Part shown: positions 1 through 51,744 of the stretch, in pieces
How positions within the stretch are numbered: the stretch's first letter is position 1
Layout: the number at the start of each line of letters is the position of its first letter
Assembly (NCBI GenBank): GCA_903885595.1
Contig: CAISJJ010000435.1
Span: forward strand, 1 to 51,744
Source: an uncultured Bacteroidales bacterium
GTDB lineage: Bacteria > Bacteroidota > Bacteroidia > Bacteroidales > FEN-979
Length of the DNA stretch: 51,744 bases
Reading direction: 5' to 3'
Program-made: the position numbers and the translations under genes
Notes under the pieces: model-generated
Seen by the model: only the letters and a program-made list of their open reading frames with translations
Databases searched by the model: none
What the model was told of the DNA's origin: nothing

Positions 1-2
1 AG

Positions 3-1874
3 CCCGCCTTATCCCAGGAACAGATCCTCTCAAATCAAATTTTACTAGATTCCATTAAGAAAAGCAGAGACTCAACACAGGTATCTTTTTTTTACAGTGA
101 TTTTGAAAAAATGGGGCTGCTCAGGTTACACCCCAACGACACTGCAATGACCGGATTCCAGAATTACGACCCTCTCTACAAAAATGACAGGTTCTATGCC
201 ACACTCGGAAACATAGGCCAGAATTACCGTTCATTGAACCCCCTCCCCTTTAGCCATGAAAGCGGGTTCGATTATGGCATCCATACTTTTGACAAATATC
301 TCTATCAAAATGATAGCGTTAAATATTATAAAGTGGTTAAAACGTATACTGAACTAACCTACAACCAGGGGGCTAAGAAGGAACAGAATTTCCATGCCAT
401 TTTCAGCCGGAATATTTATCGTAGTTTCAACCTGGGTTTCGATTTACGGGTAATGAGCGCACCGGGTGCCTATACCCGGCAAAGGGCAAACCACATCAAT
501 TTCGTACTTACTTCCCAGTTCATTACAAAAAACAGACGATATGGTATCATTGCCAATTTCACTATCAACCGACTGAAAAATTATGAAAACGGAGGGATTA
601 AATATGACAGTTTATTCGAACAAAACATTGAAACGAACCGGGCTGTTATTCCTGTGAACCTTTCTTTAGCACAAAATCGCATCAGGGAAATTGGTTTCTT
701 TATGAAACATTATTTCGATCTCACCCGTCATCCCCGAAATGAAAAAGATTCCAGCCTTGCGATAAAGAAAAGGATTGAGTTAGGCCGGCTTACCTATTCA
801 TTTCAATACAACCGCCAGATCCAGAATTATATAGATTACCAGCCTGACAGTGGTTTTTATCCCCCGCCGCTCCTGGATTCAGTCCTTACATTCGACTCAC
901 TTACTGTTACCAAAATCATTAATGATGTTGTATGGTCAAACCCAAGTTTCAGACAAGATAAAAAACTGAGAGTTTTTCAGATCAATGCCGGCATCAGGCA
1001 ACAATACTCTGAAGTGTTCCTTCATGGCAAGAAGAACTTTTTCCTTCAATACATTCCGCATGCTGAGATCGATTTCAATCCGTTTTCAAGTCTGAGACTT
1101 CAGGCTCGAGGCGATTATGTGCTGGGCGATTACAATGAGGGCGACTTCAGTCTCAGGGTAAACCTCTCCACCATCCTTGGCAAACAGGAACAAAATGCCG
1201 GAATAATTTCATTGACAGGTAATTATATATACCAGAAACCAGGGTGGTTCTACGAGCACTATCTTGGGAACAGTTATCAATGGGATACTTCCTGGCAAAA
1301 ACAGGGCGTCATTTCCGGCGGTTTTAATTACACCTGGAAATTTCTGGAAACAGGATTTAACATCAGCCGGATAAACAACTTTGTTTACATGGGAGACATA
1401 GGAGAACCCAGGCAAAATACCAGTGAATTTGGGCATGTTTATGTTTACCTAAACGGGAATTTGAGTTTATGGAGATTCAGGATTAAAACGCGATTGGCTT
1501 ACCAGACTGTACAGGGGACCACAGTTTTACGACTTCCCGCTTTTATTGGTAACCTGGCGGTGTACTATACACAACCACTTTTTCATGGGGCAGCTACACT
1601 TCAGCCGGGGTTGAACTTTTTTTACAACACACTTTATTACGCCGACAATTACAACCCGGCTACCCGCACCTTTTACCTGCAGGATCAAAAAGAGATTGGG
1701 AACTACCTCTATATGGATGTTTTTATCAACCTAAAAATTCAACGTGCCCGGTTTTTTGTTTCATACTCACATTTCAATGCCAGTTTTATGGGACGCAGAT
1801 ATTATACCACTCCGTCTTATCCCATGCAGGATGGGGCATTCAAGTTCGGCATTGCCTGGAGGTTTCACGATTAA
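3..1874 (+). CDS. Putative outer-membrane porin, Porin_10 family (5' end outside window)
   Basis: The frame is open from the first complete codon at position 3, so the gene starts upstream and its signal peptide is missing; the ATG at 111 is internal. The region just after it resembles the conserved N-terminal block of the Bacteroidota Porin_10 family (TGFQNYDPLYKNDRFYATLG, then a NIGxxxRSL-like stretch). The rest alternates aromatic and polar residues in many short strands, as in a transmembrane beta-barrel, and ends in an aromatic strand (FKFGIAWRF). It probably sits in the outer membrane; the substrate is unknown. It converges on the flavin oxidoreductase gene. Seen: open frame, family-like block, barrel pattern. 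Inferred: porin activity. Confidence 0.8.
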   Translation, partial: PALSQEQILSNQILLDSIKKSRDSTQVSFFYSDFEKMGLLRLHPNDTAMTGFQNYDPLYKNDRFYATLGNIGQNYRSLNPLPFSHESGFDYGIHTFDKYLYQNDSVKYYKVVKTYTELTYNQGAKKEQNFHAIFSRNIYRSFNLGFDLRVMSAPGAYTRQRANHINFVLTSQFITKNRRYGIIANFTINRLKNYENGGIKYDSLFEQNIETNRAVIPVNLSLAQNRIREIGFFMKHYFDLTRHPRNEKDSSLAIKKRIELGRLTYSFQYNRQIQNYIDYQPDSGFYPPPLLDSVLTFDSLTVTKIINDVVWSNPSFRQDKKLRVFQINAGIRQQYSEVFLHGKKNFFLQYIPHAEIDFNPFSSLRLQARGDYVLGDYNEGDFSLRVNLSTILGKQEQNAGIISLTGNYIYQKPGWFYEHYLGNSYQWDTSWQKQGVISGGFNYTWKFLETGFNISRINNFVYMGDIGEPRQNTSEFGHVYVYLNGNLSLWRFRIKTRLAYQTVQGTTVLRLPAFIGNLAVYYTQPLFHGAATLQPGLNFFYNTLYYADNYNPATRTFYLQDQKEIGNYLYMDVFINLKIQRARFFVSYSHFNASFMGRRYYTTPSYPMQDGAFKFGIAWRFHD

Positions 1875-1932
1875 AATTCCTGCATCCTGGAATACAGAAT
1901 ATTATATAATAACCATGGATCTGGCTTGTAGC

Positions 1933-3156
1933 TCAGGGATTGCCGATCCCCGGTTTGGATTCGAATTCGATACGCCATTTTTCCGGAAGATTCGGCTCGT
2001 GCTGAAAACAGGCCATTTGACCGGAATACATCTTTGCGATGCAGTAATTGGAGCTTTTACATGAAGATCCGGTTATTTCACCAGTTCGCAGTTTGTTGAT
2101 AAACCCGGGATCGTGTATGAGTACCCTGGCCATCTGCACAAAATCAAATCCCTTATCAAGAACATCGTCAATGATTGCCCTTGATTTCAGACCACCAACA
2201 AAAACCAGTGGTAAATGAACAGTTGTCCTGATTTTAAGTGCATCATCAAGAAAATAGGCTTCACTGAATGGTTCCGGCTTAATCAGTAATCCGCCAAAAT
2301 AACGAACTCCAATTTTCATCAACGGATTTTCAATATAATGAGCCATCACTTTTATTGGCATACTGCCCCGCATCACATACATCGGGGCCTTCGAAACAAA
2401 TCCGCCTGATAATACAAGGCCATGCACCCCTTCCGTTTCAAGTAACCGGGCTACCTGAATTGCTTCATTAACCTCACTTCCGCCCCTGAAACCATCTCTC
2501 AGGTTCATTTTGACCACAACTGCCATCGCTGGCGACACATTCTTCAGAACTTCCCTGACAACATCAACCATAAACCGGCTGCGGTTTTCAAAAGAACCTC
2601 CATACTGGTCTGTTCGCTTATTTGTGTAAGGCGAGAGGAACTGGCTGATCAGATAACCATGCCCTGCATGAACCTCTATGGCATCGAAACCTGCATCACT
2701 AACGAATTTTGCAGCCGAACCAAAATCCCGGACAATTTCATTGATTTCAGCCTGTGATATTTTTTTGGGCCACGTAGGACCATACAGGTTAAACCTGCCT
2801 GATGGGGCAAGGCATTTGCCTGAAATCGACTTCTTTGCCATCAGTCCGCAATGACCTATCTGGATTGCCGCCGCTGCACCCTCCCTGTGAATTGATTCGG
2901 TTAAACGTTTCATGGCAGGAATTTCCTCCCGTGTGATTAGTAACTGGTGAGGGAAAGATAGTCCACTCTGCGAAATTGACGCATAAGCGACTGTAGTCAT
3001 GCCAATTCCACCAGCAGCAACTGCAGTATGATACTTAATCAGGTCATCCGACACCTTGTTTTTCTGACACATTCCTTCAAAGGCTGCCGACCGGATCGAA
3101 CGGTTGCGTAATAAAACAGGGCCGAGTCTGGCTTCTGTAAAAAGCTGGTTTTTCAT
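1933..3156 (-). CDS. NADH:flavin oxidoreductase, Old Yellow Enzyme family
   Basis: A 407-residue FMN-binding TIM barrel that should reduce activated C=C bonds or related substrates with NAD(P)H in the cytoplasm. The signature EVHAGHGYLISQFLSP (about 161-176) carries the substrate-binding pair H163/H166, followed by the typical RTDQYGGSFENR stretch. The C-terminal VGGL and QMARVLIHDP motifs form the FMN phosphate site. The length fits a single-domain OYE. Oddity: at 366-383, where multidomain relatives such as 2,4-dienoyl-CoA reductase hold four Fe-S cysteines, only C366, C372 and C383 remain with altered spacing, so a 4Fe-4S cluster is doubtful. It is a lone gene convergent with the porin. 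The physiological substrate cannot be read from the sequence. Confidence 0.88.
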   Translation of the reverse strand: MKNQLFTEARLGPVLLRNRSIRSAAFEGMCQKNKVSDDLIKYHTAVAAGGIGMTTVAYASISQSGLSFPHQLLITREEIPAMKRLTESIHREGAAAAIQIGHCGLMAKKSISGKCLAPSGRFNLYGPTWPKKISQAEINEIVRDFGSAAKFVSDAGFDAIEVHAGHGYLISQFLSPYTNKRTDQYGGSFENRSRFMVDVVREVLKNVSPAMAVVVKMNLRDGFRGGSEVNEAIQVARLLETEGVHGLVLSGGFVSKAPMYVMRGSMPIKVMAHYIENPLMKIGVRYFGGLLIKPEPFSEAYFLDDALKIRTTVHLPLVFVGGLKSRAIIDDVLDKGFDFVQMARVLIHDPGFINKLRTGEITGSSCKSSNYCIAKMYSGQMACFQHEPNLPEKWRIEFESKPGIGNP

Positions 3157-3336
3157 CTGATATAACTAAATTTTTCACTTATAGGCCATGGGGAATCCCT
3201 ACAATTATCATTTACAATTTACCGACACTGGTTCCAGGGAGATTTTATCTATCAATAATTTAATTTCGACGGTCACATAAACCATACGTGTTTAACATTC
3301 AAGGTTTGATTGAACATGATGCTTATGGATATTCCA

Positions 3337-3344
3337 TATATTTG
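3337..3344 (+). promoter_or_regulatory. Bacteroidota -7 box for the D-Ala-D-Ala dipeptidase gene
   Basis: TATATTTG matches TAnnTTTG and lies 56 bases before the start codon. A TTTG at 3305 is too far away to be a normal -33 box. Confidence 0.45.
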
Positions 3345-3400
3345 CCTGCAGCTTCAGTGCCCGACGAAAGTAGGCACTTTCAACAGAAAATAAAAGATCT

Positions 3401-4099
3401 ATGAAAAAAATAATTGCAATACTCCTGGTCATTTCGTTTATTCCACTGCTAGGATTTTCACAGGCAGGAAAACAAAATCCCTACCATTTAAACATAATCA
3501 GCAACGTTGCAGCCTATAACATTGAATGCAGCAAGAACAAGCAAAACCAGTTGGTCGATCTTGAAAAGGCAATCCCGTCCATCAGGCTTGACATACGCTA
3601 TGCAACAGATAATAATTTTACTCATAAACAGGTTTATTCGTCAGCAAGGGCCTTCCTGCGGGAACCGGCAGCCAAGGCGTTGGCAAAAGTGCAACAAGAC
3701 CTGGCAAAAAGAGGACTGGGGCTGAAAGTTTTCGATGCCTATCGTCCCTATTCCGCAACACTTATATTTTATGATCTTATCAAAGACACCCTGTTTGTTG
3801 CTTCTCCGGTCAAGGGTTCGAGACATAACCGGGGATGTGCGGTCGATGTTACGCTGATTGATCTGAAGACCATGAGTGAGTTGGCGATGCCTACTCCTTT
3901 CGATGATTTTACTGTTAAGGCAGGCACTACTTACGAAGACTTGCCTGCAGTGGCAAAAGAAAACCGGGCTATTCTTATCGATGCGATGAAGAAGCAGGGT
4001 TTTGATGTATTTGCTTCTGAATGGTGGCACTTCGATTTCAAGGGATGGGAATCATATACCCTGATGGATATCTCATTTGAAGAGTTACCGACACCCTGA
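3401..4099 (+). CDS. ddpX: D-alanyl-D-alanine dipeptidase (VanX/DdpX family, peptidase M15D)
   Basis: This exported zinc dipeptidase should hydrolyse D-Ala-D-Ala released during peptidoglycan turnover. Residues 1-20 form a signal peptide ending near FSQA. The family motifs are complete: YRP with the transition-state arginine R115, SRHNRGCAVD carrying the zinc ligands H142 and D149, and EWWH with catalytic E207 and zinc ligand H210. The length (232) is normal. Its stop codon lies inside the CACCCTGACAGGG hairpin word shared with another convergent gap. There is no vanH/vanA neighbour, so a role in cell-wall recycling is more likely than glycopeptide resistance. The family call is secure; the role is inferred. 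Confidence 0.92.
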   Translation: MKKIIAILLVISFIPLLGFSQAGKQNPYHLNIISNVAAYNIECSKNKQNQLVDLEKAIPSIRLDIRYATDNNFTHKQVYSSARAFLREPAAKALAKVQQDLAKRGLGLKVFDAYRPYSATLIFYDLIKDTLFVASPVKGSRHNRGCAVDVTLIDLKTMSELAMPTPFDDFTVKAGTTYEDLPAVAKENRAILIDAMKKQGFDVFASEWWHFDFKGWESYTLMDISFEELPTP

Positions 4100-4113
4100 C
4101 AGGGGGGGTGTCA
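4090..4113. terminator. Convergent hairpin with CACCCTGACAGGG word
   Basis: GACACC and GGTGTC arms enclose CACCCTGACAGGG (4092-4104) between the ends of ddpX and the djlA-like gene. The ddpX stop codon (4097-4099) is part of the word. The same 13 bases occur at 21256-21268, also between convergent genes. There is no clear T-tract, so a terminator role is inferred from position. Confidence 0.5.
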
Positions 4114-5046
4114 GTTTATGCCACGTTGTTTTTTTATTTCCTCATAGGCAGCGCTAACTTTCTGAAATTTTTCAGTGGCAGATTTTTTAATGTCATCGCC
4201 GAGATGTGCAACTTTATCAGGATGATGTTTTTTGGCCATATCCCGATAGGCTTTTTTCACCTCATCGTCGGTAGCATTAGAGGAGATTTCCAGCACATCA
4301 TAAGCCCAGCCGGTATTTTTTATAAACATGGCCTTGATTGATGTAAAATCAGCAGATGAAACACCCATGAAACCTGCGACAGTCGAAATCATGTCAACCT
4401 CATCGGGGTGATACAATCCGTCGGAAGCGGCTATACCAAACAAGTAGTTAACCAACTGTAGTTTAACAGGATAATCAGTAAATTGTCCTACCTGCACACT
4501 TACATCCTGAACATTGATGTCTTGTTTTAAAATCTCCTGTAGCATCTTTATCAACCGGGCTCCCTCATCGCTGCCAAATTGCATGACGAAAAAGTTACGA
4601 ACGAATTCGAGCTCGGATTTTACAATCTTCTGATCTGCTTTCATGACAGCAGCTGAAAGTACGAGCAGGCTCATGGCGAAATCACCCCTTTGGGTTCCCT
4701 GGTAGGAATATTTCCCTGTATTCATCCCATCGAACATAGAGCCCAGGGCAACTCCGAGAATTGCGCCGATAGGTCCTCCAAATACCCATCCCAAACCACC
4801 GCCGATCCACTTCGCATATCCTGATTTACGCCGGTCTCCATTGTTTGACGAAGTCCCTCTGCCTGGTCCGGCAGGATCCTGAGCTCCATTACTGCTCCCC
4901 GACGAACTGTTGCCGGAAAAACCTGATCGGGGATCACCCTGACTCCTGGTTTGTGAACCCTGGTCAGCCGGTTTTTTACGCATACTGAAAACAGCATATA
5001 TTACAACGCCCAAAATTACAATTACGATTATTTCACCTATGCCCAT
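4111..5046 (-). CDS. djlA: DjlA-like membrane co-chaperone with TerB and J domains
   Basis: This 311-residue inner-membrane protein has an N-terminal membrane helix (about 3-22), then a Ser/Gly/Asn/Gln-rich linker (25-75), and a Gly-rich hydrophobic stretch (about 82-108) resembling that of DjlA. A TerB-like helical domain follows (about 117-235), then a C-terminal J domain (about 245-311) with the essential HPD tripeptide in KKHHPDKV. It should recruit DnaK and stimulate its ATPase at the membrane. The domain order matches E. coli DjlA, but the polar linker is longer. The gene is convergent with ddpX, and a tandem array starts just upstream of its start codon. Client proteins are unknown. 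Confidence 0.82.
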   Translation of the reverse strand: MGIGEIIVIVILGVVIYAVFSMRKKPADQGSQTRSQGDPRSGFSGNSSSGSSNGAQDPAGPGRGTSSNNGDRRKSGYAKWIGGGLGWVFGGPIGAILGVALGSMFDGMNTGKYSYQGTQRGDFAMSLLVLSAAVMKADQKIVKSELEFVRNFFVMQFGSDEGARLIKMLQEILKQDINVQDVSVQVGQFTDYPVKLQLVNYLFGIAASDGLYHPDEVDMISTVAGFMGVSSADFTSIKAMFIKNTGWAYDVLEISSNATDDEVKKAYRDMAKKHHPDKVAHLGDDIKKSATEKFQKVSAAYEEIKKQRGIN

Positions 5047-5054
5047 ATGGTATT

Positions 5055-5096
5055 TACGAATGACGAATTACGAATTACGAATTACTATTTACGATT
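5055..5096. repeat. Tandem array, 7-bp unit (6 units)
   Basis: Six units in strict 7-bp phase: TACGAAT, GACGAAT, TACGAAT twice, TACTATT, TACGATT. It begins 9 bases upstream of the djlA-like start codon. TTACGAA/T words recur at 33337 and 36059, and the GACGAAT word recurs, reverse-complemented, at 14638. Confidence 0.9.
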
Positions 5097-5115
5097 TGTG
5101 TTTATAAAGAACATT

Positions 5116-5147
5116 TTCAAATCTTCAAATCTTCAAATCTTCAAATT
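5116..5147. repeat. Tandem array, 8-bp unit TTCAAATC (4 units)
   Basis: TTCAAATC three times plus TTCAAATT, directly abutting the stop codon of the saccharopine dehydrogenase gene (5148-5150). The reverse complement GATTTGAA is the core word at 14482 and 44914. Confidence 0.9.
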
Positions 5148-6578
5148 TCACGGCTCGATCATTTCGGAAACCGGTAGTCCAAATTCTTCGACCATTTTAA
5201 TTCCCATAGTCTCCAGTTGGTCAAGTACCGGATTGTAGATTTCAGGAATGACGGGAACGTGGACCCCTTTCACATTGATTTGTCCGCCTAAGATCATCTC
5301 AACTCCAATGGCTGCAGGCAGGGCAACTGTCCGGGCAATCGATGTATCAGTGGCCAGCGTTCCAAAATCAAGCATCCTGGAACGGATGACCTCCTTACGG
5401 CCGTCGGAATAGGCAGCCAGGAATGTGTGTTGCATCGCGACCATATCCCGCTCAGTTTGGCCAAGGCTCATTTTTTCAATCATCAGGTCAGAGGTAACCT
5501 CAAAAGTTGAATCCAATGCACGGTTCATGGGAGACTGATCGAACAATCCAAGCCAGTCCATAGCCTGAAGGGCATATGAATGTTCAGGTATCCCCAGAAA
5601 ATGAGCAACCATTAGCAGGATATTGTTTTCCGGTAAATCAGTTTCCGAAGAAGAAAGTCCTTTCCGGGTACCATATGACGTTTGCTCAGTGCCCTGCGTT
5701 TTGTGCGATGAGCCCTGTGCCAGCTGCCCGGCAATTTGACGGACCACCATGCCGGCATAAGTCATGTCTGACATATCGAATTTATCAGGAGAAATCAGGT
5801 TGAGTTGTTTCATAGCATCGAGTGTCTCACACCATCCGGGGTAGCGGAATGTTCCCCTGAACATGGTCATGGCTTCCGGAATGCCATAGATTTCCTTGTA
5901 CGCAAGGGAATCGCGGTTTGGATAGACTTCAAGGTTTCCAACATCCGGAAAATTAACCCTGAAAGGCTTTTTAAACAAGTCGCGGGTCGGTAACTCCACC
6001 ACCTTTCCATGCTGCAGATAAACGGCATCATTGTTACCGGCAAGTACCACTCCTTTCGGGCTCCATGAAAACTTATATTTAAAAGGGTTGTTCGCTGCTT
6101 CAGGTGCCGGAAGGGCGCCACAAATCGAATAAAACTCAAGAATCGCCCCTTCGCGTTCGTGCACATTGTCGATGATCCGCATGGCCGACATATGATCGAT
6201 TCCGGGATCGAGTCCCATTTCGTTCAACAGAATAATACCGGCCGCTTTTGCGGCAGCATCCAGTTCACGCATCTCCGGTTTCACGTAGGATGTGGTCACC
6301 ATATTCTTTTTGTGAGCAACGCAATACCTGGCTACCATTACATGAAAAACATATGGAAGCAGGCTCACGGTAAGATCATGGCCGGCTATCATCAGGCTGA
6401 GCGAGGTTTCATCATTTGCATCCCAGAACAATGATACACCATTTATGTTTCCGGCAATCATCTTCTCAGAACGATCAGGTGTATTAGAGGCAACGGTTAC
6501 GCGATAGCCCTTTGACAGTAAATACTGGATGATAGGTTTGGCAACGAGTCCGGAGCCGAGGATGAGGATTTTTTTCAT
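5148..6578 (-). CDS. Saccharopine dehydrogenase, glutamate-forming (SDH half of LKR/SDH)
   Basis: It oxidises saccharopine to glutamate and alpha-aminoadipate semialdehyde, the second step of lysine breakdown by the saccharopine route. The frame is open up to 6713, but I place the start at the ATG at 6578, giving MKKILILGSGLVAKPIIQYL, an NAD(P) Rossmann fold starting with GSGLVA. A longer start would run into the upstream LKR gene, whose stop ends 4 bases away. It is 476 residues long and resembles the C-terminal half of animal and plant AASS (VTTSYV, NEMGLDPGIDHM, APEAANNPFKYKFSWSP). A Ser/Thr/Gly-rich stretch near residues 285-310 looks like an inserted loop. An 8-bp array begins at its stop codon. 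Confidence 0.9.
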   Translation of the reverse strand: MKKILILGSGLVAKPIIQYLLSKGYRVTVASNTPDRSEKMIAGNINGVSLFWDANDETSLSLMIAGHDLTVSLLPYVFHVMVARYCVAHKKNMVTTSYVKPEMRELDAAAKAAGIILLNEMGLDPGIDHMSAMRIIDNVHEREGAILEFYSICGALPAPEAANNPFKYKFSWSPKGVVLAGNNDAVYLQHGKVVELPTRDLFKKPFRVNFPDVGNLEVYPNRDSLAYKEIYGIPEAMTMFRGTFRYPGWCETLDAMKQLNLISPDKFDMSDMTYAGMVVRQIAGQLAQGSSHKTQGTEQTSYGTRKGLSSSETDLPENNILLMVAHFLGIPEHSYALQAMDWLGLFDQSPMNRALDSTFEVTSDLMIEKMSLGQTERDMVAMQHTFLAAYSDGRKEVIRSRMLDFGTLATDTSIARTVALPAAIGVEMILGGQINVKGVHVPVIPEIYNPVLDQLETMGIKMVEEFGLPVSEMIEP

Positions 6579-6582
6579 TTCG

Positions 6583-7893
6583 TTACTTTTTGATAAATTC
6601 TTCAAGGTATTTATAATCCGGTGTAAGTTCACCTTTATGAAGAATAAGCGCTTTTTTAATTGGTTTAGGCAGGTCGAGATCGTCAAAGTGTTCTTCAAAA
6701 TCAGCATCAGCAATCGGTTTCACAAAGTTAACCAGGACATCAGCAAATCCATCCGATGAATCGCGTGGCAATTCAGCCGGCAGAATGTCCACCGCCATTA
6801 CGAGCATTCCATGACCTTTGTGCCCCATTGTGATGTCTTCGGTCTCCGGGTTATAGATATAGATGGGATCATCGATTTCTGTGGGCTTGAGGGTACATTC
6901 TACCGACCCCTCTACATCGCAGCTGATATCACCGATCACTTTAATCCTGGGATTTCCTTTGGCAAAAAGTTTTTTCAGATAATCTTTGGTTACGATCCGT
7001 GGATATCGCTTATCCCAATAAACACAGTTTATCAGCATGGAAAGATACGGAATGTATTTTTCGAACTTACTGCGGTAATTTTGGGGATTTGCATAGTAGT
7101 CGTGGAGCTCAAAAGGCTCGTCTTCAATATGTTCAACCAGATCCTCCTCTTTAAATATGACCTTATAGACAATGTTATCGGGTAGTTTTTTCCTCCTGTG
7201 CAAATCAAGCAATTTCTCCGGAGAGATTTCTTTAACAGGCAGTAAGCCGATGATTTCCTGAGCTCCCTGTGAAACATTACCATAGCCCGTAAATCCGATG
7301 ACAAAGGGTCGTAATTTGTGAGGTATTCCATTTTCGGCAATAAGTTGCCCTATAGCAGAAATATCATCCCTGGCTTCAAAGAGGGAATGGTAATGATGGG
7401 CCTGCTTAAGCCTGACAAGGTTTGAACTGTAACCTTCTTCTTTGAGCCTTAATCCCAAAGCCCACAGGGAATTGATCATTCCTGCCATGCCTGCATATCT
7501 GCCGAAAAAAATGAGTCGTTTTCCCTGCTCATCAACTACTTTTTCGTATTCGATCAGGTTACATTTCAATTCCATCATCCGGCGGAGCATATCCATGTTG
7601 TAAGGTTGGCCTTTAACGACATGGGCAAAGAAAACATAGGTCTTCTCCTGTTCGAAAAATGACTCTGGCATCTCTTTTACTCCGAAAATCACTGAGCACT
7701 TTTTAAGATCCTTTGCAATTTTTGCACCGGCATGAATGTATTCTTCATCTGTAAATACTCTTTTGTCGGAGGTTTGAACAATGATGTCCAGTTTCTTCTG
7801 TTTCACCAGTCGGGCCACATGCTTTGGGGTCAGGGGAGCCCTTCGTTCAAGTTTATACTTATCCTCGTGCCGGATGCCAATAAAATTGCTCAT
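6583..7893 (-). CDS. Lysine-ketoglutarate reductase-like protein (LKR half of LKR/SDH)
   Basis: A 436-residue protein with the AlaDH/PNT-type N-domain and Rossmann fold of the LKR half of alpha-aminoadipate semialdehyde synthase. It should condense lysine and 2-oxoglutarate to saccharopine. Recognisable blocks are IGIRHEDKYKLERRAPLTPK at the N-terminus, YVFFAHVVKGQPYNM, the GRYAGMAGMINSLWALGLRL stretch, and FTGYGNVSQGAQEI for the nucleotide site. It lies 4 bases upstream of the SDH gene, so the two halves that are fused in eukaryotes are separate, adjacent genes here, probably co-translated. A TACCTTTG box lies at 7916-7923, upstream on this strand. The family is secure; the lysine route is inferred from the pairing. 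Confidence 0.87.
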   Translation of the reverse strand: MSNFIGIRHEDKYKLERRAPLTPKHVARLVKQKKLDIIVQTSDKRVFTDEEYIHAGAKIAKDLKKCSVIFGVKEMPESFFEQEKTYVFFAHVVKGQPYNMDMLRRMMELKCNLIEYEKVVDEQGKRLIFFGRYAGMAGMINSLWALGLRLKEEGYSSNLVRLKQAHHYHSLFEARDDISAIGQLIAENGIPHKLRPFVIGFTGYGNVSQGAQEIIGLLPVKEISPEKLLDLHRRKKLPDNIVYKVIFKEEDLVEHIEDEPFELHDYYANPQNYRSKFEKYIPYLSMLINCVYWDKRYPRIVTKDYLKKLFAKGNPRIKVIGDISCDVEGSVECTLKPTEIDDPIYIYNPETEDITMGHKGHGMLVMAVDILPAELPRDSSDGFADVLVNFVKPIADADFEEHFDDLDLPKPIKKALILHKGELTPDYKYLEEFIKK

Positions 7894-7915
7894 ACATCTG
7901 TTAGTTTTGGAACAG

Positions 7916-7923
7916 CAAAGGTA
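7916..7923 (-). promoter_or_regulatory. -7 box for the LKR/SDH operon
   Basis: TACCTTTG on the minus strand matches TAnnTTTG, 22 bases upstream of the LKR start. It is back to back with the divergent box at 7947. Confidence 0.55.
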
Positions 7924-7946
7924 GGAAAAGGGATTGTTTTTTTCCT

Positions 7947-7954
7947 TATTTTTG
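7947..7954 (+). promoter_or_regulatory. -7 box for the DUF4476 gene
   Basis: TATTTTTG matches TAnnTTTG, 24 bases before the start at 7979. No -33 TTTG is seen at the usual distance. Confidence 0.5.
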
Positions 7955-7978
7955 ACTCCAAATTAAATCATTCGCCTT

Positions 7979-8731
7979 ATGAAAACAACCTTTCGTTTTT
8001 ACCTGGTACTGATGTTGGTTTTTCTGTACCAAAGCTCGTTAGCACAGTTCGCCAATGTAATTGTGTTTGCACCCAACGGCGAAAAATTCACGCTGTCAGT
8101 CGGTGGTACAATCAGGAACAGTGAGCCGGAAGCCAGGGTTGAAGCCGATGTCCCGGGTGGGCCGAGCTTTAAAATCAAAGTTACTTTCAATGACCCTTCG
8201 ATCAAGGAAATCAGTAAAATGGTTTTTAACAAACCAAATCACACTTTCTACTTTAAAGTTGATAAAAATCAAAAGGGAGCCTATGTCCTCGAATCCACAT
8301 CATCTGAATGGTCCAATGAGACCGGCGCAAAGAAGGATACACCACCGCCTCCTCCTCCGCCAATAGATCAGGAATCAAAAACCGCCAAAGAAACAGTGAA
8401 AAATGAACCTGCAAAGGTTTCAGGAGAAAAAGGTTGTACTGATCCAATGTCACAGCCTGATTTTCTGGCTTCGTTAATATCTGTTTCTGCACCACCCTAT
8501 GATCCCCCAAAACTTTCAGCAGCGAAAAAACTTGCTACCGAACATTGCCTGACCACAACACAGGTGATAGAGGTGTTGTATGTATTTGATTACGAATCAA
8601 CCAGGCTGAATTTTGCCAAATTTGCCTATGATCATACATTTGACCCCACCAATTACAGTGATGTTTCAGAAGCGCTGAACAGCGCTAAATCCAAGAAGGA
8701 CCTTGAAGCCTACATCAACTCTAAAAAATAG
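7979..8731 (+). CDS. Exported DUF4476 domain protein
   Basis: This 250-residue protein has a signal peptide (1-22, ending SSLAQ). A beta-rich N-terminal domain (about 23-110) is followed by a proline run and charged linker (about 118-150). The C-terminal DUF4476 domain (about 155-245) contains the typical FDYESTRLNFAKFAYD stretch. This architecture is common in Bacteroidota exported proteins of unknown function; the conserved domain is probably a small helical bundle. It is probably periplasmic or surface exposed. It is monocistronic, transcribed divergently from the LKR gene. I cannot assign a function. Confidence 0.8.
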   Translation: MKTTFRFYLVLMLVFLYQSSLAQFANVIVFAPNGEKFTLSVGGTIRNSEPEARVEADVPGGPSFKIKVTFNDPSIKEISKMVFNKPNHTFYFKVDKNQKGAYVLESTSSEWSNETGAKKDTPPPPPPPIDQESKTAKETVKNEPAKVSGEKGCTDPMSQPDFLASLISVSAPPYDPPKLSAAKKLATEHCLTTTQVIEVLYVFDYESTRLNFAKFAYDHTFDPTNYSDVSEALNSAKSKKDLEAYINSKK

Positions 8732-8789
8732 TATATTGAGAGAAATACCTTTACACCGGAGTTAATTTACTTCGGTTGACGATCATTTT

Positions 8790-9485
8790 ATGAAGAAAAT
8801 TTTAATAAAAACCTGGAAGGTATTCCTCTATTTTCTTTTATTCTACTTCGGAACATCCATCCTTACTGTCATTGCTTACCGTTTTATAAATCCTCCTGTC
8901 ACTCCCCTGATGATGATCAGGCTTGTCGAGCAGGCCTATAACGGACAAACCATCAAACTCACGAAAGAATGGATTTCACTTGATGAGATGTCAGCCGGTC
9001 TCCCACAGGCCGTGGTGGCTGCTGAAGACAACATGTTCATGGAACATTCGGGTTTTGATTTTGAAGCTATTCAGAAAGCAAAAGAGTATAATCAGAAAAA
9101 AAAGGGTAAGAAGGTCAGGGGGGCGAGTACTATTTCACAGCAAACCGCCAAAAATGTGTTTCTGTGGCCGCAGAGGTCCTGGGTTCGCAAAGGCCTGGAG
9201 GTATATTTTACGGTACTCATTGAATTTGTATGGGGGAAAAAGCGGATTATGGAGATTTACCTGAATGTAATCGAAACGGGGAAAGGCATTTATGGAGTGG
9301 AAGCGGCATCGCAGCAGTATTTCGGAAAATCGGCCGGTAAAATCACCCGCAGCCAGGCGGCCCTGATTGCTGCAATTTTACCTAATCCCCTGAAATGGAA
9401 CCCGGCCTCTCCGACCGCCTATCTACTTGGACGGCAGCAATGGATTCTATGGAATATGAACAACATTGGCAAAATTGATTATTAA
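8790..9485 (+). CDS. mtgA: Monofunctional biosynthetic peptidoglycan transglycosylase
   Basis: A 231-residue GT51 enzyme that polymerises lipid II into glycan strands on the outer face of the inner membrane. One membrane helix lies at about residues 10-30. The catalytic block is [11 protein letters not shown] with E79 as the general base. Next come [18 protein letters not shown] and [20 protein letters not shown], which include the second conserved glutamate. There is no transpeptidase domain, and the length is typical of MtgA. It lies 58 bases after the DUF4476 gene, on the same strand. Confidence 0.93.
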
Positions 9486-9526
9486 ATTTCCAGCCTGAAT
9501 TTCACAGTTATAAGCGTTTTTTTTTG

Positions 9527-9534
9527 TAATTTTG
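9527..9534 (+). promoter_or_regulatory. -7 box for ppdK
   Basis: TAATTTTG matches TAnnTTTG, 26 bases before the ppdK start, just after the end of mtgA. Confidence 0.55.
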
Positions 9535-9560
9535 CCGCTTCAATTTTTTCACTAACCTAA

Positions 9561-12380
9561 ATGATGTCAATTATGGCAAAACAAGCTCAAGAACACAAGT
9601 ACGTCTACTATTTTGGTGGTAAAAAAGCCGAAGGAACGGCCGAAATGAAGAACCTGCTTGGCGGTAAAGGTGCAAACCTCGCCGAGATGGTTAATATCGG
9701 ACTTCCAGTACCTGCCGGTTTCACAATTACTACAGAGGTTTGTACTTACTATCAGCAGAACAAAAAAACCTACCCTAAGGAATTAAAGAAGCAGGTTGCC
9801 GACAGCCTGAAAGCAACTGAAAAAGAGATGGGCGCCATTTTTGGTGATAAAAACAATCCGCTCCTGGTTTCTGTTCGCTCTGGTGCCCGTGCCTCCATGC
9901 CCGGGATGATGGAAACAGTATTAAATGTAGGTTTGAACGACATCACCCGCGAAGGTCTCATCAAGAAGACCAATAATCCGCGTTTTGTGTATGATTCACA
10001 GCGCCGCCTCATTCAAATGTACTCTGATGTGGTCATGGAAAAAGCTGCCGGCATCGAACCTAAAGAAGGACAGGGTGTGCGCGTTCAGCTTGAAAAAGAA
10101 CTGCATAAAATGAAAGAAAAAAGGGGAGCTAAAAGTGATACTGATTTAACATCAGATGATTTGAAAGCCCTCATCGAAATTTACAAGAAAAAAGTTAAAG
10201 AGGTTCTTGGCAAACCCTTTCCCGAGGATCCCATGGAACAACTCTGGGGAGCTGTGGGTGCTGTTTTCTCCAGCTGGAATGGCAAGCGTGCTATTTCCTA
10301 CCGCCGTTTTGAAGGCATCCCCGATGAATGGGGAACAGCCGTGAATGTGCAATCGATGGTCTTTGGGAACATGGGTGATACATCGGCCACCGGTGTTGCA
10401 TTTACCCGTAACCCGGCAACCGGCGAAAACTATTTTTACGGCGAATGGCTGGCTAACGCACAGGGCGAAGATGTGGTTGCCGGTATCCGGACCCCGAACC
10501 CCATCAACGAAATTGGCAAGAATGAGCATACTATGAAGCTCGAATCGCTTGAAACGGCGATGCCGGTTGTTTACAAGGCGCTGCATAAAATAGAGCGTTC
10601 TCTTGAAAAGCATTATCGCAACATGCTTGATATCGAGTTCACGATCCAGGATGGAAAACTCTATATGCTCCAGTGCCGTGTTGGAAAACGCAACGGGCCT
10701 GCCGCCGTTAAAATGGCTGTTGACATGTTCAACGAAAAGCTGATCACCAGGGAAGAGGCTGTTTCGCGCGTGGAACCCAGCCAGCTTGATGAGCTGCTTC
10801 ACCCGATTCTTGACCCAAAAGCTGAAAAGAGCACCAAACCGATGGCAAAAGGTCTGCCCGCCGGTCCTGGTGGATCAACCGGTCAGATTGTATTCTATTC
10901 CGAAGATGCTGTCGCCTGGGCGAAGAAAGGTAAAACGGTTATCCTTGTCCGCGAAGAGACAAACCCGGAAGATATTGAAGGAATGCGTTCGGCACAGGCT
11001 ATTCTCACCGCACGTGGCGGGATGACCAGTCATGCTGCACTCGTTGCACGCGGCTGGGGAAAATGCTGCATCGTCGGCGCCGGCGGCCTTAAGATTGAGG
11101 CATCCAAGAAAACCATGAAAATCGGTGATATAACTTTGAAAGAAGGTGATTATATCTCACTGAATGGTTCCAAAGGATATATCTACAATGGCCAGTTACC
11201 GATGATCAAAGCAGCCGAAGAGAACCCTGATTTCCAGGCATTCATGAAGTTGTGTGATGCTGTGCGTACAATGAAAATCCGCACCAATGCCGATACGCCT
11301 GATGATGCTGCAAAAGCCAGAGCATTTGGTGCCGAAGGTATCGGATTGTTCCGCACCGAGCATATGTTCTATGGCAAAAATGCTGAAAAGCCGCTGTTTC
11401 TCCTCCGTAAGATGATTGCTTCGAAATCGGTGGAAGAGCGCCGTAAGGCCTTAAACGAACTCTATCCATTTGTCAAGGAAGATATCAAACAGACCCTGGC
11501 CGCAATGGACGGATATCCTGTGACCATCCGCACCCTCGATCCTCCCCTGCACGAGTTCATTCCGCAGCAGGAAGAGGCCCGTAAAAAAATCGCCGACAGT
11601 CTCAAGATCACCAAGGAAGAATTCGACCGCCGCGCTGATGCGCTGCATGAAACCAACCCGATGATGGGCCACCGTGGTGTCCGACTTGGTATCACCTATC
11701 CTGAAATCACTGAGATGCAGGTTCGTGCAATCTTTGAAGCTACGGCAGAGTTGCTGAAGGAAAAGAAAAAGGTATTCCCCGAAATCATGATCCCGGTAAC
11801 ATGCACTGAAAAGGAGCTGAAACACCAGTATGTAATCATCGACGAGATTTATGCCGAAGTATGCAAGAAATTCAAGATGAAGGAGATTCCTCACATGGTT
11901 GGAACCATGATCGAGATTCCGCGTGCTGCCCTCACGGCCGATAAAATTGCACAGACAGCTTCTTTCTTCTCTTTTGGCACCAACGATCTGACACAGATGA
12001 CCTTTGGTTTCTCACGCGACGATATTGGTGGATTTGTTCCTGAGTATATCGAGCAGAAAATCCTTCCTGTTGATCCCTTTCAGGTGATCGATTTTGAAGG
12101 AGTGGGTCAGTTGATGAGAATGGCGGTTGAAAAAGGCCGTTCAACACGCAAGGATCTGAAGATCGGTATTTGTGGTGAACATGGCGGTGAGCCCGCTTCT
12201 GTTGAATTCTGCCATTCTCTGGGGTTCAACTACGTGAGTTGCTCCCCGTTCCGCGTACCAATTGCCCGTTTGGCCGCAGCCCAGGCTGTGATCAAACAGA
12301 AAAAGGCTGCTGCGTCAAAACCAGCCGTTAAAAAGGCAGTCGCAAAAAAACCTGCAGCAAAAAAGGTCACAAAGAAATAA
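9561..12380 (+). CDS. ppdK: Pyruvate, phosphate dikinase with Lys/Ala-rich tail
   Basis: It interconverts pyruvate + ATP + Pi and PEP + AMP + PPi in central carbon metabolism. The 939 residues comprise an N-terminal ATP-grasp domain (about 15-380), the phosphohistidine domain with GGMTSHAAL (catalytic H491), and the C-terminal PEP-binding barrel, which ends in GICGEHGGEP with the catalytic cysteine. Family members usually end soon after the ARLAAAQA helix. Here about 29 further residues follow, nearly all Lys, Ala, Pro and Val, like a histone H1-type tail. Its codons look more G/C-rich at third positions than those of its neighbours, which suggests high expression. A second ATG (MAK, 12 bases in) could also serve as the start. 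A strong terminator follows. Confidence 0.95.
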   Translation: MMSIMAKQAQEHKYVYYFGGKKAEGTAEMKNLLGGKGANLAEMVNIGLPVPAGFTITTEVCTYYQQNKKTYPKELKKQVADSLKATEKEMGAIFGDKNNPLLVSVRSGARASMPGMMETVLNVGLNDITREGLIKKTNNPRFVYDSQRRLIQMYSDVVMEKAAGIEPKEGQGVRVQLEKELHKMKEKRGAKSDTDLTSDDLKALIEIYKKKVKEVLGKPFPEDPMEQLWGAVGAVFSSWNGKRAISYRRFEGIPDEWGTAVNVQSMVFGNMGDTSATGVAFTRNPATGENYFYGEWLANAQGEDVVAGIRTPNPINEIGKNEHTMKLESLETAMPVVYKALHKIERSLEKHYRNMLDIEFTIQDGKLYMLQCRVGKRNGPAAVKMAVDMFNEKLITREEAVSRVEPSQLDELLHPILDPKAEKSTKPMAKGLPAGPGGSTGQIVFYSEDAVAWAKKGKTVILVREETNPEDIEGMRSAQAILTARGGMTSHAALVARGWGKCCIVGAGGLKIEASKKTMKIGDITLKEGDYISLNGSKGYIYNGQLPMIKAAEENPDFQAFMKLCDAVRTMKIRTNADTPDDAAKARAFGAEGIGLFRTEHMFYGKNAEKPLFLLRKMIASKSVEERRKALNELYPFVKEDIKQTLAAMDGYPVTIRTLDPPLHEFIPQQEEARKKIADSLKITKEEFDRRADALHETNPMMGHRGVRLGITYPEITEMQVRAIFEATAELLKEKKKVFPEIMIPVTCTEKELKHQYVIIDEIYAEVCKKFKMKEIPHMVGTMIEIPRAALTADKIAQTASFFSFGTNDLTQMTFGFSRDDIGGFVPEYIEQKILPVDPFQVIDFEGVGQLMRMAVEKGRSTRKDLKIGICGEHGGEPASVEFCHSLGFNYVSCSPFRVPIARLAAAQAVIKQKKAAASKPAVKKAVAKKPAAKKVTKK

Positions 12381-12405
12381 GAACCTTTAGACTACCATAT
12401 ATGAT

Positions 12406-12440
12406 AAGGCTGACCGGGAAACCGGTTGGCCTTTCTTTAT
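12406..12440 (+). terminator. Rho-independent terminator of ppdK
   Basis: A 12-bp stem, AAGGCTGACCGG pairing with CCGGTTGGCCTT (two G-U pairs), closes a GAAA tetraloop and is followed by a T-rich run. It starts 25 bases after the ppdK stop. Confidence 0.88.
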
Positions 12441-12547
12441 TTCGTTAGAAGATGTTACACGAGTACATCACGAATTCAAGGATGCTTCTTCGACATGCAG
12501 TTTCATGAACCGATCGAGGTTCAATGCAATGTTATTTTATGTGCGGA

Positions 12548-14002
12548 TTACAACAAGGTTGCTTCGCTATCGGCGGAAGCAATTCCGATTTTACGATCCT
12601 GCATCGTTGCTGACAGGATCAGGGCCACCAGGCACAGCCCGGCACCACCTGCATAAGCCCAGCTGAATCCGGCAGCTATATTTCCGGGGGTAACCAGGGC
12701 GGCATGAGTTCCATCGGGAGAAAACCCCGCCGGCATAGCGAATGCAAAGAGAAACTCCATCAGTATGATCCCCGACATCTGGCCCAGGTTTGTTGAAAGT
12801 TTGAAAACACTAGAAGATATCGACTGTTTCCCGGGATCGGCCACCGACATTATGAAATTATTGTTCGGTGTGATGAAAAAAGCGTAGGCAATTCCCTGCA
12901 TCACCAGGAACAGGAATACGATCCAAAGGTGCATATTTCCCATCAGAAGCATAAAACACAGAGAGGAAACAAAGGCAAGCAACATTCCGGCCTGCATCAG
13001 ACGCGTTTTTGAAACATGGTCGGACAGATTGCCGGCAACCGGACTCATTGCGCTGAAAATAACGGCAAAGGTCATAAGGATAAAACCTGCATGCTCAACG
13101 TTAATATGCAAGACATAGGTAAGCAGGAAGGGCATCAGAACACCGCTACCGGCCAGCAATCCATAACCTGCCAGGGAAATTATGATTCCGGTTGCATATT
13201 CGCGGCGGCTGAAAATGGTCAGATCCAAAATGGGATCAGGGGCTTTTCTTTCTCTGCGGACAAACAAAACAAGGAGCAGGATCGATAAAGGAAAACTAAC
13301 CAGCATGACAGGACTTGTCCATCCAATTTTACGGGCCTGGTTCAGGCAAAATACAAGCAATGCCAGGCCTGCAAAACTTAAAATGGCCCCGGGATAATCA
13401 AAATTGCGCTTTACATCAGCGCCCGTGTGGCATTTGTCGCCAGGAATTGCTTTCCAGGCAAGGATCACGGCAAAAACACCAACTGGTACATTAATAAGAA
13501 ATATCCAGTGCCAGTTAAGCAATCCGGTGATCAGTCCTCCCAAAGGATTTCCTACCAGCAACCCAAGTGATACCAGCGGAGAAAAGATCCCAAAAGCCCA
13601 TCCCCTTCGGTCAGGAGCAATGAATGTTGAAATCAGTGAAAGACCGGTCGCGTATAGCATGGAGGCGCCCAGCGCCTGAATGGCCCGGGCCGTCAGCAGG
13701 AATGTCAAAGAACCGGCAAAACCGCATGCCAGCGAGCTTAATGTAAATATAACGAATCCTGAAATGAATACTCTTTTAACCCCAAATTTGTCAGCCAGCT
13801 TTCCGAAAATAATCATGGTGCCCGCCATCACTACCATGTATACCAGGATGATCTGAACCACCGATCCGGTTCCGACATGGAAATAGCGGGCAATATACGG
13901 AAGGGAAATATTCACGATATTCCCGTCAAGCAACGCCATAAATCCGGCAAGGGAGGCACTGATGATCAGGGCAACCTGGCGCGATTTGGTTTCAATAAAC
14001 AT
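12548..14002 (-). CDS. MFS transporter, DHA2 family (EmrB/QacA-type, 14 helices)
   Basis: A 484-residue inner-membrane protein with about 14 hydrophobic segments. It carries the MFS motif A after the second helix (GKLADKFGVKRV), and the DHA2-type LLVGNPLGGLITGLL and NWHWIFLINVPVG stretches near helices 5-6. It should export small molecules in exchange for protons; the substrate is unknown. It lies about 115 bases downstream of the HMA-domain gene on the same strand, so it may be transcribed with the metal cluster, but there is no membrane-fusion or TolC partner here. Drug efflux is the family's usual role; metal-chelate export would be speculation. Confidence 0.88.
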   Translation of the reverse strand: MFIETKSRQVALIISASLAGFMALLDGNIVNISLPYIARYFHVGTGSVVQIILVYMVVMAGTMIIFGKLADKFGVKRVFISGFVIFTLSSLACGFAGSLTFLLTARAIQALGASMLYATGLSLISTFIAPDRRGWAFGIFSPLVSLGLLVGNPLGGLITGLLNWHWIFLINVPVGVFAVILAWKAIPGDKCHTGADVKRNFDYPGAILSFAGLALLVFCLNQARKIGWTSPVMLVSFPLSILLLVLFVRRERKAPDPILDLTIFSRREYATGIIISLAGYGLLAGSGVLMPFLLTYVLHINVEHAGFILMTFAVIFSAMSPVAGNLSDHVSKTRLMQAGMLLAFVSSLCFMLLMGNMHLWIVFLFLVMQGIAYAFFITPNNNFIMSVADPGKQSISSSVFKLSTNLGQMSGIILMEFLFAFAMPAGFSPDGTHAALVTPGNIAAGFSWAYAGGAGLCLVALILSATMQDRKIGIASADSEATLL

Positions 14003-14117
14003 TGGGCCGATTTTTTAATCACACGGTCAAAGGTCTGAAAAAATTGCCGATTTTAAAACATAAATACCGTTAACAATATTTTACCAACGATCAGGAAGTA
14101 CCTTTCGCGCAACCCGG

Positions 14118-14480
14118 TCAATGTTTTGGTGCATCCTTCTTACAGCAGGCCGGGAGTTTATCATAAGCCGCCTTATCGCAGGCAACATCATCGGCATCAT
14201 AGCCCAGTTTCGAGATTTTTTTTCGCAATTCATCCGGGGTTGTGGATTTCGTGTTGTACTTAATGGTTGCAACTTTTGTCTCCACATCAAGGGATACATC
14301 TTTCACCCCTTTTTCAAAGGCCATTCCGTTTTCGATACGGTCCTTGCACATCCCGCAGACCGCCGAAGTTTTAATTTTAATAGTGTCTGTTTTTTTATCC
14401 TGCGAGCAGACAGTTTCCGCAAACATCATGGAACATATTGCAACCAGAAACAAACCGATAAAGAATTTTGTTGTTTTCAT
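14118..14480 (-). CDS. Exported heavy-metal-associated (HMA) domain protein
   Basis: A 120-residue protein with a signal peptide (1-26) and a single HMA fold (about 34-100). The metal site is CGMC (C42, C45), and the beta-alpha-beta-beta pattern is typical of MerP/CopZ-like metallochaperones. A Cys-rich tail follows (C101, C112, C113, then KKDAPKH), giving extra thiols and a terminal histidine. It probably binds soft metal ions, copper most likely, in the periplasm. It lies downstream of the TonB receptor and HYC_CC_PP genes on the same strand, separated from the receptor by two tandem arrays. The metal specificity is inferred. Confidence 0.85.
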   Translation of the reverse strand: MKTTKFFIGLFLVAICSMMFAETVCSQDKKTDTIKIKTSAVCGMCKDRIENGMAFEKGVKDVSLDVETKVATIKYNTKSTTPDELRKKISKLGYDADDVACDKAAYDKLPACCKKDAPKH

Positions 14481-14481
14481 T

Positions 14482-14585
14482 GATTTGAGAATTTGAAGAT
14501 TTGGAGATTTGGAGATTTGAAGAATTGGAGATTAGAAGATTTGGAGATGCGAAGGTGTGAAGATGTAAAGATGTAAAGATGTGAG
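14482..14585. repeat. Tandem array, 8-bp unit GATTTGRA (13 units)
   Basis: Thirteen units in exact 8-bp phase. They begin with GATTTGAG, AATTTGAA, GATTTGGA and drift to GATGTAAA and GATGTGAG. The array starts 1 base from the first codon of the HMA gene. The core word is the reverse complement of the one at 5116 and recurs at 44914. Confidence 0.92.
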
Positions 14586-14637
14586 AATCGTATGTTTTGA
14601 AAATGAGTCATCTGAAATATTGTGTTTGGTGATTCTG

Positions 14638-14700
14638 TCATTCGTCATTCGTCATTTGTCGTTTGTCACTCGTCATTCGTCACTCGTCACTCGTCATTCG
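14638..14700. repeat. Tandem array, 7-bp unit TCATTCG/TCACTCG (9 units)
   Basis: Nine units in strict 7-bp phase, plus a partial unit TCACC that runs into the TonB receptor stop codon (14705-14707). On the minus strand the words are TGACGAA and TGACGAG, also found at 36150 and, as GACGAAT, at 5062. Confidence 0.92.
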
Positions 14701-14704
14701 TCAC

Positions 14705-17050
14705 CTACTTTATCGTCAGCCTTATACCAGCATATATGGTAATCCCGGTTATAGGGCCCCATGCCATGGATGCATCAAAATGAGTATGGTAAGGTTTCCA
14801 GTACTCGGCAATTGGATCGGTTTGCCGGAAATTGGTCAGGTTCTCTCCCCCGAGATAGACATCAAAGTATTTGAATTTCTTTGTAATCTGTCCGAGCAGG
14901 TTGAACCACACCGGCGACCACCCAGGACGCTGCAGGAAGTCCGGCATTTTCTGTGTATCAGGGAGCCTCGAGGGACCATTCAACTGACCGGTCAGGTCGA
15001 ATTTCCATTTTTCGAACTTTGTGGCATAACCAAATGAAAGCAGACCTTTATATTGGCTCACCATCGATTTTTGACGCAATTCCCCGCCCTCCGTCACTTT
15101 TACATCGTTATAACGGAAAGCAGCGGTAATGGTAAACTGTTTAACCGGTGAAAAGGTAAACTGAACCTGGGCACTGTTGGCAAATGATTTTCCATTGAGG
15201 TTATAAAAATATACTGCTGTGGGTAAACTGTCCTGGTCGGTGATAACCTGCTTCACGAAACTGGTACGGTAGGCATCTACTGAGAATTCTGCTTTTTCAC
15301 TGAAAAGAGTGAAGTTCCATGTAAAATTGAGCCCGTAGTTCCAGGCCTCTTCATTACCAAGATCAGGTGCAAAAAAGAGCGACCGCTGGCTCACAAAGAC
15401 AGAGCTGTTTTCGGCCATCAGGTTGGGTGACCGATATCCTTTTCCAACGGATGCGCGGATGGTTGTTGTTTTTGAAGGATTGCCCCGGAGGTGCAACCTG
15501 GGGGTGAAATAATATCCGAAACGGCTGTTATAATCCCCGCGCAATCCTGCAATCAAAGCAAATTTCTCATGGATTTCAAAAGTATATTCGAAAAATACAC
15601 CAGCATCCCATTCATTGCGGTCCATGATGTATGTTACAACTGAATCATCAACCAGGGTGAACAGGTCGGCATCGGTTGCGACTATCGTGGCAGGGAGTGT
15701 CTGATACCGGTACTTCAGACGGGTCTGAATGAAATTTTCACTGTAGTCATCGATAAAATAGCTTGCCCCGGCAGAAATCCGGTGTTTATTCCCATCGAAT
15801 GAACTGGTAAAGATCAGGTTGGCATTGAAGTTCTGTTCATGGCCATGGTAAAGGTTGATTCCATAGAAAGCATCCTGCTGGTGGTTGATCCCTGAAATGA
15901 TCAGACCGAGGCTCGATTTTCCTCCTTGCCCCATAAAGGTTCCGTTCTTCCAGAATGCCTCCACCCGGTTGGTCTTAACCCCGATTCCATATTTTTTTGA
16001 ATCGTTTGTAATGCCGGTCGTATCGGTATTCCAGGTGCTTTTATCGAAATCCATCTGCCCGCCGTTTCGTTCCTCATATAGAAATTTGACGCCAAGTCTT
16101 GAAACCCATTTCTCGTGAACAATATAATCCCAGCGGTTCATGGCGGTAATTGTGGTTATTTTTGGCAGATCCATGAATCCATCATCATTCCGGTCGAATT
16201 TATTCTGGAATGTGGCGGCATGAACCAGGAGCGAAGTGCTCAGTTTATCATTGATCTTAATAGAGCCATCGGCATTGGACTCAAGTCGCAGATTGCTGTT
16301 TCCGAATATGTTCAGGAAAAACTTTTCGCTTGATTCGGGTTTCTTGTACTCCACATTGATCTGGCCGGTAAGCGATTCATAACCCTGAACCACCGACGAA
16401 GTCCCCTTGGCCACCTGGATCGACTCCATCCACGATCCCGGAATATAATTCAGTCCAAAAGCAGTTGCCAAACCGCGGATAAGAGGGACATTCTCAGTCA
16501 TGATCTGACTGTAAATGCCCGATAGTCCCAATAATTGAATCTGACGGGCGCCCGAAAGCGCATCGGAGTATGAAACATCAACCGAAGCATTTGTCTCGAA
16601 GCTTTCGGCCAGATTGCAACAGGCAGCCCGTTGAAGCTCCCCGACTGTTATTACTGTGGTAGCCCGGGTATTGAGTTTAGATATAAAGGTGTTGTCTTTC
16701 TTCCCCTTAATAGTAACTTCCTTCAGGTCTTGAATCACCGGGGTCAGCACAATGTCAATCCTGCTTTTTACTGAGGTGATGTTCACCGTATCACGGTGAT
16801 AGCCCATCAGGCTAACCACAAGTTCCGGGTTTTTCACGCCTGACATGGAAATTTTGAATTTCCCTGCTTCATCGGTGAAGGTGCCTTTTGTAGTTCCAAG
16901 CCAGAATACATTTGCTCCCGGCAATCCGACGGATTTTCCATCGGAATCTTTTTCCCAGACTGTACCAATCACCGCCTGGGATTTTACGCTGAAACCATTA
17001 AGGATTCCAGCAAGTATTATGAAAATAAAAAATATTCGTGGGAATTTCAT
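14705..17050 (-). CDS. TonB-dependent receptor with carboxypeptidase-like N-domain, probable metal uptake
   Basis: A 781-residue outer-membrane active transporter. It has a signal peptide (1-25), a CarboxypepD_reg-like beta-sandwich (about 26-105), a plug domain (about 125-235) and a 22-strand-type barrel to the C-terminus. The plug contains an unusual AACCNLAESFET stretch with C144/C145 and QIQLLGLSGIYSQIM, which resembles the receptor subtype found with HMA and HYC_CC_PP proteins. It lies between those two genes on the same strand, so it probably imports a metal ion or metal chelate. The stop codon is followed at once by a 7-bp tandem array. The receptor class is secure; the substrate is inferred from neighbours. 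Confidence 0.9.
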   Translation of the reverse strand: MKFPRIFFIFIILAGILNGFSVKSQAVIGTVWEKDSDGKSVGLPGANVFWLGTTKGTFTDEAGKFKISMSGVKNPELVVSLMGYHRDTVNITSVKSRIDIVLTPVIQDLKEVTIKGKKDNTFISKLNTRATTVITVGELQRAACCNLAESFETNASVDVSYSDALSGARQIQLLGLSGIYSQIMTENVPLIRGLATAFGLNYIPGSWMESIQVAKGTSSVVQGYESLTGQINVEYKKPESSEKFFLNIFGNSNLRLESNADGSIKINDKLSTSLLVHAATFQNKFDRNDDGFMDLPKITTITAMNRWDYIVHEKWVSRLGVKFLYEERNGGQMDFDKSTWNTDTTGITNDSKKYGIGVKTNRVEAFWKNGTFMGQGGKSSLGLIISGINHQQDAFYGINLYHGHEQNFNANLIFTSSFDGNKHRISAGASYFIDDYSENFIQTRLKYRYQTLPATIVATDADLFTLVDDSVVTYIMDRNEWDAGVFFEYTFEIHEKFALIAGLRGDYNSRFGYYFTPRLHLRGNPSKTTTIRASVGKGYRSPNLMAENSSVFVSQRSLFFAPDLGNEEAWNYGLNFTWNFTLFSEKAEFSVDAYRTSFVKQVITDQDSLPTAVYFYNLNGKSFANSAQVQFTFSPVKQFTITAAFRYNDVKVTEGGELRQKSMVSQYKGLLSFGYATKFEKWKFDLTGQLNGPSRLPDTQKMPDFLQRPGWSPVWFNLLGQITKKFKYFDVYLGGENLTNFRQTDPIAEYWKPYHTHFDASMAWGPITGITIYAGIRLTIK

Positions 17051-17349
17051 CTGTTAAAAATATGGTTTTAAAGTTCATTTAGTATATCCATAATTATCAT
17101 TCACGGTTTGAATTAACATTGTACTCAAGGATATTACAACCGTTGATAATTAATTTACAATGGTTAAATACCTTACCGGTACAAGCCTTCTTAAGGATGG
17201 CAAAGCCGGAAATACCAATAACATCAATCACGATTTGAATGAATTGATCTCAGTGGATCATTTAACCCCATCGTCTGGAGAAAAATAAATGAATTGGAAT
17301 TGATATTCGCTGCCGGCTGATAATACACGTTTTTTACCCGGCACACAGG
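17051..17349. other. Gap between HYC_CC_PP gene and TonB receptor
   Basis: About 300 bases without a convincing gene. A 42-codon plus-strand frame (17160-17288) runs against the operon and matches nothing I recognise. I see no array or clear hairpin. Confidence 0.5.
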
Positions 17350-17841
17350 TTATGAAATGGAGGGGTGATCCGGTATTTTTTGCTGATGAAGGAAATGAAT
17401 CAGCTGCTTACCACCCAGGGGTGGAGGGTGAAACTGTAAAAAATGGATAGGATATTTTATTGATTCGATGGCAGCAATCTCAGGGACAGGCAGGAAATAT
17501 TGAGGTACCAGGGTTGGAAATGAATTGATCATCAATTTTTCAGCCCGAATAGTAACCATCTCCAGTTTCAAAAAGGAATTGATGCTTACACAACAGGGCG
17601 CTGCATTGAAATAAAGTGTATTATCGCTGCTTGTCGTCTCAGTATCAGGATAGCATGCTAAATCTTCCTGACCACCTTCACAGCATGATGATCCGGGCAT
17701 CTGGAAAAATTCAGGGTAAAGGGTAACGTCGTCCGTGTTGCTGGTGTTGCAAATATGGTGAAGGATTGAGACTCCCATTGAACTAAAAAGGAAGACTGAG
17801 AGCAAAAAAATTACACCGATATTTTTTATAGCTGTCATCAT
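17350..17841 (-). CDS. HYC_CC_PP family small exported protein
   Basis: A 163-residue protein with a hydrophobic N-terminal segment (about 7-25). The spaced motifs that name the family are present: HHIC (28-31), CC at 53-54, CC at 83-84, and a PPP run (139-141) near the C-terminus. Such proteins are found in Bacteroidota beside TonB receptors and HMA proteins, as here, where it is the first gene of the cluster. The Cys/His pattern suggests metal binding in the periplasm or at the membrane; no activity is established that I know of. A TAATTTTG box lies 15 bases upstream on this strand. The start could be the second methionine. Confidence 0.75.
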   Translation of the reverse strand: MMTAIKNIGVIFLLSVFLFSSMGVSILHHICNTSNTDDVTLYPEFFQMPGSSCCEGGQEDLACYPDTETTSSDNTLYFNAAPCCVSINSFLKLEMVTIRAEKLMINSFPTLVPQYFLPVPEIAAIESIKYPIHFLQFHPPPLGGKQLIHFLHQQKIPDHPSIS

Positions 17842-17855
17842 TGGAATTAACAGAG

Positions 17856-17863
17856 CAAAATTA
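17856..17863 (-). promoter_or_regulatory. -7 box for the HYC_CC_PP / TonB receptor / HMA cluster
   Basis: TAATTTTG on the minus strand matches TAnnTTTG, 14 bases before the first start codon of the cluster. No metal-regulator site is recognised. Confidence 0.5.
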
Positions 17864-17950
17864 CGAAAATTATTATGTCTAATACCTTGTGGCTTCCGAT
17901 TTGGAATAGCGGAATATTAATTTTCTTATTATCTTGCATGAAAAATAGCC

Positions 17951-18946
17951 ATGATCAGAAATGCGTGGTTCTATATTCTGCTTGCCTTCATCCTGGCATC
18001 ATGCTCCCAAAGCCAGGAAAAAAAGGGTTTACCCGTTCGATCAAGTGATTATTTGGGCCAGGTTTTACCAAGCGACAGGCCATTGATGTTTGTTGGCGGA
18101 ATTATTTCGACCGGGATGTATGAACGCGACGTTTCCATTACTGCCGATGGGAATGAAATTTATTATAGTCTTTTCATGGATGACTGGACAACCATCATCG
18201 TTGCCCGGCGTATAAACGGAACCTGGTTTGAACCGGTAGTAGCTGAATTTGCAAGGGATACAAGCCGGTTTTTCGCAGAACCTAGCGTTTCTGCCGATGG
18301 GCAGCGCATTATGTTTTTATCTGCCAAACCCGGCTGGGCAGATCAGCATATATGGATGGCCGAGCGAAAGCCTGGTGGCGCATGGGGCAAACCTGTTCAG
18401 CTCCCTTCGCCCATCAACACCCGGAATGAAGAGTTTTATCCATCACTGGCGAAAAACGGCAATCTGTATTTTTCACGGCGCGACCCTGAAACAAAATCAA
18501 CCAGTATTTTTCTTTCCAAATGGAAAAATGGAAGTTTTTCATCCCCTGAACCCCTGCCTTCACCTGTAAACGGTAAGGGTGTGATTTATAATGCAGGCAT
18601 TGCACCTGACGAAAGTTTCCTGGTGGCCTGTGTTGCCGGACGTGATTCGGTTCAACCGGAAAATCCCTCCACTTACATGCTTTTCTTTCACAACCCGGAT
18701 GGTTCGTGGAGTAAGGGAATTGACCTGGTAAAAACACTCCGCCTGCCTTGCGATGAGGCCATCAGCATATCAGTCAGTCCTGATGGAACATATATATTCT
18801 ATGCATCAGACAGGCGCCAGGTGCCATATAAGAATTTTGCCCCCAAATGGACCTTGACTTCCTTCCACCAGATGCGAAACTTACAAGGCAATGGAAACGC
18901 TGACATATTCTGGTTTAATTTCAAAAAAGTTATGTTCCGCTTGTAG
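17951..18946 (+). CDS. PD40/TolB-like beta-propeller lipoprotein
   Basis: A 331-residue lipoprotein with a signal peptide and lipobox (ILASC, Cys at 18). At least four WD40-like PD40 repeats follow, each with the pattern S-x-DG-x-x-(I/M)-x-(F/Y): VSADGQRIMFLSAKP, VSPDGTYIFYASDRR and two weaker ones, SITADGNEIYYS and GIAPDESFLVAC. The fold is a beta-propeller, probably anchored at the cell envelope. In this phylum such proteins often bind cell-wall or sugar ligands, but the partner is unknown. The alpha-galactosidase gene follows within about 40 bases on the same strand, suggesting co-transcription. Confidence 0.8.
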   Translation: MIRNAWFYILLAFILASCSQSQEKKGLPVRSSDYLGQVLPSDRPLMFVGGIISTGMYERDVSITADGNEIYYSLFMDDWTTIIVARRINGTWFEPVVAEFARDTSRFFAEPSVSADGQRIMFLSAKPGWADQHIWMAERKPGGAWGKPVQLPSPINTRNEEFYPSLAKNGNLYFSRRDPETKSTSIFLSKWKNGSFSSPEPLPSPVNGKGVIYNAGIAPDESFLVACVAGRDSVQPENPSTYMLFFHNPDGSWSKGIDLVKTLRLPCDEAISISVSPDGTYIFYASDRRQVPYKNFAPKWTLTSFHQMRNLQGNGNADIFWFNFKKVMFRL

Positions 18947-18984
18947 CTGAACCTTCATAAAAATTGACCATTAAAACTGTAACC

Positions 18985-21255
18985 ATGAAAAAGTTGTTCA
19001 TTTTCGCAGGATTTCTCACCCTTTCCCTTTTTATATCATGCACGAAAAGCATAGAACAGCAGGGTGTGTCAATAGATACCCGTTGGCGATTTACCACAGG
19101 CGATGATCCTGCCTGGGCGATGCCAGCCTTCGACGATTCAGCATGGGATTCGATTGATCCAAAAGAAATCTGGGAGTCGCAGGGACGAAGTGATTATGAT
19201 GGGTACGCATGGTACCGGATAAGAGTATTCTTTTCTTCATCATGGATAGAAAATGCCATTATCAAAGACAGCCTTCAGTTAATTCTCGGGAAGATTGACG
19301 ACTGTGACCAGATTTTCGTGAATGGTGAACTGATCGGCGAAAATGGAAAAAATCTGAAGGGACGTGATGAATCCAATGCTGAATTTTACAAAGAACAGGG
19401 AAAATGGAATCTTGAACGCCGGTATATCCTGGGCGTACACGATCCTCGGATTCACTGGGATAAAGAAAACATTATTGCTGTAAGATGTTTTGATCAGGGT
19501 GGCGCCGGAGGAATGTTTGGGAAAAATTTTGAAATCTCCATGACCGGACTTAAAGACTATGTAAAATTCGATGTTATCTCCGATCCTTTTACCCTCAAAG
19601 GGGAAAACATGATCACCAAAAACTTTTCGATATTGAATCAATCGGGGACCATGGATTTTAAAGGAAAGCTGTTGGTCAAGGTAATCCGTTGCGATAATGG
19701 CATCAGTGTATATTCTGAAGAGTCGGCAATAGATCTGACACGAAATCTAAGTATTGACAAATCTGTGGTATTCAAAAAAGAATTTACAATTCCTGCGGTT
19801 CTGAAAATTTCATTTATTGAATCAAATTCCGGTAACATGATTACCGAAGATGTTGAAATTCCATATATTCTGACACCTCCAACCCCGCCTGAACCGAGGA
19901 TCAACGGGGCAAAGGTATTTGGTGTACGTCCGTGGTCTCCCTTTTTGTTTAAAGTTGCTGCAACGGGAAGGCCACCGTTGAAATACAGTGCTTCCGGACT
20001 TCCGGATGGATTGAAGATTGATCCGAAAAATGGGCTCATAACCGGTGCTTTAAAAAAGAAGGGGGAGCACCTGGTCATGGTAACGGTTGAAAACGACCTG
20101 GGCTTTAACGAACGCGAACTGAAAATAATTGTTGGTGATGTAATCTCACTGACGCCTCCAATGGGTTGGAACAGCTGGAACTGCTGGGGATTAAGTGTGA
20201 GCGACAAAAAAGTTCGTCAATCGGCCGATGCCATGAAATCAAGCGGGTTGATTGACCATGGCTGGTCCTATGTGAACATTGATGATGGATGGGAAGACAC
20301 TCACGATAAAGATGGAAATATTTTACCCAATGACAAATTCCCGGATATGAAGGAGCTTTGCAATTATATACATTCCCTGGGCCTAAAAATTGGAATTTAC
20401 TCATCCCCGGGTCCGAAAACGTGTGGTGGTTATGAAGGGAGCTATATGTTTGAAGCAAATGATGCACAGAACTATGCATCGTGGGGCATCGATTACCTGA
20501 AATATGATTGGTGTTCATATGGGAACATCGCACCAAAGCCAACGCCGGAACAAATGAAATATCCGTACAAGGAGATGAAACATGCCATTCGGAAGGCAAA
20601 CCGTGATATTCATTATAGTCTTTGCCAGTATGGAATGGGTGATGTATGGACCTGGGGCGCCGAAGTGGATGGTAATAGCTGGCGAACAACCGGCGATATT
20701 ACAGATACATGGGAAAGTTTATCAGAGATTGGGTTCAACCAGTATAAATGTTCGCCCTATTCAGCGCCTGGCCGCTGGAATGACCCTGACATGCTTGTTG
20801 TTGGCTGGGTTGGCTGGGGGCCTGCATTACATTATACACGATTGACACCGAATGAACAATACACGCATATAACCTTATGGAGCCTGCTCGCAGCTCCCCT
20901 GTTAATCGGATGTGATCTTGAACAACTGGATGTATTTACCATGAACCTGCTAACAAACGATGAGGTACTGACTGTAAATCAGGATCCTTTGGGTAAGCAA
21001 GCCATCCAGGTCCGCAAAACAGATGAATTCGAAATTTGGGCCCGTAAACTTGAAGATGGCAGTGTAGCAGTTGGCTTGTTTAACAAAACTACCAAACCCT
21101 TGTACATTCCTGTCGAAATGAAGGAACTGGAGCTTGACGGGAAATATTCCATGAGGGATCTATGGTCGCAAACTGACCTTGGAAAAGTCAGGGGGCATTT
21201 TGAAATGAAAACCCCACCACACGGAGCAAGGTTGGTAACCCTTAAAGGGTTGTAG
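18985..21255 (+). CDS. GH27 alpha-galactosidase lipoprotein with N-terminal sugar-binding-like domain
   Basis: It should release terminal alpha-galactose (or a related sugar) outside the cytoplasm. I choose the ATG at 18985 (MKKLFIF) over 18964 because it starts a proper lipoprotein signal (LSLFISC). The 756 residues comprise a GH2-like jelly-roll (about 30-190), a beta region (about 195-295), a He_PIG/putative Ig module (about 305-387), the GH27 barrel (about 390-655) and a C-terminal beta-sandwich. The nucleophile lies in YLKYDW (D508) and the acid/base in WRTTGD (D571). Such multi-domain GH27 enzymes occur in polysaccharide-degrading Bacteroidota. No SusC/D pair is near, so this is not a standard PUL. 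Confidence 0.9.
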   Translation: MKKLFIFAGFLTLSLFISCTKSIEQQGVSIDTRWRFTTGDDPAWAMPAFDDSAWDSIDPKEIWESQGRSDYDGYAWYRIRVFFSSSWIENAIIKDSLQLILGKIDDCDQIFVNGELIGENGKNLKGRDESNAEFYKEQGKWNLERRYILGVHDPRIHWDKENIIAVRCFDQGGAGGMFGKNFEISMTGLKDYVKFDVISDPFTLKGENMITKNFSILNQSGTMDFKGKLLVKVIRCDNGISVYSEESAIDLTRNLSIDKSVVFKKEFTIPAVLKISFIESNSGNMITEDVEIPYILTPPTPPEPRINGAKVFGVRPWSPFLFKVAATGRPPLKYSASGLPDGLKIDPKNGLITGALKKKGEHLVMVTVENDLGFNERELKIIVGDVISLTPPMGWNSWNCWGLSVSDKKVRQSADAMKSSGLIDHGWSYVNIDDGWEDTHDKDGNILPNDKFPDMKELCNYIHSLGLKIGIYSSPGPKTCGGYEGSYMFEANDAQNYASWGIDYLKYDWCSYGNIAPKPTPEQMKYPYKEMKHAIRKANRDIHYSLCQYGMGDVWTWGAEVDGNSWRTTGDITDTWESLSEIGFNQYKCSPYSAPGRWNDPDMLVVGWVGWGPALHYTRLTPNEQYTHITLWSLLAAPLLIGCDLEQLDVFTMNLLTNDEVLTVNQDPLGKQAIQVRKTDEFEIWARKLEDGSVAVGLFNKTTKPLYIPVEMKELELDGKYSMRDLWSQTDLGKVRGHFEMKTPPHGARLVTLKGL

Positions 21256-21270
21256 CACCCTGACAGGGTG
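21256..21270. terminator. Convergent palindrome with CACCCTGACAGGG word
   Basis: CACCCTGACAGGGTG is a compact hairpin starting on the base after the alpha-galactosidase stop codon and ending 7 bases before the malic enzyme stop. The 13-base core is identical to 4092-4104. There is no T-tract directly after it. Confidence 0.5.
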
Positions 21271-21277
21271 GCATGGA

Positions 21278-22732
21278 TTATTTTACCTGGTCGATGGCGT
21301 AGGCAAGTGCCTTTTGGATCATTTCAGCAGGGGGAGATTCGATAAATCCTTTGTCCATCAATGACCTCGTTAGCCCACGTGCATGCTCAATGTCTTTTTT
21401 CGCCTTTTGAAATGCTTCTTCCCATGTCATGTTGATACGTGCAACACCATCTTTGATAGCCTGCATAGCGACATCGGCAGCCTCATGAGGAAAAACAGCA
21501 GCTTCTTCCATATTGGGAACGATATTTTCGACCGTGATCCCCCGTTTTTCGGCATAATCGGCCAGGGAATGGGCAGCGGCAATGGCCATGGTATCGGTAA
21601 TTTTCTTTGCACGCACCATCAACGCTCCCTTCAGTATTCCTGGAAAGCCGATCGAGTTATTCACCTGGTTTGGGAAGTCACCGCGCCCGGTGGCTACAAT
21701 GTAGGCGCCTTCTTCCTTGGCTGCATAAGGATAGATTTCGGGAACGGGATTGGCACAGCAAAACACAATTGATTTACCGGCCATGCTTTTAATCCATGGA
21801 CGTTTGATCACATCGGGGCCGGGAGTTGAAAGCGAAATCAGCACATCGGCGTTTTTCATTGCCTCCTCAATGGTTGGGACTCTCCCCGGGTTGGTTTTTT
21901 CACAAAGTTCCCATTTCCGGTAAAAGCGTGGATCTGCCTTAATGTCCTCCCTGCCAACATGCAAGGATCCTTTGGTATCAAACATGATCATTTTAGCGGG
22001 ATCGGCCCCGTCGGTAATCAGCAAGCGGGCAATGGTCGTATTGGATGCCCCTGCTCCATTCAGAACAAACCTGACATCACCGATATTTTTACCCGCCAGC
22101 TTAAGTGCATTGATCACCCCTGCAAGTGTGACACAGGCTGTTCCCTGGGCGTCGTCGTGCCAAACCGGAATGTCGCACTCCTCGCGAAGCACATCCAAAA
22201 CCCTGTAACAATTTGGCTGGGAAATATCTTCAAGGTTGACAGCGCCAAAACTGGGCTGGCACATTTTCACGAATTCGATGATCTTTTCAGGATCGTTTTT
22301 ACCATCTTTCCCTTTGCTGTCGATACACAAAGCAACTGCATCAACCCCGCCGAGATATTTCATCAGAAACGCCTTGCCTTCCATTACCCCCAGTCCGCCT
22401 GAAGGGGTACAGTCACCATCGCCCAGAACACGTGTTGAGTCGCTTACCACTGCCACAAGATTTCCACGGTTCGTTAGATCGAAGGAGGCGTCGTTGTTAT
22501 CACGGATGTTGGTTGAAACCCTCGACACACCCGGTGTATACCAAACATTAAACCAATTGAACCCAACAACCGGCGCCTTGGGAATAGTTTGGATTTTCCC
22601 CTGGTAAAAATGGTGTGCCTCCTCTGCAAGTTGTTTAAGAAAAATCGTTTTCGCTTTGGCAATCTGCTCAGGCGTGAAGGTTGAAGGGAAAACATCATTA
22701 AGATTTTCAAGATTCAGGGACAGTTCTTTCAT
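21278..22732 (-). CDS. Malic enzyme (NAD(P)-dependent)
   Basis: It decarboxylates malate to pyruvate with reduction of NAD(P), in the cytoplasm. The 484 residues carry the malic N-domain with the YTPGVSRVS loop, VMEGKAFLMKYLGGVDAVAL, the metal-site segment NLEDISQP and the PVWHDDAQGTACV motif. The Rossmann domain follows, with VLNGAGASNTTIARLL. It lacks the phosphotransacetylase domain of the longer MaeB type. Together with ppdK it could feed PEP from C4 acids. The cofactor cannot be decided from sequence alone. It is convergent with the alpha-galactosidase gene, sharing a 22-base gap. Confidence 0.93.
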   Translation of the reverse strand: MKELSLNLENLNDVFPSTFTPEQIAKAKTIFLKQLAEEAHHFYQGKIQTIPKAPVVGFNWFNVWYTPGVSRVSTNIRDNNDASFDLTNRGNLVAVVSDSTRVLGDGDCTPSGGLGVMEGKAFLMKYLGGVDAVALCIDSKGKDGKNDPEKIIEFVKMCQPSFGAVNLEDISQPNCYRVLDVLREECDIPVWHDDAQGTACVTLAGVINALKLAGKNIGDVRFVLNGAGASNTTIARLLITDGADPAKMIMFDTKGSLHVGREDIKADPRFYRKWELCEKTNPGRVPTIEEAMKNADVLISLSTPGPDVIKRPWIKSMAGKSIVFCCANPVPEIYPYAAKEEGAYIVATGRGDFPNQVNNSIGFPGILKGALMVRAKKITDTMAIAAAHSLADYAEKRGITVENIVPNMEEAAVFPHEAADVAMQAIKDGVARINMTWEEAFQKAKKDIEHARGLTRSLMDKGFIESPPAEMIQKALAYAIDQVK

Positions 22733-22918
22733 AGCCTAATTTTTTATAGTAAGACGGAATGCCGGTTAACCGGTTAAAATACCATAATAGTTTTTGGTAA
22801 AGTTATAGAATAAAATCAGAGTTTGCCAAACAGGCATGTTAAAAAAAATGGCAAAATTTTTAATTTTAAGATTTTGTTGTATATTCGCCTTGGTTATTCA
22901 TCCTAATTCTAATGTATT

Positions 22919-23110
22919 ATGTCAAGAGGTAAAGTGAAATTTTTTAATGAGAGAAAAGGTTTTGGGTTCATCCTGGATGATGAAAGCCAGCAAGACGTAT
23001 TTGTTCACGTAAGTGGACTTATTGACAAAATTCGTGAAAATGACCAGGTTTCTTTTGATCTGACAGAGGACAACCGAGGGAAAAAAGCAATCAATGTTCG
23101 CCGGGACTAA
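22919..23110 (+). CDS. Cold-shock domain protein
   Basis: A 63-residue single OB-fold RNA/DNA chaperone of the CspA family. The RNP1-like KGFGFI and RNP2-like VFVHVS motifs are both present, and the length is typical. It probably melts RNA secondary structure in the cytoplasm. The long AT-rich leader (about 185 bases from the malic enzyme start) could hold thermosensitive structure, though I see no clear element. A bidirectional terminator follows 20 bases after the stop. Confidence 0.95.
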   Translation: MSRGKVKFFNERKGFGFILDDESQQDVFVHVSGLIDKIRENDQVSFDLTEDNRGKKAINVRRD

Positions 23111-23130
23111 GTCAATTTCATGTAAAAAAA

Positions 23131-23164
23131 AAAGAGCGATGCTTCCGGCACCGCTCTTTTTTTT
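23131..23164. terminator. Bidirectional terminator between csp and the lipoprotein gene
   Basis: AAAGAGCG and CGCTCTTT form an 8-bp stem flanked by an A-run before and a T-run after, so it works for either strand. It separates the cold-shock gene from the convergent lipoprotein gene. Confidence 0.9.
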
Positions 23165-23179
23165 GTTTCAATTCGATCA

Positions 23180-23734
23180 TTAAACTGGTTCCAGATGCAA
23201 CTGCAATGTGCCATCAATATACATTTGAACCCATTCAACCGGTACTGCACCGTTTAAGACCCCGTATACACGAACATAAAAGCTGGTACCACCCAGATAG
23301 GGTCTGATATTAATATTGGTAAGCGTTAAATTTACTGTTTTGGCATTTGGATCTACTGCGGTTACATAACCAAATACCTCAGCGGGAGGCTCAGACGTTT
23401 GTGAAATTTCTCCGCGGAGTGACTGAAGCCATCCGAAATTCACAGAATCAGGCTGATCGATGGTGATAGAACATTTGGTAAATGTGGTATTTCCAACCAT
23501 TCCGCCTGACAGTCCGTTTGCATTCAGGATACTGTCGAGATTTGCCGATACATAACCGGCATAAATAAGTTGTTCGCCGCTTTTATCCTTTGTCGGTGTA
23601 TATATAAAAGTCGTTCGGGGAATGTTATATGAAACATCAAAAGCAGCAAGTTCCCTTATTTTGGCGCAGGAAGAAAAAAAGATAACAGGAAAAAAAGCAA
23701 TTATAAGTATGAATAAAAAGCCATGTCGTTTCAT
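23180..23734 (-). CDS. Hypothetical lipoprotein
   Basis: A 184-residue protein with a lipoprotein signal (hydrophobic 6-20, FFSSC lipobox with the Cys at about 23). The mature part is predicted mostly beta: repeated short strands with I/V/T and a central segment rich in Asp and Asn (about 115-150). I do not recognise a family. It lies 42 bases downstream of dnaN on the same strand and may be read through from it. It is probably envelope-anchored; function unknown. Confidence 0.7.
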   Translation of the reverse strand: MKRHGFLFILIIAFFPVIFFSSCAKIRELAAFDVSYNIPRTTFIYTPTKDKSGEQLIYAGYVSANLDSILNANGLSGGMVGNTTFTKCSITIDQPDSVNFGWLQSLRGEISQTSEPPAEVFGYVTAVDPNAKTVNLTLTNINIRPYLGGTSFYVRVYGVLNGAVPVEWVQMYIDGTLQLHLEPV

Positions 23735-23776
23735 GTATATAGGATTAAATTTTCCGGGAGGATCCGGGATTGATTT

Positions 23777-24901
23777 TTATTTATTCAGCATTACCGGCAT
23801 AACAAGCATAAGGATATCCTCCTCCTTATTGTCACTGTTGACCGGGGTAAGAATTCCGGCCCTGTTGGGAGCAGACATTTCAAGCCGGACTTCATCCGTT
23901 TCAATATTGCTTAACATTTCAAGGAGGAATTTTGAGTTAAATCCGATTTCAAGATCTTCTCCGATATAGGAACAATTCAGACGTTCCCTTGCTTCGTTCG
24001 AAAAATCAATATCTTCAGCGCTAAGCAACAACTCCTGTCCCGAAATTTTAAACCTGATCTGGTGAGTCGATTGGTTCGCAAAAATTGAAACACGGCGAAT
24101 GGTCGTCAACAGCGCATGGCGGTCGATCGTAAGTTTATTGGGATTTTCCTTAGGAATAACGGCATCATAATTCGGGTATTTGCCATCAATTAAGCGACAA
24201 ATCAGGTGGATATTCGAAAAGGAGAAGAACGCGTTGGTTTTGTTATATTCAATGGTTACAGGGAACTCCTGGCTTGATAAAAGGTTCTTCAGGAGGTTCA
24301 TCGGCTTTTTAGGCAGGATGAACGACGCCGAATCGGAGGACTTAAGATCAGCTCGTTTGTAACGTACGAGTTTATGCGCATCTGTTGCCACAAAGGTGAC
24401 ATCATCGGGCGAGAGTTCACAAAACACCCCTGAAAGGACAAGCCTTAATTCATCGTTCCCTGTTGCAAAAAGGGTTTTATTGATGGCCTGTGCCATAAGA
24501 CGTGATTCGAATGTAATGGCTGTAGTATCTTCGAGGGAAGGTGTGCGGGGGTATTCTTCGCTTTTGTGACCCGAAAGTTTATATTTTCCTTCGCCTGCCG
24601 AAATTTCGATCATTAAAGACACCTGGTTTATTGTGAAAGCAACAGGAATGTCGGGAAATGTCTTCAGGGTATCAACCAATATCTTGGCAGGAATGGCAAT
24701 GCTTCCCTGCTCCTCTGCCATGTCGGGTTTCACAGTGACCCGCATGGTCGTTTCCAGGTCGGAGGAGGTAATTATCAAATCGTCTTCTTTGAGTTCGAAG
24801 AGGAAATCGTCAAGGATTGGCAACGTGTTGTTTGAATTGATTACTCCCAGGATGGCCTGAAGATTTTTAAGTAAAAGTGTACTGGAGATGATGAATTTCA
24901 T
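23777..24901 (-). CDS. dnaN: DNA polymerase III subunit beta (sliding clamp)
   Basis: A ring-shaped processivity clamp for DNA replication. I choose the ATG at 24901 (MKFIISSTLLLKNLQ), ten codons inside the longest frame, because it matches the conserved clamp N-terminus; the protein is then 374 residues. The three clamp domains are present, with VPAKILVDTLK-like IPAKILVDTLKTFPD in domain 1 and a C-terminal VMPVML, close to the usual hydrophobic-pocket MPMR(L/M). A TATATTTG box lies upstream. It is not next to dnaA or recF here; plsY lies upstream instead. Confidence 0.95.
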   Translation of the reverse strand: MKFIISSTLLLKNLQAILGVINSNNTLPILDDFLFELKEDDLIITSSDLETTMRVTVKPDMAEEQGSIAIPAKILVDTLKTFPDIPVAFTINQVSLMIEISAGEGKYKLSGHKSEEYPRTPSLEDTTAITFESRLMAQAINKTLFATGNDELRLVLSGVFCELSPDDVTFVATDAHKLVRYKRADLKSSDSASFILPKKPMNLLKNLLSSQEFPVTIEYNKTNAFFSFSNIHLICRLIDGKYPNYDAVIPKENPNKLTIDRHALLTTIRRVSIFANQSTHQIRFKISGQELLLSAEDIDFSNEARERLNCSYIGEDLEIGFNSKFLLEMLSNIETDEVRLEMSAPNRAGILTPVNSDNKEEDILMLVMPVMLNK

Positions 24902-24928
24902 GGCAGTATTTTTTATTGAAAATTGTTC

Positions 24929-24936
24929 CAAATATA
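24929..24936 (-). promoter_or_regulatory. -7 box for dnaN
   Basis: TATATTTG on the minus strand matches TAnnTTTG, 27 bases before the chosen dnaN start. It supports the shorter start, because the longer one at 24931 would overlap the box. Confidence 0.55.
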
Positions 24937-24970
24937 CGATAATAATCTGTTTGTAAAATATTATTTATAT

Positions 24971-25624
24971 TCATTTTAACTTATCCGGGTCATCCTTTTT
25001 CTTCCTGAATTCAAATTTGCGTTCCTCCCCTTTAAGCAACCTGCTTATATTTTTTCGGTGTGTTGCCGGGATAAAGACAGCCACCAGCAATGATAAACCA
25101 ATCAACCCCGGATGGCGAACGCCCATCAAAAAAATGACAATCAGAGGGAAGGCAAGGGATGCCAGAATGGACGATAAAGAGACATAATGAGTAGAGGCAA
25201 GCACCACCATAAAAATAGCCAGTACCAGCAGGATGGCAAGAGGGAAAAGTGCAATTCCAGCCCCTGCAATGGTACCAACGCCTTTACCGCCTTTAAATCC
25301 GACATAAATGGGAAAAACATGTCCCAGCACAGCAGCAAGGGCCAAGCCTATTCTGACATAGGTCATCAGATCGGCTGATAATCCCGGAACAGGCAACCAA
25401 ACGGCCAGCTGAACCGCGAGCCAACCTTTGAACACGTCGAACAGCATAACCGGGATGCCCGCTTTGTATCCAAGCACCCTGATCACATTGGTGGCGCCGG
25501 CATTTCCGCTTCCATGCTGACGAACATCAATCCCATAGAACATTTTTCCAACCCACACTGCCGATGGAACGGATCCCAACAAATAGGCTGCAAGTATCTC
25601 TAGTACAATATAAATCAGTGTCAT
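24971..25624 (-). CDS. plsY: Acyl-phosphate:glycerol-3-phosphate acyltransferase
   Basis: An integral membrane enzyme that transfers an acyl group from acyl-phosphate to glycerol-3-phosphate, the first committed step of phospholipid synthesis. The three cytosolic signature loops are visible: GSVPSAVWVGK with RQHGSGNAGATNVIRVLG, then the VLGHVFPIYVGFKGGKGV loop, and a third near the C-terminus (ATHRKNISRLLKGEE). Several hydrophobic helices lie between. The length (217) is normal, with a short charged C-terminal tail. It lies between the giant exported-protein gene and dnaN on the same strand. Confidence 0.95.
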   Translation of the reverse strand: MTLIYIVLEILAAYLLGSVPSAVWVGKMFYGIDVRQHGSGNAGATNVIRVLGYKAGIPVMLFDVFKGWLAVQLAVWLPVPGLSADLMTYVRIGLALAAVLGHVFPIYVGFKGGKGVGTIAGAGIALFPLAILLVLAIFMVVLASTHYVSLSSILASLAFPLIVIFLMGVRHPGLIGLSLLVAVFIPATHRKNISRLLKGEERKFEFRKKKDDPDKLK

Positions 25625-25729
25625 CGGTCGTATCGTTAAACTATTCTATTTTCAGTCTCAATATTTTCTCACAATGCAGGAAATCCCCCTAAGCAAAAGC
25701 TACTGGCTACATATATTAATCGTACGATG

Positions 25730-25857
25730 GAGTCCTCTCCGAAAAGTCACGTTAAACGAATTAAGGACGCTGAACGGAGTCGAAGTGTGCTTAATTTCAG
25801 CCTGTTGCATACTTCGACTTTGATCAGTATCCGGGAGGCTGGCTTTTCGGAGTAAAC
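25730..25857. repeat. Palindromic element with nested inverted repeats
   Basis: Outer arms contain CTCCGAAAAG (25737-25746) and CTTTTCGGAG (25843-25852), a perfect 10-bp pair inside a looser 21-bp pair. Inner arms GTCGAAGTGTGC (25779-25790) and GCATACTTCGAC (25807-25818) pair with one mismatch. It fills the gap upstream of plsY and looks like a small folded, REP- or MITE-like element rather than a terminator. Confidence 0.75.
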
Positions 25858-25897
25858 TCAATGTTTCAGTTTGCAAAGTAAAATAAATTCTGAATAC

Positions 25898-28800
25898 CTA
25901 CGGATTGTCCTCCGATTCAAATTTCCTGAGAAAATCCCGTTTTTTTCGGTCCGTGGCGATTGTGTATGTGAAACCTGTTGCCAGCTTGCTTACCCGCTTC
26001 TGTTCTGTCCGCGATTGGGCAGCTTGCATGATAATGTCATTGAACCCAAGATCGGAGGAGAGCGCCATCAGAATATTGTTGCGATAATTAAAGAAAAACC
26101 AGTCATCTTTTGTCAGTTCAAGATAAACTGTGAAATCATCACCATTACGTTTCCGGGAAAATTCAATTATCCCGCTTACGTACCTGTTTACCTGATTTTT
26201 ACCAACATTCGCGATCCCGATATTGCCAAATGAAACGAAGGAACGGGTTGTGGTGTCCCATTTCATCCAGACATCAGCAAGAAACAGGGTACGTTCGAGA
26301 GCTTCGGGGAATTTCTTATATTTTCCAAGAAGATCCTGCTCACTTTTCAAACGTTCATATTCCTGGCTATCCAGCATATTTTCCATTGCCAGGGTAAAAG
26401 GGGTACGCATCAGGTTTACACCAGACAGGTTAACGGACTCAAGCATGGCTTTGAATCGTTGCAATCCCGGTTCTGAAAATGGAAAGTTCAATCCCATGGC
26501 CAGATGCAATCTTGTTGAATCGGGAATGATAAAATTATCGATGGTTCCATAATTCTCGATTTTCAGGTTACCTGATTTGAGATTCAGATTGAGTTTCCCT
26601 TCGCCCCGAACCATGCAATAACCAGTGTTCAGGGAGAGATAATTTCCCTTTACCGACAGATCATTCAGCTTGTCAGGATTGGAAATGCGGAATTCGCGTG
26701 TTGGATAATTATACTCGATCAAACCTTCGGCCGAAACGATGGTACTATCGCTGAAGCTGTTTTTTTGCCGGAAGAACGACGGGCTGATTTTTTCTACATT
26801 ATTATAAAACATCAACCCAAGGGAGATCGTTTCACCTGCCATGTTTTTCACGGGCAGTTTAACCGGTATCTGTACCCTGGCGGGATCAACCGGGCTGTTA
26901 AATTTCACCCATTCCGGTTGAGGATGAATACAATCGGTAATAATACGAAACCCTCCGTTGAAAATAAGGTGTTTTTCAGCAGCATGAAGTGTCACATCCC
27001 CTTTAAAAGCAAACTCAGGACTTAACACAAAGTTTGTTGAATCAAAGATAGAACCATATGCCACTGTTTGCAGGATGGTATCACCCTCAACACGGATGCG
27101 ATCAAACTGTATTTTTTCAAGCGTTCCGGCCTTGTCCTTATAATCATAATCACCCCGGCCGGTAAAATTCTTCCGGGATGCAATAGAAACTTCAGCATTG
27201 TAAAACTGATGAAACCGGGATTTTGTGTTTGCAATCAATATCGCATGATGCAGGGTTTGCATTTTTGCATCTTTAAAAATCAACACCTGTCCTGAATCCG
27301 GAAAAACAGCCGCATCGGCCACCTTGATTATCCTGACCTCATTTGCATTGATCACGTTGGTACGCAGATTATAGGTTGCTGTGGCTGCAAAAAACTTCAG
27401 CGAATCCTGCAATGGATGCACCGAGATGAACTCCGATCCGGTATAAGCATGATCGATCAGTTGCGTTAAACTCAGTGAATCCGTTGCCTGTGTCTTACGC
27501 TGCTCGTTTGCCAGCAGGATTTCGTCGCTGTCGAGAAGCCAGTCAAAACGATCCATTGAACAAACATACTTATTAAGTGGAAATTCCATTTTCGAAATTC
27601 CTGCAATGGATTTGAATTCCCCTTTGCGATTGTCGAAATCAAAATGGGCCTGGTAATTTTTTGTTGAAATTGTGAGGTCTGACTGATTTAATGATTTAAT
27701 GCGGAAACTGCCAATCAAGGCATCGAAAGTTCTTCGTTTAAAATTAAAACCTTTGGATTCCATTTCAGCATCTTTGATCTTAACGATGCCCTTTCCGCTG
27801 AGTAACCGCGGTGTAAGTGAAAGAATGCCTCCGAATGCCGACTGGTTATTGTACATTACCACATCTTTCGAAGTACTGGTTATTAACAATGAATCCTTGT
27901 ATGGCAGCCAGAACTCCCTGACTGAATCACCATGGGCTGAAGGATATTCAACAGTTCCTTCCTGCTCCACCATACTAAAATTCTTAGCCAGGGTTTTCAT
28001 CGAGTCGGGTAAAAAAATATAATCAGGAGAATGGGTGGTCGAGTTCAGAAAACGAAGTACGCCGTCACCGCGCAACCCCCTGTCGCTGAGATCTATTTTT
28101 GAGATGAAGGTACCTTTCCCACCGTAGGCTGGCAATCCGGTTGAGTCGGTCATTTTCACAAAACCCAGTGAATAGTCGGGACGGACGTGCAAAGGCTCTG
28201 CGATTACAGGGAAAATACCTGCAGAAGTGAGTGCACCGGTAAAATCGAGGCTGTCAGTTGCAACAACATCCAGACTGTGGATTGAAAAAGGCTGGACATC
28301 GAAGAAAAACTTGTCTTTTGTATAAACGCCCTTCTGGATCTCCTTTTTATTCCAATAAACCTGAGCGTTGTTCTTGTTCGTAAAAATTGGATATTCGCTG
28401 AGCGCCCTGAGGCCCGATTTATTTCCCGGATCATCGATCAGTAATTCTCCGCTGAGGTTCGTAATGGCAGTCGTGACTTTCACCAGTGGAAAGGTATTTG
28501 ATTTCGGATCCCATGTTTTACTTTTTACAAAAAAAATCATGGAATCGACAAAAGGCATGTTAATTCTGAATTTATTGTATTCAAAAGAACAATCTCGGGC
28601 ATAAAAATCGAACAGGCCAGCCATCACTTTTCCGGTGAAGACAAAATCCATATCCTTTTTGAGTACAATTTCCGAATTGCCCGGATACACCTGCACCTGC
28701 TGTGAATCACTAAGCACGACCATTTGAACGCCCTGAATCCTGAGATCAAACGTCTCAAGGTTAAGCACTCCATTGGCAGCATTGTTCACATGAGAGTTGA

Positions 28801-30409
28801 AAAAAATCACATCGTAATCTGCTTTGGCATCGCGTGCTTTCACGTAATCATACAGTTTCTTTTTAACCCGTGCTATTTTAGCCTCATAGTCATAAACCAG
28901 AAATCCCCTGGTCGCCATTTTTAACAACTGAACTTCGACCTGTTCAGCTGGTTTATTCATATAGTCCGTCAGCTCTTCGAGCGTAAACTCCTGGCTTCCC
29001 TTTTTATTGGTAAAAAAATTAATCAGGTTTAGCGGGTTGGTCTCATCGATGCCTTTGAGTTTTTCATAACGAAGCAGAGAGTAAAAGCTGCTGGATTCAA
29101 ACACAGCTTTACTGTCTTTCGACGGGCCTTTCATCATCTCAAAGCTGATTTTAGGGGCGCCCACATTCCAGTAGAGGGCTTCGCAATAGATTTCGATCTT
29201 ATGAAAAGAATCAAACCAGGGACTGATAATGGTAACACGTTCATCTTTGGTAAAGGAGAGTTCCTTTTTATCATCCATATATTTCAACTGGAGCCCAGGA
29301 TGAAAAATCGAATCGTTGTCATGGTAAATCGTGATCGAAGCCATGCTGGAGTTAATCCTGTCGGGTCGGATGATGAATGTTTTTCCGCGTGCCAGAACGA
29401 AATCCTTTCCGTCTTTTTTGAAAAACAGCCGGGCATCCGTTGTTTTATCACCGGACCCAATGATACGGTTTCCTTCAATAGCAAATCCGCCGAGGTAATC
29501 AATATTGTTGAACAAGCGCGGGATGCCAATCATTTTGTTGTAGGAGGAAAACCGCGGATAGGAAGCTTTTTCTTCGGTAACATCAGCAAGTACCTTATCA
29601 ATGTAACGGCCCAGGATCGGAGCAGGCATATATTTTTTATGGGTAAAACTTACCGAATCAGCGGTAAATTTCGAGTACCGCATCTGGATTTCGTACCCTG
29701 AAAGATTGGCGAAAATTTTACCCGGGTCCTCCCCTGCGCGCTGCCAGTTTACTTTTCCATCCACACCTTTCCATTGGCTTGTCAATGGATAATACCTCCC
29801 ACGGGTAGCATATACATTCAGGCTGTCGTCGTTGGCATAGCAAGTAAGATCGGACTTCGGAAAATCGATTCGTGGCACCGTATCGAAGGCAAAGCTGTAT
29901 GTTGTAGTCTTGATTTTCCATTTTGTGGTCGGTGATTTATAAATCAGGTTTTCGGAAAATAAATTACAGGATGATTCAAGAAAAGCCATGAATTTGCGGT
30001 TGTTTTTATCGGCAACCAACTTTAGCAGGATATCCGACCACGGAATAAAACAGGCATCCGGTTGATTGGTATTGATAAAAATATTCAGGGCATTGATATA
30101 ATTGAAAAAATCGGGATAAGGCCGGATTTTTTTCAGCGCCATTTCATTAAAAATGGTGTAAATGATCTTTTTATAGGATGCATCAAATTTCTCCAGTTTC
30201 CATTTCTGATAAAAATCTTCCATGGAAGGCGCAATGATTTTTTTTTCATTATCGGCCAGGTTACCAAATATGGAATTCAGTTCACCGGTAAATTTTGCAG
30301 AATCACCAGAAAAATATAACTCTTTCTGACAAAATGAAACCAACGAAAGAAAGGCGAATAGCCCAGCCATCATTGGTTTCACGATATTCAGAATAAAAGT
30401 TCTGGTCAT
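25898..30409 (-). CDS. Giant exported protein of unknown function (1503 aa)
   Basis: A 1503-residue protein with an N-terminal hydrophobic signal (about 10-28, ending near SFCQ). Residues about 30-300 are mixed and helical; from about 300 to the end there are many recurring beta segments of about 90-120 residues, with pieces such as VLRFLNSTTHSPDYIFLP, LSGKGIVKIKDAEMESKGF and KGDVTLHAAEKHLIFNGGF. These recall beta-sheet modules of OstA/LptA- or AsmA-like envelope proteins, but I cannot claim homology. No catalytic motif is apparent, and cysteines are few. It overlaps prmA by 4 bases (ATGA type), so it is translationally coupled to a housekeeping operon. Probably periplasmic or outer-membrane associated. 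Confidence 0.82.
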   Translation of the reverse strand: MTRTFILNIVKPMMAGLFAFLSLVSFCQKELYFSGDSAKFTGELNSIFGNLADNEKKIIAPSMEDFYQKWKLEKFDASYKKIIYTIFNEMALKKIRPYPDFFNYINALNIFINTNQPDACFIPWSDILLKLVADKNNRKFMAFLESSCNLFSENLIYKSPTTKWKIKTTTYSFAFDTVPRIDFPKSDLTCYANDDSLNVYATRGRYYPLTSQWKGVDGKVNWQRAGEDPGKIFANLSGYEIQMRYSKFTADSVSFTHKKYMPAPILGRYIDKVLADVTEEKASYPRFSSYNKMIGIPRLFNNIDYLGGFAIEGNRIIGSGDKTTDARLFFKKDGKDFVLARGKTFIIRPDRINSSMASITIYHDNDSIFHPGLQLKYMDDKKELSFTKDERVTIISPWFDSFHKIEIYCEALYWNVGAPKISFEMMKGPSKDSKAVFESSSFYSLLRYEKLKGIDETNPLNLINFFTNKKGSQEFTLEELTDYMNKPAEQVEVQLLKMATRGFLVYDYEAKIARVKKKLYDYVKARDAKADYDVIFFNSHVNNAANGVLNLETFDLRIQGVQMVVLSDSQQVQVYPGNSEIVLKKDMDFVFTGKVMAGLFDFYARDCSFEYNKFRINMPFVDSMIFFVKSKTWDPKSNTFPLVKVTTAITNLSGELLIDDPGNKSGLRALSEYPIFTNKNNAQVYWNKKEIQKGVYTKDKFFFDVQPFSIHSLDVVATDSLDFTGALTSAGIFPVIAEPLHVRPDYSLGFVKMTDSTGLPAYGGKGTFISKIDLSDRGLRGDGVLRFLNSTTHSPDYIFLPDSMKTLAKNFSMVEQEGTVEYPSAHGDSVREFWLPYKDSLLITSTSKDVVMYNNQSAFGGILSLTPRLLSGKGIVKIKDAEMESKGFNFKRRTFDALIGSFRIKSLNQSDLTISTKNYQAHFDFDNRKGEFKSIAGISKMEFPLNKYVCSMDRFDWLLDSDEILLANEQRKTQATDSLSLTQLIDHAYTGSEFISVHPLQDSLKFFAATATYNLRTNVINANEVRIIKVADAAVFPDSGQVLIFKDAKMQTLHHAILIANTKSRFHQFYNAEVSIASRKNFTGRGDYDYKDKAGTLEKIQFDRIRVEGDTILQTVAYGSIFDSTNFVLSPEFAFKGDVTLHAAEKHLIFNGGFRIITDCIHPQPEWVKFNSPVDPARVQIPVKLPVKNMAGETISLGLMFYNNVEKISPSFFRQKNSFSDSTIVSAEGLIEYNYPTREFRISNPDKLNDLSVKGNYLSLNTGYCMVRGEGKLNLNLKSGNLKIENYGTIDNFIIPDSTRLHLAMGLNFPFSEPGLQRFKAMLESVNLSGVNLMRTPFTLAMENMLDSQEYERLKSEQDLLGKYKKFPEALERTLFLADVWMKWDTTTRSFVSFGNIGIANVGKNQVNRYVSGIIEFSRKRNGDDFTVYLELTKDDWFFFNYRNNILMALSSDLGFNDIIMQAAQSRTEQKRVSKLATGFTYTIATDRKKRDFLRKFESEDNP

Positions 30410-31233
30410 TTTACAAATTTAGCGCCCACCCAGTGATTATTGACTTTGTGGCTTATATAACGCAGGCCTGCCTGCTCCGACACCAGCCTGATCTGTTCAA
30501 GGTCCTGCTCATAAAAACCGCTCATCATTAAAACTCCATCAGGATTCAGGCATCCGGCATATCCGGGAATGTCGTTCAATAAAACGTTGCGGTTGATATT
30601 TGCAATTATAACATCATATGCAGGCAATGGAATGGAAGAAAGTTCGCCCTGAATGACTGTTACGGAGGTTGCGGAATTTTTTTCCATGTTGTCTGAAGCG
30701 TTCGCAAAAGCCCAGTCGTCGTTGTCAATAGCCACTACCTGTTTCGCCTTCATTTTATGGGCCAAAATTGCCAGCACGCCGGTTCCACAGCCCATATCAA
30801 GTACCCGTTTCCCCGAGAGGTCTTCCTCAAGCAGCATTTCCAGCATCAGGGAGGTTGTTTCATGATGTGCCGTGCCAAACGACATTTTGGGTTCAATCAC
30901 GATATCATATTGAATCCCGCCTGTTTGTTGGTGAAATGGTGCACGAACCTGGCATTTACCAGCAATGGTAACCGGCTCATAGGCACTTTCCCAGATGGAA
31001 TTCCAGTTTTGCGCAATAATTTTCCGTGATTCAGATACCACACCATGGTCATCATGCAACTGATTCAAATACCCGGTGATCAGGGATTCATTGTACAAAT
31101 CTTCCCTGATGTAGCACTGAATCCCGGTTTCCGATTCGGTAAAGCTCTCAAAATCCATTCCCGACAGTTGGGCCATTACAATTTCGGGGTCGAAATCCCT
31201 GAAATTGGTCATGCTGATTTCGATATAATCCAT
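30406..31233 (-). CDS. prmA: Ribosomal protein L11 methyltransferase
   Basis: It trimethylates ribosomal protein L11 using S-adenosylmethionine. The 275 residues have the PrmA N-terminal substrate-recognition domain (about 1-95) and a class I methyltransferase fold with VLDMGCGTGVLAILA, the acidic VAIDND and the IIANINRNVL catalytic loop. The FGTAHHETT segment is diagnostic for PrmA. It overlaps the giant gene by 4 bases and lies 2 bases after tpiA, so it is inside one operon. Confidence 0.94.
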   Translation of the reverse strand: MDYIEISMTNFRDFDPEIVMAQLSGMDFESFTESETGIQCYIREDLYNESLITGYLNQLHDDHGVVSESRKIIAQNWNSIWESAYEPVTIAGKCQVRAPFHQQTGGIQYDIVIEPKMSFGTAHHETTSLMLEMLLEEDLSGKRVLDMGCGTGVLAILAHKMKAKQVVAIDNDDWAFANASDNMEKNSATSVTVIQGELSSIPLPAYDVIIANINRNVLLNDIPGYAGCLNPDGVLMMSGFYEQDLEQIRLVSEQAGLRYISHKVNNHWVGAKFVK

Positions 31234-31235
31234 AG

Positions 31236-31994
31236 TTACAGGGATGTAATGATTTTCAGGAATTCTTCTGATTTCAGCGAAGCGCCACCGATGAGGCCCC
31301 CGTCAACATCGGGTTGGGCAAAGAGTTCCGCTGCATTTTTGTCATTGCAACTGCCGCCATAAAGGATGGTCGTATCAGATGCTGTTTGTTCGTCGTATTT
31401 ACCGGCAATCAATCCCCTGATAAAAGCATGCATTTCCTGTGCCTGTTCCTTGGTAGCGGTCACGCCGGTCCCAATGGCCCATACCGGTTCGTACGCAATG
31501 ACCACATTCCTGAAGGCCTCCACCGGAAGATGGAATAATCCTTCCACAACCTGCGAAGTCACTACTGAAAAATGCTGATTTGCCTCTCTTTCGGGTAATA
31601 CTTCTCCACAGCAAAAGATGGGGCACATATCATGTTTCAGCAGTGCATCGACTTTTCGGGCAAGGAATTCATTGGTTTCGTTAAAATACTTCCGCCGTTC
31701 CGAATGGCCTATAATGCAATAACCAACATTCAGTTCTTTCAGCATCAGCGGGCTTATTTCACCGGTAAAAGCGCCGGCATCTTCCGGATAAATATTCTGG
31801 GCGCCGACTTTGAAATTTGATTCGAAAGCAACATCGGTAGCCATTTCGATATATAGCGCCGGGGGACAGAGTACAACCTCTGTATTTGTTAATTCGATCT
31901 CATCGAGCGCATCGGCAATTTCGGTTATCAGCTCTTCCGCTTCGGCAAAACTTTTATTCATTTTCCAGTTTCCGGCAACAATTTTTTTTCTCAT
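31236..31994 (-). CDS. tpiA: Triosephosphate isomerase
   Basis: It interconverts glyceraldehyde-3-phosphate and dihydroxyacetone phosphate. I choose the ATG at 31994, giving MRKKIVAGNWKMNK, the universal N-terminus with the catalytic lysine; the frame is open 37 codons further upstream but that part reads through 8-bp repeats. The 252 residues include the catalytic histidine in IIGHSERRKYF, the glutamate in VIAYEPVWAIGTG and the phosphate loop GGSCN. A C-terminal GGLIGGASL completes the barrel. Length and motifs are normal. Confidence 0.96.
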   Translation of the reverse strand: MRKKIVAGNWKMNKSFAEAEELITEIADALDEIELTNTEVVLCPPALYIEMATDVAFESNFKVGAQNIYPEDAGAFTGEISPLMLKELNVGYCIIGHSERRKYFNETNEFLARKVDALLKHDMCPIFCCGEVLPEREANQHFSVVTSQVVEGLFHLPVEAFRNVVIAYEPVWAIGTGVTATKEQAQEMHAFIRGLIAGKYDEQTASDTTILYGGSCNDKNAAELFAQPDVDGGLIGGASLKSEEFLKIITSL

Positions 31995-32028
31995 ATTTAA
32001 GTATTTGGTTAAGTTAGTTTGTGTATCT

Positions 32029-32076
32029 GGCAAACAAGTAAACCGGTGAACAGGTGAACTGATGTACCGGTGAACG
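32029..32076. repeat. Tandem array, 8-bp unit GGTGAACA (6 units)
   Basis: Six 8-bp units in phase: GGCAAACA, AGTAAACC, GGTGAACA, GGTGAACT, GATGTACC, GGTGAACG. It lies just upstream of tpiA. The same words occur at 38366 and, inverted, at 39178. Confidence 0.85.
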
Positions 32077-32113
32077 GGAAAAAAGTTTACCACCAGCCAA
32101 TCCATAACGTTTT

Positions 32114-32233
32114 ATTCAACTGTTCATTGTTCAGCAGTTCATTGTCAGGGACCGTGCTTTTAATTTTTGTTAATGATAGTTTCCAAAACCTTTTCTTTAT
32201 TTAAAATATTCACCAGCTCACCATTTCACTGGC
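32114..32233. repeat. Inverted, weaker 8-bp words between tpiA and the permease gene
   Basis: On the minus strand, 32114-32148 reads as a degenerate 7/8-bp run (ACTGCTGA, ACAATGA, ACAGTTGA), and 32210-32233 as three 8-bp words (GCCAGTGA, AATGGTGA, GCTGGTGA). Both resemble the GGTGAACA family but face the opposite way to 32029-32076. The bases between them show no structure I can name. Confidence 0.6.
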
Positions 32234-32248
32234 TAAATAATCCTCCCA

Positions 32249-33328
32249 TCATTGCAATCTTATCCTCGGGTCGAGTAATCCGTAAATGATGTCCACAAAA
32301 AAATTGATAACAATCAGAATGATGGATATAAAGAGCACAGCGCCCATCACAACCGGAAAGTCATATTTGTCCAGGGCATTTACAATTACCACACCAATGC
32401 CTTTCCAGTCGAACACGAACTCAACAAAGACAGCGCCGGCAAGCAATGAAGCCAGCCAGCCTGAAATGGCAGTTACAACCGGATTCAGTGCATTTTTGAG
32501 GGCATGTTTCAGAATGATTTTTGATTTGGTGAGTCCTTTTGCCTTTGCTGTTCTGATGTAGTCTTGTGTCATGACCTCCAGGAGTGAATTCCGGGTTAGT
32601 TCAACTATAATGGCAAGGGGGCGGATTCCTAGTGTAATTGCAGGAAGAATCAGGTTTTTGAGATCAAGATATGTACCCCCTCCAAAATCATCTACACCAT
32701 AAAGGCTTCCCGACATGTTTAGTCCGGTGAACCCGACCAGGACAAAGGCAAATATCCAGGCATTGAGGATCGCTACAAAAAAAGAGGGAAGCGACATGCC
32801 CAGCACGGAAAAAACGAGGGCAATGCGGTCGATGAGACTATTCTTATAGATGGCACACATTATTCCAACGGCGATACCGATCAACACAGCGAAAGTCATG
32901 GCCACAAACGCCAGGATGATGGTATTCACAAAGCCTTCGGCCAGTATTTCAGATACATTCCGTTTCGATTGATACGACCTGCGCAGGTATGGTTCCTTAA
33001 GTACCAGCCCGGTACTTCCGATTGAAAACAGTGTAATGGTTTTCCCATATTTTGCAGGATCAGGGAACCAGAAATTCCTGGAATCACGAACATTATGAAA
33101 TGACAGCGGGGAGAGATCATTCAGATAATTAATAAATTGAATGGAGAGTGGTTTATCCCGGCCCAGATCCTTGTTAATGGCCTCGACGGAGGCACTGTCG
33201 GCGCGCTGGCCAAGCATCATCCGCGCCGGATCACCCGGAAGAACATTAAACAAAAAAAACACTACGATGATAACCCCAAAAAGGACAAGTATACCGTACC
33301 AGAAGCGTTTTAAAATAAAGTGAAACAT
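32249..33328 (-). CDS. ABC transporter permease, DppB/OppB type
   Basis: A 359-residue inner-membrane permease of the peptide/nickel ABC importer class. It starts with the membrane helix and the NVLPGDPARMMLGQRAD stretch typical of DppB. A long periplasmic loop follows (about 50-125), then five more helices. The EAA loop that contacts the ATPase is present (DYIRTAKAKGLTKSKIILKH). No ATPase, second permease or binding protein lies nearby, so its partners must be encoded elsewhere. It sits between the BT_3928-like gene and tpiA, a position where I would expect a housekeeping gene. Peptide import is the family default; the actual substrate is unknown. Confidence 0.88.
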   Translation of the reverse strand: MFHFILKRFWYGILVLFGVIIVVFFLFNVLPGDPARMMLGQRADSASVEAINKDLGRDKPLSIQFINYLNDLSPLSFHNVRDSRNFWFPDPAKYGKTITLFSIGSTGLVLKEPYLRRSYQSKRNVSEILAEGFVNTIILAFVAMTFAVLIGIAVGIMCAIYKNSLIDRIALVFSVLGMSLPSFFVAILNAWIFAFVLVGFTGLNMSGSLYGVDDFGGGTYLDLKNLILPAITLGIRPLAIIVELTRNSLLEVMTQDYIRTAKAKGLTKSKIILKHALKNALNPVVTAISGWLASLLAGAVFVEFVFDWKGIGVVIVNALDKYDFPVVMGAVLFISIILIVINFFVDIIYGLLDPRIRLQ

Positions 33329-33336
33329 CAGGGAAT

Positions 33337-33364
33337 TTACGATTTACGATTTACGATATACGAT
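33337..33364. repeat. Tandem array, 7-bp unit TTACGAT (4 units), with inverted partner
   Basis: Three TTACGAT units plus ATACGAT, 8 bases upstream of the permease start. Positions 33351-33366 are perfectly complementary (16 bp) to 33435-33450 near the end of the BT_3928-like gene, so the gap can fold into a long hairpin with a 68-base loop. Confidence 0.88.
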
Positions 33365-33434
33365 TTAAAGGAAATATCGATCAAACCATCATTTTTTTTC
33401 AATTCTGCCATTGGCTGACTTTTTTATAAATCTG

Positions 33435-33455
33435 AAATCGTATATCGTAAATCGA
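33435..33455. repeat. Inverted copy of the TTACGAT array
   Basis: Reads TTACGAT and ATACGAT on the minus strand. It begins about 9 bases after the stop codon of the BT_3928-like gene and forms the second arm of the hairpin with 33345-33366. Confidence 0.8.
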
Positions 33456-33463
33456 TACCTGAC

Positions 33464-34573
33464 CTACTTTATAATATATTGCTGACGGACTTCGTCATAG
33501 GATTGAAAATCGCGAAAGCTCCATTTTGCCAGCACGACCCCATCTTTAAGGAGAATCAACCCGGGGTTGGAACGAACCATGGTTTTAAGTACCACATCAT
33601 CGGCAGTATAATAGTCGAATGCAGTTCCATTGGAAATCCTGAATTTCTTAATTTCGGTCGGGGGTGAACTGGTGAGGCATATAAATGAATATCCATCCAT
33701 TATGGCCTTCTTGTAAAGTGGAAGTATCTTACGGAAACCCTCCTTGTCGGTTTCACGAAGATCATATGCCACCAGGATAAACTGGTAATCAGGATTATCT
33801 ATTATACTGGGTGTAAAATCGTTGCCTAGTTGATCTTCGGCACGTAAAACCAATCCCTGGTTTTTATTCGGATCCACAACCCGCTGACTTGTAAAGATCC
33901 AGTTGGCGAGCCAAATAGAATCATTCCATGGATAGTTCGGCGAAATGTATTCTTTCTCTTCGCCGGTCAGTTTATTCTTATAGGTCACATAGAAAATCAC
34001 CGGTAAGGTTTCGGTTTTATTTATTCGGTTTCCGACTTTCCAGGCCATGAAATCGATAAGCGGTAAATGCCGGTAGCAGTAAACGGAGAGGCCTGAAAAT
34101 GCAATGGCTATTGTAAGCAACAGTGCAACATCTCCCCAAGCAGGCAAGAGGCTTCTGAATTTTTTCCGCCAGATGAAAATGGGGACTACAAAACCCATCA
34201 GAATAACATTCTTGGTAAAAGTCTGAACATTTGTGATTTTCAATGCATCACCAAAGCAACCGCAATCGGGAACGAGATTGTATACCGCATCGAAAAATGT
34301 CAGGATTGTGAAGAACATCATCATGAGCAACAACACCCAGGCGGTTTTCCGGATCCAAAGATTAAAAAGGAGGCTGATGGCAAGTGAAAATTCAACAACG
34401 ACCAGAAAAATTGTCAGGTATGGGCTGAGCGGCATGAACCAGGGAAGGTTGAAGGCCAGAAAATAATCATCCATCCTGTATACAGTGCCCAGCGGGTCAA
34501 TTCCCTTTACAAACCCAGAGTATGCAAAAACAAGTCCGACAAGTATCCTGAAAATGGTCCTAAGAATTTTCAT
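33464..34573 (-). CDS. BT_3928-like DoxX membrane protein with thioredoxin-fold C-domain
   Basis: A 369-residue protein. The N-terminal half (about 1-150) is a four-helix DoxX/MauE-type membrane domain with the VFAYSGFVKGIDPLGTVYR signature, plus a fifth helix near 147-167. The C-terminal half (about 190-369) resembles a thioredoxin-like fold without a CxxC pair. In Bacteroidota this gene commonly sits with DUF1599, tpiA and folP, and the same neighbourhood is seen here with the permease interposed. It overlaps the DUF1599 gene by 14 bases. A redox or respiratory role is suggested by the DoxX part; it has not been shown. Confidence 0.85.
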   Translation of the reverse strand: MKILRTIFRILVGLVFAYSGFVKGIDPLGTVYRMDDYFLAFNLPWFMPLSPYLTIFLVVVEFSLAISLLFNLWIRKTAWVLLLMMMFFTILTFFDAVYNLVPDCGCFGDALKITNVQTFTKNVILMGFVVPIFIWRKKFRSLLPAWGDVALLLTIAIAFSGLSVYCYRHLPLIDFMAWKVGNRINKTETLPVIFYVTYKNKLTGEEKEYISPNYPWNDSIWLANWIFTSQRVVDPNKNQGLVLRAEDQLGNDFTPSIIDNPDYQFILVAYDLRETDKEGFRKILPLYKKAIMDGYSFICLTSSPPTEIKKFRISNGTAFDYYTADDVVLKTMVRSNPGLILLKDGVVLAKWSFRDFQSYDEVRQQYIIK

Positions 34574-35114
34574 ATTCCATCTTTATTAAGGCAAAGACTG
34601 CATAATTAATAATATCAAAATAGTTTGCATCAACCCCTTCAGAGATGAATGTTTTTCCCTTATTATCCTCAATCTGCTTGATCCTCATAAGTTTCATAAG
34701 GATAATGTCGGTAAGTGAACTCCGGCGCATATTGCGCCAGGCTTCACCATAATCATGGTTTTTATTCATCATTAAATCGCAGGCAGCTGTCGTATATTTA
34801 TCATACAACTGATCGGCTTCCGACACTTCAAGGTTGAGTTTTTCCTCTGTTCCCAGTTCAATCTGGATAAGCGCCAATACCGAATAGTTGATAATTCCCA
34901 TAAATTCCGGTTTGATTCCCTCGTCTATTCTTTGAGTTCCCTTATCCTCAATACTGCGTATCCGCTGAGCCTTGATATAAATCTGGTCAGTCAGGGAAGC
35001 GGGGCGCAAAATCCGCCAGGCCGTGCCATAATCTTTCATTTTGGTCAGAAAAATCTGACGGCACATTTGAATAACAGCGTTAAACTGCTGTTCGGTTTGG
35101 GTAGCAGACTTCAT
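34560..35114 (-). CDS. DUF1599 protein (two tandem NMAD1-like domains)
   Basis: A 184-residue soluble protein built from two copies of the same domain: about 16-90 with KDYGTAWRILRPASLTDQI, and about 105-180 with HDYGEAWRNMRRSSLTDII. Each is followed by a (K/M)RI(R/K)xIE helix. The family is annotated as a nucleotide-modification-associated domain; the biochemical activity is unknown. It is conserved beside folP and tpiA in this phylum, so a core nucleotide or folate-linked role is plausible. It is transcribed divergently from folP with 90 bases between the starts and overlaps the next gene by 14 bases. Confidence 0.88.
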   Translation of the reverse strand: MKSATQTEQQFNAVIQMCRQIFLTKMKDYGTAWRILRPASLTDQIYIKAQRIRSIEDKGTQRIDEGIKPEFMGIINYSVLALIQIELGTEEKLNLEVSEADQLYDKYTTAACDLMMNKNHDYGEAWRNMRRSSLTDIILMKLMRIKQIEDNKGKTFISEGVDANYFDIINYAVFALIKMEYENS

Positions 35115-35175
35115 GAATTTTTGGATGATTCTATATTTCGGAGGCTAAAATTAACAATTTTCCGGGTTTTGATCG

Positions 35176-35183
35176 TACTTTTG
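35176..35183 (+). promoter_or_regulatory. -7 box for folP
   Basis: TACTTTTG matches TAnnTTTG, 21 bases before the chosen folP start, which supports that start over the frame's upstream extension. Confidence 0.5.
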
Positions 35184-35204
35184 GATGGCGTTTTTAACAA
35201 AGAA

Positions 35205-36029
35205 ATGAACAAACTTTTTCAGGACAATCAGGCAATGGACCTTTCAACCCCACTGGTCATGGGTATTCTGAATATTACACCCGATTCATTTTTTGATGGT
35301 GGGAAGTATTCAGGAATTGAAGCACAAATACATCGGGTTGAGCAGATGTTGACTGATGGCGCTGCGATTATTGATATCGGGGCTGTTTCAACCAGGCCAG
35401 GAGCTGAGGAGGTAACCGAAGGCATGGAGATGGAACGTTTGCTGCCATCCTTGAAGGCAATCAGAAAGCAGTTTCCCGGCTGTTTCATTTCGATTGACAC
35501 CTTCAGGCCATCCGTTGCACGGGCTGCCATTGCCAATGGAGCTGATATGATAAACGACATTTACGGTGGTCGTTTCGAACATGGGATGATTGAAACAGTT
35601 GCTTCGTTTAATGTACCCTACATCCTCATGCACATGAAGGGAACACCCGCAACCATGCAGCAAAACCCGGCATACCGGGATGTAGTCACTGAGGTAATAT
35701 ACTTTTTCGAACAACAACTTGCACGATGCCGTGAAGCGGGATTACGACAAGTATTGATTGATCCTGGTTTCGGTTTTGGAAAAACGGTGGAACATAATTT
35801 CGCCATGCTGTCGCGATTTGATGAATTCAAATCAATAGGTGTACCCGTTGTCGCCGGACTTTCGCGCAAATCAATGATCACACGACTGCTTCAGATCAGT
35901 CCGGATGAGGCAAAAAATGGCACTACTGTTCTGAATACCATTGCATTAATCAAAGGAGCTGATATGCTGAGAGTTCATGATGTGAAAGAGGCGGTGGAAG
36001 CGGTCAGGCTGGTGAAGATGCTCAGTTAA
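35205..36029 (+). CDS. folP: Dihydropteroate synthase
   Basis: It joins p-aminobenzoate and dihydropterin pyrophosphate in folate synthesis and is the target of sulfonamides. I start it at 35205 (MNKLFQDNQAMDLSTP), because the longer frame overlaps the divergent DUF1599 gene. The 274 residues carry the family signatures MGILNITPDSFFDGGKY and IDIGAVSTRPGAEEV, a SIDTFRPSVA loop and the LIDPGFGFGKTVEHN segment. A C-terminal RVHDVKEAVEAV completes the TIM barrel. cdaA follows on the same strand after a 257-base gap filled with tandem arrays. Confidence 0.95.
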   Translation: MNKLFQDNQAMDLSTPLVMGILNITPDSFFDGGKYSGIEAQIHRVEQMLTDGAAIIDIGAVSTRPGAEEVTEGMEMERLLPSLKAIRKQFPGCFISIDTFRPSVARAAIANGADMINDIYGGRFEHGMIETVASFNVPYILMHMKGTPATMQQNPAYRDVVTEVIYFFEQQLARCREAGLRQVLIDPGFGFGKTVEHNFAMLSRFDEFKSIGVPVVAGLSRKSMITRLLQISPDEAKNGTTVLNTIALIKGADMLRVHDVKEAVEAVRLVKMLS

Positions 36030-36058
36030 CGGGATTTTGCTAACTTTGAAGACCAATT

Positions 36059-36170
36059 TTACGATTTACGATTTACGATTTACGATTTACGATTTACGAT
36101 TTACGATTTACGATTTACGATTTACGAGTGAAAAGTGAAAACTGAAAAATGACGAGTGAAAAGTGAGAAA
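36059..36170. repeat. Tandem array, 7-bp unit, word changes in phase (16 units)
   Basis: Nine TTACGAT units, then TTACGAG, TGAAAAG, TGAAAAC, TGAAAAA, TGACGAG, TGAAAAG and TGAGAAA, all in uninterrupted 7-bp phase. It starts 29 bases after the folP stop. The words match loci at 5055, 14638 and 33337. Confidence 0.95.
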
Positions 36171-36197
36171 TTATCTTCAGCAGGTTTCGACCATTGG

Positions 36198-36279
36198 TTT
36201 TGATCTTTGATCTGTCGTTTTGATCTTTGAATTTTGATCTTTGAGTTTTGAATTGTGGTTTTGATCTTTGAGTTTTGAA
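36198..36279. repeat. Tandem array, units TTTTGAT / CTTTGAG, abutting the cdaA start
   Basis: Twelve units, mostly 7 bp with two of 6 bp, alternating TTTTGAT/TTTTGAA with CTTTGAG/CTTTGAA. It ends 7 bases before the cdaA ATG. Every unit except the two 6-bp ones contains TTTG, the -33 box sequence of Bacteroidota promoters. Confidence 0.9.
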
Positions 36280-36286
36280 TTTGCTT

Positions 36287-37069
36287 ATGCTTTTAGTCGG
36301 CCTTTTCTCCCTTCGTATCGTCGATATTATCGACATCATCCTGTTTGCCATTCTTCTCTATGAGATTTACAACCTGGTAAAAGGAACAGCGGCTATCCGG
36401 ATTTTTATCGGAATTATTGCCGTGTACATTATTTGGAAGGTTGTCAAAGCCTTGCAAATGCAACTGCTTACGGAGATCCTGGGCCAGTTCATCAGCGTAG
36501 GCGTTATAGCACTGATCGTAGTTTTCCAGCCTGAAATACGGCAATTCCTTTTGATGGTCGGGAATACCAGGATCATTAAAAACCAGCGGAAACGATTTCT
36601 TTTCTGGCGCTTTAAAATAAACAACCCCGTCAATCTGAATATCGATAAGATTGTGAAGGCCTGCCAGAAAATGGCTGAAACCAAAACGGGGGCATTGATC
36701 GTAATCACACAGCAAAATGAACTTGATCAATACATTGCAACGGGTCAGGCTATTGATTCAAAGATTTCAGAAGTTCTGCTTGAAACGATTTTTTTTAAAA
36801 ACAGTCCGCTGCACGATGGGGCGGTAATTATAAACGGCGAATATATACGGGCAGCCCGCTGCATCCTCCCCGTTTCAAATAAAGCGACCATTCCGCCCTT
36901 TTACGGATTGCGCCATCGCGCTGCTGTAGGGATTACAGAGAAGTCGGATGCTATTGCCATTATCGTATCGGAAGAACGAGGTGATATCGCATATAGCTAT
37001 GAAGGCAACCTGCACCAGCATATTTCGCCGGCAAACCTGTTTACGGCACTGGAAAGTTTGTTTAAATAA
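36287..37069 (+). CDS. cdaA: Diadenylate cyclase (c-di-AMP synthase)
   Basis: It makes the second messenger c-di-AMP from two ATP. I choose the ATG at 36287 rather than the TTG at 36275. The 260 residues have three N-terminal membrane helices (about 8-28, 34-52 and 66-82) and a cytoplasmic DAC domain. The catalytic motifs are LHDGAVI (DGA 177-179) and YGLRHRAAVG (RHR 209-211). The order folP then cdaA recurs in this phylum as far as I recall. A TTTG-rich array occupies the region where promoter and ribosome-binding site should lie, so expression may depend on array length. Confidence 0.94.
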   Translation: MLLVGLFSLRIVDIIDIILFAILLYEIYNLVKGTAAIRIFIGIIAVYIIWKVVKALQMQLLTEILGQFISVGVIALIVVFQPEIRQFLLMVGNTRIIKNQRKRFLFWRFKINNPVNLNIDKIVKACQKMAETKTGALIVITQQNELDQYIATGQAIDSKISEVLLETIFFKNSPLHDGAVIINGEYIRAARCILPVSNKATIPPFYGLRHRAAVGITEKSDAIAIIVSEERGDIAYSYEGNLHQHISPANLFTALESLFK

Positions 37070-37117
37070 TGGCTGAATGCAAGCGCTGCAGGAAACAGGA
37101 ATGGATATTCCGTGAAT

Positions 37118-37690
37118 TTAGCGTTTTTTTATCTTCTTGATTTTCGCCAGCGAATCTGCAACACGGAGACTATCGGCTTTCTGTTTTTCCTCAAATTCCT
37201 TTACAAGCATGTCAGGGGTTTTTCCAAGGTTTACCAATGCCAGTTTGGCATCATTTGTAAAATCATGTGCCGGATAGGTTTCGATAAACAGGAGGTAGGT
37301 TTCCTTGGCCTTATCAAGATCCCGCATCATATTTTCATAAATGAAAGCCTTGAAAAACAGGCACATCGGGGCTTTTGGCTGATCGGAATAATTCTGAATA
37401 TACTGATCAAAAAAACCAAGCGCTTTGCTACCGTCACCCGAATTCATAGCGATGTTTGCCGCCTTGAACAAATATCCGGGGGCCAGTGAATCTTTGGGGT
37501 AATCTTTGATAAATTCCAGGTAATATGCCTGGAGGCTGTCGGCCTTTTCCTGGTTAAAACTAAATGCATCCGGAGCAAAAAGACTTTTCTCCAGGTTATC
37601 GATCCTGGTGATTGTTTTTTCACGCGAAGGCTTGCATCCTGTCATTAAGCCAATGGAAACAGATAATATCACAATAATGTATTTTTTCAT
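37118..37690 (-). CDS. TPR-containing lipoprotein
   Basis: A 190-residue protein with a lipoprotein signal (lipobox LMTGC, Cys at 19). At least three TPR-like helical pairs follow: AYYLEFIKDYPKDSLAPGYL (about 54-73), ALGFFDQYIQNYSDQP and AKETYLLFIETYPAHDF. The C-terminal tail is charged and rich in Lys, Ala and Asp. The arrangement resembles a short BamD/YfiO-like or CpoB-like lipoprotein, but it is smaller than BamD. It lies downstream of def on the same strand. The partner is unknown. Confidence 0.78.
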   Translation of the reverse strand: MKKYIIVILSVSIGLMTGCKPSREKTITRIDNLEKSLFAPDAFSFNQEKADSLQAYYLEFIKDYPKDSLAPGYLFKAANIAMNSGDGSKALGFFDQYIQNYSDQPKAPMCLFFKAFIYENMMRDLDKAKETYLLFIETYPAHDFTNDAKLALVNLGKTPDMLVKEFEEKQKADSLRVADSLAKIKKIKKR

Positions 37691-37763
37691 ATTGTTGGTT
37701 TTAGGTTTTTCGTCGATTGCCTGAGTTTTTACTTTCTATCATCCTGACCGTGGAGAGAACCCA

Positions 37764-38336
37764 CTATTTTCTTCCTTTCCTTATCTGAGGGAATAACATT
37801 TTATAACCTACCTCCACATTCCCTTTGCTGATATCGGTCAACCGGCGCTTGAGCAGCATTTTCTTCAGGGAAGGGATCCGGTCTACGAAAACAATACCCT
37901 CAATGTGATCGTATTCATGCTGGATGATCCGGGCTATTACTCCCTCGAACCGTTCATCGTGTTCGATGAAGTTTTCATCCATGTACTTCATATATATTAC
38001 TGGTTTCCGGAGGATGTCTTCCCTTAGTCCCGGGAAACTAAGACATCCCTCGTTGAAGGAGAAATCATCCCCCTCCTCTTTGTATATTCGCGCATTGAGG
38101 AAGGCTTTTTTAAAATGATCTGCTTCAGGGTATTTCTCTGCAAATGCAGAGGCATCAATCACGAATATCCGGACAGAACGGTTCACCTGCGGGGCTGCCA
38201 ACCCGACACCATCAGAAAGATACATGGTTTCCCACAAATTTGTAATAAACTCTTGCAAATCAGGATAATCTTCAGGAATTTCTTCCGCAACTTTTTTTAA
38301 AACCGGGTGTCCGTAAGCTACAACTGGCAGAATCAT
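37764..38336 (-). CDS. def: Peptide deformylase
   Basis: It removes the formyl group from the N-terminal methionine of new proteins. The 190 residues contain the three metal-site motifs: GVGLAAPQ (44-51), EGCLSFPG with ligand C98, and QHEYDHIEG with ligands H140 and H144 and catalytic E141. Length and order are normal. It lies between the TPR lipoprotein gene and ruvX on the minus strand, with 8-bp arrays on its upstream side. Confidence 0.95.
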   Translation of the reverse strand: MILPVVAYGHPVLKKVAEEIPEDYPDLQEFITNLWETMYLSDGVGLAAPQVNRSVRIFVIDASAFAEKYPEADHFKKAFLNARIYKEEGDDFSFNEGCLSFPGLREDILRKPVIYMKYMDENFIEHDERFEGVIARIIQHEYDHIEGIVFVDRIPSLKKMLLKRRLTDISKGNVEVGYKMLFPQIRKGRK

Positions 38337-38365
38337 AAAATTTTGGTTAGAGGTTTATTAATATT

Positions 38366-38413
38366 GGTGAACGGGCGGACAAGTGGGCACATGGACAAGT
38401 GGACAGGCGGAAG
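38366..38413. repeat. Tandem array, 8-bp unit RGYGGACA (6 units)
   Basis: Six units in phase: GGTGAACG, GGCGGACA, AGTGGGCA, CATGGACA, AGTGGACA, GGCGGAAG. It begins 29 bases upstream of the def start. GGTGAACG is also a unit at 32069. Confidence 0.85.
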
Positions 38414-38500
38414 AGTACCCGGGAAGACTGGCAGATCATCAAACTTTCGGACAAATGCACAATTTGAATAACTAATACTGATAAAAAAAATCTAAATTTC

Positions 38501-38572
38501 CACATTCCCACATTCCCACATTCCCACATTCCCACATTCCCAAATTTTCAAATTTTCAAATTTTCAAATTTT
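38501..38572. repeat. Tandem array, 8-bp units CACATTCC then CAAATTTT (9 units)
   Basis: Five CACATTCC units switch to four CAAATTTT units without loss of phase. The array enters the ruvX coding region: the stop codon (38556-38558) and the last five codons lie inside it. Confidence 0.95.
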
Positions 38573-38972
38573 CCATATATGACTGCAAAATAATGGTCGC
38601 GCTCACCGTATCAACCAACGCTTTATCCTGCCGGTCTTTTTTCTTCAGTCCCGCATCACGGATTGCACGCGTGGCCATCAGGGAGGTAAACCGTTCATCC
38701 ATCCGCTTTACCGGGATCCCCGGAAAGGCCGCTGACAGCTTTTTAACAAATGGCTCAATAAAAATGGCGGATTCTGAAGGCGTGTTGTTCATTTGCTTAG
38801 GTTCTCCTACCACAAAGCACTCTACCTCGTTCTTGCTGATGTAATCTTTTAAAAACTCCAAAACATCCATCGACCGAACAGTCGTGAGGCCGGTAGCGAT
38901 GATCTTGAGTTCATCCGTCACCGCAAGCCCTGTTCTCTTTTGTCCGTAATCAATCGCAACAATCCTCCCCAT
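38556..38972 (-). CDS. ruvX: YqgF/RuvX-type pre-16S rRNA nuclease or Holliday-junction resolvase-like protein
   Basis: A 138-residue RNase H-fold protein, thought to finish 16S rRNA 5'-end processing and originally proposed as a Holliday-junction resolvase. It begins with RIVAIDYGQKRTGLAVTDE, the first catalytic-aspartate strand, followed by VVGEPKQMNNTPS, RMDERFTS and a late DTVSA aspartate. Its last residues (ENLKI) and stop codon are encoded by units of the 8-bp array 38501-38572, so the native C-terminus may have been replaced. A TACCTTTG box lies upstream. Family assignment is secure; of the two roles, rRNA processing is the better supported in other bacteria. Confidence 0.92.
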   Translation of the reverse strand: MGRIVAIDYGQKRTGLAVTDELKIIATGLTTVRSMDVLEFLKDYISKNEVECFVVGEPKQMNNTPSESAIFIEPFVKKLSAAFPGIPVKRMDERFTSLMATRAIRDAGLKKKDRQDKALVDTVSATIILQSYMENLKI

Positions 38973-38987
38973 GCCCTATTTTTGCTG

Positions 38988-38995
38988 CAAAGGTA
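38988..38995 (-). promoter_or_regulatory. -7 box for ruvX
   Basis: TACCTTTG on the minus strand matches TAnnTTTG, 15 bases before the ruvX start. Confidence 0.55.
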
Positions 38996-39033
38996 TAAAG
39001 ATTTGAAATTTTAGCTAATTTTGAAAACAGAAA

Positions 39034-39103
39034 ACACGGGACACGGGACATGGGACACGGGACACGGGATGCGGGACACGGGACACGGGACACGGGACAC
39101 GGG
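39034..39103. repeat. Tandem array, 7-bp GC-rich unit ACACGGG (10 units)
   Basis: Ten units in strict 7-bp phase: eight ACACGGG, one ACATGGG, one ATGCGGG. It lies between the divergent ruvX and dapD genes, and is the only clearly GC-rich array in the window. Confidence 0.95.
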
Positions 39104-39177
39104 ACGAAAGTCGGGCAACTAAGGACGGGTTACAAAATGGTCCCGTAATGTTTACATCACCTTGATCTTTTAACGCT

Positions 39178-39209
39178 ACCTGTTCACCTGATTCCTTGTT
39201 TGCCCGTTC
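39178..39209. repeat. Tandem array, 8-bp unit (4 units), inverted GGTGAACA family
   Basis: On the minus strand it reads, in 8-bp phase, GATGAACG, GGCAAACA, AGGAATCA, GGTGAACA. Two of these words are identical to units at 32029-32052. It lies just upstream of the dapD start codon. Confidence 0.78.
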
Positions 39210-39227
39210 ATCATTGATATCAAAAAC

Positions 39228-40043
39228 ATGACTGACCTCAAACGAATTATAGAATCTGCCTGGGACCACAGGGAACTATTAAAACAAGCTGAAACCAGTG
39301 AGGCCATTTGTGAAGTTGTCGACCAGCTTGATAAGGGACTGATCAGAGTCGCCTCGATGGATAACGGGCAATGGAAAACACATGAATGGATTAAGAAAGC
39401 GGTGATCCTCTATTTTCCTATTCATAAGATGGAGTTGATTGAGATCGGTCCGTTTCAGTTCTATGATAAAATCCCGTTAAAAACCGGTTGGGATAAACTG
39501 GGGGTTCGTGTGGTACCTCATGCCCTTGCCCGTTATGGCGCCTTTATCGCCGAGGGTGTGGTTATGATGCCTTCCTACATTAATATTGGCGCTTATATTG
39601 ATTCAGGAACCATGGTCGATACCTGGGCGACGGTTGGATCTTGTGCACAGATTGGCAAGCATTGCCATCTTAGCGGCGGGGTAGGCATCGGGGGAGTGCT
39701 CGAACCGGTTCAGGCCGCGCCGGTCATTATCGAGGATAATTGTTTCCTTGGATCACGGTGCATTGTGGTTGAAGGAGTTCGTGTAGGCACCGAAGCCGTT
39801 TTGGGCGCAAATGTTGTATTAACCGGCTCAACAAAAATTATTGATGTTTCCGGTGAAAAGCCGATGGAATATAAAGGTTATGTCCCTCCCCGATCGGTTG
39901 TGATTCCTGGTACACTTCCTAAAACATTTCCTGCCGGCATTTACCAGGTTCCCTGCGCGCTGATCATTGGACAAAGGAAAGCATCCACCGACTTGAAAAC
40001 CTCTCTAAACCAGGCGTTACGTGAATTTGATGTCGCCGTGTAG
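39228..40043 (+). CDS. dapD: Tetrahydrodipicolinate N-succinyltransferase
   Basis: It transfers succinyl from succinyl-CoA to tetrahydrodipicolinate in the lysine/meso-diaminopimelate pathway. The 271 residues have an N-terminal helical domain (about 1-95) and a left-handed parallel beta-helix of hexapeptide repeats (about 100-240). The latter includes MMPSYINIGAYIDSGTMVDT, GKHCHLSGGVGIGGVLEP and NCFLGSRCIVVEGVRVG. Length and motifs match DapD, not the acetyl-type DapH. The stop codon is followed at once by the start of the glycosyltransferase gene. Confidence 0.96.
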   Translation: MTDLKRIIESAWDHRELLKQAETSEAICEVVDQLDKGLIRVASMDNGQWKTHEWIKKAVILYFPIHKMELIEIGPFQFYDKIPLKTGWDKLGVRVVPHALARYGAFIAEGVVMMPSYINIGAYIDSGTMVDTWATVGSCAQIGKHCHLSGGVGIGGVLEPVQAAPVIIEDNCFLGSRCIVVEGVRVGTEAVLGANVVLTGSTKIIDVSGEKPMEYKGYVPPRSVVIPGTLPKTFPAGIYQVPCALIIGQRKASTDLKTSLNQALREFDVAV

Positions 40044-41027
40044 ATGAAAAAGGCACTCGTTATTCAAACCGCTTCCATCGGGGATGTGATCCTGGCCACA
40101 CCTGTTTTAGAAAAACTGCATCGGCATTATCCTGAAGCACAAATAGATTTTCTGGTAAAAAAGGGAATGGAAAGCCTTTTCCTCGGTCACCCATTTTTAC
40201 ATGAAGTGTTGATATGGGATAAACAACATCACAAATATCTCGGTTTTGATAAGCTTATGCACCGGGTCTGGTATGAGAAATATGACCTTGTAGTGAATTT
40301 GCAGCGGTTTTTCCTGACAGGGTTAATGACCGCATTTTCGCATGCCAGTATGCGAATCGGTTTCGATAAGAATCCTCTCTCGTTCTGCTATACAAAAAAA
40401 ATCCCGCATAGCATCAGCAATGGTATTCACGAAGTCAAACGGAATTTATCTCTGATCAGCGGAATTACGGATAACGAGGATGCGATGCCGCTGATTTATC
40501 CATCTGCCGCTGATTTACAAGAGGTTAACTCCCTGGTTACCGGGCGGTATTATACAATCTCACCTGCCTCGCTATGGTTTACGAAACAATTCACTAAGGA
40601 AAAATGGGTTGAATTTATACAAAGAATTCCTGCCGACCATAAAGTGCACCTGCTTGGCTCTCTATCCGATCAACCCCTTTGCGATTACCTCATCCGGGAG
40701 TCTGCCCGTGCAGGGATGAAAAATCTCGCCGGAAAACTGTCTTTCCTCCAATCAGCCGCCCTTATGCGGAATGCCCGCATGAATTTCACAAACGATTCAG
40801 CGCCGATGCATCTGGCATCAGCCGTAAATGCGCCGGTTACAGCAATCTATTGCTCCACGGTTCCCGAATTCGGATTTGGCCCGCTTTCCGATAATTCACA
40901 TGTTGTGCAAACCACAGAACGACTGGCATGCAGACCATGCGGGCTTCATGGTTACAGATCATGCCCTGAAAAACATTTTAAATGTGCCTCTGGTATAAAG
41001 GTAGAACAACTCTTACCTCAATTATAA
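40044..41027 (+). CDS. Glycosyltransferase family 9 (heptosyltransferase-like)
   Basis: A 327-residue GT-B enzyme that probably adds a heptose or related sugar to lipopolysaccharide core from an ADP-sugar. It begins with KKALVIQTASIGDVILATPV, the GT9 N-terminus with its catalytic aspartate. It ends with the nucleotide-sugar site TNDSAPMHLASAVNAPVTAI and a Cys-containing C-terminal segment (CRPCGLHGYRSCPEKHFKC). Its ATG directly follows the dapD stop with no gap, so the two are probably translationally coupled although functionally separate. The sugar and acceptor are inferred from the family. Confidence 0.9.
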   Translation: MKKALVIQTASIGDVILATPVLEKLHRHYPEAQIDFLVKKGMESLFLGHPFLHEVLIWDKQHHKYLGFDKLMHRVWYEKYDLVVNLQRFFLTGLMTAFSHASMRIGFDKNPLSFCYTKKIPHSISNGIHEVKRNLSLISGITDNEDAMPLIYPSAADLQEVNSLVTGRYYTISPASLWFTKQFTKEKWVEFIQRIPADHKVHLLGSLSDQPLCDYLIRESARAGMKNLAGKLSFLQSAALMRNARMNFTNDSAPMHLASAVNAPVTAIYCSTVPEFGFGPLSDNSHVVQTTERLACRPCGLHGYRSCPEKHFKCASGIKVEQLLPQL

Positions 41028-41077
41028 ACAGAAGGCTGCGATTTTAGAATAACCGCAATCCTTGCGCAATTTGTAAG

Positions 41078-41085
41078 TACCTTTG
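41078..41085 (+). promoter_or_regulatory. -7 box for tsaC
   Basis: TACCTTTG matches TAnnTTTG, 32 bases before the start at 41118. Confidence 0.5.
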
Positions 41086-41117
41086 CACGTTATTTAGATC
41101 CAATTGAAATTATAACC

Positions 41118-41690
41118 ATGTCACCCATTGAACGGGAAATTCAGCAATGCCTGAAAACATTGAACAACGGAGGTACGATATTGTATCCAACTGATACCAT
41201 TTGGGGAATTGGTTGTGATGCAACGGATTTCGCGGCCGTTGACAAGGTATATCTTTTGAAAAGAAAGAAGGAGCACAAAAGCCTGATTGTTTTACTCGAT
41301 GAACCTGAGAAAATCAGGGAATTTGTAACCGTCGTACCTGAAATAGCCTGGGACCTTTTAAATAATGTTGACACTCCCCTCACAATTATTTATCCCGATG
41401 CCAAAAACCTGGCTCCTAATGTTATTGCTGCCGATCAATCTGTTGCCATCAGGATTGTCAGAAACGAATTCTGCAAACGAATGATCAGTGCATTCGGGAA
41501 ACCACTGGTATCAACATCAGCCAACATTTCAGGCGATCCTCCTCCCAGGGTTTTTAAAAACATTTCGACTGAGATCATCAACGGGGTGGACTATGTGGTT
41601 GATGAATCGCTTGATTTGCTTCAGCAGGTTAAACCATCGCGCATTATCAAGCTAAACCTGAACGGAGAATTCCGGATCATCCGCCATTAA
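41118..41690 (+). CDS. tsaC: Threonylcarbamoyl-AMP synthase (Sua5/YrdC/YciO family)
   Basis: It makes threonylcarbamoyl-AMP from threonine, bicarbonate and ATP for the t6A37 modification of tRNA. The 190 residues form one YrdC domain with LYPTDTIWGIGCDATD, the YLLKRKKEHKSLIVLL lysine motif, VAIRIV and the late STSANISGDPPP. It lacks the Sua5 C-terminal domain, so it is the short type. The TonB receptor gene follows 21 bases later on the same strand; this proximity looks accidental rather than functional. Confidence 0.9.
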   Translation: MSPIEREIQQCLKTLNNGGTILYPTDTIWGIGCDATDFAAVDKVYLLKRKKEHKSLIVLLDEPEKIREFVTVVPEIAWDLLNNVDTPLTIIYPDAKNLAPNVIAADQSVAIRIVRNEFCKRMISAFGKPLVSTSANISGDPPPRVFKNISTEIINGVDYVVDESLDLLQQVKPSRIIKLNLNGEFRIIRH

Positions 41691-41711
41691 ACTCAAAACA
41701 TCTTTCCTTTA

Positions 41712-44072
41712 ATGAAACACCTAATCTTCATTTTTTCTCTTCTCATCCTCATATTTTCATGTTCACAAGCGATCGGTGAACCGGGTGATAAACCAAAACG
41801 ATTTTCCATCAATGGAAAAATCAGGGACCTGCATAGCGGAGAGGCCCTGATGGGAGCAACAATTTTTATCAGGGAGCTTAAAACCGGCGCCGTGTCTGAT
41901 TTTTATGGCAACTATTCACTCACCCTGAACGAGGGCAATTACACGCTCGTCTTTTCTTACATCGGTTATTCGACCATTGAAAAAAAAATTGAACTCAGCA
42001 AAGACCTTAAAGTCTCCCTCGAACTGGATCCAAAAGAGCATCAGTTAAACGAAGTGGTAATCACGAGTGAAAAAAACGATAAAAATGTTGTCAAGCCTGA
42101 GATGAGCACCTTTCGTATGGATATAAAAACCATCCAGCGGATACCTTCTCTCATGGGCGAAGTTGATATTATTAAAGCCATTCAGCTACTCCCAGGGGTG
42201 CAGTCGGTGGGAGAAGGCTCCAGCGGTTTCAGCGTACGCGGCGGGGCCCCGGACCAGAACCTGATCCTGCTGGATGAAGCTACCGTATACAATGCCTCCC
42301 ATCTGATGGGTTTTTTCTCCGTTTTCAACAACGATGCCATCAAGGATGTAAAGCTTTACAAAGGGGATATTCCGGCCAATTATGGCGGCAGGCTTGCATC
42401 AGTGCTCGATGTACGCATGAATGAAGGCAATGCCAAAAAATTTGAAATCAACGGGGGGATCGGGATCATTGCAAGCAGACTTACGGTTGAAGGTCCCATC
42501 GTAAAGGATCGCAGTTCCTTCATCCTTTCAGGACGACGTACCTATGCAGATATATTTCTCCCGCTCTCATCCAATAAGGCGCTCCAGAACAACAAACTTT
42601 ATTTTTACGATCTCAATGCCAAGATAAATTATCGTATTAACGACAACAACCAGGTGTTTTTGTCGGGTTATTTTGGACGTGATGTATTCAAGAATGGATT
42701 TGCCGGCATGAAATGGGGCAATGAAACAGCTACCATCCGCTGGAATCACCTGTTTACCAAGCAATTATTTTCAAATTTTTCCTTCATATACAGCAACTAT
42801 CTGTATAATCTCGGAACACCTGCGGGGAACAACAACTCATTCGACTGGAACTCAAATTTGCGAGATCTGGGTTTAAAAGCAGACTTCAGCTATTACCTGA
42901 ATACAAAAAACACCATCAGGTTTGGGGCTTCGGTTATTTACCATATGTTCAATCCCGGTGAAGCCAAGGGTACAGGCGAAGAAACTGTTTTTGCCGATGT
43001 TAAGGTACCCAATAACTATGCTATTGAAACAGGTGTTTACGGAAACAATGAACAAAAAATCGGAGATCACTTTACCGTTAAGTATGGATTGCGTTTTTCT
43101 ATGTTCCAGAATATTGGTCCTGGTACCGTTTTCCACTATGATTCATCTTATACTGCAACAGATTCAACCATTTATAATTCAGGTGTGATATACAACACGT
43201 ATATCGGAATTGAGCCCCGTCTCGGATTGCTATACGATTTCAACAGCATCCATTCCATCAAGGCAAGTTATGCCCGGACGAACCAGTACCTTCAACTTGC
43301 TCAGAATTCCACGGTAGGAACACCGCTCGACATCTGGTTCCCATCCAGTCCAAATGTAAAACCACAGATTGCGGATCAGATCGCGATTGGTTATTTCAGA
43401 AATTTTCGCAGGAACACGATTGAGACATCTGTTGAAGCGTATTATAAATGGATGCAGAATGTTGTTGACTTTAAGGATTTTGCCCAGCTTTTACTCAACA
43501 ACAAACTGGAAGGCGAGATCCGTAGCGGAAAAGCCTGGTCCTATGGTATTGAATTCCTTGTCAGGCTGAATGAAACCAAATTCAACGGCTGGATAAGTTA
43601 TACATACTCCCGCAGCTTTCGGCAAATCAATGAGATCAACAGCAACAATCCATATCCGGCTCCTTACGACAAGCCAAACAATATTTCGATCGTTCTCAAC
43701 TATGTAATCAGCAAACGGTTTACTGTTTCGGCCAACTGGGTTTATGCAACCGGAGCCCCGGTAACTTTCCCCACCGGCCGTGCAGAGATTGGCGGAAAAA
43801 TTGTGCCAATCTATTCCGACCGGAACCAGTACCGCTATCAGGATTATCACCGCCTCGACCTTTCACTTTCTTTTTTCAGTAAGGTGAAGCCTGGCAGAAA
43901 ATTTAACTGGGACCTTAATTTTTCTGTTTACAATGCTTACAACCGTCATAATACCTGGTCGATTAACTTTACCCAGGACAATGTTGATCCGAATATCACC
44001 TATGCCGAAAAAGTTTATCTTTTTGGTATAATTCCTTCGCTCACCTTTAATTTTCATTTCAACAATGATTAA
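41712..44072 (+). CDS. TonB-dependent receptor partnered with a DUF4249 lipoprotein
   Basis: A 786-residue outer-membrane transporter. It has a signal region (1-20; FSCSQA could even be a lipobox), a carboxypeptidase-like beta-sandwich (about 30-110), a plug (about 130-235) with SSGFSVRGGAPDQNLILLDE and YKGDIPANYGGRLASVLDVR, and a barrel running to the C-terminus. It overlaps the DUF4249 gene by 8 bases, a pairing common in Bacteroidota. By analogy the DUF4249 protein may act like a SusD or surface partner, but the substrate class (siderophore, peptide, glycan) is unknown. No sigma/anti-sigma pair is nearby to suggest regulation. Confidence 0.92.
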   Translation: MKHLIFIFSLLILIFSCSQAIGEPGDKPKRFSINGKIRDLHSGEALMGATIFIRELKTGAVSDFYGNYSLTLNEGNYTLVFSYIGYSTIEKKIELSKDLKVSLELDPKEHQLNEVVITSEKNDKNVVKPEMSTFRMDIKTIQRIPSLMGEVDIIKAIQLLPGVQSVGEGSSGFSVRGGAPDQNLILLDEATVYNASHLMGFFSVFNNDAIKDVKLYKGDIPANYGGRLASVLDVRMNEGNAKKFEINGGIGIIASRLTVEGPIVKDRSSFILSGRRTYADIFLPLSSNKALQNNKLYFYDLNAKINYRINDNNQVFLSGYFGRDVFKNGFAGMKWGNETATIRWNHLFTKQLFSNFSFIYSNYLYNLGTPAGNNNSFDWNSNLRDLGLKADFSYYLNTKNTIRFGASVIYHMFNPGEAKGTGEETVFADVKVPNNYAIETGVYGNNEQKIGDHFTVKYGLRFSMFQNIGPGTVFHYDSSYTATDSTIYNSGVIYNTYIGIEPRLGLLYDFNSIHSIKASYARTNQYLQLAQNSTVGTPLDIWFPSSPNVKPQIADQIAIGYFRNFRRNTIETSVEAYYKWMQNVVDFKDFAQLLLNNKLEGEIRSGKAWSYGIEFLVRLNETKFNGWISYTYSRSFRQINEINSNNPYPAPYDKPNNISIVLNYVISKRFTVSANWVYATGAPVTFPTGRAEIGGKIVPIYSDRNQYRYQDYHRLDLSLSFFSKVKPGRKFNWDLNFSVYNAYNRHNTWSINFTQDNVDPNITYAEKVYLFGIIPSLTFNFHFNND

Positions 44073-44907
44073 GAAAATTCTTTATTTCATTCTGATTGCA
44101 ACTGCAGCCGCCTGCACAGAGAAAATAGACGTCAAGCTCGACACTACCTATTCACGGCTGGTTGTCGATGGCCAGATACAATCAGATACCGGTGCATATC
44201 TTGTTGCCCTGACACAATCGGCTGATTATTTCTCCAATGAACCTGTTCCCAGGGTGGTGAATGCTACTATCTCGATCAATGATGGGCAAAACACTTTTGT
44301 TCTGCATGAAACTCAAAAAGGCATTTCCGGAATTTATGAAACCGATTCAAATTTTGCAGGAAAAACAGGAAAAACCTACATCCTCAACATTGAACTTCAG
44401 GAAGCAATCGCCGGGAATACCAGCTTTGAGGCAGCTTCCTACCTCCCAACGGTAACTCATCTTGATTCAATCAGCACACAGTTTCATCCTGAATGGGGTC
44501 GTAATGGCATCTGGACTGTCAAATTGTGGGCACAGGAACCCGGCGACGAGGTAAATTATTATCTTTTTAACCTTTACCGGAATGGGAAACTGCTGACCGA
44601 TACCATCACAAAAAAGGTTATTTCTGATGACAAGTTTTATAATGGTAGTTATATGAATGGTGTTGATGTGGTCTATCTTAACAATGAACATCCCTGGGAG
44701 ACCATCTATCCCGGAGACACGATCATGTTACAGATGTCGGGAATCACAAAGGAATATTTCGATTTTATTGATGAAGTAAAGCAATCAGGATTCAACATTC
44801 CTTTTTTCAGTGGTCCGCCTGCAAATGTGAAAGGAAATGTCAATAACGGCGGAGTTGGATTTTTTTCTGCTTTTTCGAATAGCTTTGCCAAGACTTTGGT
44901 TAGATAA
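44065..44907 (+). CDS. DUF4249 lipoprotein
   Basis: A 280-residue exported protein with a lipobox-like N-terminus (ATAAACTEKIDV, Cys at 17). The conserved opening LVVDGQIQSDTGAYLVALTQ is followed by an Ig-like beta domain (about 30-115) and a second beta-rich part. It is probably anchored to the outer membrane, working with the TonB receptor whose 3' end it overlaps by 8 bases. The family occurs almost always next to such receptors; its molecular role is not established. An 8-bp tandem array begins 6 bases after its stop. Confidence 0.88.
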   Translation: MIKKILYFILIATAAACTEKIDVKLDTTYSRLVVDGQIQSDTGAYLVALTQSADYFSNEPVPRVVNATISINDGQNTFVLHETQKGISGIYETDSNFAGKTGKTYILNIELQEAIAGNTSFEAASYLPTVTHLDSISTQFHPEWGRNGIWTVKLWAQEPGDEVNYYLFNLYRNGKLLTDTITKKVISDDKFYNGSYMNGVDVVYLNNEHPWETIYPGDTIMLQMSGITKEYFDFIDEVKQSGFNIPFFSGPPANVKGNVNNGGVGFFSAFSNSFAKTLVR

Positions 44908-44913
44908 GGTGGG

Positions 44914-44953
44914 GATTTGAGGATGTGAGGATTTGAAAATGTGAAGATTAGGA
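44914..44953. repeat. Tandem array, 8-bp unit GATTTGAG (5 units)
   Basis: Five units in phase: GATTTGAG, GATGTGAG, GATTTGAA, AATGTGAA, GATTAGGA. It starts 6 bases after the DUF4249 stop codon. The words match those at 14482. Confidence 0.85.
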
Positions 44954-45149
44954 ATCAAGAATTCTGAATTGGTAGTTTTTTAACGAAACTGACGAGATAC
45001 TGAGATATCAGACTTTGGGAAGGTGAATATCAAAATTATGTGCATTTATGATTTTGTCAAACTGCTTATCCCCTTTGAGCAAGTAACAATAATTGCAACC
45101 CGTATTGATGTATAAAATGACCCCTCCCCAATGAGGTTTTATTATTGAC

Positions 45150-45347
45150 CACCTCATCCTCCAGCTCCTTCTCCTCAAGGAGAAGGAGGGACGGTGTTAA
45201 CTATGTATTAATCGGTATTTTAATGTTTTGATGGATTTTGTTTTTATCTAAAATAAGCGGTTGATGAAAATTCTTGTAATAATGGTAATCTATTGATCGA
45301 TAGCGCCTCCCCTTCTCCTAGAGGAGAATGGGCAGGGGGTTGAGGTG
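45150..45347. repeat. MITE-like element with about 44-bp terminal inverted repeats
   Basis: The left end (45150-45193) starts CACCTCA and contains the perfect 11-bp palindrome CTCCTTCTCCT/AGGAGAAGGAG. The right end (45305-45347) is its inverted copy, also ending in CACCTCA when reversed and carrying CCCCTTCTCCT. By eye the ends agree at roughly four of five positions. The 111 bases between them show no frame. No transposase lies here. Confidence 0.72.
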
Positions 45348-45423
45348 ATAATGATATACCCCTTGGAGTCACATATCAATACCGAAAAATATCAACTTGT
45401 TTAAAGGAGATAAGCAGTTTCAT

Positions 45424-45463
45424 CAATTCAACAATTCAACAATTCAACAATTCAACAATTCAA
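45424..45463. repeat. Tandem array, 8-bp unit CAATTCAA (5 units)
   Basis: Five identical 8-bp units, ending 36 bases before the -7 box of the histidine kinase gene, so unit number could change promoter context. Confidence 0.93.
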
Positions 45464-45499
45464 ATTGCCCGGCGCCGACCCAAAATATAAATAATCGCC

Positions 45500-45507
45500 T
45501 ATCTTTG
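45500..45507 (+). promoter_or_regulatory. -7 box upstream of the TPR histidine kinase gene
   Basis: TATCTTTG matches TAnnTTTG, implying a leader of roughly 150 bases before the start at 45671. Confidence 0.45.
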
Positions 45508-45670
45508 TATATGGCTGCATCCTCATTCATCTGTCGTAAAAAAAAGATAAACTATTGCATTTCTGATATTTGTCTGATTTGAACTACAAAGTTTAACGAC
45601 TCAGGGAAATAATTTCTGCGAATGCTCCTCATGAATTAAATCCTCTTTGTAAACTGATAAAGTTTTTATC

Positions 45671-47827
45671 ATGATAAACCGCTTCCTGATTTTGATCACG
45701 GTTCTTTTTGCAACGCTTGCAGGCCATCCCCAGCCAAAGCAATCAGCAGCCGACAGTTTAGCCCGCCTCCTGGCGTCATCAGTCAGGGAGGACAGCAATA
45801 GAGTGAAACTGCTGATTGAATGTTACCGAATTGTTTTACCAACCAATTCCGACAGCGCCTTGAAGATAAGCCAGCAGATTTCGACTATCTCGGCCAGGAT
45901 CGGTTTCAGTTATGGCCTTATAAAGGGACTCAATTGTATGGCTGTATGCTATTGGTACCAGAATAATCCCGGCCAGGCCATCCCCACATTTCACAAGGCT
46001 CTTGCACGGGCAGCGAAGGATAATAACATCGATCTGGAAACAATGGTTTTAAGCAACCTTGGAATGTATTATGGAGTGCTCGGGGTTTCGGACAGCGCCG
46101 AAAAATATCAAAAATTGGCTGTCAACAGAGGGAAACAACTTGACGACAAGAGCCGGTATGCCAAGGCGGTTTCTGACCTTGCCACGGTTTATCTGAACAA
46201 AGGCAATTACATCGGGGCCATTCAAAATACGCTTGAGGCGCAAAAGATATATGAAGCCAAACACCTCAATACCGATCTGGCTAACTCTTATATCCGGCTT
46301 GGCATGATCTATTTTAACCTCAACGATTTTGAAAAATCAATCGGCGCTTACCGTCTTGCGCTTAAAATCATTAAACCGCTTGGCGACATCAAGATCAACA
46401 TGGCTGTTTTTATTAACATGGGGCTTTTATATTCTCAGGTAAAAGGGGATCAGGATTCGGCCAAAATATTTCTGACGAAGGCACTGCATCTGTCAGAGGA
46501 AAACAAGGATGAGCTGACCCATATAAATGCATTGGTCAACCTCGGTAATATCGCCTGGACCCAAAAGGATCTCAAAAAGGCGCTTGAATATTTCACCGAT
46601 GCTTTTAAATCGCCTCTGATTCCTTACCGGAATCAACAGCGAGCTGCTTTACTGGTGAACCTCGGAGGGGTTTATCTCGAACTCGGTGATCTTGAAAAAG
46701 CAGAGAAATTTACTAAAAACGGTTTGCAACTGGCCCGCGAACAAAAATTTGCGACCTTTGAAAAAGCAGCATGCAAGACCATGGGTGAAATTGAGGCAAA
46801 GAAGGGGAACTACAAAGCAGCATTTAACTATTATAAAACGTTCTCATCCCTGCTGGATACTCTTGGGAATGAATCGGTTAAGCATAAGGTGGCCGAAGTG
46901 GTTTTCAGGAATGAACTAAAGCAAAAGGAAAATGAGAACATCCTGTTGCAAAAGAACAATGAGATCAAGCAGAAGACGATACTAATCCAGGGCTTTTACA
47001 TTATCACAGCCAGTGGGATTCTTTTACTTGTCGTACTTCTGCTGGTCGTTAACAAGAGGAACAGCCGCAGAAAGGAAGCCATGAACCAGCTCCTTGATCT
47101 GAAAAACAAAGAATTGCATGAACTGATCCTGACGAAAGACAAATTTTTCTCCATCATTTCGCACGATTTACGTGGCCCTTTCAATGGGTTTTTGGGATTG
47201 TCAAAATTACTTGCCGAAGATTTGGATGATTTGACTCAGGATGAGATTCAAAGGATTGCAGTGAGCATGAGAGACTCCTCGACCAATCTCTTCCGGTTAC
47301 TCGAAAACCTGCTGGAGTGGGCGCGGATGCAACAGGGCGGTATCATATTTAATCCTGATGCAACCCGGCTGATCACCATAATTGCTGAAACCATGCGCCC
47401 GGTGAAGGATGCGGCAAACAAAAAGGGTATTGATATCAGTATTGAAATCCAGGATGATCTCGAAGTTTTTGCCGATGCCTATATGCTTGCCTCAACCATC
47501 CGTAACCTGGCCTCCAATGCATTGAAATTCACCCACAATGGCGGGAAGGTCACCATTTCGGCAAAGGCTGTCCCCGGCAATTCTGTAGAAATCACAGTGA
47601 AGGACACCGGTATCGGAATGACCAGCGCGATGGTTGATGATTTATTCCGGCTCGATGTTCAAACCAAACGCAGAGGCACTGATGATGAACCCAGCAGTGG
47701 TTTGGGATTGCTCCTGTGCAAAGACTTCGTTGAAAAGCATGGCGGCAAAATATGGGCAGAGAGCGAGGAGGGGAAGGGAAGTACTTTCTGTTTTACCTTA
47801 CCGGCCGCCCCACCCCGAAATCAGTAA
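45671..47827 (+). CDS. TPR-containing membrane sensor histidine kinase
   Basis: A 718-residue kinase. It has a signal peptide (1-19), a periplasmic TPR solenoid (about 60-400, at least seven repeats), a coiled coil, one membrane helix (439-460), a dimerisation domain with the phospho-acceptor H498 in FFSIISHDLRGPF, and an HATPase_c domain with NLASNALKF, VKDTGIGM and SGLGLLLCKDFVEKHGG. It should sense an envelope signal and phosphorylate a response regulator. No receiver-domain gene lies beside it; the next gene is a membrane-bound LuxR-type protein without a receiver, so the partner is elsewhere or the pair works differently. Confidence 0.93.
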   Translation: MINRFLILITVLFATLAGHPQPKQSAADSLARLLASSVREDSNRVKLLIECYRIVLPTNSDSALKISQQISTISARIGFSYGLIKGLNCMAVCYWYQNNPGQAIPTFHKALARAAKDNNIDLETMVLSNLGMYYGVLGVSDSAEKYQKLAVNRGKQLDDKSRYAKAVSDLATVYLNKGNYIGAIQNTLEAQKIYEAKHLNTDLANSYIRLGMIYFNLNDFEKSIGAYRLALKIIKPLGDIKINMAVFINMGLLYSQVKGDQDSAKIFLTKALHLSEENKDELTHINALVNLGNIAWTQKDLKKALEYFTDAFKSPLIPYRNQQRAALLVNLGGVYLELGDLEKAEKFTKNGLQLAREQKFATFEKAACKTMGEIEAKKGNYKAAFNYYKTFSSLLDTLGNESVKHKVAEVVFRNELKQKENENILLQKNNEIKQKTILIQGFYIITASGILLLVVLLLVVNKRNSRRKEAMNQLLDLKNKELHELILTKDKFFSIISHDLRGPFNGFLGLSKLLAEDLDDLTQDEIQRIAVSMRDSSTNLFRLLENLLEWARMQQGGIIFNPDATRLITIIAETMRPVKDAANKKGIDISIEIQDDLEVFADAYMLASTIRNLASNALKFTHNGGKVTISAKAVPGNSVEITVKDTGIGMTSAMVDDLFRLDVQTKRRGTDDEPSSGLGLLLCKDFVEKHGGKIWAESEEGKGSTFCFTLPAAPPRNQ

Positions 47828-47864
47828 TTGTTGCTTTTCGGAGCAGTCTCAAATGTAAATTACC

Positions 47865-47872
47865 TATATTTG
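47865..47872 (+). promoter_or_regulatory. -7 box for the LuxR-type regulator gene
   Basis: TATATTTG matches TAnnTTTG, 45 bases before the start at 47918, so this gene can be transcribed apart from the kinase. Confidence 0.5.
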
Positions 47873-47917
47873 CCCCATACATCTTGTTCATTATTGACTG
47901 CGGATGTTTGATCGCGG

Positions 47918-48964
47918 ATGACAAACAGAACCCTGATTGTATCTATTTTACTATACCTGGTCTCCCTGTTTGGACTTCAGGCGCAGATAACCGACTCAAC
48001 CCGCATCTGGAACAAGGCGCTGAAAGGTAAACTTTCAGTGAACGACAGGGTAAGGTACCTGAATAAGGTTGCCGCATGCTACTGGTACGTGAATACCGAC
48101 AGCGCCCGTTTCCTCAGTGAGCGTTATATTGAAATCGGACTGCGCGACAGTTCTGTTCGTTACATGACCCTGGCCGGCGTGCTCAAGGATTCCCTCGTCA
48201 ACAGGGCTGGCCGTGACAATATGGATGAACTGGAGATGAAATACAAATCCTCCCTGCAGGATCAACAGCTTAAACTTTTGCAAAGTGAGAAAGAAAATGA
48301 ACGCCGCCGGTCGGTGATCATTTTCATCTCCTCCACCTTCCTGCTTGTAATTTTAATGCTCGTTACCATCATGTTTTGGCTCAGGCAGAAACGGCTGCGC
48401 ATTATCAACCGGAGTGCAATAACTTCAAAGAAACTGGCCGAAAATGAGGTACTTCTCAAAGAAGTTGAAATGGAAAAATTGGGGCTTCAGAAACTGCTGG
48501 ATGAACAGGAGATTGCCCGTCTTAATTCAGACCTACACAAAAAACAGCAGGATATGGTATTCAAGTCGCTGATGAAGGCCAATACGAATAATGTGTTAAA
48601 AACAGTCACCGAAAGCCTCTCCCGTTTTTCTATTCATCTTAGCCGGAAAAAGGAACAGGAAGAATTCAACCAGATGATATTTCAGCTCGGCAAAGGATTA
48701 ACCTCATCGCCGCTCGATGATTTTGAACAGTTGTTCAAGGATTTACATCCTTCGTTTTACAGCAACCTCTGCGCCGCCTGCACAGGTTTGAGCCAGAACG
48801 ATCTCAAGCTATGTGCCTTCATTCGTTTAAATCTTTCATCCAAAGATATTGCCAGCATCATAAACCTTTCCCTGTCATCCATTGAAACCGGTCGCTCGCG
48901 TCTCCGGAAAAAACTCGGCCTCGACGCCGGCGACAGCCTCACGAGCTTTCTGATGAATTTCTGA
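47918..48964 (+). CDS. Membrane-bound LuxR-type (HTH) regulator with short periplasmic TPR part
   Basis: A 348-residue protein. It has a signal peptide (1-22), a short periplasmic part (about 25-115), one membrane helix (133-154), a long coiled coil (about 165-215) and a C-terminal helix-turn-helix (about 288-345) with LSSKDIASIINLSLSSIETGRSRLRKKLG. Relatives in Bacteroidota carry several periplasmic TPRs. Here only what looks like the first repeat (CYWYVNTDSARFLSERYIEI) and the last (YMTLAGVLKDSLV) remain, as if the middle repeats were deleted in frame. It probably regulates transcription from the membrane. The start at 47918 gives a good signal peptide. Confidence 0.82.
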   Translation: MTNRTLIVSILLYLVSLFGLQAQITDSTRIWNKALKGKLSVNDRVRYLNKVAACYWYVNTDSARFLSERYIEIGLRDSSVRYMTLAGVLKDSLVNRAGRDNMDELEMKYKSSLQDQQLKLLQSEKENERRRSVIIFISSTFLLVILMLVTIMFWLRQKRLRIINRSAITSKKLAENEVLLKEVEMEKLGLQKLLDEQEIARLNSDLHKKQQDMVFKSLMKANTNNVLKTVTESLSRFSIHLSRKKEQEEFNQMIFQLGKGLTSSPLDDFEQLFKDLHPSFYSNLCAACTGLSQNDLKLCAFIRLNLSSKDIASIINLSLSSIETGRSRLRKKLGLDAGDSLTSFLMNF

Positions 48965-49013
48965 TCTCAGATTGAACCGATACCGGCAATAAAGGCGATT
49001 GCTTCACTGATGT

Positions 49014-49094
49014 TCACAACCCTCCGGTCTCTATTCCATCGTAGTCAATGCCAACGGGAAATCGACGATACTAAAGCAGGTGGTGAACCGATAA
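49014..49094 (+). pseudogene. Relic of a type IX secretion C-terminal sorting domain
   Basis: The frame reads SQPSGLYSIVVNANGKSTIL, then KQVVNR and a stop. This resembles the last strands of T9SS type A sorting domains, which typically have (L)PSGxYxxxV, a G, and end KxxVK/R. A one-base frameshift at about 49020 joins it to FTDVHN in the preceding frame, and a stop lies just upstream. It is probably the 3' debris of a lost secreted-protein gene. Short length makes this tentative. Confidence 0.4.
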
Positions 49095-49149
49095 AAAAAC
49101 GGGAATTTATCGGGAGTGACTAACCTACACTCCAACTATTTGATATTGT

Positions 49150-49157
49150 TATTTTTG
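49150..49157 (+). promoter_or_regulatory. -7 box upstream of the truncated lipoprotein gene
   Basis: TATTTTTG matches TAnnTTTG, but it lies 157 bases before the start, so the link is weak. Confidence 0.3.
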
Positions 49158-49314
49158 CATTTTTTTGCAACAATTGTACAGGTTTTTTCTGGCTGATTTT
49201 GTTGACAGGATGAACTTCCTTAACTATTTTCGCCGCCGGTTGACCATTTCCGCCTCCATGAAAAGCCGGCAATAAAAAAATAGTAAAAAAACCATCCCAT
49301 TCAAAAACACCAAA

Positions 49315-50079
49315 ATGAAAACAAGAATTGCTTCGATCATGCCATTTATCGCGATAACTCTTCTGGCTGTCGCACTATCATCGTGCCGCAGCGCCGGACC
49401 AAATAACATGGTCCGCGACCGGAACGGATATATCAACGCCATTTCCGATTCGTGGAAAAACCAGATGCTGCTTAACATTGTAAAGCTCCGCTACGCCGAT
49501 GCGCCGGTTTTTCTCGACATTGCCTCCATTGTCAACTCCTACGAGACCAGGGGAGAGGTGAGTGCCGGGGGGATGTGGGAGCAAGTCGGAGCCGGACTTA
49601 TGCCTGCCATCGGGGCTACTGCCACTTTTTCCGACAAACCTACCGTAAGCTATTCCCCGTTGCAGGGGAGCAAATTTGCCATGAGCATGATGAATCCGAT
49701 CGGCCCGTCGACCGTGATGGGGCTGATATATGCCGGATATCCTGTGGATATGGTCTTCCGGCTGATGCTAAGCTCGGTAAATGGGATCAGTAACAGTTAC
49801 AGCGGGCCCATGCGAAAAAAGGAAGCCTCACCCGACTTTTACAACCTGCTTCAATATCTGAAAAAAATCCAGGATGCCAATGGTTTATCGGTCGGCCAGA
49901 ACAATAAAACAGAGGGGGCGATAGATTTCTACATGAAGGATAACATTGATACCAGCCTGGTTCGTAATGTTGCAGAGATTAAAAAGATCCAAGACCATGA
50001 AAACCAAACAAAAAACGTCGCACCATCTAACATTGATTGCTCTCTTTTCCGGTGTTCTCTTTCTGCTTGCAGGCTGTAA
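49315..50079 (+). pseudogene. 3'-truncated lipoprotein gene running into the next gene
   Basis: The product has a lipoprotein signal (lipobox ALSSC, Cys at 24), then SWKNQMLLNIVKLRYADAPV, DIASIVNSYE and SGPxR-like segments. I recall these from longer (about 400-residue or more) uncharacterised proteins in other bacteria. After about residue 226 the frame runs through the 5' end of the hydrolase gene in the wrong frame, giving a tail (ENQTKNVAPSNID and on) that is just the hydrolase signal peptide misread, and stops at 50079. The hydrolase starts at 49997, so the overlap is 83 bases. A deletion that removed the 3' half is the simplest reading. If the gene is intact after all, it is a 254-residue lipoprotein of unknown function. 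Confidence 0.6.
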
Positions 50080-51253
50080 AAAAACGGACCCGACTCCCGT
50101 CCCACAGCCAGTTGTCACAAGTGAGTACATCAAAACCTATGACCTGCAAAAACTCAACCAGATCCTCAACGGGGAACTGGAGTTTTTTTTAGCATATTCC
50201 ACCATGCATTTCGCCGATTTCCAGGGTCAGTTTGCCACGCCGAAATATCCGGTAAAACTCTACCGGGTCACCTATCCCTCGGTGGTTCCTGAACTGGGTA
50301 TTCCCACAATTGCATCAGGGCTGGTGGCGATTCCCGAAACCGGGCTTGATTCCATGCCTGTCATGTCATACCAGCACGGAACTGTGTTTGAAAAAGACTA
50401 TTGCCCTTCTGTTCCCGACTCCTCAATGGAAACGAAGCTGATGATCGCGCAATTTGCCTCCCAGGGCTACATTGTGATCGGGGCCGATTATTTCGGTCTG
50501 GGTGTTTCCGACCTGCCGAATTCATATCTGATCGAACGCAGTTCGGAGCAGGCTTGCGTTGACATGCTGTACGCGGCTCAAAAGGTTCTGAAGGATCAGA
50601 ATATTAAACAGGGGTCTTTGTTTCTGCATGGCTGGTCGCAGGGAGGGTACACGAACATGGCTTTTCTCCGGACACTGGAAACCCTGAATGTTCCGGTTAC
50701 GGCTGCATCCACGGCATCTGCCCCGGCCGACGCTTTTAGCGTGATTGACCGCTGGATAAACAACCCTCAGCCTGGTGATGCCCCTTTCCTGCCTGCCTGC
50801 CTTTCGAATTTTCTGTTCTCAATGGAATATTATAACAATTTACCCGGACTTGCCGCATCAGCCATCAATGCGGATTATTACCAGGCAGCTAAGGACTTTT
50901 ACCAGTGGAACATGGACTTTCCTGCATTTTTCGGGAAAACGACCCCCATGGTCAGGGAATACCTGAAACCTGAGTTCATGACGACCGGAAACCTTGGAAA
51001 TACGACCTTCTGGCGCATACTTGAGAACTACCAGGTATACCGCTGGCGCTGCCACACGCCGCTCAGGATGTACTACGGCGGCGCTGATGAAGTCGTTCCC
51101 GTATATCTCGCCACGCTCCCTGCTGCCTACCAGCAGGAAATCGGCTGCACCAATATAGTTGCTTTACCGGCAGGCCTCAATGCAGATCACAGGGCTACTT
51201 ACATCTATTCACTCATTCATGCAAAGCCCTGGTTCGACGGATTTTTGAAATAA
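49997..51253 (+). CDS. Secreted lipoprotein alpha/beta hydrolase (lipase/esterase-like)
   Basis: A 418-residue lipoprotein. I choose the ATG at 49997 (MKTKQKTSHHLTLI), which gives a proper signal and lipobox (LLAGC, Cys 27); the upstream part of the frame lies inside the truncated gene. The catalytic triad is visible: the nucleophile S214 in HGWSQGG, the acid D364 in YGGADEVVP, and H398 in NADHRA. The large insertion between strands (about 245-345) forms a lid-like cap. It resembles secretory-lipase or tannase-like esterases. The substrate is unknown; the enzyme is probably on the envelope surface. A 7-bp array follows 37 bases after the stop. Confidence 0.85.
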   Translation: MKTKQKTSHHLTLIALFSGVLFLLAGCKKTDPTPVPQPVVTSEYIKTYDLQKLNQILNGELEFFLAYSTMHFADFQGQFATPKYPVKLYRVTYPSVVPELGIPTIASGLVAIPETGLDSMPVMSYQHGTVFEKDYCPSVPDSSMETKLMIAQFASQGYIVIGADYFGLGVSDLPNSYLIERSSEQACVDMLYAAQKVLKDQNIKQGSLFLHGWSQGGYTNMAFLRTLETLNVPVTAASTASAPADAFSVIDRWINNPQPGDAPFLPACLSNFLFSMEYYNNLPGLAASAINADYYQAAKDFYQWNMDFPAFFGKTTPMVREYLKPEFMTTGNLGNTTFWRILENYQVYRWRCHTPLRMYYGGADEVVPVYLATLPAAYQQEIGCTNIVALPAGLNADHRATYIYSLIHAKPWFDGFLK

Positions 51254-51290
51254 AATCTGATCAAGAGGAATTTCTGGGCGGGGGAAGGAA

Positions 51291-51346
51291 ATTTCGGATT
51301 TCAGATTTCGGATTTCAGATTTCGGATTTCGGATTTCAGATTTCGG
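51291..51346. repeat. Tandem array, 7-bp units ATTTCGG / ATTTCAG (8 units)
   Basis: Eight units in strict 7-bp phase with two alternating words (CGG, CAG, CGG, CAG, CGG, CGG, CAG, CGG). It lies between the hydrolase gene and the HTH/Fic relic. Confidence 0.95.
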
Positions 51347-51372
51347 ATTTGTTGATTGATCTTGAATAATAT

Positions 51373-51419
51373 GGTTATATCCTTATATTTACATTATATT
51401 TTTAAGGCTATATCCTTAT
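51373..51419. promoter_or_regulatory. Paired operator-like repeats before the HTH/Fic relic
   Basis: GGTTATATCCTTAT (51373-51386) and GGCTATATCCTTAT (51406-51419) are direct repeats spaced 33 bp, about three helical turns. Each core is itself a partial palindrome (TATATCCTTATA). The second overlaps the ATG at 51418. This fits an autoregulated antitoxin-type operator. Confidence 0.6.
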
Positions 51420-51519
51420 GAAAAGTTCAAATCAGAAATTATTAATGGAACAGGCTAAAGCGATCGACATAAAAGTAAAAGAAATCATCAGCAAAATGCC
51501 GAAGTATTTATGGGATTAG
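51418..51519 (+). pseudogene. Remnant of the HTH partner gene ('mobile mystery protein A'-like)
   Basis: A 33-residue frame (MKSSNQKLLMEQ to MPKYLWD) starts at the second operator copy and ends by overlapping the Fic-type remnant by 10 bases, the position the HTH gene occupies in such pairs. It has no room for a helix-turn-helix, so the middle of the gene appears deleted. Identity rests on position and on a faint resemblance of both ends to that family. Confidence 0.4.
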
Positions 51520-51626
51520 AATTTGCTTATATTGATGGGCAAACTCCTATTGATGAGGATGAAAAAGAAGGCCTTTTAATACCGCAAAGCCGTAGATATA
51601 TCGCATTCAATTTAAACAAATATTAA
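51510..51626 (+). pseudogene. 5' remnant of a Fic-domain 'mobile mystery protein B' gene
   Basis: Residues MGLEFAYIDGQTPIDEDEKE followed by GLLIP match the conserved start of mobile mystery protein B, a Fic-fold protein found paired with an HTH protein, often on mobile DNA. After GLLIP the sequence departs (QSRRYIAFNLNKY) and stops at 38 residues, so the Fic core is missing. The locus is a dead remnant. Confidence 0.72.
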
Positions 51627-51635
51627 TTCATCCAT

Positions 51636-51744
51636 ATGAAAATCACAGCAAAATCAGGTCATCAGCCAGAAAAAACAAGCCGTATATCCGGTTTTATCAT
51701 TGCAGTTTTTGCATTGACTCTTTTCACGGTCTCATGCAAGAATA
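51636..51744 (+). CDS. Start of a lipoprotein gene (cut by window end)
   Basis: Thirty-six codons are visible: MKITAKSGHQPEKTSRISGF, then a hydrophobic stretch and the lipobox-like TVSC (Cys at about 34). It looks like the signal peptide of an exported lipoprotein. It starts 9 bases after the Fic remnant stop. Nothing can be said about its mature part. Confidence 0.6.
   Translation, partial: MKITAKSGHQPEKTSRISGFIIAVFALTLFTVSCKN

What the first reader, a model, noticed from the sequence alone, without database searches (positions are those of the whole stretch)
5055..51346. A dispersed system of 7- and 8-bp intergenic 'word' arrays
At least 15 intergenic places carry tandem arrays whose unit is only 7 or 8 bp: 5055, 5116, 14482, 14638, 32029, 32210, 33337, 33435, 36059, 36198, 38366, 38501, 39034, 39178, 44914, 45424 and 51291. 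Unlike ordinary microsatellites, the word can change inside one array with the phase kept (36059-36170: TTACGAT to TGAAAAG to TGACGAG; 38501-38572: CACATTCC to CAAATTTT). The same words recur kilobases apart and on both strands: TGACGAG at 14.6 and 36.1 kb, TTACGAT at 33.3 and 36.1 kb, GATTTGAA at 5.1, 14.5 and 44.9 kb. Slippage explains copy number but not in-phase word switching or dispersal. A templated or copy-based process (array-to-array conversion, or telomerase-like repeat synthesis at breaks) is a possible cause. No candidate enzyme is encoded in the window.
Basis: partly seen in the sequence, partly recalled or inferred. Interest (0 to 1): 0.85.

Follow-up and report, generated by a model that had tools for sequence, protein, structure and literature searches.

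The report
Bursting short repeat words between genes
The gaps between genes in this uncultured bacterium hold many tandem arrays of 7- or 8-letter DNA words, and related species have spread different favourite words through their genomes, which suggests that short arrays are copied from place to place as well as stretched where they stand.

Summary
Of 17 named places, 15 beat all 2,000 shuffled controls. In 1.13 Mb of this genome 219 of 237 arrays of period 3-12 have period 7 or 8. 196 period-7 loci use 42 of 1,170 possible words; none occurs with a distinct reversed form.

New facts: (1) among 19 same-genus genomes a word may have dozens to hundreds of matches in one and few or none in its neighbour; (2) orthologous gaps mostly carry different words, or no array, in sister species; (3) multi-word phrases tend to keep one order across loci; (4) in this genome array pairs 60-150 bp apart are often inverted copies; (5) at 96-97% identity, arrays differ by whole words.

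Best explanation: local slippage in whole words, plus replication-based copying of word blocks elsewhere, without a dedicated enzyme. In-phase word switching alone does not exclude slippage. The telomerase-like idea found no support: the one reverse-transcriptase match is a group II intron fragment, and three array-bearing relatives have none. Heptameric repeats are known in bacteria; this is a new variant.

The parts
5056..5097 (+). period-7 array, TTACGAA/TGACGAA/TTTACGA words
5113..5146 (.). period-8 array TTCAAATC
14483..14582 (.). period-8 compound array GATTTGAA/GATTTGGA/GATGTGAA/GATGTAAA
14637..14703 (-). period-7 compound array GTCATTC/GTCACTC on the plus strand (TGACGAR on the minus strand)
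32029..32078 (.). decayed period-8 array, GGTGAACN words
   Evidence: score 17, 0 of 2000 shuffles reach it; below the threshold used
32210..32233 (.). possible decayed period-8 array
   Evidence: weak, P 0.0125
33335..33367 (+). period-7 array TTTACGA, left arm of an inverted pair
33428..33454 (-). period-7 array (ATCGTAA), right arm of the inverted pair; 60-bp spacer with no match elsewhere in the own-genome sample
36058..36169 (+). period-7 compound array TTTACGA x10 then GTGAAAA/TGACGAG
36199..36282 (.). period-7 compound array TTTTGAT/CTTTGAT/TTTTGAA
38366..38411 (.). decayed period-8 array, GTGGACAA-like words
   Evidence: score 12, 0 of 2000 shuffles reach it
38496..38573 (.). period-8 compound array CACATTCC to CAAATTTT
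39034..39105 (.). period-7 array ACACGGG in the ruvX-dapD gap; the orthologous gap holds other words or no array in sister species
39178..39215 (.). possible decayed period-8 array (GTTCACCT/GTTTGCCC)
   Evidence: weak, P 0.028
44910..44948 (.). period-8 array, TTTGAGGA/TGTGAGGA words
45419..45463 (.). period-8 array TTCAACAA
51291..51350 (.). period-7 array ATTTCGG/ATTTCAG

Best explanation
The arrays are neutral or weakly deleterious DNA that grows and spreads by replication errors, with no dedicated enzyme. Step 1 (shown in gaps of one genome pair): within a gap, arrays gain and lose whole words of 7 or 8 bp, as slippage or unequal recombination would do; base changes inside a unit then spread, which gives in-phase word switching. 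Step 2 (inferred from pattern): a nascent strand that has just copied an array switches template at a microhomology of one or two words. Switching to the opposite strand nearby leaves an inverted copy after a short spacer; switching to a distant site plants a block of ordered words in another gap. The commonest word is then the likeliest source for the next copy, so words rise in genome-specific bursts and are later replaced. Step 3 (inferred): selection mainly removes copies from coding and start-proximal DNA. Why 7 and 8 are the allowed lengths is not explained by any of this.
For: Period restriction: 219 of 237 arrays are period 7 or 8. Word bursts, counted as matches (several can fall in one array): TTTACGA x3 has 338, 156, 130, 58 (own), 52, 51 and 49 in seven of 19 genus members, 1 to 5 in five and 0 in seven. 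GGGTRAAC x3: 91, 31, 29, 4, 1, and 0 in 14 of 19. GTGACGC x3: present in 9 of 19, highest 34. Tree neighbours differ in TTTACGA: own 58 and G008 4, G018 51 and G002 4, G011 52 and G005 0. Locus turnover: in the same orthologous gap 7 of 89 genome pairs share words; for different gaps 23 of 688 comparisons. Phrase sharing: 66 pairs of period-7 arrays share a mixed 28-mer against 19-42 with word order reversed; for period 8 and 32-mers, 24 against 6-12. Order: T-words 5' of TGAC-words in 17 of 20, 2 opposite, 1 tie; TTTTCC 5' of TTGTC in 8 of 9 in G006/G010. Inverted pairs at 60-150 bp in the own genome: 9 of 22 where 1.5 are expected, direct 1. Whole-word differences of 14, 14, 7, 8, 42 and net 24 bp between G006 and G010 at 96-97% identity. 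A 25-bp non-periodic tail beside a GAATATY array recurs exactly on a second contig. Placement after the upstream stop: 51 of 115 arrays of tandem gaps lie in the first quarter, 15 in the last.
Against: No array-free gap was caught being filled with both junctions readable, so template switching is inferred. Word sharing in orthologous gaps is somewhat above background (odds ratio 2.5, P 0.07), so some arrays are probably inherited. The order and phrase tests are not independent between loci and have no exact P value. Polarity is weaker in other Bacteroidota (5 against 2 of 8, 1 tie). The inverted excess is not general: in the own genome it is absent at 8-60 bp (5 inverted, 12 direct of 49) and 150-500 bp (2 and 3 of 20), and in other Bacteroidota loci direct pairs prevail (60-150 bp: 4 inverted, 10 direct; 150-500 bp: 4 and 22); relatives give too few pairs (1 and 1 of 4). 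Octamer arrays show an orientation to transcription (26 against 10), which neutral spread does not predict. The 25-bp tail lies near contig ends in both places, so the two contigs may be neighbours. All 60 longer stretches of the own sample come from contigs listed for TTTACGA, so that word is over-counted; the 20 contigs picked by number (104,783 bp) still give 11 period-7 and 4 period-8 arrays against 4 others.
Confidence: 0.5

Rival explanations
1. Pure local slippage. Each array arose on its own from a chance doublet; the same words recur because the polymerase or repair machinery of the lineage favours some words and the lengths 7 and 8.
For: Whole-word differences in the closest pair; heptamers are the commonest long simple repeats in most genomes studied by Mrazek 2007, as cited in PMC4679880; little word sharing with other phyla apart from the search word, as expected if preferences differ by lineage.
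Against: Bursts of one word in one genome while its sister uses another; preferred multi-word order at separate loci; inverted neighbours in the own genome. Self-structure of the words is not unusual: mean rank 0.53 of 1 for octamers and mixed ranks among the listed heptamers.
Confidence: 0.2
2. Templated synthesis by a dedicated enzyme, telomerase-like or DRT10-like, or rolling-circle copying of tiny circles cut out of arrays, which plants one word at breaks across the genome.
For: Predicts genome-specific word bursts, a fixed unit length and arrays in gaps that lack them in sisters. DRT10 shows that bacteria have RTs that make tandem-repeat DNA from a short RNA template (PMC12632851: abstract, passages and section 8 read).
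Against: The own genome holds one RVT_1 match, a fragment that scores best as group II intron RT. G010, G011 and G013 have no match and still carry arrays. 42 heptamers and 34 octamers in one genome sample would need many templates. In the passages read nothing says that DRT10 cDNA enters the chromosome. Circles and word-bearing RNAs were not tested.
Confidence: 0.15
3. Functional elements: arrays and inverted pairs act as 3'-end hairpins, terminators or protein-binding arrays, kept by selection and reshuffled within a vocabulary.
For: Convergent gaps carry arrays more often (23 of 79) than divergent ones (16 of 91); excess just after stop codons; octamer orientation bias 26 to 10; inverted pairs could fold as hairpins; the ruvX-dapD gap holds arrays in 11 of 16 genus members.
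Against: Heptamer arrays show no orientation to transcription (37 against 34); sister species lack the array or mostly use another word in the same gap; dozens of words in one genome sample.
Confidence: 0.12

Closest known systems
Long simple sequence repeats with heptamer excess in prokaryotes (Mrazek et al. 2007, known here only as cited in PMC4679880 and PMC4692102)
   Same: Unit of 5-11 bp, heptamers commonest in most genomes
   Different: Here many words per genome, compound arrays with preferred word order, word bursts within a genus and inverted pairs; I did not see these described in the parts read
TAACTGA repeats of Beggiatoaceae, cyanobacteria and some Bacteroidetes (MacGregor 2015, PMC4679880)
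   Same: Dispersed intergenic heptamer arrays, patchy across phyla; in M. aeruginosa TAACTGA repeats are said to be often mixed with other heptamers
   Different: In BOGUAY one favoured word, mostly forward and next to start codons; here many words, no heptamer orientation, fewer near starts
GGGAATC and GGGGAYT heptamer repeats of Xanthomonas and Nostoc (PMC4692102, passages read)
   Same: Dispersed heptamers with degenerate positions, over-represented in non-coding DNA, 186 and 183 in two Xanthomonas genomes
   Different: Those are G-rich and quadruplex-forming; the commonest word here (TTTACGA) is not
DRT10 / telomerase repeat synthesis (PMC12632851)
   Same: Tandem repeats of short fixed unit whose sequence follows the template
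   Different: 9-nt repeats for Eco3DRT10, protein-primed cDNA; no such enzyme found here
REP/BIME elements with RAYT transposase (recalled)
   Same: Extragenic, dispersed, partly inverted pairs near 3' ends (recalled)
   Different: No conserved palindrome seen; 8 of 14 spacers of inverted pairs match nothing else in the sample

Membership tests
Long simple sequence repeats (heptamer class) | Tandem unit of 5-11 bp, longer than chance in that genome | tested here: met
Long simple sequence repeats (heptamer class) | Copy number changes in whole units between close relatives | tested here: met
   differences 14, 14, 7, 8, 42 and net 24 bp in two gaps of one pair; the third gap is rebuilt in blocks
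TAACTGA-type regulatory repeats | Forward orientation just upstream of start codons | tested here: not met
   heptamers 37 against 34 in tandem gaps; 15 of 115 arrays (both periods) in the start-proximal quarter
Telomerase-like / DRT10 system | UG17-type RT with SLATT protein and a templating ncRNA | tested here: not met
   the sole RVT_1 match, a 148-aa fragment below the curated cut-off, scores best as group II intron RT (E 5e-66; RT_UG17 4e-23); SLATT and ncRNA not searched; genome 94.5% complete
REP/BIME with RAYT | Conserved palindromic core shared by copies | tested here: not met
   8 of 14 spacers match nothing elsewhere in the sample, the other 6 match array words, one weak 40-bp hit, or a 25-bp tail at one other place; three Y1_Tnp proteins exist in the genome, no link tested
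Transposon or MITE | Shared internal sequence between terminal inverted repeats | tested here: not met
   as above; sample of 1.13 Mb, not the whole genome
Transposon or MITE | Target-site duplication | tested here: inconclusive
   one search prints 12 bases of each flank; none obvious, no formal test

The most novel reading that the evidence does not exclude
Bacteria possess an active trans-copying process for very short tandem DNA: a word of 7 or 8 bp, or an ordered block of words, is multiplied over many intergenic sites in one lineage, replaced by another word in the next, and left as inverted pairs where it folds back. The unit length of 7-8 is set by the copying machine. This would be either a replication template-switch mode not recognised before in bacteria, or a circle- or RNA-templated one.
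Probability: 0.3. Interest if true: 0.85.

Novelty: new variant of a known kind. Interest (0 to 1): 0.62.

Why it matters
Why heptamers dominate long bacterial repeats was raised in 2007 (as cited in PMC4679880) and I found no answer in the papers seen. A genus in which species have their own burst words, with array-free sister gaps and ordered phrases, makes the question testable: one can ask where a new array comes from, what its junctions look like and which polymerase or repair gene sets the length. It also suggests that contigs of such genomes may break at arrays and that their intergenic DNA turns over by block copying as well as by point change.

Tried and rejected
Universal word preference: rejected. 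Own vocabulary is hardly shared with other phyla (besides the search word: Chloroflexi 1 of 26 words, Verrucomicrobia 1 of 11, Armatimonadetes 0 of 9, Desulfo/delta 0 of 6, Acidobacteria 0 of 2; four further groups gave no other word), against 11 of 57 in other Bacteroidota, where 2 of 57 match when reversed, one of them a reverse-symmetric word. A cyanobacterial genome prefers the reversed class (326 reversed against 36 forward matches). Self-structure of words: no consistent trend (the heptamer mean could not be computed). Transposon reading of inverted pairs: no general core. Reverse transcriptase: no candidate. The control column (9 per period) looks like an artefact of masked N runs and was replaced. 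Random stretches of G006 and G010 did not overlap outside the dapD region, so another homologous region was placed and compared; its first 20 kb holds no array of period 7 or 8. The tail of gap B was badly aligned and was measured again between anchors. Rows dropped: G010 (near-identical to G006), gaps over 1,500 bp or overlapping, 168 placements came from 222 arrays, the rest not between two called ORFs, pairs less than 3 kb apart on one stretch; the G006 stretches orthologous to G010 ones; G009 had no fetched stretch.
Full report
What was checked. The window is contig 435 of a 6.02 Mb, 547-contig draft genome. Tandem Repeats Finder and a lag analysis confirm arrays of period 7 and 8 in the gaps between genes. 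One genus member is very probably the Lake Pavin metagenome bin JAPLDF01 (Bacteroidetes), because contig lengths coincide (G018:C74 and JAPLDF010000070.1, both 95,388 bases; inference).

Genome-wide picture. I read 1,125,896 bases of the genome (19,279 of them masked): the window, 20 contigs picked by number and 60 stretches of contigs listed for TTTACGATTTACGA. There are 148 arrays of period 7, 71 of period 8 and 18 of all other periods from 3 to 12. In the 20 contigs picked by number (104,783 bp) there are 11 of period 7, 4 of period 8 and 4 others. Perfect runs at 196 period-7 loci use 42 words out of 1,170 possible strand-neutral words, and 82 period-8 loci use 34 of 4,140. No word is present together with a distinct reversed form, which has the same composition; words equal to their own reversal, such as AAAAATT, cannot be tested. 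In a smaller sample 17 of 38 period-7 loci of genus relatives, but 3 of 24 period-8 loci, use words of the own vocabulary; reversed, none.

Position. Convergent gaps hold one or more arrays in 23 of 79, tandem gaps in 92 of 382 and divergent gaps in 16 of 91. In tandem gaps 51 of 115 arrays lie in the first quarter after the upstream stop and 15 in the last. Heptamers show no strand relation to transcription (37 and 34); octamers do (26 and 10) (genes are ORFs called by a simple script). This looks like tolerance rather than a promoter role, but the octamer bias is unexplained.

Sister species. Nineteen genomes of the genus were searched; counts are matches, of which several can fall in one array. 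TTTACGA x3 has 338, 156, 130, 58 (own), 52, 51 and 49 matches in seven, 1 to 5 in five and none in seven. GGGTRAAC x3 is in 5 of 19 (91, 31, 29, 4, 1) and absent from the own genome; in one of these (G012) its reversed control also occurs (13 against 29). GTGACGC x3 is in 9 of 19. On a FastTree tree of nine proteins close neighbours differ in TTTACGA (own 58 and G008 4; G018 51 and G002 4; G011 52 and G005 0). Five of the six genomes without TTTACGA that were sampled (15-20 kb each) carry 15 to 40 arrays per 100 kb with other words, the sixth (G005) 5.3. Words therefore rise and fall by genome.

Orthologous gaps. Around dapD the gene order is largely conserved in the genus. The gap between ruvX (window 38556-38972, RuvX by Pfam) and dapD (39228-40043; name from recall of the sequence) holds ACACGGG in the window, CGTGACA with TTTGTTAC in G016, TTTACGA with TTTTGCA in G001, ATTTCGG in G012, G004 and G018, TGTTACCC in G017 and TGACGAR with TGACAAR in G014. 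Seven of 18 relatives printed show no array, while a promoter-like stretch beside ruvX stays recognisable. Across twelve gaps, 7 of 89 genome pairs with arrays in the same gap share words, against 23 of 688 comparisons of different gaps (P 0.07); three of the seven are the ATTTCGG trio. Some gaps are hot (11 of 16) and some cold (0 of 16, 0 of 15).

Signs of copying. Arrays at least 3 kb apart or on different stretches share multi-word strings more often than when word order is reversed in one partner, and the excess grows with length: for period 7, 472 against 305-377 at 16 bases, 218 against 124-172 at 21, 115 against 40-75 at 25, 66 against 19-42 at 28; for period 8, 166 against 103-143 at 18, 71 against 38-58 at 24, 42 against 19-34 at 28, 24 against 6-12 at 32. 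Word order is polar: TTTACGA-type words lie 5' of TGAC-type words in 17 of 20 compound arrays, 2 opposite and 1 tie. In other Bacteroidota the count is 5 against 2 of 8, with 1 tie. In the pair G006/G010, which speaks another dialect, TTTTCC-type words lie 5' of TTGTC-type words in 8 of 9; two further word pairs tested there gave 3 against 2 and 2 against 0.

Inverted pairs. In the own genome array pairs 60-150 bp apart share words in inverted orientation in 9 of 22 cases where 1.5 are expected, and in direct orientation once; at 8-60 bp the counts are 5 and 12 of 49, at 150-500 bp 2 and 3 of 20. Of 14 inverted pairs within 150 bp, 11 have the GA-rich arm first, 1 the opposite and 2 cannot tell; 8 of 14 spacers match nothing else in the sample. 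One spacer holds an exact 25-bp tail that recurs beside the same word on another contig, though both copies lie near contig ends. The window's own pair is 33335-33367 and 33428-33454. In non-Bacteroidota loci, selected for TTTACGA, inverted sharing is in excess at 8-60 bp (16 of 41, 5.0 expected) and less so at 60-150 bp (11 of 45, 5.5 expected). In other Bacteroidota loci it is not: 4 inverted and 10 direct at 60-150 bp.

Local change. G006 and G010 are 96-97% identical over 10.8, 20.0 and 20.0 kb. The second stretch holds no array of period 7 or 8 in either. In two gaps with arrays the lengths differ by 14, 14, 7, 8, 42 and a net 24 bases, all whole words. The ruvX-dapD gap differs by two extra copies of a 72-79 bp unit in G010 and an octamer array found only in G006.

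Mechanism. Slippage or unequal exchange in whole words is shown as far as two gaps of one pair can show it. Copying to other places is inferred from bursts, phrases, polarity and inversions. The simplest machine for both is replication with template switching at word-length microhomology; short templated inverted duplications by foldback are reported in yeast (PMC11724301, start of abstract in the listing). The fixed lengths 7 and 8 remain unexplained. The suggestion that 7 nt reflects polymerase contact is attributed to Mrazek 2007 in PMC4679880 (section 3 read).

Telomerase-like reading. DRT10 makes tandem repeats from a short RNA template (PMC12632851: abstract, passages and section 8 read). 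The only RVT_1 match in the own genome is a contig-end fragment that scores best as group II intron RT, below the curated cut-off as a fragment would be. G010, G011 and G013 have none and carry arrays; 17 of the 25 genomes searched have one. Draft completeness (94.5 to 97%) leaves a small door open.

Known work. Papers seen: PMC4679880 (abstract and sections 3, 8, 10 and 23), PMC4692102 (passages), PMC12632851 (abstract, passages, section 8). Eight accepted literature searches (one search found nothing) listed no paper that, by title and start of abstract, describes word bursts within a genus or ordered multi-word arrays; the lists were cut at 10 to 30 papers, and most subscription papers are not in the library. 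Heptamer arrays as such are known, so I class this as a new variant of a known kind.

Noticed in passing
L195, L196, L197, L198, L204, L205, L206, L207: DNA after the orthologue of window 36275-37069 (Pfam DAC and CdaA_N): In 8 of 14 relatives printed, the 3' end of this gene or the DNA just after it carries period-9 arrays (AATGCAGGC-like, which would read Asn-Ala-Gly in frame), absent in the window; period 9 keeps frame, so the same growth process may act in coding DNA.
   Followed up: no
L129, L141, L166, L186 (Armatimonadetes); L176, L188 (Actinomycetes bin): TTTACGA arrays form inverted pairs with spacers of 38-120 bp and the opposite polarity (CGTAAAT arm first) to the pairs of the window's genome.
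   Followed up: partly
genome G336 (Geitlerinema, locus L082): The reversed form of the TKACNAD word class is far commoner than the forward one (326 against 36 matches), so the vocabulary differs by lineage.
   Followed up: no
IMG/VR contigs L313-L351: TTTACGA x3 is in 30 viral-contig stretches, its reversed control in 6, GTGACGC x3 in 3; whether these are true phage DNA or host flanks was not checked.
   Followed up: no
L089, positions 510-2417: A Subsaximicrobium contig repeats the four-word phrase AATCCCAAATCCCTAATTCCTAATCCCCAAT exactly at three places within 1.6 kb, with near variants at two more.
   Followed up: no
L043:17419-17671: A period-11 array of about 250 bp, the longest array outside periods 7 and 8 in the list.
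   Followed up: no
window 45150-45345: Two palindrome-like stretches (CTCCTTCTCCTCAAGGAGAAGGAG and CCCTTCTCCTAGAGGAGAATGG) in the same gap as the TTCAACAA array, possibly a separate dispersed repeat.
   Followed up: no
L096 (Chloroflexaceae), positions 220-3239: Seven inverted pairs of heptamer arrays within about 3 kb, six of them with loops of 9-29 bp.
   Followed up: no
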